35,189 nt of DNA. It comes from Caldilinea sp. CFX5. GTDB taxonomy: Bacteria; Chloroflexota; Anaerolineae; Caldilineales; Caldilineaceae. Within the stretch, counting starts at the first letter, position 1. Every line of letters starts with the position of its first letter. The notes under the pieces are model-generated. The model was not told the DNA's origin and searched no databases. It saw nothing but the letters and a program-made list of their open reading frames with translations. Location: assembly GCA_021405325.1 (NCBI GenBank), contig QWII01000131.1:1-35189 (forward strand). Direction: 5' to 3'. Of this stretch, positions 1 to 35,189 are shown piece after piece. Both the position numbers and the translations under genes were made by a program.

Positions 1-111
1 ATTCATCATTCCCTCCTGATTATGATCTTTTTCGCACTCTGACCATATCAGAAGAGTGGGGATATTGTCCACTTCTTTCAAACCCTACGGTAACTAGTTG
101 GAAGTCTTCTC

Positions 112-173
112 GTAGGTGCGGTTTGCAACCGCACGGGCTTCGGTGGACACGTGCGGTTGCAAACCGCACCTAC
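112..173. repeat. Dispersed palindrome R1 (GTAGGTGCGG family)
   Basis: Two perfect 23-nt inverted arms (112-134 and 151-173) surround a 16-nt loop. The arm begins GTAGGTGCGGTTTGCAACCG. The same arm, with one C/T difference, occurs at 9091-9196 and at the right end of the window, so this is a dispersed family. There is no T-run after it, so it is unlikely to be a terminator. Confidence 0.9.
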
Positions 174-241
174 CGTTCCCTGGCATGGGTTGAACCCTGT
201 TGCTTTTCTTCCCGCTCATTGCGGTGAAGCTAGTTCCAGTT

Positions 242-324
242 AGGAGTTACGCAGTTGGACAAGACCTGTCAGGTTTGCGAAACCTGACAGGTCTCTGGTA
301 GCGCCCGTCAACTGCGTAACTCCT
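242..324. repeat. Nested palindrome (cruciform-like)
   Basis: The outer arms AGGAGTTACGCAGTTG (242-257) and its exact complement (309-324) enclose an inner palindrome with arms 263-276 and 280-293 (GACCTGTCAGGTTT and its complement). The outer arm resembles the ends of the palindrome at 6055-6121 (GGA[C/G]TTACGCA). It looks like a small non-coding mobile or REP-like element; no protein is encoded. Confidence 0.85.
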
Positions 325-374
325 ACCAGTATAGGGGCGGGGTGTCTCCGCCGAGTCGCGTAGGGCATCTCACG

Positions 375-416
375 GCGCGTCCTTTTGCGCGTCCTTTGAA
401 AATTGGCGCGTCCTTT
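375..416. repeat. Three copies of GCGCGTCCTTT
   Basis: The 11-nt word GCGCGTCCTTT occurs three times (375-385, 387-397, 406-416) just upstream of the regulator gene. It occurs again near 4975, and a variant (TGCGTCCTTT) lies near 9965. It may be an operator-like or junk repeat; its function is unknown. Confidence 0.5.
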
Positions 417-517
417 TTCGTTGAAAGACATTTTGCTGAAATCACCTGACGAAAGAGGTTGAGCTTTTGACCAATTTCAGGTAGGATGGAGCATGAATGT
501 GCATGAGGAGGAACCCA

Positions 518-3500
518 ATGGCTCAATTCAAACTCTTCCTATTTGGCCCACCGCGGATTGAACAGCACGGGCGCCCTGTTGAGATTACGCTGCGTAAAGC
601 GTTGTCTCTGCTCGTCTACCTGGCTGTGACCAAACAGCCGCACCGTCGCGACAGTCTAGCTACCCTCTTTTGGCCGGAATTTGGTCAGCGAGAAGCGCGC
701 GCCGGTCTACGCCGCACCCTCTACCGGCTCCATGAGTCCTTACAACAAGAGATCCTGGTGGCGACCGCCGAAACGGTGGCGCTGGATCCGCAACTTGCGC
801 TCTGGTCGGATGTTGATCAGTTCCAACAACTGGTGGCGGATGCCTTGCTGGCCAAACATCCCAGTGCGCATCTGCCGCCGGAGAGCCTAGAGCGTCTGGT
901 CGAAGCGACCAAACTCTATACGGCTGACTTTATGGCCGGCTTCACCTTACCCAATAGCCCTGACTATGATGAATGGCAGTTCTTCCAGCGCGAAGGGTTG
1001 CGCCAGTCGTTGGCCCAGGTGCTGGCACAGGTGGTCTGCACCTATCAAGCCCAAGGAGACTATGAACAAGCTATCCCCTACGCCCGGCGTTGGTTGGCAA
1101 TGGATCCGCTCCACGAGCCGGTCCATCGCCAGTTGATGCAACTCTATGCGCTCACCGGTCAACAGTCGGCGGCCCTGCGGCAATACCAGGAATGTGTACG
1201 CCTTCTCCAGGAAGAGCTAGGCGCACCGCCGGAGGAGGAAACCACCGCGCTCTTTGAGGCCATCAGAACAAAGCGACTGCCGGGGCTTGACAAGGTGACA
1301 AGTGACAAGGTGACAAGTGACAAGGTGACAAGTGACAAGGTGACACATGATTACCCTGTCACCTTGTCACCCCTTCACCCTGTCACCTTGTCAGGGCAAC
1401 TTCAGTCAGTGCGCCACAATCTACCCGCGCAACCGACCCCCTTTGTGGGCCGGACGTCCGAACTGGCGGCGCTACTGGATTCCCTGCAAGACCCGGCTTG
1501 TCGTCTGCTGACGCTGGTAGGGCCGGGGGGCATGGGCAAGACGCGGTTGGCCGTGGCGGTAGCCCAGCAGGTTTTAGATGCGGTTGAGCAGGAAAATTCA
1601 AAATCGCGCCCAGAGGGCTCCCGCCAAAATCTAAAATTTGCAGACGGTATCTTTTTTGTCGCGCTAGCAACAGTGACTGCCCCGGATGGCATTGCGGCGG
1701 CGATTGCATCCGCCGTGAATTTTAGTTTTTACAGCGACGCGGCGTCGGAGCAACAGCTTTTGGCCTATTTGCGGGAAAAGCAGATGTTGCTGATTCTGGA
1801 TAACTTTGAGCACCTGTTGGCCGGCGCCGACTTTGTTGCGGCCTTGCTGGCGGCGGCGCCAGGGATCAAAATCATCGTCACCTCGCGCGAAGGCTTGCCG
1901 TTGCAGGAAGCGTGGTTTCGTCCGCTGGCGGGGTTGGCTTTTCCGACGCGTGAAGCAGCGCCGGCTTCGCGCAGCGCTGAATGGGATGCGGTTCAGCTTT
2001 TTGCCCAGTGTGCGCAGCGGGCCCAGCCCGATTTTAATCTGGCTGCTGTACAGGCGCAGGTGGTGCAGATTTGCCAACTCGTGGGCGGGATGCCGCTCGC
2101 CATTGAGCTGGCCGCAGCCTGGCTGAAAGTGTTGTCGGCGGAAACCATTGTACAGGAGTTACAACGGGGTCTCGATTTGCTCACTACGACGCAGCGCAAC
2201 ATGCCGGAGCGCCACCGCAGTATGCGCCTGGTGCTGGAACAATCGTGGCAGATGTTAAGCGGGACGGAACAGCGCGTGCTACGGCGGCTGTCAGTCTTCC
2301 GGGGCGGCTTTGCGCAAGCAGCGGCCATGGCTGTGGCAGGAGCGACCCTCTTCGATCTAGTCCAGTTGGTGGAAAAGGCATTCTTGCAGGTGACGCAAGC
2401 ATCGACAGGCGAGGGGCGGTATCAGCTTCATGAATTGTTACGGCAATATGCCGAGGAACAATTAGCCAACGTCCCGGCTGAATTGCAGCAGACCCAGGCG
2501 GCGCATAGCCACTATTTTATCAACTTTTTGTCGGCGCGCTCGACCGCGGTGCTGGGAGGCCGGCAAGTGGCGGCCACCAAAGAAAATGCAGCGGAAGCCG
2601 ATAACATCAAAGGGGCCTGGCAGTGGGCGGTTGACCATGCGCAGATCGACAACCTTTACAAGGCCGTGAACGTCCTCTATGCGCTTTACGAATTTCAAAG
2701 TCGCTACCTGGAAGGGGTGACTGTCTTTGAAGCGGCATTGCATTGGTTGGCTGAATTGGCGCCAGCCGAACCACTCACACTCCTGCGTGCCGAGATGCTG
2801 ACGGCGCTGGGCTGGCTCTCGAATCGGCTGGGGCGGTTAGCCAGGGCAAAAGCTGTCCTCCAAGAGGCGCAGGCTTTATATGAGCAACTGAACCGTCCGC
2901 CGGCCATTGGCGCTGCCCCTGATCCGCGCGCCGCCCTGGGGGTGATTGCTTTGGTGGAGGGTGACTATGCCGCCGCCATTGCCTATGCCGAGCAGGTACG
3001 GCAGAGTAGTGAAATGTATGATCACCCCTGGCATCGACGCCTGGCTTACTATGTGCTGGCCGGCGCGGCGATGGCGCAAGGCGACTATCACACGGCGCAA
3101 CGGTATGCCGAAACGGTCTATGCTATTTGCCAGAGCATCGGCGACCGTTGGTTTATGGCCTATTGCCTCAACGAACTGGGCCACATTGCCCGCGCCCTGG
3201 GCGATGTTCAGCGCGCCCAAGCGCATTATGAAACCAGCTATCAACTGCGCCAGGAATTTGGCGATGCGGAAGGGATGGCGGTGGCGTTGAGCCATTTGGG
3301 TGGGTTGGCCTTGCAGCGCCAGGATTACACCCAGGCTCAACGCTATTACGAGGAGAGCCTGACCCTCTATCGCGATATCAACGACAAAGGTGGGCTGGCC
3401 AGGGTGCTGCATGGGTTAGGCAGCGTGGCCTGCGCCCAGCAGCAGTTAACGGTAGCACAGCCCTACCTCTGGCAGGCCCTTCGCCTGGCAGCGGAAGTCC

Positions 3501-3763
3501 ACTTTTCCTGGCTGCTCTTTATGATCCTGGTGACGATTGGCGATTATTTGATCAAAGAGGGCCAAACAGAACGCGGACTGGCCTTACTAACCTTTGCGTT
3601 ACACCACCCAACCAGCCCTCAATCGGCATGCGACCAGGCACAGCAACTACTGGAACAACAGCAAGGGGAAGGATCTTCATCCTCCCCCTTTACCACTTTT
3701 CGCGATGCATCGGTTGGCGATCTAGAGCGTGTGGTGGCAGCGCTACTTGCTAACGCTGACTAA
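518..3763 (+). CDS. BTAD / NB-ARC / TPR transcriptional regulator (AfsR/SARP-like)
   Basis: A large STAND-type regulator of about 1,081 residues. The N-terminus has a small winged-helix region (LFGPPRIEQHGRPVEITL, then LATLFWP) followed by a bacterial transcriptional activator domain to about residue 255 (LMQLYALTGQQSAALRQY). The NTPase has Walker A GPGGMGKT at 335-342 and a Walker B-like LLILDNFEHLL. The C-terminal 400 residues are TPR-like helical repeats (YYEESLTLYRDIND). ATG 518 is chosen over the in-frame ATG at 497 because GAGGAGGA lies 5 nt before it. Family members act as signal-responsive transcription activators; the ligand and targets are not visible here. The linker between BTAD and NTPase (residues about 257-292) is encoded by a 15-bp tandem repeat. 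The 3' end overlaps the convergent gene by 21 bp. Confidence 0.9.
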   Translation: MAQFKLFLFGPPRIEQHGRPVEITLRKALSLLVYLAVTKQPHRRDSLATLFWPEFGQREARAGLRRTLYRLHESLQQEILVATAETVALDPQLALWSDVDQFQQLVADALLAKHPSAHLPPESLERLVEATKLYTADFMAGFTLPNSPDYDEWQFFQREGLRQSLAQVLAQVVCTYQAQGDYEQAIPYARRWLAMDPLHEPVHRQLMQLYALTGQQSAALRQYQECVRLLQEELGAPPEEETTALFEAIRTKRLPGLDKVTSDKVTSDKVTSDKVTHDYPVTLSPLHPVTLSGQLQSVRHNLPAQPTPFVGRTSELAALLDSLQDPACRLLTLVGPGGMGKTRLAVAVAQQVLDAVEQENSKSRPEGSRQNLKFADGIFFVALATVTAPDGIAAAIASAVNFSFYSDAASEQQLLAYLREKQMLLILDNFEHLLAGADFVAALLAAAPGIKIIVTSREGLPLQEAWFRPLAGLAFPTREAAPASRSAEWDAVQLFAQCAQRAQPDFNLAAVQAQVVQICQLVGGMPLAIELAAAWLKVLSAETIVQELQRGLDLLTTTQRNMPERHRSMRLVLEQSWQMLSGTEQRVLRRLSVFRGGFAQAAAMAVAGATLFDLVQLVEKAFLQVTQASTGEGRYQLHELLRQYAEEQLANVPAELQQTQAAHSHYFINFLSARSTAVLGGRQVAATKENAAEADNIKGAWQWAVDHAQIDNLYKAVNVLYALYEFQSRYLEGVTVFEAALHWLAELAPAEPLTLLRAEMLTALGWLSNRLGRLARAKAVLQEAQALYEQLNRPPAIGAAPDPRAALGVIALVEGDYAAAIAYAEQVRQSSEMYDHPWHRRLAYYVLAGAAMAQGDYHTAQRYAETVYAICQSIGDRWFMAYCLNELGHIARALGDVQRAQAHYETSYQLRQEFGDAEGMAVALSHLGGLALQRQDYTQAQRYYEESLTLYRDINDKGGLARVLHGLGSVACAQQQLTVAQPYLWQALRLAAEVHFSWLLFMILVTIGDYLIKEGQTERGLALLTFALHHPTSPQSACDQAQQLLEQQQGEGSSSSPFTTFRDASVGDLERVVAALLANAD
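1288..1394. repeat. In-frame tandem and inverted repeat inside the regulator gene
   Basis: Four head-to-tail copies of the 15-nt unit TGACAAGGTGACAAG (1288-1347, the last copy degenerate) are followed by two inverted copies (CCTGTCACCTTGTCA-like, 1355-1394). The whole can fold into a long hairpin. In frame it encodes a repeated KVTSD linker and then PVTLSP...HPVTLSG. The unit is a multiple of three, so copy-number change keeps the reading frame. Confidence 0.9.
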
Positions 3764-4288
3764 GCGATTAAGAAGAGGGCGATGGCCCGTCTCTTGCCGG
3801 CATTCGGTACAGCGCTCGTCCGCTGATGGTTCTGCCGGGGCAGCACCCTGCCATTCGACGACATTCGCGTCAATGGTCACCTGCCCGTGGGCTTTGGCCA
3901 CCGAAACACGATGATGACCATCCGCCACAAAGTAGTCGTCATTGACGCGCACCAGATCGACAGCCGGTAGCGCCAGCTCTTTTTCATGGGCAACCGCAAT
4001 GTTGATCCAACGTTCGCGACTGTGCCATCCCAAAGGGCGGAACTCGGCATCAAAGTCGGCACAGCGCCCGACACTGCCGCGGATGGCGGCCAGGGGTATG
4101 CTTTGGGCGCCGGCATAATAATAACGGTCAACTTTGGTTGGCCGGTAGAGGCGATCCATGCACAACAGCGCGCGATAGCGCCGGGTGAGCCACGCCCAAA
4201 GTCGGCTGAGTTTGGCCTGGCGCTGGAGCGCATCGAACTCATAGCCCGCTTCTGCTCGTCCATACAATGAGGAACGTAAATTACGCAT
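3743..4288 (-). CDS. ParB/Srx-like fold protein
   Basis: A 181-residue protein. The motif VADGHHRVSVAKAHG near residue 120-137, preceded by PAVDLVRVNDDYF, matches the ParB/sulfiredoxin-like nucleotide-binding motif (DGHHR). The N-terminal half is basic and tyrosine-rich (TRRYRALLCMDRLYRPTKVD), and a short Cys pair (CTEC) lies near the C-terminus. No HTH or other ParB parts are visible, so a chromosome-partitioning role is not implied. The start has a good GGAGG six nt or so upstream. It lies 15 bp downstream of the GNAT gene and is probably co-transcribed with it; it overlaps the regulator gene tail-to-tail by 21 bp. Confidence 0.75.
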   Translation of the reverse strand: MRNLRSSLYGRAEAGYEFDALQRQAKLSRLWAWLTRRYRALLCMDRLYRPTKVDRYYYAGAQSIPLAAIRGSVGRCADFDAEFRPLGWHSRERWINIAVAHEKELALPAVDLVRVNDDYFVADGHHRVSVAKAHGQVTIDANVVEWQGAAPAEPSADERCTECRQETGHRPLLNRLVSVSK

Positions 4289-4303
4289 ATTCTTCCTCCG
4301 TTT

Positions 4304-4897
4304 CTAGGGGACCGCCCCTTTTTGCGCTTGCACACTGCCCTGTTCATGGTGTGCAAAGCGCATGGGGAACGCAACATTGGTCGCCAGGGTAATTCGCACC
4401 TCGTGTAGACCGTCGGCAAATTGCACCGTCACCGGCAAGCCACTCTGCCGAAAGACGCGCAACATGGCATTGTTGTTGGGCTGGACATAGGCCGTAAAGG
4501 TCTGAATTCCTTGCCTTGTGGCGCGCTGTACCAGGTGCTGGAACAGGGTGCGACCTACCCCTTGCCCCTGAAAGCGATCTTCGACCAGAAAGCCCACCTC
4601 GGCGATGGCAGGTTGTCGCTTGTTGATGACATACTGGGCAAAGCCAATCGCCTGCACCTGCGGCCTGTCCACCAGCGCGATCACGCCGGCGCCCTCGTCT
4701 GCCGGCAATTGGCAGATCTGCTGCAACTCGGCCAGCGCGGGCTGGTAGGGTCGAAAATAACGATAATACAAGGTGGTTGGCGAGACCCGTTGGTATAGTT
4801 CTTGCAACAGCAACGCATCCCCAGTACGCAATGGTCGCACCTTGAGTGCCGTACCGTTCGCCAACCGTATTGGGGTTAATGACACCGATGAAACCAT
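4304..4897 (-). CDS. GNAT family N-acetyltransferase
   Basis: A protein of about 198 residues with a GNAT fold: VRPLRTGDALLLQELYQRVSPTTLYYRYF at the start, then the acetyl-CoA binding motif FQGQGVGRTLFQHLV after the typical EVGFLVED strand, and later NNNAMLRVFRQSGL. The 'SPTTLYYRYF' entry resembles the GNAT domains associated with protein or amino-acid acetylation, but the substrate cannot be named. ATG 4897 is preferred over ATG 4921 because AGGGAGAAG lies just upstream. It leads a two-gene unit with the ParB-like gene. Confidence 0.85.
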   Translation of the reverse strand: MVSSVSLTPIRLANGTALKVRPLRTGDALLLQELYQRVSPTTLYYRYFRPYQPALAELQQICQLPADEGAGVIALVDRPQVQAIGFAQYVINKRQPAIAEVGFLVEDRFQGQGVGRTLFQHLVQRATRQGIQTFTAYVQPNNNAMLRVFRQSGLPVTVQFADGLHEVRITLATNVAFPMRFAHHEQGSVQAQKGAVP

Positions 4898-4991
4898 AAC
4901 GCTTCTCCCTTTCCACAACATTTTTGCTATCTGTGGACAGCATACTGCGTTGCCGTCTTCCCAGCGTCGTCGGGCGCGTCCTTTGGCGTGT

Positions 4992-5954
4992 CTATTGAAA
5001 AATCTTCTTCATCGTCAGGGCTGCGGGCAGGGGGGTAAACCCAAGCTGCAAGTTAAGCTGATACATGGGGTTGTTCTCTTCGTTGCTGGCGCTGATGGTC
5101 TGGGCGCCCCAGTTTTGGGCAAAGCGAATGGCGCGGACTTTGAGCGCCGTCGCGATCCCATGCCGCCGGTAGCCGGGATGCACTGCCGTCCACGGTGTAT
5201 TCAACCGGTGCGGGTCGGCTGTCCGACCCAACTCGGTGATGCCGACCCACATGCCGTTGCCGGCCACAGCGGCAAAGCAGCCTGCGGGCAGCCAGCCAGG
5301 ATGTCCAAAGGTATTCTCCACATAGCTCTCAAACGACACAGCGTTCATCGGATCGGGCGAAGGGGCATCCTGGCCGGCGACTTGATCGAGCGCATAGGCT
5401 TTGTACTGCCACGTTGGATCCTGAGCCGCCAACTCTTGTAACGAATAGAGGTGAATGCCCGCCGCGTTCGGTCGCGCTTCCGCCTGAGCAAATTGGGCAA
5501 AGTCAAAGGCGGCAATGGTCAACTGGGAACGCGCCCAGCGCATGGTGGTCTGGAAGCCCCGATCCGCCAGGAAACGCAAAGCCCTGCGTTGGTCTTCCCG
5601 CGTACTGGTGACGAGACTGGTGATGGCTGGGCTTCGTTCGGCTAAACGCGCAGTCACATAGTCATAAACCGCAGCGCCGATGCCGCGCCCCTGGTAGTCT
5701 GGATGGACGACAAGATCAAGGTCATACTTGCCCGGCTGGTATTGCCAATGATTCTCGAAATAGTGGCCGACGGCGACAGCGATACCATCCATCTCGACCA
5801 GCAGCCGCTGGGATAGATAGGCGGCCGGCCAGCTCTCATCGAAATGACGGAGCTGTTCGACCGTGACCGGTTCATCGGTCCAGACAGCATTGCGCACTGA
5901 GGCAATGGTTGCATAGTCAACTGCAGTACCTTCCGGTGTGTGGATGTGCAACAT
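4992..5954 (-). CDS. Tandem GNAT acetyltransferase
   Basis: A 320-residue protein with two GNAT domains. The first carries DLVVHPDYQGRGIGAAVYDY (residues about 80-99) and the second WTAVHPGYRRHGIATALKVR (256-275). The two-domain size matches MshD-like proteins, but nothing else here suggests mycothiol synthesis, so the substrate is left open. GAGGAG lies 8 nt before the ATG. It is separated by about 95 bp from the next leftward GNAT gene, so it may belong to the same transcript or have its own promoter. Confidence 0.85.
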   Translation of the reverse strand: MLHIHTPEGTAVDYATIASVRNAVWTDEPVTVEQLRHFDESWPAAYLSQRLLVEMDGIAVAVGHYFENHWQYQPGKYDLDLVVHPDYQGRGIGAAVYDYVTARLAERSPAITSLVTSTREDQRRALRFLADRGFQTTMRWARSQLTIAAFDFAQFAQAEARPNAAGIHLYSLQELAAQDPTWQYKAYALDQVAGQDAPSPDPMNAVSFESYVENTFGHPGWLPAGCFAAVAGNGMWVGITELGRTADPHRLNTPWTAVHPGYRRHGIATALKVRAIRFAQNWGAQTISASNEENNPMYQLNLQLGFTPLPAALTMKKIFQ

Positions 5955-6054
5955 CTTCTTTTCTCCTCGTTGCGTTAGCTGCCGTTAGCCCAGGTATCAC
6001 GGCTACTCATTATAGGTACGCTGTCCGTGCTTCAACAAACAGGCCCTTACCTTA

Positions 6055-6121
6055 CAGGACTTACGCAAGACGAATTACTGCCGGGCACCCAGAGGGTTCC
6101 CGGCGTCTTGCGTAAGTCCTG
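6055..6121. repeat. Palindrome with TTACGCA ends
   Basis: Perfect 18-nt arms, CAGGACTTACGCAAGACG (6055-6072) and its complement (6104-6121), flank a loop that contains a further CCGGG/CCCGG pairing. The terminal motif GGACTTACGCA is like that of the palindrome at 242-324 and resembles short MITE ends. There is no T-run. Confidence 0.85.
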
Positions 6122-6135
6122 CCTTATTGGGGCAG

Positions 6136-6693
6136 TTATTTCTGGACACTCACTACGTGGGTACGGCCCTCTACTCCTGAAAGTGACCCAAAGTAGAGAA
6201 TCAGACCTATCAGCAGCGGGATGAAGACAAGCAAGTTATACATAAAGTGCAATTCCACCCGTGGGAACCAGAGTTCGCCGATGCTGATCTGTTTGGTTGC
6301 GCCAAAGAGATAGTAGCCGGTCAGCCACTGAAGTTGGAGCAGAATATGCTCAAAAAAGTGCCAGTTTTGCAGCGCCATGGCGCCATGCCACCACTTGCGC
6401 GCCGCGCCCCGAAAGCCCGGTTGCAGCCACAGGATGCCGCCCCAGAGAAAGAGGTTGTAGGTGAAATGCAGCACTTCCGACGCCGCCAGGTGGGGGAACC
6501 ACAACCCCAATGCGCCGCCGGCCGCCTTGGGGATCCAGCCCAGGACATAAATTTGGTAAACCTGGGCCAGATGTTCCAGCCAATGCCCCAGGACAATGAC
6601 CATAAAGAGCCAAAGCGCCCGTTGGTGGTGCGGCCCATGGAGGCGCGTCAGCCAGTTCGGTTTGTCTGTTTCCATTGGTATGTTATAGAACAT
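6136..6693 (-). CDS. Histidine-rich integral membrane protein, internally duplicated
   Basis: A 185-residue membrane protein with about four hydrophobic helices and no signal peptide. Two halves repeat the same pattern. Half one has GHWLEHLAQVYQIY, then LWFPH, then EVLHFTYNLFLWG. Half two has NWHFFEHILLQLQWL, then LWFPR, then ELHFMYNLLVFIP. Paired His/Glu (HxxEH) plus a later LHFxYN in each half suggest a metal or haem site within the membrane; this is inference. AGGAGAGG lies 5 nt before the ATG. I do not recognise a named family. It follows the leftward secreted-protein gene after about 200 bp containing a hairpin. Confidence 0.7.
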   Translation of the reverse strand: MFYNIPMETDKPNWLTRLHGPHHQRALWLFMVIVLGHWLEHLAQVYQIYVLGWIPKAAGGALGLWFPHLAASEVLHFTYNLFLWGGILWLQPGFRGAARKWWHGAMALQNWHFFEHILLQLQWLTGYYLFGATKQISIGELWFPRVELHFMYNLLVFIPLLIGLILYFGSLSGVEGRTHVVSVQK

Positions 6694-6768
6694 AGTTTCC
6701 TCTCCTATCGTGTAGTTTCCATACCCATAGGCATAGAGCTAAGTTTTTTGCGACCCCTACAGACTTGT

Positions 6769-6827
6769 CTGTCATTCTGAAAGAACCTCTTGGGCATTGC
6801 AACCGGGAGATTCTTTCAGAATGACAG
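6769..6827. repeat. Hairpin CTGTCATTCTGAAAGAA
   Basis: Exact 17-nt inverted arms (6769-6785 and 6811-6827) with a 25-nt loop lie in the 200-bp gap between two leftward genes. It looks like another dispersed palindrome rather than a terminator because no T-run follows on either strand. Confidence 0.8.
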
Positions 6828-6893
6828 GCGGGCCTTTAGGGTTTCCTTGAAACCCCTTCCCTTCATGTGTATAGGTTGCCAACCGTACTTACT

Positions 6894-7460
6894 TTACCTT
6901 CTGTGAATGCCGTTGGTTCTGCCAAACCAGATCGCAAAGCCCTTTTGTAGCAACCAGATAGCTGTGCTTACGGCAAGGAGCAGTTGGCTGTAGATCAAGA
7001 ATTTGGCAACGCTAGGAACCTGTGTAATCGCCACTTCGAAATCAATCATCCCACCATCCCCCTGCTCGTCTGTGACGGTGACAGCAACTTGATAGCGCCC
7101 CGGCTGTTCTATCGTAAAAACCGCGGTGTGCAGACCACCAGGTACACGATCAACGATTGTCGCTGGAGCGGACAGTGGGGGAACCTGCCGCTCCAGCGGG
7201 GTGAGGGTAACGAGAATCTGCGCTGTGCGGGCGGGGTGGCCACTTGGGTCAGACAAGCTCATCTCCAGGTGCACTTCCCCGGTGCGTAAGATGGCGGGGG
7301 CGGTCCAGATGCTCAGGTAGTAAGCGCCCACCGGCACATGGCCCCGTTGTAGGGTGCGCCCTTCGCCATGCGCCAGCACCGGTTTCACGGTTCCAGTCAG
7401 CAGCAGGCACAGGCAGAACCCAATGAGTGTTCTGATTGACAAGGTGCGATAGCTTTTCAT
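6894..7460 (-). CDS. Secreted, C-terminally membrane-anchored beta-sandwich protein
   Basis: 188 residues. An N-terminal signal peptide (TLIGFCLCLLLTGTVKPVLA, likely cut before HGEG) is followed by about 120 residues of alternating strands (GEVHLEMSLSDPSG, ILVTLTPLE, GLHTAVFTIEQPGRYQVAVTV). This pattern is seen in YtkA/FixH- or CopC-like Ig folds. A transmembrane helix (FLIYSQLLLAVSTAIWLL) and a basic tail close the protein. A copper or periplasmic chaperone role is possible but there are no clear Met/His metal clusters beyond the first His of the mature protein. It follows the methyltransferase gene by 15 bp, so it is probably the third gene of that transcript. Confidence 0.65.
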   Translation of the reverse strand: MKSYRTLSIRTLIGFCLCLLLTGTVKPVLAHGEGRTLQRGHVPVGAYYLSIWTAPAILRTGEVHLEMSLSDPSGHPARTAQILVTLTPLERQVPPLSAPATIVDRVPGGLHTAVFTIEQPGRYQVAVTVTDEQGDGGMIDFEVAITQVPSVAKFLIYSQLLLAVSTAIWLLQKGFAIWFGRTNGIHRR

Positions 7461-7475
7461 TGTTCACCACCTGTG

Positions 7476-8012
7476 CTATTGATAGAACCGGTAACAATAC
7501 AGGCTATAGTCGCTAACCGACAATAGATCCGCCGTGCGAAAGCCGACGGTGAAGGCATAGCGCCGCAACTGATCATCGTCGCTGCCGCTTTTGAATCCTG
7601 CGTTGCCATTCAGGTTGACTGCCGTCACCAACACGCTTCCTTTCTCGCCGGCCAGCCGCCGCATGGTGGCGAGGACGCCCACCGGATTGTACATGCCGGC
7701 TAACCCTTGGTGGGCGATACAGAGATCGTAGCGCCCATTGAGCGTCGCTTCACTCACATCACGGACATGAAAGGTGAGGCGATCCGTCAGGCCGCAATTG
7801 TGTGCGTTGCACCAGGCCAGGTCGATGATCGCTTCGTCCAGGTCAAAGCCGTCAACGCGCACAGTCGGGTAGCGTCGAGCCAGGGCAATGCTAAACCAGC
7901 CATCGGCGCAGCCCATGTCGGCAATGCGCATTGGTGGCTCCCGCTGTAAACGGTGATGGAGATCGGGCAGGGCGGCCAGCCACCCTGCACCGAAAGGATA
8001 GACGCGGTTCAT
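7476..8012 (-). CDS. Class I SAM-dependent methyltransferase, short form
   Basis: 178 residues. Motif I IADMGCADGWFSIALARRYP, the acidic VDGFDLDEAIIDLA and DRLTFHVRDV are typical of Rossmann methyltransferases, closest in wording to the Rv2258c-like group. That group usually has about 350 residues, with an N-terminal winged-helix/dimerisation part and a longer C-terminus; here the protein begins just before the Rossmann fold (FGAGWLAALPDLHHRL) and ends early. Its ATG overlaps the TGA of the upstream gene (ATGA), so translation is coupled to the homocysteine S-methyltransferase-like gene. It may be a compact functional form or a remnant; substrate unknown. Confidence 0.8.
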   Translation of the reverse strand: MNRVYPFGAGWLAALPDLHHRLQREPPMRIADMGCADGWFSIALARRYPTVRVDGFDLDEAIIDLAWCNAHNCGLTDRLTFHVRDVSEATLNGRYDLCIAHQGLAGMYNPVGVLATMRRLAGEKGSVLVTAVNLNGNAGFKSGSDDDQLRRYAFTVGFRTADLLSVSDYSLYCYRFYQ

Positions 8013-8950
8013 AACAGCCAGCTTTTACAAATCTCTTCAATATGGCGGTGATCGGTGCCGCAACAGCCGCCCAACACATTGAGCAGCGGCAATTTCCGGC
8101 GCAATGACCGATATTGCTGCCCTAACTCCACCGGGTTGCCGGCATCCAGTTCCGTGGACTCATCCAGTTCCGCATGGCTCTTGGTAGACGCGTTGGCGCG
8201 CAGGCCACGAATGCGCCGGCTCCAATCCTGATCAGCCGTCAGCTTGTCTTCAAAGTGGGTGGGGTGAGCGCAGTTGATCATGTAATAGAGCGGCCCGCCA
8301 GTGGTGGCTTCATCGATCTGGGCAATGGCCTCGGCCAGGGTATGGCCGGTGGGTAGCCGCCCGTCGGTCTCCACGGTAAGAGCAATGACTACCGGCATGG
8401 CCGCTGCTTGCGCCGCCCGTGTGATGCCAATCGCCTCTTCCGGATAGTTCATGGTGATGGCTGAGATCATGTCGGCGGCGGTGTGACGAAAAGTCTGCAC
8501 TTGGGCTGTATGAAATTGCTCTGCTTCGACAACGGTCATGCGAAAGGCTGGGTTGTAGCCATCGCCCCGCGGGCCGATACAACCGCTGATGACCATCGGC
8601 GTCTGCACCGTTTCATACTGCTCGCGCACTTCCTCCAGCAAGGTAATCGCTTTCCGGTTCAAGTGGGCTAGATCGGCGGCGGCGTAGCCCAGCTTTTGGC
8701 CCCAATCAGCGCTGGCCCGCCAGGTGGCGCTTTCCAGAATAAAGCCAGTGTTATATTTTCGTGCCAGGCCAGCGTAGGTTTCAAAATAGCTGCGCAGCGC
8801 GGCAACCCCTTCGTCATGGTGTAAGAGTGGAAAGGCCGCAAACAACGGCAGATCCAGCCCATTATGAAAGATAAGCGTTGTTTCAATCCCGCCATCGCTC
8901 AGGAAAAGATCGCCGGTAAGCTGTGGCAACTGATTCCGATATTTAGTCAT
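8009..8950 (-). CDS. Homocysteine S-methyltransferase family protein
   Basis: 313 residues covering the whole S-methyl_trans (MmuM/BHMT-like) barrel: LSDGGIETTLIFHNG at the N-terminus, ISGCIGPRGDGY in the middle, and zinc ligands Cys227 (NCAHP) and Cys296-Cys297 (GGCCGTDHRHI). Family members move a methyl group from S-methylmethionine or a similar donor to homocysteine. ATG 8950 is used rather than the upstream ATG 8977 because AGGAGG lies 7 nt or so before it. It is the first gene of a leftward unit with the methyltransferase (4-nt overlap) and probably the membrane-anchored protein. Confidence 0.88.
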   Translation of the reverse strand: MTKYRNQLPQLTGDLFLSDGGIETTLIFHNGLDLPLFAAFPLLHHDEGVAALRSYFETYAGLARKYNTGFILESATWRASADWGQKLGYAAADLAHLNRKAITLLEEVREQYETVQTPMVISGCIGPRGDGYNPAFRMTVVEAEQFHTAQVQTFRHTAADMISAITMNYPEEAIGITRAAQAAAMPVVIALTVETDGRLPTGHTLAEAIAQIDEATTGGPLYYMINCAHPTHFEDKLTADQDWSRRIRGLRANASTKSHAELDESTELDAGNPVELGQQYRSLRRKLPLLNVLGGCCGTDHRHIEEICKSWLL

Positions 8951-8977
8951 GATGCGTCCTCCTGTTTTGTGAAACAC

Positions 8978-9029
8978 GTTGTGATCGGTAGTTGTGATCG
9001 GTAGTTGTGATCGGTAGTTGTGATCGGTA
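8978..9029. repeat. Tandem repeat, 4 x 13 bp
   Basis: Four exact copies of GTTGTGATCGGTA lie directly upstream of the homocysteine methyltransferase-like gene, followed by a short palindrome AAAGACTTCAGTCTTT (9032-9047). There are no spacers, so it is not CRISPR. It may alter spacing of that gene's promoter. Confidence 0.9.
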
Positions 9030-9090
9030 GTAAAGACTTCAGTCTTTCTTCACCTCGGCAAAGACTGATGAACATTAGGTAAATAAACCG

Positions 9091-9219
9091 GTAATCGTAG
9101 GTGCGGTTTGTAACCGCACTTGCTCCCTGGGAACCGTGCGGTTACAAACCGCACCTACCTGGGAACCGTGCGGTTACAAACCGCACCTACGATTACCGAA
9201 ACAAATTCCTAACTCCCAT
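9091..9219. repeat. Dispersed palindrome R2 with 32-bp internal duplication
   Basis: One left arm (9091-9119) is followed by two right arms (9136-9158 and 9168-9196). The 32-nt segment 9127-9158 is repeated exactly at 9159-9190. Without that extra copy, the 97-bp remainder (9091-9158 plus 9191-9219) equals the reverse complement of 35093-35189, base for base. The right flank CGAAACAAATTCCTAACTCC belongs to the repeat. Confidence 0.92.
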
Positions 9220-9244
9220 TAGTCTTTCCTACGGCTGGTGCCTG

Positions 9245-9832
9245 CTACTTCTGCACGTTGACCTGCACCCGCAGGTTGACACCTTCGGTGGCATTCAAGC
9301 CGAGCATGGTCTGGGTGGCTTCACCGCGGGCGGTGCTGTATGCGCCGGTGCCGCCGGTGACGGCACGGGCAATGGCGACGCCGATATCGGCCAGCTCATA
9401 GCCGGTGGTGACCAGGGTCTGCGCACCCGGTTCTTGGCCAAACTGGAAGAATTGGGTGGAGAAGACCCAGACCCCGCCTTTGGCATGGCCGGCGTCATTG
9501 ATCATATAGCCCTGGCAGATCCATTCGCCGATGACCTTTGCGGGGTATTCGGGTGAACCGTCGGCGTTGACGCCATTGCTCTCTTGCAAGGTGCCGGCTT
9601 CATAGAGGTAGCCACGGGTGATAAAGCTGCTGCCGTCGGCGGGCAGCCCATCTTCATAGACCACATCCTTATCAAAGATAAAGCGGGTCATATCTTCGGA
9701 GACATCAAATTCGAGCGTTTTACCTTCTTCCTGCATCTCCGCGGCCGCGGCCGGTACAACGATTGGGGTGCAGGCGCTCAGGACGAGCATCAACAGCGCA
9801 AACAGCGCAAACATGGTACGTTTGGTCTTCAT
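9245..9832 (-). CDS. Lipoprotein with AOC/dirigent-like barrel
   Basis: 195 residues from ATG 9832, which has AAGGGA upstream; the longer ATG 9874 start lacks one and would bury the signal peptide. The lipobox LSAC follows a hydrophobic stretch, so the protein is predicted to be lipid-anchored outside the cell. The mature part has strands typical of the allene oxide cyclase/dirigent barrel: GSSFITRGYLYEAGTL, GEWICQGYMI, and the diagnostic GGTGAYSTARGEATQTML. Such proteins in bacteria have no assigned reaction. It stands alone between a repeat and a divergent operon. Confidence 0.75.
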   Translation of the reverse strand: MKTKRTMFALFALLMLVLSACTPIVVPAAAAEMQEEGKTLEFDVSEDMTRFIFDKDVVYEDGLPADGSSFITRGYLYEAGTLQESNGVNADGSPEYPAKVIGEWICQGYMINDAGHAKGGVWVFSTQFFQFGQEPGAQTLVTTGYELADIGVAIARAVTGGTGAYSTARGEATQTMLGLNATEGVNLRVQVNVQK

Positions 9833-10089
9833 GGCAATTGTCCCTTCTTGACTTTGACTGATGACTTGACTCACTGCTTCCTGTTGCCGGCTAACTTACA
9901 CCGGTTCAACTACCTTCAGTATAGAGAGGGTGTGTTGGTGGAGCGTCTGGGCGTGCGTCCGCTGATGCGTCCTTTGTCAACCAACGCAAACTCATTCGTT
10001 GCGGCACGTTGCAGATTTGTCAAAGTTGCAGTAAAGTTGTAGAAAATTCAGTCAAAGCGACGTGCGCATCGCTACCGGGAAAGGAACGC

Positions 10090-10428
10090 ATGACTTCTCT
10101 ACCAACCTGCTTTCAGATCAATCCACAGGATAATAGTGCCGTCATGCTGGCCGATGGCATAGCCGGCGCCATCGTCCAGGTCATTGGCGCGGCGGCTGAT
10201 ACAACCGTCACCCTGACCCAGCCGATTGCTTACGGCCACAAGGTCGCGCTCTGTGATATTGCCGCCGGCGCCGCCGTCTTCAAATATGGCATTCGCATCG
10301 GCCATGCGACCCAACCGATCCACACCGGTGATTGGGTGCATCTTCATAACTGCGCCAGTGACTATGATGAGCGGTCGGGCAGCCTGGAAATCGATAGTGG
10401 CAAGCCGACGGATACGGTTTATGCGTGA
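10090..10428 (+). CDS. UxaA-family dehydratase, small (SAF-domain) subunit
   Basis: 112 residues from ATG 10090 (GGAAAGGA upstream). LADGIAGAIVQVIGAA, then QPIAYGHKVALCDIAAGAAVFKYG and IGHATQPIHTGDWVHLHN match the N-terminal SAF domain of altronate hydrolase and the small subunit of split relatives such as SuyA. It works with the large subunit encoded next. The stop codon lies in the first unit of a 14-bp tandem repeat that separates the two genes. The substrate (altronate, galactarate, sulfolactate or another 2-hydroxy acid) cannot be read from the sequence. Confidence 0.85.
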   Translation: MTSLPTCFQINPQDNSAVMLADGIAGAIVQVIGAAADTTVTLTQPIAYGHKVALCDIAAGAAVFKYGIRIGHATQPIHTGDWVHLHNCASDYDERSGSLEIDSGKPTDTVYA

Positions 10429-10506
10429 TGCGTGCTACGTGATGCGTGCTACGTGATGCGTGCTACGTGATGCGTGCTACGTGATGGGTGTTGCGTGATG
10501 CGTGAG
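10425..10506. repeat. Tandem repeat, 14-bp unit GTGATGCGTGCTAC
   Basis: Four exact units (10425-10480), one diverged unit and a partial sixth fill the gap between the two UxaA-like subunit genes. The array begins on the stop codon of the first gene, so a repeat has expanded exactly inside an operon junction. No spacers, hence not CRISPR. Confidence 0.9.
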
Positions 10507-10526
10507 AAGGGATAGCGAGGGGAAAG

Positions 10527-11741
10527 ATGAACGATTTACAGCAGGTTCAGTGGCGGGGCTATTTGCGACCGGATGGACGCAAGGGGGTGCGCAATCTGGT
10601 GTTGGTTATTTACACGGTCGAATGTGCGCAACATGTGGCCCACGCGATTGCCCGTGACGAAGCGGACACCCATGTGATCGGCTTTCCCGGCTGTTATGAC
10701 AATCAATATGCGGTGCGGTTGCTGCTCTCGCTGGCGCGCCACCCGAATGTGGGCGCCGTCTTAGCTGTCGGGTTGGGGTGTGAATATACGCAACCCGCCA
10801 AGATCGCCGCTGTGGTGCGTCAATCGGGCCGACCGGCGGAATCCTTTTATATTCAAGAGAGCGGCGGCACAGTGAAGAGTACGGCCAAGGGCAAGGAGAT
10901 TGTGGCCCGCCTCCGCCGTCAGATCGCCGCCGAAACGCCCGTTGTCCCCATGACGCTGGCCGATTTAACTGTCGGTTGCGAATGTGGCGGTTCGGACGCC
11001 ACCTCCGGTCTGGCCGGCAACCCGGTGGTGGGTGCGTTTTATGATCTGCTGGTCGATGCCGGCGGCACGGCCATTTTTGAAGAGACAGTTGAGATGTTGG
11101 GTCTCAAACCGATCATGCTGGCCCGCGCCGCCCATGAGGAAGCGCGCCAGGCATTGGCCGCCGCTTATGACAAAGCCGAATGGTATTGCAAAACGGTGCG
11201 TCAATACTCAGTGGCGCCGGGAAACTTTGCCGGCGGCTTGACAACCATTGAGGACAAGAGCATGGGCGCTTTTATTAAAGGGGGCAGCCGTCCCATCCAG
11301 GGCGTCATTCGCGTCACCGAGCGTCCACCCCAGCCCGGCCTCTGGATCATGGACAGCGTCCCTGATCCCTATTTTATGCAATTCGGCTATACGAATCCAA
11401 ACGACACCGAAGGCATCATGGACTTGATCTCCGGCGGGGCGCAGATCATTCTCTTTGTCACCGGGCGCGGCAGCGTGATCGGCGCGCCGATTGCGCCCCT
11501 CATCAAAATTACCGGTAACAGCCGCACTTATCACCGTATGAGCGACGACATGGACTTTGATGCCGGGCGCATTCTCACCGGTGAGTTGACGCTGGCCCAG
11601 GCTGGTCAAGCCCTGTTAGAAATGGTCGTCCAAATTGCCGGTGGCGCGATGAGCAAATCCGAAGCGCTTGGCCATCGCGAATATTTTGTGATGTACAAAC
11701 ACCAGGACACCCCCTCTTTGAGTGACGGTTGTCGGGCGTAG
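10527..11741 (+). CDS. UxaA-family dehydratase, large subunit
   Basis: 404 residues. The N-terminal part [20 protein letters not shown] and the Cys motifs [16 protein letters not shown] and [17 protein letters not shown] are those of the altronate/galactarate dehydratase C-terminal family, in which conserved Cys and His residues bind an iron centre. The end ([20 protein letters not shown]) is complete. A GAGGGGA site precedes the ATG. With the small subunit it should dehydrate a sugar acid or similar 2-hydroxy acid in the cytosol. The next gene starts 8 nt after its stop. Confidence 0.88.
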
Positions 11742-11749
11742 GAGAAACC

Positions 11750-12145
11750 ATGCGCTATTTGGTTAAAGCACGGGTAAAACCAGAACAGGTGGAAAAGTTA
11801 CGGCAGGCCATTGCCCGCCGAACATTGGGTCGCGGCTCGGTGGCCGGTAGCGAATATTTGCGTAACATGGCTGAAGCACGGGCGCTAGAGGATGGCACGG
11901 TGCGCTGGGTCGAGGTCTGCTATTGCTATACCCCACTAGAAGAGGAACAGCCCTACTGGGAAGAGTATTTTGACTTGCTCAGTATCAAAAACGCCCATGA
12001 CCGGGCGCGCTGCAAGGATCTCAACGGCACGGAACCGTGGGCCTGTTCGGCTTGTGATTGTACGGCGCGCCTGGAACAGACCCTGACGACATGGGGCGAA
12101 CCCTTCTTGCAAAAACTGGCACGCGAGAGGAGCGAAAACCCTTGA
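11750..12145 (+). CDS. Cys-rich small protein of unknown function
   Basis: 131 residues from ATG 11750, whose TAGGAGA Shine-Dalgarno overlaps the previous stop. The N-terminus (MRYLVKARVKPEQVEKLRQAI) looks like a ferredoxin-fold or dimeric alpha-beta barrel strand-helix. Cysteines cluster in EVCYCYTP, ARCKDLNG and WACSACDCTARLE, suggesting metal binding. I do not recognise a named family. Its stop overlaps the TTG start of the AAC(3)-like gene, so both are made together with the UxaA-like enzyme. Confidence 0.7.
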   Translation: MRYLVKARVKPEQVEKLRQAIARRTLGRGSVAGSEYLRNMAEARALEDGTVRWVEVCYCYTPLEEEQPYWEEYFDLLSIKNAHDRARCKDLNGTEPWACSACDCTARLEQTLTTWGEPFLQKLARERSENP

Positions 12146-12945
12146 CCGACGCCGAACTACCCCTCCCCCCAACCGTTTCCTCCTTGCTGGCTGATCTGCG
12201 CACCCTGGGTGTCGAACCCGGCATGACCCTGCTCGTCCACTCTTCGTTGAGCGCCATTGCCGATTGGGTGGTGGGCGGCGCGGCAACCGTGATTCTGGCG
12301 TTGGAAGCCGCCATCAGCCCCGAAGGCACACTGGTCATGCCGACCCAAAGCGGCGAACTCTCTGATCCCGCCAATTGGCAACATCCGCCGGTGCCCCACC
12401 ATTGGTGGGATCTGATCCGCCAGGAGATGCCCCCCTTCCGCCCCGACCTGACCGAGACGCGCCAGATGGGGCGCATTCCCGAAACCTTCCGCAAACAGGA
12501 CGGCGTGTTACGCAGCAACCATCCGCAGACTTCCTTTGCGGCTTGGGGCAAACATGCGCAATTCGTCACCGCTGATCATACCCTGGATAACGAGTTGGGG
12601 GAAAGCTCACCACTGGCGCGCCTTTACGATCTAGGCGGCTACGTCCTTTTGCTGGGCGTCGGCCATGAGCGCAACACATCGCTCCATCTGGCCGAATATC
12701 GCGCCACCTATGCGCGCAAACGCACCATCGCTTCGGCAGCGCCGATCTTGGTGGATGGGCAACGCCAGTGGGTCACCTTTCAGGGAATCGACCTCGACGA
12801 TGAAGATTTCCCCCGAATCGGCGCCGCTTTTGCCGAAGCAACCGGCTTGGTGTGCCAGGGCAAGATTGGTCAAGCCACAGCACTGCTTATGCCCCAGCGC
12901 CCCCTGGTTGACTTTGCCGTGCGGTGGATAGAAACACATCGGTAA
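12142..12945 (+). CDS. AAC(3)-family N-acetyltransferase
   Basis: 267 residues of the Antibiotic_NAT fold: GMTLLVHSSLSAI, GTLVMPTQSGELSDP, RSNHPQTSFAAWGKHA and LLLGVGHERNTSLHLAEYRA are the usual blocks. I start it at TTG 12142, which forms a TTGA overlap with the preceding stop and has AGAGGAG upstream; the nearest in-frame ATG (12058) would bury 84 nt in the previous gene. Many chromosomal members act on substrates other than aminoglycosides, and the co-operonic sugar-acid dehydratase suggests a metabolic amine here. Resistance should not be assumed. Confidence 0.85.
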   Translation: MTDAELPLPPTVSSLLADLRTLGVEPGMTLLVHSSLSAIADWVVGGAATVILALEAAISPEGTLVMPTQSGELSDPANWQHPPVPHHWWDLIRQEMPPFRPDLTETRQMGRIPETFRKQDGVLRSNHPQTSFAAWGKHAQFVTADHTLDNELGESSPLARLYDLGGYVLLLGVGHERNTSLHLAEYRATYARKRTIASAAPILVDGQRQWVTFQGIDLDDEDFPRIGAAFAEATGLVCQGKIGQATALLMPQRPLVDFAVRWIETHR

Positions 12946-12951
12946 CTTTGT

Positions 12952-13000
12952 GTTGGTTCGTTCGTTGGTTTCGACAAGCTCAACCAACGAACGAACCAAC
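12952..13000. repeat. Palindrome GTTGGTTCGTTCGTTGGTT
   Basis: Exact 19-nt arms (12952-12970 and 12982-13000) with an 11-nt loop containing TCGACAAGCTC follow the AAC(3)-like gene. It could slow or stop transcription, but no T-run follows. From 13001 to 13213 I see no gene and no clear promoter. Confidence 0.85.
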
Positions 13001-13213
13001 CAACTTTGTCCATAAGATTACCGCAACCAACCAACAATTCTGGTTAGCTGAAACACCAAGCTGTGCTTGTCACCCCATTGACAACCAGCCCCGCAAATGG
13101 CATAATCAACATGAAACCGCACACCCGCGGTCAACATGCTACGTCATCGACCAACCTGTGTCGATCGCTTTCCTGGCTCTTGCTTGCATATAATAAATAA
13201 GCGACTCCCATTT

Positions 13214-14065
13214 ATGTCACGTTATATTGATCCCAAAACAGATTTTGGCTTCAAACGGCTCTTTGCACAGGAAGACAGCAAAGATATTCTCAAGCAGTTC
13301 TTGTTTGATGTGCTGAAGCTGACACATCCGATTGAAGAACTGACCTACATACCCAATGAGCAATTACCCCAAGGCGCAGATGAACGCATCGGCGTCTATG
13401 ATGTCTATTGCAAGGATGTCATCGGTCAGCGTTTCATTGTCGAAATGCAGCGCGCCAATCAAACTTTTATTCGCGATCGCGTCCTCTACTACAGCACCTT
13501 TCCCATCATCCACCAGGCGAAGAAGGGGACAAGTTGGCAATTTGAACTGATGCCGATCTACTATATCGCCATTGTCAACTTTGCCATCGACAATGAAACC
13601 GCTTATCTGCGCCGGGTACAGTTGATGGACACCAACGATAAGAAGGTTTTCTACGATAAGCTAACCTATGTCTATATCGAACTACCCAAGTTTGGCAAGA
13701 CGCTTCACGAAGTGAGTAGCGAAGCGGATAAATGGATCTATCTGCTGCAAAACATGCCGGAACTACAAGACATTCCGGCAGAACTAGCCAACGAACCTTT
13801 TAATCACGCCTTTGAAATGGCCGAACAGGCAGGGCTTTCGCCACGCGAACGCCTACTCTATGAAGCCAGCCTCAAAAGTGCGCGTGATGCCTATGCCGAA
13901 ATCATGACGGCACGCGAAGAAGGTCGCGAAGAGGGGATGGAAGAAGGCATTGAAGCCAGTCGTCGCGCCATTGCCCGCTCGATGATAGCTCGCGGTCTAG
14001 AGATAAAACTTATTGCCGAACTTACCCAAGTAGACGAAGCCGAGTTGCGTAGCTTGCTACTCTAA
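13214..14065 (+). CDS. Rpn family PD-(D/E)XK nuclease / recombination-promoting protein
   Basis: 283 residues. MSRYIDPKTDFGFKRLFAQE is the classic start of Rpn/PDDEXK_2 proteins. The nuclease core reads ERIGVYDVYCKDVIGQRFIVEMQR (Asp, then ExQ), followed by RDRVLYYSTFPI. The C-terminus is a charged coiled region (AREEGREEGMEEGIEASRRA) and a short helical tail. Members cut DNA and may aid gene exchange or act on phage; some are remnants of mobile elements. Intact here, unlike the broken relative at 30764-31456. ATG 13214 is chosen by homology; a Shine-Dalgarno is not evident. Confidence 0.85.
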   Translation: MSRYIDPKTDFGFKRLFAQEDSKDILKQFLFDVLKLTHPIEELTYIPNEQLPQGADERIGVYDVYCKDVIGQRFIVEMQRANQTFIRDRVLYYSTFPIIHQAKKGTSWQFELMPIYYIAIVNFAIDNETAYLRRVQLMDTNDKKVFYDKLTYVYIELPKFGKTLHEVSSEADKWIYLLQNMPELQDIPAELANEPFNHAFEMAEQAGLSPRERLLYEASLKSARDAYAEIMTAREEGREEGMEEGIEASRRAIARSMIARGLEIKLIAELTQVDEAELRSLLL

Positions 14066-14118
14066 AAAACTGTTGAAGTAGATCTGTGGGGTTGACAAAC
14101 TCAGCGATATGGAGCGGA

Positions 14119-14268
14119 ACACTACAACGGATGAAGGCGGGAACGGATGCTTTTGTCATCGAAAACGATGCAAATGTAATATTCTATTTTTCTGAATGAA
14201 AGCTGTTGTTTTTATCAGTTTCGTTCCACGGCCAGTTAATCCGTTCCCGTCTTCATCCGCTGTAGTGT
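14119..14268. repeat. Imperfect 30-bp terminal inverted repeat, MITE-like
   Basis: The arms 14119-14148 and 14239-14268 are inverted copies with two mismatches (ACACTACAACGGATGAAGGC at the outer end). The 90-bp centre is AT-rich and contains a small hairpin (TTTTGTCATCG/CGAAAACGATG). The size and structure suit a miniature inverted-repeat element between the Rpn gene and the subtilase; no flanking target duplication could be fixed by eye. Confidence 0.75.
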
Positions 14269-14319
14269 CTCACGCAGCACGTTATCACGCTTCACGTAGT
14301 CATTCAAGGAGAAACACTC

Positions 14320-17300
14320 ATGCGATGGTCAGGGATACTCTTAAAGGTCGCCCTCTTGCTCGTGCTGGTGGCCCAAGCGCTCCTGCTGCCACAGAGCAGT
14401 GTGACCTTTGCCCAGGACGATGAACAAAAACCGGCCTATGTCCCTGGCCAGTTGATCATCGGCTTTCGCCCCAATGTCAGCAAAGAGCAGATTGCTGACT
14501 TCTACGCCACCTACGGTCTGGCCGAGAAGGAAGATTTGGCCATCAACGCCGCGGTGACGGAAGAGCGCCAACGGCTCGCCACAGTGCAGGTGGATGTCAC
14601 CGATTCGTTGATGCAACTGCTCAGAAGCGACCCGCGCGTGCGCTATGTCGAGCCGAACTATCTGGTTCACATTGCGCGCACCCCCGATGACCCCCACTTT
14701 GACAAGCTCTGGGGCTTGCGCAATACCGGCCAGACCGGCGGCACCAACGGCGCCGATGTGGACGCCACTGCCGCCTGGGACATTTCCACCGGCTCCAAGG
14801 ATGTGATCATCGCCATTATCGACACCGGTATCGACTACAACCATGAAGATCTGGCCGCCAACATGTGGGTCAACACCAAGGAGTGTCCCGAAGGCTTTGG
14901 CAAGTGCAAAGCCAACGGCCAGGACGAAGACGCCAACGGCTATGTCGATGACTTCTACGGCGCCAACACCATCAACGACACCGGCGAGATCATGGACGAC
15001 TATGGCCACGGCACCCACGTTGCCGGCACCATTGGCGGCGTGGGCAATAACGGGACAGGCGTCGTTGGCGTCAATTGGAATATCCGCATGTTGGGCTGTA
15101 AGTTCCTCAGCGCCAGCGGCAGCGGCACCACCGCCAACGCCATCAAATGCTTCAACTATGTGACCGAACTCAAAGAAAAACAGGGCTACAACATCGTCCT
15201 CACCAATAACAGTTGGGGGGGCGGTTCCGCCTCGGATGCCCTGTTGGAAGCGATGGGTGGCGCCAATGCTCCGCTTCACGTCTGTGCCGCCGGCAACAGC
15301 AACACCAACCGCATTCACTACCCGGCCGGCTACCCACTAGATAACATCATTTCGGTGGCCGCTACTGACCATGAGGATCTCTACGCCAGCTTCTCCAACT
15401 GGGGTACGGATTGGGTCGATTTTGCCGCCCCTGGTGTGGACACCTTCTCAACGGTGCCGACCGGCTCTTGCGCCATGTGCGATTCGAGCGGCTATCGCAG
15501 CGCCAGCGGCACCTCAATGGCAACACCCCACGCCGCCGGCGCCGCCGCCCTCCTCTGGGCCAAATACCCGACCCTGACCAACGAACAGGTCAAAGGGCGC
15601 TTGCTCTCCGGCGCCGACCCGTTGACCGACATGACCAAGCCGACGCTGACGAATGCGCGCCTCAACCTGCTCAACGCCATGGAAGAGGATCTGATGCCGC
15701 CGGCGCCCATCACCAATCTGGCGGTGGCCGGCGTCCTCATGACCCAGGTGCAATTCACCTGGACCGCCCCTGGCGATGACGGCTTGCAAGGCTCTGCCAA
15801 CGGCTACGACATCCGCTACTCCACCAGCCCCATCTCCGACGCCACCTGGGATGATGCGACGCCGGTCGATGGCGAACCGATCCCGCAACCCGCCGGCAGC
15901 GCCGAAAGCTTCACCGTGACCGGCCTGCAACCGGCCACCACCTACTACTTTGCCATGAAGGCGGTGGACAACGTCGGCAATGTTTCCGAAATCTCCAACA
16001 TCGTCGTGGTCGCCACCAGCGCCGGCACGATTGTCTTTGAAGATGACATGGAAAATGGCGCCGGCAGTTGGCAGACCGACAGCACGACCTCGCTCTGGCA
16101 TCTGTCCGAATTGCGCGCCCATAGCCCCACCCATGCCTGGTACTATGGCAAAGAAGATACACGCAACTATGACACCGGCGCCGCCAACCGCGGTACGCTG
16201 ACCTCGCCGGCCATCAACCTGGTCGATGCCGACGAAGTGATGCTCACCTTCTATGAATGGAGCCAGTTGCAGACCAACGAAGAGTTCGACCGCACCCGCG
16301 TCCAAGTCTCGACCGACGGCGAAGCGTGGCAAACGGTCTTTGAATCCCACGGCACCGAAGACGCCTGGGTCAAACGCACCGTCAGCCTGACGCCCTTTAT
16401 TGAGCGCAGCGGCGTTGTCCATGTCCGCTTCTGGTTTGATACGGTGAATGACCGCTTCAACAACTTTGAAGGTTGGTATGTCGATGATGTCCAGGTGCAG
16501 GTCGCCAAGCTGGCCCGCCCCGGCGAAGAGCAGCCGATGGCAAACCTGGTCGTGCGCAGTGAAAATATCGGCTTTAACCCGCTCAACCCGGTCGAGGGTG
16601 ATCAGGTCACGATTCATACCGTCGTTCTCAACGATGGCCGCGACGAAGCCAACGATGTCGCCGTCTATGTCGCTGATGTGACCAGCGGTGAACCAGTGCC
16701 GATTGGTCAACCCCAGACCATTCCGACCATTCCCGCCGGCGGCAGCGGCGCCGTTGACGTCACCTATGACGCCACAGGCAAAACTGGCGAGCGCAAGATC
16801 CAGGTGGTGGTTGATCCGAGCAACTTTGTGCCGGAGGTGAGCAACACCGACAACAGCGCCGAAACAACGCTCACCGTCGCCCCGCGACCGGCGGCCAATC
16901 TGGGCATCGAAGCCGCCAACATCGGCTTTGACCCCGCCCCCGCCAGCCCCGGCGACCAGGTAACAGTCTACGCCACCATCCGCAACGACGGTGACGCCGA
17001 CGCCACTGATGTTCAGGTGCAATTTACCGACAGCACCGGCGCCAGCATGATCCCGATTGGCGCCCTCCAGGTCATCGATGTCATCCCGGCCGGCGGCAGT
17101 GCGACGCTGCAAGTCACCTATGACACCGCCGGTCTCAGCGGCGATCGCGACATTAGCGTCACCGTCGATCCCAACAACATCCTGGCCGAACCAAGTGAGA
17201 GCGACAACAGCGCCGAAAAACGGTTGAGCCTGATTCCGCCCTCGGCGCCTAATCTGGTCATGCTCAAGACTAACATTGGTTTTGACCCGCTCAATCCAGC

Positions 17301-20300
17301 GGAAGGCACGGTCGTCACCTTGCGGGCGACCGTCCTCAACGACGGCAACACCGAGGCGCGCGACGTGCTGGTGCAATTTGTCGATGGCACCAACAACGCC
17401 GCCACCCCCATCGGCGAACAGCAGACGATTGAGGTCATCCCGGCCGGCGGCAGCGCAATTGCCGAAGTGACCTACGACACAGCCGGTAAAGCCGGCGACC
17501 GCAAGATCAAGGTCGTGGTCGATCCGCACAACTTCCTGGCCGAACCCAAAGAGACTGACAACACCAGCGAAGAGACGCTCAAGGTTGCCATGCTGCCGAC
17601 CGCTAACCTCTCGGTGCAGGCCGCCAACATTGGCTTTAACCCGACCGAACCGGTGGTCGGCCAACCGATTACCGTCTACGCCACCATTGTCAACAACGGC
17701 AACGCCGACGCCGGCGCGACCATTGTACAATTTGTCGATGTCACCGATGGCGGCGCCATCCCGATTGGCGACAAACAGGATGTCGCGTCCATTCCCGCCG
17801 GCGGCAGCAGCACGGTGCAAGTCACCTATGGCCCAATCAGCACCCCTGGCGAACGAGTGATTCAGGTCGTGGTCGATCCGGGCAACGCCATCACTGAAAC
17901 CGATGAGTTGGACAACACGGTCAAGAAGAGTGTGCGCATCCAACCGCCGCCGCTGGCGAACCTGACCATTCTGCCCAACAACATCGACTTCAACCCCGCC
18001 GAGCCAACCGACAGCAGCGAAGTCACCCTGCGCGCCGTCGTCTTGAACAATGGCGCCGTCGATGCCCATCGCGTCCTCGTCCAGTTTATCGACATGACCA
18101 CCGGCGTCGCCACCCCGATTGGTGGCGAACAATTTGTCGACCTGATCCCGCTCGGTGGCAGCGCTCAGGTGCAAGCCACTCTCACCTTGAAGGGCGAGGT
18201 GAAAGACCGCAAGATCCAGGTGCAGGTCGATTCCAACAACCTGATCCCCGAAAGCAACGAGCGGGACAACAACGCCAGCAAGACGCTACCTGTCACCGCG
18301 TCACCCTTGCCGAACCTGAAGGTCATGGCTGAAACAGTCGGCTTTGCCCCGGTTTCCCCGAAACAGGGCGATGTCGTCACCTTGACCGCCGTTGTCCTCA
18401 ACAATGGCGCCGTTGCGGCGGAGAATGTGGTTGTGCAATTTGCCGACATCAGCACCGGGCGTCCCTTGCCCATCGGCGAACAGCAGACCATCGACGTGAT
18501 CCCCGCCGGCAGCAGTGGTATGGTGCAAGTCACCTTTGACACCAGCATGATGGCCGCCGCCCCGGCCACCGGCCCCGGCCAACGACGGATTCGCGTCACG
18601 GTCGATCCCAGCAACTTTATCCGTGAGTTGGACGAAATCGACAACAAAGACACGGCCACCTTGACTATCGCCCCGCCCACCGCGCCCAACCTGGTGGTGC
18701 AGGCGGAGAACATTGGCTTTGCGCCCCCCAACCCGCGCAATGGCGACGCCGTCAGCGTGACCGTTACCGTTCTCAACAACGGGCCGTTGGATGCCGGCGA
18801 AGTGTTGGTGCAATTTGTCGATGTGACCGACGGCGCCATGACACCCGTGGGGGCCAAACAGACCATCACGTCGATCCCGGCCGGTGGCAGCGCCACGGCG
18901 CAGGTCACCTATGACACCACCGACAAGGAAGGCGCGCGCAAGATTCAGGTGTTGGTCGATCCCCACACCATGATCCCGGAGAGCAGCGAAAATGACAACA
19001 GCGCCATCCAGACCCTGAATGTGAACCGTGCGCCGGCGCCCAACCTGGTGGTGCAGGTAACCAACATCGGCGTCAACCCGATCAGCCCCAACGAAGGCGA
19101 CACCGTCACACTGCGCGCCACCATCCTCAACAACGGCGAGATCGACGCTGAGGATGTCTCGGTGCAATTTATTGATGTCACCGACAAAAGCCCCGTCCCG
19201 GTGGGCGCCAACCAGACGATTGCCCTCATCCCCGCCGGCGGCAGCGGCGTGGTCGAAACGACCTATGACACCACCGGCAAGGTGACCGGCACGCAACGGG
19301 TGCGCAAGATCCAGGTCGTCGCCGACCACAACAATCTCATTGTCGAAGGCAACGAGAACGACAACAGCGCCACCCAGAATGTGACGATTGCGCCGTTGGC
19401 CGCACCCAACCTGATGCTCCAGGTGAGCAACATCGGCTTTGACCCGGCCCAACCCAATCCGGGCGACCAGGTGACGGTCTACGCCACGGTGATCAACAAT
19501 GGCACCGCCGACGCCACCAATGTGATCGTACAACTGCTCGACGCCACCAACAGCAGCGCCACCAGCCCCATCGGCCAGCCGCAGACCATCGAAGCGATCC
19601 CGGCCGGCGGCAGCGGCGTGGTGCAACTGGTCTACGACACGACCAACAAGAGCGGCGATCGCAAAATCCAGGCGATCATCGACCCCAACAACTTTATCCG
19701 CGAGACCTCGGAGACCGACAACACCGGCACCAAGACCCTGACCCTTGTGCCGCAGTCAGCGCCCAACCTGGTCATGAGTACGGCGAATCTGATCTTCGCC
19801 CCGGCCCACCCGCGCGAGGGCGAACCGACCCAGTTGCGGGCGCTGGTTATCAACGATGGCAACGCCATTGCCAGCAGCGTCGTCGTCCAATTCCTGGATG
19901 TCACCGACAGCGCCAAGAGTATCACCATCGGTCAGCCGCAGGTGATCGACTCGATTGCTGTCGGCGGCAGCGGCATTGCCCAGGTGAGCTACAGCACTGC
20001 CGGCCTCGTGGGCGATCGCAAGATCAAGATTGTGGTTGATCCCAATAACTTTATTGTCGAATCGAAGGAGACCGACAACCAGGTCAGCAGCAAGACTTTG
20101 ACTGTGGCGCCGGCCGCCGGCGTGAACCTGACCATGTATGCCGGTAACATCGGCTTTAACCCCCGCCAGCCGGTCGAGGGCGACCGCATTGCCGTTCAGG
20201 CCGTGGTCCTCAACCACGGCGTGCGCGACGCCAATGATGTGGTCGTTCAATTTGTCGATACCACCGCCGGTGGCAACGCCCCGGTGGGCAGCCCGCAGAT

Positions 20301-21999
20301 TATCGACAGCATCCCGGCCGGCGGTAGTGGCGTGGCCCAGGTGCTGCTCGACAGCGAAGGGCGCAGCGGTGAACGGCGCATTGAGGTAGCGGTCGATCCC
20401 AACAACTTTATCCCCGAAACCGATGAGAGCGACAACACCGCCGCCGCCGCCCTGGCCGTGGCCGCACCCCCCGCGCCCAACCTGATGATCCTGGCCGGCA
20501 ATGTCAAGTTTGTCCCGCCCGACCCGGCCCAGGGACAGCCGGTGAGCATTACCGTCACCGTCCTCAATGGCGGCACGGCGGATGCGACTGACGTAGTGGT
20601 GCAACTGCTCGACATCACCGGCGGCGGCGCCCGCCCGATTGGCCCGGAACAGATCATCGACGAACTGCCCGCCGGCGCTAACACCACGGTGCAGATGATC
20701 TATGACAACACCGACCAACCCGGCGACCGCCTGATCCAGGTCACGGCGGACCCGAATGACACGGTGGCCGAGACCGACGAAGGCGACAACCGCGCCACCA
20801 AGCCGCTCACCATCTCGCCGCCCAAGATTCCGAACCTGGTCGTGCGCCCTGATGGCATCGTCTTTGGCAACGCCAAGCCGGTGGCCGGCGAGTTGATGAC
20901 CATCACCGTGACCGTGCGCAATGAGGGCAATGTGGCGGTGAGCGATGTCGTCGTGCAGGTGGCCGATGTCACCAACGGCGCCGAACCGATTGGCGACCCG
21001 CAAACCATCCCGACCATTGCCGCCGGTGGCAGCGCCGAGTTTGTGGTCGAGTATGACACCACCGACAAGGCCGGCGACCGCCGCATCCGCGTCACCGCCG
21101 ATCCTGAAGACAAGATCGTCGAAAGCGACGAAATGGACAACGAAGCGACCAAGGCGCTACGCATCGGCTCCGAAGACGAGACGCCGCCCGACTTGCCTAA
21201 CCTGGCCATCCACGGTGGCAATATCCGCTTCGAGCCGGCCAACCCCAAAGCCGGTGACATCGTGACGATTACCGTCACCGTCCTCAACGAAGGCACACAG
21301 CCGGCCGAGAATGTCCTCGTCCGCCTGACCGATGTGACCGACGGCGCCTCCGAACCCATCGGCGACCGCACCATTACCGGCACCATCCCGGTGGAGGACA
21401 GCGGCGTCATCAGCATCACCTTCGACACCACCGGCAAGACCGGCACCCGCCAGATCCAGGTGACCGTTGACCCCGACAACGTCATCGAAGAGACGGACGA
21501 AGAGGACAATCAGATCGTGAAGCCGTTGACGATTGGGGCCGCCGCGGCGGCTGTCGCGTCGTCGCAGAGTCGCGAGGTCGCGTCGTCCGATCTCGTGTCT
21601 CGTGTCTCGAGTCTCCAGTCTAATCTGACGGTGGAAATTGATGAAGTGGCCGTCGAACCGCTGGGGGAGAGTGATAGTTTGTTGCTGATTACGGCGACCG
21701 TGGCGAATGCGGGGGGTGCTGACGCTGAGGGGGTGTTGGTGCAGTTTATGGACTTGGGGCCGGCGGGGTTGGGTGGTCTGCAACGGTTGCCCCACCTGGA
21801 CGCCGCCGCCAGCACCGCCACCCAGTTCAGCTTTGTGCTGCCAGGGCCGGTCGAGATTAACGCCCCCCGCACCATCGAGGTGACGGTCGATCCCTATGAC
21901 ACCATCGCCGAAGTGGACGAAGCCGATAACCGCACCAGCCAGGAGGTCGATGTCGCTGCGCTGCGGGCGGAGCCGATGGAGGTGTCGGTGATGCCGTAG
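14320..21999 (+). CDS. Giant secreted subtilase (S8) with FnIII, jelly-roll and CARDB repeats
   Basis: 2,559 residues. A signal peptide ([18 protein letters not shown], cut near TFA-QDD) leads to an inhibitor-like propeptide ([12 protein letters not shown]...) and the S8 domain with Asp168 ([14 protein letters not shown]), His230 ([11 protein letters not shown]) and Ser399 ([17 protein letters not shown]). A fibronectin III domain spans about 462-568 and a MAM/immune-inhibitor-A-like jelly roll about 570-735 ([20 protein letters not shown]). From Asn742, 14 similar CARDB repeats of about 115 residues run on, then a low-complexity linker and a divergent 15th. There is no sorting or anchor motif at the C-terminus. 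AAGGAGA lies before the ATG. It is likely a surface or extracellular protease with a long adhesive stalk. Confidence 0.95.
16543..21950 (+). repeat. Array of about 15 CARDB-encoding repeats
   Basis: Each unit is about 350 bp and encodes a block starting NL-x-(V/I)-x8-NIGF-(D/N)-P, with GGS in the middle and (V)VDP-x-N-x-(I/F)-x-E-x-(S/T)-(E/D)-x-DN at its end. Units differ enough in DNA to be distinguished, yet stretches such as ATCCCGGCCGGCGGCAG recur in many. Long antisense open frames here are by-products of this composition. Confidence 0.9.
21550..21622. repeat. Low-complexity insert encoding a linker in the subtilase
   Basis: A run of GTCGCGTCGTCGCAGAG- and CTCGTGTCTCGTGTCTCGAG-like words, unlike the surrounding repeats, encodes [12 protein letters not shown] then VSRVSSLQS. 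It resembles intergenic tandem junk of this genome placed in frame just before the last, divergent CARDB unit. Confidence 0.7.
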
Positions 22000-22016
22000 G
22001 GGTTGGAGTGAATGAG

Positions 22017-22052
22017 GGGGCGGGTGCGAAAGGGTATCCCGCCCCTTTTTTA
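22017..22052 (+). terminator. Intrinsic terminator after the subtilase gene
   Basis: GGGGCGGG (22017-22024) pairs exactly with CCCGCCCC (22038-22045), followed by TTTTTTATTT. It lies 17 nt after the stop and just outside the broken end of the integrase relic. Confidence 0.9.
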
Positions 22053-22075
22053 TTTATTTCAATCAAGTGGGCTGC

Positions 22076-22741
22076 TTGCCACATCCATTCACGATCAGCA
22101 TTGGGATATTTACGCGCCAGCGCATAAGGCAGTTCGACCATGCCATAGCCAATCGCCAAATCGGCTTTATGCAGTTGCTTCACCGTAACCAAATGTTGGC
22201 GTAATAATGGCGCTACACTTTGCGGCAACATGGTCACCCGATCCTCATTGCCTTTGGTATTACGAACGACAAGTTGCTGACGTTCAAATTCAATATCTTT
22301 GACGCGGAGCCGTAAACATTCCATTAAACGCATGCCACTGCCGTAAAGCAGCTTTGCCATCATTTGATGTAGTCCTGTCATTCGATCCAACACTTGGACG
22401 ACTTCAGCTTTGGTCAAGACCACCGGCAAATGTTTCTCCGGTTTGGCCCGCACAGCATCAATGCGTCCAATCAACTCGATCTTGAGAACTTCGCGGTAGA
22501 GAAAGAGTAACGCACTGAGCGCCTGATTTTGCGTAGAGGGCGCAACATTACGCTGAACAGCCAAGTGCGTCAGAAAAGCTTCAATCTCTGGGACGTTCAT
22601 CTCCTTTGGGTGACGAATGTTATGGAAGCGAATGTATCGCTCAATCCAGTCCACGTAGGATTGTTCTGTACGATAGGAATAATTTTTGAGCCGAATGGCG
22701 TCACGCACCTGGTCTAGAAGTTTCTTTGGTTTTTGTTCCAT
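22076..22741 (-). pseudogene. intI: Integron integrase relic (IntI-type tyrosine recombinase), 3'-truncated
   Basis: From ATG 22741 about 222 residues match integron integrases: a core-binding domain ([57 protein letters not shown]), the catalytic Arg ([20 protein letters not shown]) and Lys region ([13 protein letters not shown]), and the IntI-specific insert ([22 protein letters not shown], reported here in two overlapping pieces: [19 protein letters not shown] and NADREWMWQ). Homology stops at the Gln codon 22076-22078; the reading frame then runs on into the subtilase terminator and antisense of its gene. The HxxR, second His and Tyr nucleophile are missing, so it cannot recombine DNA. 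Divergent orientation to the array on its right fits an integron. Confidence 0.88.
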
Positions 22742-22763
22742 AAGTTTGCCATGAAGAATGTGA

Positions 22764-22792
22764 TTGACAAAATCGAAAAAAGTGGATATACT
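22764..22792 (+). promoter_or_regulatory. Near-consensus promoter facing the cassette array (Pc-like)
   Basis: TTGACA (22764-22769), a 17-nt spacer and TATACT (22787-22792) lie just upstream of intI but read in the opposite direction, towards the first cassette about 250 bp away. This is where a cassette promoter would be expected in an integron. The next 240 bp hold no gene. Confidence 0.75.
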
Positions 22793-23037
22793 AGAGACAG
22801 GTTCTTTACTGTGGGACAAGAACCCATGTTCTATTCTTCTGATTGTATCATCAACCGCTATCCAATGACACTGACAAAATACTGACGATGACTCCACTTT
22901 TAGATGGAAACCTTCTATTCACCTGTTTTTTGGGAAATGGACGGAAGCGGTGTTTTTTGGAAGATTAGGTTGCATCCGCCTAGTAGCGGCTTCGGCGGTG
23001 GTCGGTCTAATGGTCGCGATGTGTCGTTCCATATAAT

Positions 23038-23084
23038 GTTCGGCTGACTCCGTTGGCACACGCTAAGTACACAACGGGTTAAGC
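23038..23084 (+). other. Candidate attI / first cassette junction
   Basis: GTTCGGC at 23038-23044 matches the right-hand core of the palindromes A2-A5 (GTTCGCC) and is the complement of their left core GCCGAAC. A second candidate, GTTAAGC at 23078-23084, fits the classical GTTRRRY core. Either could mark the junction between the attachment site next to intI and the first cassette. Confidence 0.45.
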
Positions 23085-23175
23085 AAGTTCAAAGATTCAT
23101 CAAAATCTATTTATGTGTGTGGTAACGTATAATACATGAATCGACGATTAATATTTGCTGCATGGGAAATATTAA

Positions 23176-23703
23176 ATGAAAAAGCAAACAGATCATATTA
23201 TTGATGGCCTCTGGAATAAGGCAATCACTCCAGAAAATTACGGAGGACGAGAGTTGTATTATGCGCATTTGTTTGAGCAGTATCGAATTGTCATAAACGC
23301 AGCTGACCAGATTATAGAGCGCAGAAACACTGCCAATTCCTTTTTCTTGACCATCCACACACTTTTTATTACCGGACTAGGCGTAGCAATAGGTTATAAA
23401 GGTTCTTTGCAGTTACAGCAAGTTTGGTTTGTGTTGTTTCCATTAATACCGGCATTATCACTTTGTTATCTTTGGTGGCGAATTACAAAATCCTATAGTC
23501 AACTTAATACGGCAAAATATAAGATCGTTGGTGAATATGAGACGCAACTACCATCAAGTCCTTATTGGTCAGCAGAATGGAAAGCTTTAGGTGAAGGAAA
23601 GAATCGCAAACTTTACTGGCCTTTAACAGACATTGAAGGCCTAATTCCTTTGGTTTTTGGTATATTGTATGTCTCTGGAGTGCTTATATTCATCTTGATT
23701 TAG
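23176..23703 (+). CDS. SLATT/RipA-like small membrane protein (cassette 1)
   Basis: 175 residues with three hydrophobic helices (about 56-74, 83-101, 156-175). The order is a cytosolic N-terminal helix (YYAHLFEQYRIVINAADQII), then ERRNTANSFFLTIHTLF, a pair of helices, and WWRITKSYSQLNTAKYKIVG...LPSSPYWSAEW. This matches the RipA-family/SLATT-type two-to-three-helix proteins that often occur as effectors in nucleotide-dependent defence systems. Here it stands alone, without a nucleotidyltransferase or SLOG partner. A TATAAT at 23128-23133 may be its -10. It is clearly richer in A+T than the chromosomal genes to the left. Confidence 0.75.
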   Translation: MKKQTDHIIDGLWNKAITPENYGGRELYYAHLFEQYRIVINAADQIIERRNTANSFFLTIHTLFITGLGVAIGYKGSLQLQQVWFVLFPLIPALSLCYLWWRITKSYSQLNTAKYKIVGEYETQLPSSPYWSAEWKALGEGKNRKLYWPLTDIEGLIPLVFGILYVSGVLIFILI

Positions 23704-23713
23704 CAAAATAATG

Positions 23714-23751
23714 TTCGATATAGCAACTAGGGAGATTGCTCATGTATCGAA
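23714..23751. repeat. Small hairpin after cassette gene 1
   Basis: TTCGATATAGCAA pairs with TTGCT...TATCGAA across a 9-nt loop (stem with an internal bulge). It follows the stop by 10 nt. No T-run follows; it may be part of the recombination site or a degraded terminator. Confidence 0.5.
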
Positions 23752-23813
23752 TTCTGGAAGTTCTGCCCTACTTTCAGGCTTTATCTATGCCTTGGCCATT
23801 TTCTCATCCGACG

Positions 23814-23869
23814 GCGGAACATCGCCTCTCCCAAAGTAGATAACGCATGCCGTTAATGCGACTGTTCGC
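23814..23869 (+). repeat. attC-like site A1 (short)
   Basis: Left core GCGGAAC (23814-23820) and right core GTTCGC (23864-23869) are 56 bp end to end, with partly complementary arms (GCGGAACATCGC against GCGACTGTTCGC). It has the same left-end word GAACAT(C/T) and right-end GTTCGC as A2-A5 but is much shorter, and its central fold is weak. Confidence 0.5.
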
Positions 23870-23890
23870 AGAGTAGCTTAAGGCAAAAAC

Positions 23891-25411
23891 ATGTCAGAAA
23901 CATTCAATAAGGAGTATAGTGAAAAATGTAGATCCCTCATACTAGAGTACGCGGTATATCATCCTGAATTTCGTAAAAAACTCCATCAACTAAGTCAGAC
24001 TCAAGAGCAACTGCGTTATCCTGACATCAGAACATATACCCATCTGATGGGACAAGCGATGCAGCTTATTAATGAAATAGCATCTGATTGTGGGCTGTTT
24101 GAAGCTGTAAATTGGAGCCATTTATCAAATGAGCAGGTTCAACAGTTCCTCTCGTGGATGCTAGAAAAATCTCCTGAGCTATCATATTATGTTGAAGAAA
24201 GAGCAAAAAAACAGCAACCTAAATCTACAAGCCGTCCATTCCAAGAAAAGGTTGATGTTTTTCTTTCTTGGTCTATCAGTTCCCCTCGAGAACGGACGGC
24301 AATGTTAGGAGTGAAAGATAGCTTAGATGATTTTGGTATTAAGTATTACGACTTTACCGAACATCGCGTTGATTCCTCACGTGATGAGTCTGACAAAATT
24401 GAAGCAAAAATTTGCGAGGCGATCAATCAAAGCGTTTGTTCTATAGAACTAACATCATCCGAATTTCAAGGGCCTTGGATTGAATTTGAAAGAAGGCAAC
24501 TACGCAAAAAAGAGAACATTGTTAGAATAATACTGCATTTGGATCAGGAGTTTGGTGTATACGCGAATGACGAATTTCGTATTCTTAGACTACAGTTCTC
24601 TGATGGAAGATATCGAGCGCACCGAACTGATGATCAATCATGGCAAGATCAGGCATTTGACGCAAGTCATTATCAAAGCCAAGATTACCTTTCCAAATGC
24701 TATGCACTTGCACATCTCGTTAGAAACATCTGCAATGAAAAGGAGCCGATCAAAATAATAACCTCGCTCAAACCATCACAATTCGCATCCCCTGAAAAAT
24801 TGAGCTTCCCAACAAAACCTGTGGGTTTCGAAGAGACTCGCAGATTACTAGGCCAATATGGTCTCGCGAAACAAAGCCAGCGGCATACAGCAAATCAGAA
24901 GGTTGAATATAGTCTCTGGTTTCATTGGGTAATAGCATGTACCATTGGCTTAAGTATTGGGACTTCTTCATTTGAGATGGTTGGTTTTTGGGGCGTAGCT
25001 ATATTTGGTGTTTCGGTAGGCATCTTTCAATGGCTAGTTCTCAGAAGATATGCACTAAAGGTCAACTCATGGATATGGTGGAGTACGTTTGGTTCTGTTC
25101 TAGGCTTCGCAGTGGTGCCTGGACACATCGGTACATTAGGTGTTGGAGCGATAATTGGGACTATCATTGGTGTAGCGCAAGGGAATGTCATAAAGTGGGG
25201 AGTGATAGCAGCATTGATGTGGATATTAGCAAACATTTTCGGGTTCGCACTTGGCTTTGCCATAGCTAACTCTTTGGGTCTGTATGTAAGTAATTATATT
25301 GGCAATATCTGGAGTGGCACTATCGGAGGAGCTGCTGGAGGAATGGTATTAGGAATCATTACTGGTACTGCTCTAATTGGGTTATTAAGACGATTTTCTT
25401 CAGAGAGATAG
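23891..25411 (+). CDS. TIR-domain protein with multi-helix membrane C-terminus (cassette 2)
   Basis: 506 residues. Residues 1-105 form a helical domain (CRSLILEYAVYHPEFRKKLH, EQVQQFLSWMLEKSPELSYY) like effector-associated adaptor domains. A TIR-like domain spans about 120-225: VDVFLSWSISSPRERTAM, an acidic middle, and SSEFQGPWIEFERRQL, where Trp-x-x-(F)-Glu fits the usual C-helix Glu (E198 or E200). After a linker, residues about 343-500 form some six glycine-rich transmembrane segments (GVAIFGVSVGIFQWLVL, GTIGGAAGGMVLGIITGTAL). TIR domains in defence cleave NAD+ or signal; joining to a glycine-zipper membrane part is unusual. A+T-rich like cassette 1. Confidence 0.75.
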   Translation: MSETFNKEYSEKCRSLILEYAVYHPEFRKKLHQLSQTQEQLRYPDIRTYTHLMGQAMQLINEIASDCGLFEAVNWSHLSNEQVQQFLSWMLEKSPELSYYVEERAKKQQPKSTSRPFQEKVDVFLSWSISSPRERTAMLGVKDSLDDFGIKYYDFTEHRVDSSRDESDKIEAKICEAINQSVCSIELTSSEFQGPWIEFERRQLRKKENIVRIILHLDQEFGVYANDEFRILRLQFSDGRYRAHRTDDQSWQDQAFDASHYQSQDYLSKCYALAHLVRNICNEKEPIKIITSLKPSQFASPEKLSFPTKPVGFEETRRLLGQYGLAKQSQRHTANQKVEYSLWFHWVIACTIGLSIGTSSFEMVGFWGVAIFGVSVGIFQWLVLRRYALKVNSWIWWSTFGSVLGFAVVPGHIGTLGVGAIIGTIIGVAQGNVIKWGVIAALMWILANIFGFALGFAIANSLGLYVSNYIGNIWSGTIGGAAGGMVLGIITGTALIGLLRRFSSER

Positions 25412-25690
25412 GGGTCGTAAAGGTGAGGGAGCAGTCCGCCAATGCGTGCAGCCGACTTGGGGTACGCGCAGCGTTTTCAGGTCGTTTTCGTAGCTTCGGT
25501 CTGGTTTCGCCAAAGTAGCGTTGTCTCGTCCTAAACGGCTAACGCGAACCTTATAATCAAGTAATTTTCAACTGGGATAGCAGCCGAACAATCAAACAAC
25601 AAAATGCTTCTTGGAGAAGAATCAGGAGATTGGCAGCATTTTCATTTTGAATATATTTTTGTATAATTAACAATAAAAACAAAATAAAAT
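25412..25690. other. Geneless part of cassette 2 or a separate empty cassette
   Basis: About 280 bp between the TIR gene and site A2. The first 140 bp are G+C-rich with broken inverted words (GCAGTCCGCCAATGCG, GGTTTCGCCAAAGTAGCG, AACGGCTAACGCGAACC) that could be a decayed recombination site. The rest is A+T-rich. The leftward open frame across this area overlaps site A2 and is not considered a gene. Confidence 0.5.
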
Positions 25691-25818
25691 GCCGAACATT
25701 AGTTGCACCCGATGCCGCCGAGATCAAGCGTTTTTCACGTTGGTCGCCCGCACCAATTGGTTGGGTGCTTGATGTGATCTGCGCGCTAGCGGCGGCACGG
25801 GTGAACAGAGTGTTCGCC
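25691..25818 (+). repeat. attC-like site A2
   Basis: 128 bp. Left core GCCGAAC (25691-25697), right core GTTCGCC (25812-25818). The left arm GCCGAACATTAGTTGCACCC pairs with the right arm, whose complement reads GGCGAACACTCTGTTCACCC, and pairing continues after one unpaired A (CCCGATGCCGCC against CCCGTGCCGCC). The central region carries a second hairpin (GATCAAGC/GCTTGAT). Confidence 0.75.
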
Positions 25819-25976
25819 ATTTTTTGAGGATCAGAAGGGAAGGCCAGAGTAGTTAAACAGGAACGAGAATACGAGAGGCTCGCTAACCAAAAGCAGTTGT
25901 CATTCGTTGCGGCAAATCGTCTATGGTAAAATAGATCCAACAACAATACGTTGAAGTGAACAAGGCAACAAGAGAT

Positions 25977-26306
25977 ATGACGGATAGTGTACGCTGGCGA
26001 GTATTTGATCGACAAGGTAATCAAATCTACCTAACCCAGGAACGCTGGCAGCATATTATCGAAACCGATGGTCATCCGGAAATGGAAGAGTATGAGGAAG
26101 AACTCAAGGAAACGATCCGGCAGGGCAGGCGGAGACAGATTCCGGTTCAACCGCAGAAGTATGAGTATAGTAAGGCATATAACCATCTAGTTGATAACAA
26201 CACGCATATCATAGTCCTCGTCCTGTTTCGGATTCGAGAAAATGAGCAAGGGCGAGCCGTGGCCAATAACTACATCGTCACCGCGTTCCAAAAGGAAATC
26301 AAGTGA
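25977..26306 (+). CDS. Putative nuclease-toxin-like protein (BECR/RelE-like fold)
   Basis: 109 residues from ATG 25977 (a GTG at 25956 is an alternative). RWRVFDRQGNQIYLTQERWQ-HII, then GRRRQIPVQPQKYEYSKAY and NNTHIIVLVLFRIRE...NNYIVTAFQK match a common small family whose members look like RelE/EndoU-like (BECR) RNases next to DUF2283 genes. The conserved His, Arg and Tyr could be catalytic; this is inference. Its stop is 4 nt before the DUF2283 start. TAAAAT at 25927-25932 with TTCGTT 18 nt upstream may be its promoter. Confidence 0.65.
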   Translation: MTDSVRWRVFDRQGNQIYLTQERWQHIIETDGHPEMEEYEEELKETIRQGRRRQIPVQPQKYEYSKAYNHLVDNNTHIIVLVLFRIRENEQGRAVANNYIVTAFQKEIK

Positions 26307-26310
26307 GGGG

Positions 26311-26685
26311 ATGACAGAAGCGATTTTCAAATATGATGAAGTAGGCGATACTCTCTACATCACGTTTGTCCCTGGCAAAAAGGCAACCGGCATTGCACTC
26401 AACGATCAACTTTTGCTACGGGTCGATAAACAAACACGGCAGGCTGTGGGTGTGACCATTTTTGATTACTCGTATCTGGCACAACCGACAGAGATGGGGG
26501 TACGCAGTTTACCTCTGACAGGATTGGCAGAATTATCGGATGAACTGCGTGAACTGGCGCTGGAGATCTTGCGCAAACCTCCGGTCAATGAGATCTTGTT
26601 AGTTTCAACCTACTCGCCCTCGGTGACTGAGGTGGTTCCCATTACCCTATTACAGAACGAGATGCTGGCTACAGCCTATGCGTAA
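26311..26685 (+). CDS. DUF2283 family protein, probable antitoxin partner
   Basis: 124 residues from ATG 26311. FKYDEVGDTLYITFVPGKKA and LRVDKQTRQAVGVTIFDYSYLA are the DUF2283 signature. DUF2283 genes are very often paired with small toxin-like genes, including the family just upstream, so an antitoxin or regulatory role is inferred. GAGGGG lies close to the ATG. Both genes form one cassette bounded by sites A2 and A3. Confidence 0.7.
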   Translation: MTEAIFKYDEVGDTLYITFVPGKKATGIALNDQLLLRVDKQTRQAVGVTIFDYSYLAQPTEMGVRSLPLTGLAELSDELRELALEILRKPPVNEILLVSTYSPSVTEVVPITLLQNEMLATAYA

Positions 26686-26728
26686 ATCCAGTTTCCTTGC
26701 TGCACTCATATTGGATACAGCAAAAAAT

Positions 26729-26857
26729 GCCGAACATTGCGTGGTTCCGACTGGGCGAGATCACGGCTTTGGGCTGTCGGTTCCCCGCTTTGTTGCTTGT
26801 TCGTCTGTGCTGTCGGTCGCCCCGTAGCTCGCCCAGCGGCACACGCGTGTGTTCGCC
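26729..26857 (+). repeat. attC-like site A3
   Basis: 129 bp. Left core GCCGAAC (26729-26735), right core GTTCGCC (26851-26857). The left arm GCGTGGTTCCGACTGGGCGAG pairs with the complement of the right arm (GCGTGTGCCGCTGGGCGAG after a short mismatch), leaving one unpaired A after CCG, the same place as in A2 and A5. The conserved word GAGATCACGGCTTTG follows the stem, as in A4. Confidence 0.78.
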
Positions 26858-26983
26858 GCTCTCAGCGTTATCTAGGGCAGGCACAAAACCACCAACCAAG
26901 TTCCAGAGCTTATTTAAAATATCTTCGTAGGTTTGCCGTCCATCACTATACGGATGTGAGTATTTTGCAATCGAGTACACATT

Positions 26984-28324
26984 ATGAATAAATTAATTGG
27001 AGTGCTTGCAAGCCCAAACATATTCAATAGTTCGGAGTTTCGTAGCCTGAATCACCGGGCAGAAGCAATGGAGTTGGCTAACACTCTTAGACAATTTTGG
27101 CCTGCTCAATCGGGAACCGATATGTCTACCTTTACGGGATCATTCAGTCGCGAAGAACTTATGACCGCACTGCACAAGGCTGTTCAGAAAACAAAGTCAG
27201 ATGACATCTTTTTCTTCTACTATGCAGGACATGGATTCACGCGCGACAACGAGTCGTTTCTTGTAGTAAGCAACAGTAGAATAAACTCTCCTTCAAATAC
27301 ATGTATTGCACTAAGCGAGATCGTTCCTCTACTAGCACCACTTCGAAAAAAACTCATTATTATTGATGCATGCAAAGCTGGTGGTGTAGTCTCACAAGGA
27401 TTTGCACTCAGCACGCTATCGGTGCTTCCTGTGATTAGTGAATTTGCATCGGATCGTTTCACGGCCCTAGTATCTGCGGCTTCAGCGCACGAGAACAGCC
27501 TTGTTGGTGTCTTTACCGATAGTTTCATTTCTATTCTTGCAAGTATTTCAGCTACGGCTGAACAAGTCGATATTTTGGAATTTCTTGTGCGTATCAAGCA
27601 AGAGGTATCGATACGAACCAATGGACGACAAAACCCTTCAATCTCGTTTTCTGGCTCACCGGTCATTGTCGACTTTGCTTCATCTAATCATGAACAACGT
27701 GACTCGCGCTCACATTCTAGCACCCCAACTAGAGACAACATACGACGAGGAGATACTATGAAACAGATTAATGTGCTTGCAATTTTTGCTAATCCCAAAG
27801 GCAGCAATCCACTCAGGCTTGAACACGAAGATAGAGTGATCCGCGAGTCAACACGGTTGAGTCTTAACAGAGATAATATTCACCTTGACATCATGCATGC
27901 AGCAAGAATTGACGACTTTGCTCGTGCCTTGCTCGATAAGGATTATCAGATCGTTCACTTTTCGGGACATGGTACAGGAAGAGGCTTGGCATTTGAGAAC
28001 TCGCTTCAGGAAGTTCAAGTTGTTCCTAAAGATGCCCTAGCAGAGTCTTTGATGGCCTACAGCCCGCCTATCGAATGTGTTTTATTAAACTCTTGCTACT
28101 CGGATGTTCATGCTCAAGACCTCTCTGTTGGAGTACCATACACAATCGTTATGAGCGGGCCAATATCAGACGAAGGTGCTACTGAGTTTACACGCGGGTT
28201 CTATGACGCGATTGGAGCCGGTAAAAATATTGAGTTTGCCTACAAAGAGGGTTGCCGGCGCATTAAGTTAAAAAATCTCCCAGACGGGCTAACACCTGTT
28301 CTGATACCCAAATCGGTAAACTAA
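26984..28324 (+). CDS. Double caspase-like / CHAT protease (cassette 4)
   Basis: 446 residues with two caspase-clan domains. Domain one (1 to about 230): FFFYYAGHGFTRD with His83 and KLIIIDACKAGG with Cys130, the metacaspase/orthocaspase dyad. A linker rich in Ser/Arg (about 232-256) follows. Domain two (259-446): YQIVHFSGHGTGRGLAFE with His329 and CVLLNSCYSD with Cys371, the CHAT form. Bacterial proteins of both kinds serve as executioner proteases in anti-phage systems. No sensor, kinase or gasdermin is encoded beside it. An in-frame ATG with its own GAGGAG (27747-27760) could also produce the CHAT half alone. A+T-rich compared with the chromosome. Confidence 0.85.
   Translation: MNKLIGVLASPNIFNSSEFRSLNHRAEAMELANTLRQFWPAQSGTDMSTFTGSFSREELMTALHKAVQKTKSDDIFFFYYAGHGFTRDNESFLVVSNSRINSPSNTCIALSEIVPLLAPLRKKLIIIDACKAGGVVSQGFALSTLSVLPVISEFASDRFTALVSAASAHENSLVGVFTDSFISILASISATAEQVDILEFLVRIKQEVSIRTNGRQNPSISFSGSPVIVDFASSNHEQRDSRSHSSTPTRDNIRRGDTMKQINVLAIFANPKGSNPLRLEHEDRVIRESTRLSLNRDNIHLDIMHAARIDDFARALLDKDYQIVHFSGHGTGRGLAFENSLQEVQVVPKDALAESLMAYSPPIECVLLNSCYSDVHAQDLSVGVPYTIVMSGPISDEGATEFTRGFYDAIGAGKNIEFAYKEGCRRIKLKNLPDGLTPVLIPKSVN
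27747..27760 (+). promoter_or_regulatory. Internal ribosome binding site and start for the CHAT half
   Basis: GAGGAG (27747-27752) lies 5 nt before ATG 27758-27760, in frame with the caspase gene (Met259), exactly at the beginning of the second protease domain. The full-length start at 26984 has no comparable site. Two products (446 and 188 residues) are therefore likely. Confidence 0.65.
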
Positions 28325-28365
28325 TTTAGCAACCCAACATTCTAGGCAAAGGTGACGGGGCTTGC

Positions 28366-28494
28366 GGCGAACATTACATGAACAACGACCGAACGAGATC
28401 ACGGCTTTGTTATCGTTGGTCGCCCGCTTTAGCTGGTCGGGCACTTGGTGTTTTCTCCCCGCCACTCGCCCACCGCTTCATCACTGTGTTCGCC
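28366..28494 (+). repeat. attC-like site A4
   Basis: 129 bp. Left core GGCGAAC (28366-28372), right core GTTCGCC (28488-28494), a perfect complement. The inner arms pair less well (AACGAG against CTCGCC). The word GAGATCACGGCTTTG follows the left arm, and GTTGGTCGCCCGC is shared with A2. Confidence 0.72.
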
Positions 28495-28543
28495 GGCAAG
28501 ACGATCTCATGGGTAGGAACAGTAAAAACAGAAAAGTTGGGCG

Positions 28544-28572
28544 TTGTAGCTTGATCGACCACGTGGTATAAT
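28544..28572 (+). promoter_or_regulatory. Promoter of the RelE-type cassette
   Basis: TTGTAG (28544-28549), a 17-nt spacer and TATAAT (28567-28572) lie about 100 bp before the antitoxin ATG, inside the cassette. Confidence 0.6.
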
Positions 28573-28672
28573 AGACGCAGTGTTGACGGGAGACATAGGC
28601 TTTGGTGCGCCGTGTCGTCCTGGCAACGGACCGGAAGAGCGAGTTACGAATCAAGCCAGGAAAGTGACACAT

Positions 28673-28873
28673 ATGATGCAAGTGGAACAACTGCAACGTG
28701 CCATCGAAGCACTGTCGCCGCCCGAGTTTCGCCGACTGCGGCAGTGGTTTGCCGAAAAGGACTGGGAACGCTGGGATAAGCGATTAGAAGCAGACGTAGC
28801 TGCAGGCAAACTCGACTTTCTGCTAGAAGAAGCGCTAGCGGCGAAGCGCCAAGACATCTTACAGGACTTGTAG
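28673..28873 (+). CDS. Small antitoxin of a RelE/ParE-type pair
   Basis: 66 residues from ATG 28673 or 65 from the adjacent ATG 28676 (AGGAAAG upstream). MQVEQLQRAIEALSPPEFRRL, RQWFAEKDWERWDKRLEADV and AGKLDFLLEEALAAKRQ are typical of the short helical antitoxins that precede RelE-like toxins in cyanobacteria and Chloroflexota. Its stop is directly followed by the toxin ATG, with no intervening base. Confidence 0.75.
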   Translation: MMQVEQLQRAIEALSPPEFRRLRQWFAEKDWERWDKRLEADVAAGKLDFLLEEALAAKRQDILQDL

Positions 28874-29125
28874 ATGCATCGTACGACACCTCAGTTTTGG
28901 CAGCGCTTCGCCCAATTACCCGCAGCCGTGCAAAGTTTAGCCAGGAAAAACTTTGCCCTCCTCAAGCGTGATCCCAGTCATCCTTCGCTGCATTTCAAAA
29001 AAGTGGGCAGATACCGGTCGGCGCGTGTTGGATTACACTATCGTGTGTTAGCCGTGGAAGATGGTATGGACTTCATCTGGGTGTGGATTGGCACTCACGA
29101 TGAATACGACCGTCTGATTGGCTGA
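28874..29125 (+). CDS. RelE/ParE-family toxin
   Basis: 83 residues. MHRTTPQFWQRFAQLPAAVQ, FALLKRDPSHPSLHFKKVGR, ARVGLHYRVLAVEDG and VWIGTHDEYDRLI form the full ParE/RelE fold with the typical basic centre and C-terminal His/Asp/Tyr. Such toxins cleave mRNA on the ribosome or poison gyrase; which one is not clear from this subfamily. It begins right after the antitoxin stop and is bounded on the right by site A5. Confidence 0.8.
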   Translation: MHRTTPQFWQRFAQLPAAVQSLARKNFALLKRDPSHPSLHFKKVGRYRSARVGLHYRVLAVEDGMDFIWVWIGTHDEYDRLIG

Positions 29126-29204
29126 CACCGGCATGCTCGTTTTGCTGGCTCTGTCTGCTAACATGCTTCCTATTCATTGGTATAGCGGGAGTGTGTGAAC
29201 TGCC

Positions 29205-29288
29205 GCCGAACATCGTGTGGAACCGACCAGGGTGAGCTCGGCCTTTTGCTTATTCCTTACCTCCTGGCGGTTCACACCGGTGTTCGCC
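29205..29288 (+). repeat. attC-like site A5
   Basis: 84 bp. Left core GCCGAAC (29205-29211), right core GTTCGCC (29282-29288). Arms ATCGTGTGGAACCGACCAGG and the complement of the right arm (CCGGTGTGAACCGCCAGG) pair with a single unpaired A after CCG, as in A2 and A3. Confidence 0.75.
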
Positions 29289-29376
29289 ATCTTTTCGCTC
29301 CGCTCCATGCCATCCATATTGTCGTAATCCGCAGTGAAATTGCTTCCCCGATTGCGGTAGTATAAGCCAACCAGCC

Positions 29377-29482
29377 GTAGACACCTTCTTCAACAGGGGC
29401 GGCGTGGGCAACCGCAATGCCCCGCTGTCACCCCGCCCTGGTGCGCGGCACGCGCCGCTCGACCAGCCCAGCCGTGAACGGG
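29377..29482 (+). repeat. Family B cassette repeat B1
   Basis: About 105 bp beginning GTAGACACC and ending GCCGTGAACG. The left arm GGCGGCGTGGGCAACCG pairs, with bulges, with the right arm GTGCGCGGCACGCGCCGC; the loop is CAATGCCCCGCTGTCACC-like. There is no gene from 29289 to 29376. Repeats B1-B7 share this order and all lie in the same orientation. Confidence 0.7.
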
Positions 29483-29521
29483 CAGGTTCATTGCTATGCT
29501 AAAATTTACGAATAATGATGG

Positions 29522-29550
29522 TTGATACGTAGGTGAAACTATAGTAGAAT
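29522..29550 (+). promoter_or_regulatory. Promoter without a recognisable gene
   Basis: TTGATA (29522-29527), a 17-nt spacer and TAGAAT (29545-29550) precede about 120 bp with no convincing gene; an open frame starting at 29549 would begin inside the -10 box. The hairpin GGGAG(CAAGGT)CTCCC at 29586-29601 with a later T5 run suggests a short RNA; this is speculative. Confidence 0.45.
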
Positions 29551-29669
29551 GAAAGTACAGCTAAGAGGTCTAACCATTTTGGACCGTGGGAGCAAGGTCT
29601 CCCCTTGGCTGTCTTTTTGTTTGCCCAAATCACCGTGCCGATCAACAAGAGCGCTATGTATCTCTTATA

Positions 29670-29726
29670 GTCACCCCACCTCGGTTCGCTGCACGCGCCG
29701 GTTGACCAGGCCAACCGTGAACAGGC
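29670..29726 (+). repeat. Family B cassette repeat B2 (right part only)
   Basis: Holds GTCACCCC, CGGTTCGCTGCACGCGCCGG, TTGACCAGGCCAACC and GTGAACAGGCTG, the right half of the B element. The left half is missing or diverged. Confidence 0.65.
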
Positions 29727-29753
29727 TGCTACATTGTGCAGAGCGGTTGACGG

Positions 29754-29782
29754 TTGCTGAAAAGCGGGGAAATGAGTATACT
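29754..29782 (+). promoter_or_regulatory. Promoter of the retropepsin-like cassette
   Basis: TTGCTG (29754-29759), a 17-nt spacer and TATACT (29777-29782) precede the gene at 29820. GGAGAGAGG at 29801-29809 is its ribosome binding site. A TATAAT at 29812-29817 is too close to the ATG to serve. Confidence 0.5.
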
Positions 29783-29819
29783 GACGGCAGGATGCTTGTA
29801 GGAGAGAGGGGTATAATCT

Positions 29820-30035
29820 ATGTCATTGGCCGAACTGTTTCCTGATATTAAACTTCTTCCCCGTGCCGATAAATTGCGGTTGATGCAATTTCTGGTCGTT
29901 GAACTAGCGCAGGAGGAGGGGGTACCGTTGCTCACTGCTGGCGCTGAGTATCCGGTGTGGACGCCGATCAATGCGTTTGGGGCGGCAGAAACACTCATGA
30001 AAATGCTAGAAAATCACAAGGCAGCAAACGCATGA
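29820..30035 (+). CDS. Small antitoxin-like protein
   Basis: 71 residues: MSLAELFPDIKLLPRADKLR then LMQFLVVELAQEEGVPLL, and a C-terminal PVWTPINAFGAAETLMKMLE. Such short helical proteins, common in cyanobacteria and Chloroflexota, usually sit directly upstream of a retropepsin-like or PIN-like partner. Its TGA overlaps the ATG of the next gene (ATGA), so the two are coupled. An antitoxin or chaperone-like role is inferred from gene order only. Confidence 0.6.
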   Translation: MSLAELFPDIKLLPRADKLRLMQFLVVELAQEEGVPLLTAGAEYPVWTPINAFGAAETLMKMLENHKAANA

Positions 30036-30454
30036 AACCGCTGCGTCTTTCCTATCAGCGTATAGAAACTGGGCAAACCTCGGCTGGCGAATTAGCCTAT
30101 TTGCCGATTACGATCAGCACGACCCACGGTTCAGTTGAACTGACTGGGTTGCTGGACAGTGGCTCGACCGTCAACGTGTTACCGTACACTGTTGGCTTAG
30201 CCCTCGGCTTTTCCTGGGAACAACAGACCATTCCGATTGCTTTGACCGGCAGCCTAGCCAAAGCGCCGGCCTATGGCGTTATCGTGGCCGGGAAAGTTGG
30301 GGCATTTCCAGCGGTGGAATTAGCCTTTGCCTGGACACAAGCGGCCCATGTTCCACTTATTTTGGGGCAGGTCAATTTCTTCATGGAGTTTGATGTTTGC
30401 TTCTTTCGCTCACAAGCGGCCTTTGAGGTGAAACCAAAGGTTGGTCGAAGGTAA
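30032..30454 (+). CDS. Retropepsin-like aspartic protease domain protein
   Basis: 140 residues from ATG 30032. TGLLDSGSTVNVLPYTVGLA contains the aspartic DSG motif, and LILGQVNFFMEFDVCFF with a preceding hydrophobic run fits the ILG-type second half of single-domain retropepsins. As a dimer such a domain could cleave proteins. The family in bacteria is poorly understood, and here it is coupled to a small upstream gene as in a toxin-antitoxin pair. Confidence 0.7.
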   Translation: MKPLRLSYQRIETGQTSAGELAYLPITISTTHGSVELTGLLDSGSTVNVLPYTVGLALGFSWEQQTIPIALTGSLAKAPAYGVIVAGKVGAFPAVELAFAWTQAAHVPLILGQVNFFMEFDVCFFRSQAAFEVKPKVGRR

Positions 30455-30469
30455 CAGGACAATACCACA

Positions 30470-30736
30470 ATGGATAAGAAGCAGATTGATCCTACGCCTG
30501 AACACTTTGCGAGTTACGAAGAAGCCGCCGAGTTTTGGGATACCCACGATACAACCGATTATCTGGATGAGTTCACCACCGTCGATGTCCCTACAGCATT
30601 ACATGCACGCCGCTTTGAAGTCGAGATTGCCGAAGATGTGGTAGAACTCCTGCAAACGAAAGCTCGACAACAGGGTGTACCGATTGGCTATTTGGCCTCA
30701 GATCTCCTTCGCCGGCAGTTACAGGTCGCTGCCTGA
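30470..30736 (+). CDS. CopG/BrnA-like antitoxin
   Basis: 88 residues: YEEAAEFWDTHDTTDYLDEF and VPTALHARRFEVEIAEDVVE are typical of the CopG-type antitoxins with the FWDTH(D/S)T motif. The C-terminus (ARQQGVPIGYLASDLLRRQL) is the ribbon-helix-helix-like end. No toxin partner follows; the next sequence is a broken Rpn gene. It is therefore an orphan, or pairs with the upstream gene after a 15-bp gap. Confidence 0.7.
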   Translation: MDKKQIDPTPEHFASYEEAAEFWDTHDTTDYLDEFTTVDVPTALHARRFEVEIAEDVVELLQTKARQQGVPIGYLASDLLRRQLQVAA

Positions 30737-30763
30737 ACGCTATCAAGTAATAGGACAAACCAT

Positions 30764-31456
30764 AAGCGGATCAAGAAACTGCCGGCCATCTTCCCCATTG
30801 TGCTGTACAATGGCAAACGCAAGTAGAGTGCACCTACCAAGCTCAGCGACTTGATCGAAGGCGAACCGCCTTTGGGTGACTACGCCGTCGGGTTCCAGTA
30901 TCTGCTGCTGAATGAGAAAGCCTACAGCAAAGAGCAGTTGCTGAAGATTCGCAACATTGTGTCCACCCTGTTCCTGGCGGAAGGCCATTACGACATCGCT
31001 CTCCTCGAACAGGAGTTGTTGAACCTGTACGATAATGAGCCGGATAAGCAGGCGGTGTCGCTCTTTCTGAATTGGTTTCGTCAGTTGGCGTTGTATGGCA
31101 AAGTGTCACCGGACGACTACGAGAAGTTGGATGTTGTCTATCGGACGAAAGAGGAGGTACGAACCATGTTAGTGGCAACTTTAGAGCAGGAACGCAAGAA
31201 GATTTATCAGCAAGGCGAAGATGCTGGGGTTGTCAAAGGTCAGATGACAACCCAACGGCAGACGATTGGTCAACTCTTGCAATTCCGGTTTGATCTGGCG
31301 GATGCTGACCTACGCTACTTCATGCAACAAGTGGCAAACATACAAGAGTTGCAACAGTTAGACGAGTTGGTCGATGTTTTGCTAAACAAAGCAGCAACGC
31401 TTGCGGACTTCACTTCAACATTGACAAAATACCAGCCAGAGCATAAAGCGCATTGA
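30764..31456 (+). pseudogene. Rpn family nuclease remnant, 5'-truncated with an amber codon
   Basis: In one frame, KRIKKLPAIFPIVLYNGKRK, a TAG at 30824-30826, then SAPTKLSDLIEGEPPLGDYA and the full C-terminal helical part (QQGEDAGVVKGQ, LLQFRFDLADADLRYF). In Rpn proteins the blocked position is normally Trp (YNGxxxWxAP), so TGG to TAG is the simplest reading. The N-terminal nuclease core (GFKRLF, ExQ) is absent: upstream of 30764 the frame has no Rpn similarity and meets a stop. A TTG at 30851 could start a 201-residue fragment but would lack the active site. Confidence 0.8.
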
Positions 31457-31491
31457 TGATTGGTTTATTCTTTTGATGAGCAAAACTATAG

Positions 31492-31534
31492 AAGCGCAGA
31501 AGAAGTAGAGCCTTTCTCTGCGCTTTTGTTTTTG
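31492..31534 (+). terminator. Intrinsic terminator after the Rpn remnant
   Basis: AAGCGCAGA (31492-31500) pairs exactly with TCTGCGCTT (31517-31525), followed by TTGTTTTTG. Confidence 0.8.
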
Positions 31535-31541
31535 TACGATA

Positions 31542-31640
31542 GTAGACCGCCTGATCGGCCTCCTGGGCAAGGGGCGGCGTGGGCAAGTCCCCTGCCCCGG
31601 TTCGCGGCACGCGCCGGTCGACCAACCCAGCCGTGAACAG
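31542..31640 (+). repeat. Family B cassette repeat B3
   Basis: Full-length copy from GTAGACCGCC to GCCGTGAACAG. The left arm CTGGGCAAGGGGCGGCGTGG pairs, with bulges, with the right arm GGCACGCGCCGGTCGACC and CAACCCAG. Confidence 0.72.
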
Positions 31641-31694
31641 ATGGTTCGTCAACCCATCGCCCGACACAGGCACGTAGTCAGCACGAAGTCAGTT

Positions 31695-31724
31695 TTGGCA
31701 AGCTAGGCTCAAAAGTAGTATAAT
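31695..31724 (+). promoter_or_regulatory. Promoter of the mazEF-like pair, possibly leaderless
   Basis: TTGGCA (31695-31700), an 18-nt spacer and TATAAT (31719-31724). The antitoxin ATG is at 31731, only 6 nt after the -10 box, about where transcription should begin, so the mRNA may be leaderless. No Shine-Dalgarno is seen. Confidence 0.7.
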
Positions 31725-31730
31725 GGTAGT

Positions 31731-31961
31731 ATGAAAGTTAAAACATCCATTACGCTGTCTGAAAACCTACTCACCACCATCGACCAGCTTGCCGGCGAAT
31801 ACAAGAACCGTTCGTTCTTTCTGGAAACCGCGGCTTGGGCCTTTATTGAGTATCTCCGCCGCGCCGAGCGCGATGCACGTGACCTCGACATCATCAATCG
31901 CCGCGCTGATGCTCTCAATGAAGAAGCGCTCGATGTCCTCAGTTATCAAGCGCCGCGATGA
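31731..31961 (+). CDS. Ribbon-helix-helix antitoxin (MazE/CopG-like)
   Basis: 76 residues. [20 protein letters not shown] and [20 protein letters not shown] form the ribbon-helix-helix DNA-binding unit; the acidic tail ([20 protein letters not shown]) would bind the toxin. The ATG sits at the predicted transcription start. Its TGA overlaps the toxin ATG (ATGA), giving coupled translation. Likely autoregulates its promoter. Confidence 0.8.
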
Positions 31962-32293
31962 AACGGGGCGAACTTTATCGCGTTGCCAAACCGCCGGGGA
32001 CTGACCCGAAAAAGTTTCGCGTTTTTGTGGTAGTTAGCCGCCCTTTATTGATTGCCTCACGCTTTTCAACGGTCATTTGCGCGCCGGTTTATTCAATCCA
32101 CGATGGCTTATCAACCCAAGTGCCGGTAGGCATTGCCGAAGGTCTCAACCATGACAGCAGCATCCATTGTGATGAGTTGGCGAGCCTGCCCAAGTCCGTC
32201 CTCACTCACTACATTGGGACGTTGTCTCCGAATAAATTGGCAGAATTAAACAAAGCCTTACTGATTGCATTAGCCTTAGATGGCGTAATTTAA
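31958..32293 (+). CDS. MazF/PemK-type toxin
   Basis: 111 residues of the PemK/CcdB fold: [20 protein letters not shown] with the GELY and R motifs, then [42 protein letters not shown] and the closing helix [12 protein letters not shown]. MazF toxins cut mRNA at short sequences. All family blocks are present, so it should be active. It overlaps the antitoxin gene by 4 nt. Confidence 0.85.
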
Positions 32294-32324
32294 CCGGCAC
32301 GAAGTCACATTGCAACTGTCTCGT

Positions 32325-32392
32325 GTGTAACCGCAATGCCCCGCAGTCACCTCGCCCCGGTTCGCTGCCCGTGCCGGACGACCAGGCCAGCC
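32325..32392 (+). repeat. Family B cassette repeat B4 (diverged)
   Basis: Contains AACCGCAATGCCCCGCAGTC, CGCCCCGGTTCGCTGCCCGT and GACCAGGCCAGCC. The left end is missing. Downstream, CAGCC...GGCTGG can still form the small hairpin seen in other B copies. Confidence 0.65.
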
Positions 32393-32503
32393 ATACATCT
32401 AAAACAGCTAACAGCCCCAAAACAGGCTGGACAAAGGGGTAATCTGCGTGTATAGTATCGCCAGGTGCAGGTGTGATTTGCGCAGAAAGTAGGATATTCA
32501 GCA

Positions 32504-32911
32504 ATGGCTACCGTTCAGGTTGTTTCCAAAGTTACGTTGAATGTTGATCAGATGTTAGAGGGCGTTGCCCAACTCGATCTTGCTGAACTTGAGCGCTTTG
32601 CCTTTCGGGTCAGCGGTCTGGTGGCGCGCCGCAAAGCGCCTAGTTTGCCCAAGCACGAAGCCGAACTGTTGCAACAGATCAACCAGGGGTTGCCGGCAGC
32701 GCAATGGCAGCGCTATCAAACGCTGAATGCCAAGTTGCTAGATGAACGCATCACGCCGGATGAACACCAGGAATTGAGTGCGTTGATTGATCAGATTGAA
32801 CAGTTGGAGGGAGAACGACTTGCCCATTTGATTGAGCTAGCCCAATTGCGGAATGTGCCGTTGGCTACCCTTATGACACAACTTGGCATTGGGCAGCCAC
32901 GCAATGGCTAA
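32504..32911 (+). CDS. Uncharacterised helical protein preceding an HNH gene
   Basis: 135 residues. VTLNVDQMLEGVAQLDLAEL, then a long helical region (HEAELLQQINQGLPAAQWQR, ERITPDEHQELSALIDQIEQ) and NVPLATLMTQLGI. Proteins of this form occur immediately upstream of small HNH endonuclease genes in cyanobacteria and Chloroflexota; an antitoxin-like or DNA-binding role is inferred. Its stop lies 8 nt inside the next gene. Confidence 0.65.
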   Translation: MATVQVVSKVTLNVDQMLEGVAQLDLAELERFAFRVSGLVARRKAPSLPKHEAELLQQINQGLPAAQWQRYQTLNAKLLDERITPDEHQELSALIDQIEQLEGERLAHLIELAQLRNVPLATLMTQLGIGQPRNG

Positions 32912-33343
32912 ACGCTACATCACGGCAAAACAGCGGCAGGTGGTGATCGAACGGGCTGCTGAACGGTGCGAATATTGTCAATGTTGGGCCGCTATGCCAT
33001 CCAATCGTTTGATGTTGATCATATTGTACCTGTCAGCCGTGGCGGCACGTCAACCCTGGATAACTTGGCCTATGCCTGTTCGGGTTGCAATCGCCATAAA
33101 TTGAACCGGGTTGACGCGTTTGATCTCGTTGAGCAACAGACCGTGGCGTTATTTCATCCTCGCCTCGACCGTTGGCAAGAGCATTTTCAGTGGAATGACG
33201 ATTATACGCTGATGATCGGTTTGACGCCAACAGGGCGCGTGACAGTGGCAGCCTTGCAACTAAACCGCCAAGGTGTCGTCAATTTGCGTAGATTGCTCCA
33301 CATGATCGGTCAACACCCACCTTCCCTGTCTACAGACAAATAA
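32904..33343 (+). pseudogene. HNH endonuclease, frameshifted
   Basis: From ATG 32904: MAKRYITAKQRQVVIERAAE then RCEYCQC in one frame, and from about 32985 on GRYAIQSFDVDHIVPVSRGG, STLDNLAYACSGCNRHKLNR in the frame one base earlier. Both pieces belong to one HNH enzyme (CxxC, DHIVP, CxxC, NRHK), so a single base has been lost between about 32980 and 32998 (or gained twice). No slippery heptamer is present. The downstream part continues intact to 33343. A sequencing or assembly error is possible. Confidence 0.82.
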
Positions 33344-33350
33344 GAGATCT

Positions 33351-33408
33351 GTCGTCACCCTACCCTAGTTCGCTGCACGCGGCGGTCGATCAGGCTAGCC
33401 AAAAACAG
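33351..33408 (+). repeat. Family B cassette repeat B5 (right part)
   Basis: GTCGTCACCC, GTTCGCTGCACGCGGCGGTC and GATCAGGCTAGCC reproduce the right half of B. It runs into a terminator. Confidence 0.62.
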
Positions 33409-33420
33409 GCTGGCCTTTTT
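33393..33420 (+). terminator. Intrinsic terminator at the end of B5
   Basis: GGCTAGCC (33393-33400) pairs with GGCTGGCC (33408-33415, one G-T pair) and is followed by TTTTT. Confidence 0.75.
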
Positions 33421-33445
33421 GTCAACTTGACTGATAGATTGCTCA

Positions 33446-33474
33446 TTGACCAAAACCCAGATTTCGCCTATACT
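33446..33474 (+). promoter_or_regulatory. Cassette promoter of the mntA-hepT pair
   Basis: TTGACC (33446-33451), a 17-nt spacer and TATACT (33469-33474). A nearly identical 31-bp stretch (two differences) lies at 34256-34286 before the brnT pair. Confidence 0.8.
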
Positions 33475-33531
33475 TCTCGTAGCTGACCGGATGATGATTT
33501 GCTGTGCGAATCGGGAAGGGGAAGCGGACTT

Positions 33532-33834
33532 ATGTTGACAATCCACCAAGTCACAACCACTTTACGCCAACAGTTGCCCTACTTGTCGGCAGAGTACGGG
33601 GTTACGCGGCTTGGCATTTTCGGTTCATACGCCAAAGGCACGCAACAGGAGCAGAGTGACATTGATCTGGTTGTCGAATTCAAAACCCCACTTGGCCTCC
33701 GCTTTGTCGAGTTGACCGACTATCTTGAGCAGATTTTGCAGCGACCGGTGGATGTCCTGACACCGGCAGGGATTGGCGCTATTCGTAATCCACAAGTGGC
33801 CAAAGATATTCAGGAGTCTCTAGTCTATGTCTAG
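33532..33834 (+). CDS. mntA: MntA-type nucleotidyltransferase antitoxin
   Basis: 100 residues from ATG 33532 (GGAAGGGGAAG upstream). The minimal nucleotidyltransferase motif is complete: GIFGSYAKGTQQEQSDIDLV with Gly31-Ser32, Asp43 and Asp45. In studied MntA-HepT systems this enzyme transfers AMP to the toxin and so silences it. The stop overlaps the next ATG by 8 nt, giving coupled synthesis. Promoter at 33446-33474. Confidence 0.88.
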   Translation: MLTIHQVTTTLRQQLPYLSAEYGVTRLGIFGSYAKGTQQEQSDIDLVVEFKTPLGLRFVELTDYLEQILQRPVDVLTPAGIGAIRNPQVAKDIQESLVYV

Positions 33835-34195
33835 CACCAAAGAAGAGGCTTTCCTGAAAGATATTCTGGAGGCCATCCGCCGAATCCAGGCTTATACCGA
33901 AGACATAGACTATGACGCCTTCTGCGCAGACATCAAAACGCAGGATGCGGTCATGCGCAATTTAGAGATTATCGGCGAGGCAGCCAAACAGCTTTCCGAA
34001 GCAGTGCGTCAACAAGCCCCACAGATTCCTTGGCGCAATATTGCGCGTATGCGCGATAAGCTCATTCATCACTACTTTGGTGTCAACCTTGATATTGTTT
34101 GGCATGTGGTTCAAGATGATCTAACCCCATTGATGACAGCCGTAGTGGGTATTTTGGCTATAACAGACTCCCCTAAAGACACCCAAAAGGGATAA
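33827..34195 (+). CDS. hepT: HepT-type HEPN ribonuclease toxin
   Basis: 122 residues of DUF86/HepT: DILEAIRRIQAYTEDIDYDA, AVMRNLEIIGEAAKQLSEAV and the RNase motif Arg76-x4-His81-x-Tyr83 in RMRDKLIHHYFGV. The Tyr is the residue modified by MntA in known pairs. All required residues are present, so the pair should work. The C-terminal tail is polar and short. Confidence 0.88.
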   Translation: MSSTKEEAFLKDILEAIRRIQAYTEDIDYDAFCADIKTQDAVMRNLEIIGEAAKQLSEAVRQQAPQIPWRNIARMRDKLIHHYFGVNLDIVWHVVQDDLTPLMTAVVGILAITDSPKDTQKG

Positions 34196-34200
34196 GTAAA

Positions 34201-34255
34201 CGGCCTGACCACCCTCCTCGACAAGGTGTGACGTGCGCAACCGCACCGCCCCGCT
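34201..34255 (+). repeat. Family B cassette repeat B6 (left part only)
   Basis: GGCCTGACCACCCTCCTCG, ACAAGGTGTGACGTGCGCAA and CCGCACCGCCCCGCT match the left half of B; the right half is replaced by the promoter at 34258. Confidence 0.6.
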
Positions 34256-34257
34256 CA

Positions 34258-34286
34258 TTGACCAAACCCCAAATTTCGCCTATACT
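34258..34286 (+). promoter_or_regulatory. Cassette promoter of the brnT pair
   Basis: TTGACC (34258-34263), a 17-nt spacer and TATACT (34281-34286); sister of the promoter at 33446-33474. Confidence 0.8.
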
Positions 34287-34348
34287 TTCTGTAGAATGAG
34301 CAGCCATGAGTGAAGTGCGAACACGATGCTGAACATTAATGTATCGCT

Positions 34349-34621
34349 ATGAATTTCGAGTGGGACGAAAACAAAGCCAAGGCGAACTTTGCAAAGCACC
34401 GGGTCTCTTTTGATGAAGCAAAGACTGTTTTCGTTGACCCATTCTATGTTGATTTCTACGATCCTGATCATTCTGCTGATGAAGAGCGCTATATCATCAT
34501 TGGAGAATCACAGCAGGGGCGCTTGTTAGTGGTCTCCTAGACCGAACGGCAACAGAAGACGCGGTTAAGTAGTGCGCGGGAAGCAACGCGCCGGGAAAAG
34601 GATGCCTATGCAGAAGGTTGA
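34349..34621 (+). pseudogene. brnT: BrnT-family toxin interrupted by an amber codon
   Basis: MNFEWDENKAKANFAKHRVS, FDEAKTVFVDPF, DEERYIIIGESQQGRLLVVS, then TAG at 34538-34540, then TERQQKTRLSSAREATRREK in the same frame to a TGA at 34619-34621. BrnT proteins normally have Tyr or His before TER, so the codon has changed to TAG and separates the C-terminal part (RLxSARxAT) that carries conserved Arg residues. The product would be a 63-residue fragment, probably inactive. Start chosen by similarity. Confidence 0.8.
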
Positions 34622-34847
34622 ACCCGAGATGGTCGATGATCTCCGGCCAGAATATGACCTAAAAAGCCTGCGCGTGCGAAAAGTTGGCCCGCAACGCGCC
34701 GGCTTTGGCGGACATTTTGTCCAACTAGCCCTCGATGTCGCCGAGGTGTTCCCAGATGCCGACGCGGTGAATGAAGCGTTGCGCTTTTTAATTCGCATTA
34801 CCCGCGAAAATCAGCTTGCACTCTCTGGGGTCAACAAGGGAGCATGA
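34602..34847 (+). CDS. Antitoxin partner of BrnT
   Basis: 81 residues from ATG 34602 (or 79 from ATG 34608), overlapping the end of the brnT frame. MVDDLRPEYDLKSLRVRKVG and FPDADAVNEALRFLIRITRE match the short partners found after brnT in cyanobacteria and Chloroflexota (usually written DVAEVFPDxxxVNEALR). It should bind the toxin and the operator. It remains intact though the toxin is broken, the order expected when a toxin is lost first. Confidence 0.75.
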   Translation: MPMQKVEPEMVDDLRPEYDLKSLRVRKVGPQRAGFGGHFVQLALDVAEVFPDADAVNEALRFLIRITRENQLALSGVNKGA

Positions 34848-34986
34848 GTGAAGGATAGCTTTCGGTTGCTGATCGTAATTCGTCATTCCATATTCGGCTC
34901 CCTTGAGTTTACCCTCCTATCATTTGCACCGACGGGCAAGCGAAAGTAACGATCTCAATCTGTACGTCACTACGCACCCAATGGCA
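34848..34986. other. Non-coding gap
   Basis: About 140 bp between the last antitoxin and repeat B7. I see no gene, promoter or hairpin of note. Confidence 0.5.
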
Positions 34987-35090
34987 GTAGACCGCCTTCA
35001 TAGACAAGGTTGCTATGTGAACAAGCGCAACGCCCCGCTGTCACCCTGCCCCGGTTCGCGGCACGCGCCGGTCGACCAGCCCAGCCTTGC
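34987..35090 (+). repeat. Family B cassette repeat B7
   Basis: Nearly complete copy: GTAGACCGCCTTCATAGACA, GCAACGCCCCGCTGTCACCC, CGGTTCGCGGCACGCGCCGG and TCGACCAGCCCAGCC. It ends where the inverted repeat R3 begins. Confidence 0.7.
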
Positions 35091-35092
35091 CT

Positions 35093-35189
35093 ATGGGAGT
35101 TAGGAATTTGTTTCGGTAATCGTAGGTGCGGTTTGTAACCGCACGGTTCCCAGGGAGCAAGTGCGGTTACAAACCGCACCTACGATTAC
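35093..35189. repeat. Dispersed palindrome R3, inverted copy of R2
   Basis: All 97 bases equal the reverse complement of 9091-9158 joined to 9191-9219. The palindrome arms are 35116-35144 and 35161-35189, and the window stops exactly at the arm's end, so the element may continue or the contig may break here. Confidence 0.92.

Follow-up and report, generated by a model that had tools for sequence, protein, structure and literature searches.

A probable integron with a truncated integrase and an adjoining repeat-rich toxin-antitoxin cluster in Caldilinea sp. CFX5

The locus at 22076-35189 in Caldilinea sp. CFX5 raises the question whether a relic integrase gene and the some 12 kb of small genes beyond it are one integron array that stores defence genes, as a first-pass annotation had it, or whether the integron accounts for a part of them. 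The window is the whole stretch of DNA that was analysed, 35,189 nucleotides of contig QWII01000131.1, and we call the parts of the locus before and beyond 29.4 kb its left and right halves. The best explanation, to which we give a probability of about 85%, is a Caldilineaceae-type Chloroflexota integron with an IntI that is without residues 223-320, an attC array that ends before 29.4 kb, and, most likely, a separate toxin-antitoxin cluster beyond. The first-pass annotation is partly confirmed in what it observed and partly supported in its interpretation: the left part is an integron with a truncated integrase, and the right part is a repeat-rich toxin-antitoxin cluster whose relation to the integron is unproven. 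The GC content of the array is 45% as against 58% for positions 1-21999.

The integrase gene is on the minus strand at 22076-22747 and encodes residues 1-222 of an integron integrase. Though truncated, it matched TIGR02249 above the cut-off (289.8 bits, cut-off 265) over model positions 1-215 of 315, and this match together with an alignment with full-length relatives bears out the claim of a relic intI. In the alignment the final common residues are ...EWMWQ; past this break the open frame continues to 21857, into the 3' flank of an S8 peptidase gene, and residues 223-320, including the HIFRH, LLGHKD, and IYTH blocks present in the relatives, are missing. With them the C-terminal catalytic part of IntI is gone. 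Because these residues are gone there is no catalytically competent IntI and the element is therefore not a complete integron. One relative, P0001, is full-length (320 aa) and 99% identical to the relic, and named Caldilineaceae, Anaerolineae, and Chloroflexi integrases that are 67-82% identical to it are among the best matches listed, which upholds the assignment to a Chloroflexota-type integron. A stretch of 19 residues in the relic is common to the named integron integrases in the alignment and we take it to be the IntI-specific insert; the relic is a true integron integrase that has this insert. Relatives of the integrase were also found in viral contigs, at eight loci with 39-60% identity. 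A genome-collection scan gave Aquabacterium as the only result.

The promoter that had been said to diverge from intI is there as a consensus match: TTGACA-17-TATACT at 22764-22792 on the + strand reads away from intI and agrees with the consensus at 11 of 12 positions. This Pc-like site is among the two best of 27 sites, with 16.1 sites expected from shuffles. The candidate attI region is at 22793-23044 (+), between intI and the first gene, and its putative core, TGTTCGGC at 23037, is a match to the core word only.

Four repeats with a shared palindrome carry the evidence for a cassette array. They lie on the + strand at 25691-25818 (attC2), 26729-26857 (attC3), 28366-28494 (attC4), and 29205-29288 (attC5, the last attC detected), their CGAACAT/TGTTCGCC ends are invariant, and the inner stems carry compensatory changes. 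When the four were aligned, 74 of 80 cells paired and 8 of 20 pairs were changed on both sides, which none of 500 shuffles reached, and shifting the partner lowered the pairing to 20-42%. The word pair CGAACAT...TGTTCGCC has four sites on the + strand and none on the minus strand, a count made without a shuffle control. On the + strand from 22.0 to 29.4 kb TGTTCG[CG] occurs at six places (23037, 23863, 25811, 26850, 28487, and 29281), all of which are intergenic and at unit boundaries, and the distances from the gene end to its own attC are 280, 44, 42, and 80 bases for attC2 to attC5. We conclude that the four palindromes are attC sites, all in a single orientation and each closing a cassette at its 3' end.

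Taken singly, the four sites fared unequally. Against shuffled upstream DNA attC2 (3/1000) and attC5 (1/1000) stood out while attC4 (114/1000) and attC3 (312/1000) did not, and a generic palindrome scan, with a background of 0.11 hits per shuffle (largest 2), picked up attC2 and attC3 on both strands, two of the four sites, with attC4 and attC5 below the threshold. Over the whole window the attC model gave the four sites at E<=2.4e-17 and the next match at E=0.38; these scores are circular because the model and the structure were both derived from the same four sites. The model found no match near a cyanobacterial plasmid integrase and no attC of the left-half type at E<=0.1 at the eight viral integrase loci, and so it is without an independent positive. 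The attC pattern picked three stretches in viral contigs, none of them backed by the model, and one of these (L020) reads unlike attC. The textbook attC boxes are RYYYAAC/GTTRRRY, from which the end boxes of attC2-attC5 (GTTCGCC) depart, with the AAC/GTT core retained. When the + strand was scanned with this consensus slightly relaxed, eight pairs were obtained, whose ends in no case agreed with those of attC2-attC5: two begin at 25691 with wrong ends, one (28388-28542) overlaps attC4, and the rest are elsewhere. An Rfam search gave no matches, and Rfam may contain no attC family. A further candidate, a short attC after the first gene at 23812-23870 (+) with a TGTTCGC core at 23863, is weak in that 106 of 1000 shuffles pair equally well.

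As the earlier reading had stated, the ORF and family calls give one or two genes per unit. The first gene in the array, which is followed only by the doubtful attC, codes for a protein of the octameric membrane protein family 8xMP (23176-23703; PF24838, E=8e-36), of which no relatives were found in viral contigs. The gene of cassette 2 (23891-25411) codes for a TIR-like membrane protein that has a helical N-terminus, a TIR/flavodoxin-like alpha-beta domain, and C-terminal hydrophobic helices; a Foldseek search with this protein gave no match at E<=0.001. In cassette 3, an ORF for a 116-aa protein with no Pfam match at cut-off (25956-26306) is followed by a DUF2283 gene (26311-26685; PF10049, E=3.6e-5), for which we chose an internal ATG as the start. 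Cassette 4 codes for a caspase (C14) and CHAT protein (26984-28324; PF00656, E=5e-16, and PF12770, E=7e-13) that matched NF047832 with E=9e-18, under the cut-off of that model. Cassette 5 has an ORF for a putative antitoxin of 68 aa without a family match (28667-28873) upstream of a ParE/RelE-like toxin gene (28874-29125; PF24732, E=1e-6). All these genes are on the + strand, as are all family-matched genes from 23.2 to 34.6 kb, so in this respect the reported one-strand layout stands; minus-strand ORFs do exist, and the five that were searched (25557-26024, 26669-26980, 27220-27666, 29729-29998, and 30843-31178) had no Pfam family at cut-off. The + strand ORF at 29549-29845 had none either.

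The genes listed for the right half, too, are on the + strand. They are a CopG/BrnA-like antitoxin gene (30470-30736; PF12441, E=7e-14), a MazE-like antitoxin gene (31731-31961; NF050104, E=0.0017, below cut-off) with a PemK/MazF-like toxin gene (31958-32293; PF02452, E=1.5e-14), a 135-aa gene with an HNH endonuclease gene split over two frames (32504-33343; PF01844, E=7e-11 on 32966-33343), a MntA-HepT type VII toxin-antitoxin pair (33529-34195; PF01909, E=1e-16, and PF01934, E=8e-31; matches to the NCBIfam MntA and HepT models below their cut-offs), and a BrnT-like toxin gene (34349-34540; PF04365, E=7e-19, profile positions 1-56 of 77). Read by eye, the HNH gene has its start in another frame and the BrnT-like gene is apparently shortened by an in-frame stop. 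An Rpn-like protein without a start was also read by eye, and relatedness was not detected between the two Rpn-like proteins compared. In viral contigs the 135-aa gene had no relatives and HepT had two, at 35%.

Structured repeats between units had been reported for the whole array, and the left half has them in its four shared-palindrome sites, but attC-type repeats were not detected in 29.4-35.2 kb. The whole-window search with the attC model gave nothing at E<=1 there and the best match with filters off had E=0.084; a single integron array over the whole ~12 kb is not sustained, nor is the right-half repeat D1 an attC of the left-half type. Cassettes with TIR-like, caspase/CHAT, 8xMP, and ParE/RelE-like genes are supported, whereas MntA-HepT, MazF, and BrnT, which had also been proposed, all lie beyond 29.4 kb, where the left-type attC was not detected, and they are therefore unsupported as cassettes of the integron. 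A chromosomal location and a role as a defence-gene store, both proposed for the element, are conjectural.

D1 is a repeat of ~100 nt that is present on the + strand in six copies between the toxin-antitoxin units, some of which are decayed. By nhmmer, with a profile trained on the D1 copies themselves, the copies are at 29393-29492 (a, E=3e-24), 29645-29735 (b), 31557-31649 (c), 32316-32402 (d), 33344-33419 (e), and 35006-35100 (f), the last of which runs into a dispersed inverted-repeat element inside which the record ends, at 35189; a partial copy (g) of the first half only, direct repeat D5, is at 34223-34254 (E=0.074). The D1 consensus forms a moderately supported hairpin of 14 pairs, in which 90.5% of 84 cells are paired and 4 of 14 pairs are changed on both sides, with a covariation score that 4 of 500 shuffles reached. 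It is shorter than the hairpin of the attC sites, is without AAC/GTT end boxes, and has a consensus folding energy of -5.7 kcal/mol versus -10.8 for the attC set; the copies taken singly fold differently. In five of the six copies the minus-strand frames have a peptide-like stretch in common, with substitutions that are not plainly silent. D1 had no match on plasmids; in viral contigs, exact pattern scans were twice negative and once gave a single match (L018), which did not extend. In pdif modules toxin-antitoxin units lie between XerC/XerD 28-base sites; the small units of the right half, separated by a repeat, are like them in this, but no dif-like 11-6-11 site was seen by eye in D1.

How, then, is the right half related to the integron? 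The likelier answer, which we hold with some reserve, is that it is a toxin-antitoxin island of the usual kind, through which a repeat between genes, a hairpin or terminator often with a promoter after it, was spread by duplication or transposition and which adjoins the integron by chance or through a shared tolerance of insertion. The decayed genes seen by eye (the split HNH gene, the in-frame stop in BrnT, and the Rpn-like protein without a start) speak for this, as do the promoter-like sites that follow four of the six D1 copies at a distance of 26-46 bases (five sites considered), the terminator-like stem in which copy e ends, the repeated promoter that follows D1 in two places, and the dispersed inverted repeat as another repeat in the window. 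Against it, the remaining 29 kb of the window contain none of the six D1 copies, and D1 is therefore not evenly spread. It is unlikely, though it deserves weight, that 23-35 kb is one integron array in which the attC sites of the right half are too degenerate or too different to see and D1 is an attC or pieces of one. The same gene orientation, the one- or two-gene units, and the kind of genes would fit such an array, and all six D1 copies are intergenic among the listed genes (chance roughly 0.0008); moreover, since the consensus hairpin of D1 has some compensatory changes, the case for a separate origin is less plain than it looks from the sequence by itself. These points are set against the missing attC matches, the shorter and weaker hairpin of D1 without AAC/GTT end boxes, the unlike folds of its single copies, and TGTTCG[CG], which occurs on the + strand of the right half only at 33077, inside the HNH gene. 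It is quite improbable that the right half is a second modular array, in which toxin-antitoxin units each start with a D1 hairpin repeat, mostly then a promoter, and are exchanged by recombination at D1 and not by IntI; if it were, the locus would have switched from one gene-collecting mode to another.

Two other readings concern the integrase. That it is XerC/XerD-like, and the array a defence island without site-specific cassettes, is hardly tenable: these enzymes all have the tyrosine recombinase fold in common, but the relic scored 290 bits as an integron integrase as against 63 for XerC and 58 for XerD, and it has the presumed IntI insert. A graver doubt, though we think it unlikely to be justified, is that the truncation is an assembly error and that the element is in truth a functional integron. 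The full-length P0001, from the same database, comes from contigs no longer than 2,072 bases, and the present record stops within a dispersed repeat, both of which would fit an error; against this, the intI frame continues into the S8 gene's flank on its terminator side, and other integrase relatives with replaced C-terminal ends were seen, which may be errors too.

In the integron reading that we prefer, IntI would once have inserted cassettes at attI, with its core near 23037, and a deletion would then have joined intI to the 3' flank of the S8 gene. From then on its own enzyme could neither add nor remove cassettes, and the array would have persisted as a small, unchanging collection of abortive-infection-like and addiction genes, transcribed from Pc or from promoters of their own. 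An IntI from elsewhere could still move the cassettes. What follows from 29.4 kb on does not, so far as detection allows, belong to the attC array; most likely it is an adjacent toxin-antitoxin cluster, and a hairpin-bearing repeat, frequently followed by a promoter, would have multiplied between its genes.

Vibrio arrays are far larger and have a working IntI, whereas the Caldilinea array is smaller and its integrase is cut. Similar to it, as far as the accounts in PMC12444791 and PMC8618304 go, are the sedentary or chromosomal integrons of Xanthomonas with an inactivated intI, in which a truncated intI and a retained cassette array are also found; the Caldilinea locus differs in its phylum, in having only four sure attC sites, and in its TIR-like and caspase-like cassettes. 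Sedentary integrons have been described as storing anti-phage systems (Darracq et al. 2025, as cited in PMC13064858), to which the defence-like and toxin-antitoxin cassettes here, putative in function, bear a likeness. A cluster of attC sites without an integrase has been termed CALIN, in the definition given in PMC9024848; at least two attC sites are present here, and because no active integrase remains the Caldilinea array would behave alike, although it differs by the remaining intI relic, still above the TIGR02249 cut-off, and the attI-like region. Chloroflexota are listed among the integron phyla in PMC8618304, and a Chloroflexota MAG carrying an integron-integrase-linked sul4 module is mentioned in PMC12772301; compared with its Caldilineaceae and Chloroflexota relatives, the integrase at this locus is cut. 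Chloroflexota integrons, inactivated integrases, and cassettes with defence genes have each already been published. Among the papers searched, none names both an integron integrase and Caldilineaceae.

The locus is thus a probable Chloroflexota case of an integron with defence-like cassettes that is minus its integrase. The GTTCGCC end boxes, unlike the textbook consensus, may help in attC searches in this phylum, and the repeat-bounded toxin-antitoxin block that adjoins the integron is a concrete puzzle. The Caldilinea case bears on whether defence genes are a changing stock or are kept once they are useful.

The minus-strand reading frame at 22747-22076 matched the integron integrase model TIGR02249 with 289.8 bits (cut-off 265) whereas the XerC and XerD models gave only 63 and 58 bits, and thus the relic intI that the first-pass annotation had placed on this strand is confirmed. 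The match is truncated and spans only positions 1-215 of the 315 in the model. Among the database matches listed, the closest protein is P0001, a full-length relative of 320 amino acids that is 99% identical; the two are collinear up to ...EWMWQ and unrelated beyond. The blocks HIFRH, LLGHKD, and IYTH, which are common to the integrase relatives and which we take to be catalytic, all lie within the part missing from the relic. Because of this, the relic protein, judged from its sequence, should not work as a recombinase. A promoter-like site, TTGACA-17-TATACT with 11 of 12 consensus matches, lies at 22764-22792 and is directed away from intI; this site and one at 31695 are the best of the 27 found in the window, where 16.1 were expected. 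A core-like word, TGTTCGGC, is at 23037 in the putative attI region.

The names among the 120 matches listed to the relic (8000 were scored) include those of Caldilineaceae, Anaerolineae, and Chloroflexi bacteria; a Thiofilum MAG and a Neosynechococcus are exceptions. In 16 of these 120, either the alignment fell short of the C-terminal end or the tyrosine block was missing in the spellings of it that we had chosen. Nine of the 16 have altered or unrelated tails (P0004, named Caldilineaceae and on a 14-Mb contig, P0062, on a 165-kb contig, P0011, P0023, P0032, P0034, P0035, P0046, and P0087), five stop abruptly as at contig ends (P0010, P0025, P0040, P0065, and P0072), and two are near-complete (P0044 and P0085). 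Integrase decay may be recurrent in this group of relatives, the alternative being errors in assembly or gene calling.

Four attC sites, attC2 to attC5, are on the plus strand at 25691-25818, 26729-26857, 28366-28494, and 29205-29288. They are 128, 129, 129, and 84 bases long; each opens on GCCGAACAT or GGCGAACAT and closes on TGTTCGCC, and this pair of end words was found four times on the plus strand and never on the minus strand. All four fold as DNA into long imperfect hairpins on either strand, and a generic palindrome scan, which gave 0.11 hits per shuffle, picked two of them, attC2 and attC3. When the sites are aligned, the outer boxes are almost invariant and the inner stems vary together. 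Of 80 cells, 74 pair, and double-sided changes occur in 8 of 20 pairs, which none of 500 shuffles matched; a shift of the partner by 1-3 columns left a pairing of only 20-42%, although this test is biased in favour of the structure because the structure was derived from the same alignment. In a single-site test against 1000 shuffles of upstream DNA, attC2 and attC5 were clear (3 and 1 shuffles, respectively, paired as well) and attC4 (114), attC3 (312), and a candidate attC after the first gene (106) were not; the counts for four control words were 124, 397, 293, and 572, and the core of the putative attI, with 413, was without signal, as expected. A covariance model was trained on attC2-attC5, so its recovery of these four is that of its own training set. 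Beyond them its best match in the whole window was at E=0.38, on 12 viral loci there was none at E<=0.1, and on a plasmid from a cyanobacterium, the integrase of which is 66% identical, the best was E=0.7. Rfam at gathering scores gave no match in the window. The TIR-like cassette protein (23891-25411) is identical to P0121, a database protein listed on two contigs no longer than 4,319 bases and on none of 35 kb; this cassette may have been assembled elsewhere too.

From 29.4 kb on a different repeat, D1, is present in six copies (29393-29492, 29645-29735, 31557-31649, 32316-32402, 33344-33419, and 35006-35100; nhmmer E<=2.1e-19, the profile having been built from these same copies) and one half copy (34223-34254; E=0.074), and the best match of this profile in the remainder of the window was at E=1.6. 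With up to 3 mismatches allowed, the D1 core occurs five times in the window, always in the right half, and not once in 100 shuffles. All six copies lie between listed genes, and 30% of the right half is intergenic (chance ~0.0008 if copies are independent), the gene list having left off a family-less ORF, 29549-29845, that overlaps the second copy. A promoter-like site follows four of the six copies by 26-46 bases (five such sites were considered). D1 is conserved chiefly in sequence. The attC set has a longer consensus hairpin than D1, whose own counts 14 pairs (-10.8 vs -5.7 kcal/mol); the D1 hairpin is probably real because 90.5% of 84 cells pair, double-sided changes occur in 4 of 14 pairs (reached by 6 of 500 shuffles), and pairing fell to 17-52% when the partner was slid. 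Folded singly, the copies have no common fold; the AAC/GTT end boxes are absent from D1, and no plasmid or viral record searched was found to carry the repeat. The minus strand of five of the six copies (29427-29485 and others) reads L(V/I)(D/N/E)RRV(P/Q)RT(G/R/E)(A/V)G, which could be chance or the remnant of a coding stretch.

Apart from an Rpn-like remnant recognized by eye without a family match, the stretches between the D1 copies hold a CopG/BrnA-like antitoxin, MazE- and MazF-like genes, a gene of 135 aa together with an HNH gene that is split, the MntA-HepT pair, and a BrnT that is shortened. A 42-base repeat (88%) precedes MntA-HepT (33441-33482) and BrnT (34253-34294), both copies containing the promoter-like site TTGACC-17-TATACT; the copy at 34253 is directly behind the D1 half copy, a first half, as if the second had been lost. 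It had been proposed that the toxin-antitoxin genes are cassettes of one array. The four attC sites bear out an array in the left half, but MntA-HepT, MazF, and BrnT lie amid D1 repeats, where the covariance model detected no attC of the left-half type. We tentatively take the right half as a toxin-antitoxin cluster beside the attC array and not part of it.

The record has 35,189 bases and is apparently an entire contig, its own caspase-CHAT protein being listed with a longest contig of 35189. The GC content is 58% up to 21999, 45% in 23.0-29.3 kb, and 52% in 29.4-35.1 kb. Positions 1-21999 hold other genes, the last being a 2559-aa gene of S8 peptidase type (read by eye), upstream of which is a complete Rpn-family nuclease gene (13136-14065; TIGR01784, E=2e-32). 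A dispersed inverted-repeat element with arms GTAGGTGCGGTTTG(T/C)AACCGCAC is at 110-180, 9091-9227, and 35093-35189, the three places being 80-100% alike; the third is the record end and adjoins the last D1 copy.

No paper in the literature collection searched named both an integron integrase and Caldilineaceae, and going by their titles and the openings of their abstracts, the papers listed there on integrons or attC in Chloroflexi, Caldilinea, and Anaerolineae are not about such an integron. Chloroflexota are among the phyla listed as integron-bearing (PMC8618304), and the carriers of a sul4 module linked to an integron integrase include a Chloroflexota MAG (PMC12772301). Arrays kept after integrase loss are described in Xanthomonas (PMC12444791; PMC8618304), and in one survey attC clusters without integrase were about as common as complete integrons (2961 vs 2760; PMC9024848). 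Toxin-antitoxin and phage-resistance genes are reported as common cassette contents (PMC9668308), and sedentary integrons are cited as stores of defence systems (PMC13064858). It follows from these published Chloroflexota integrons, integrase losses, and defence and toxin-antitoxin cassettes that the integron in this window is a further example of an already known type of element.
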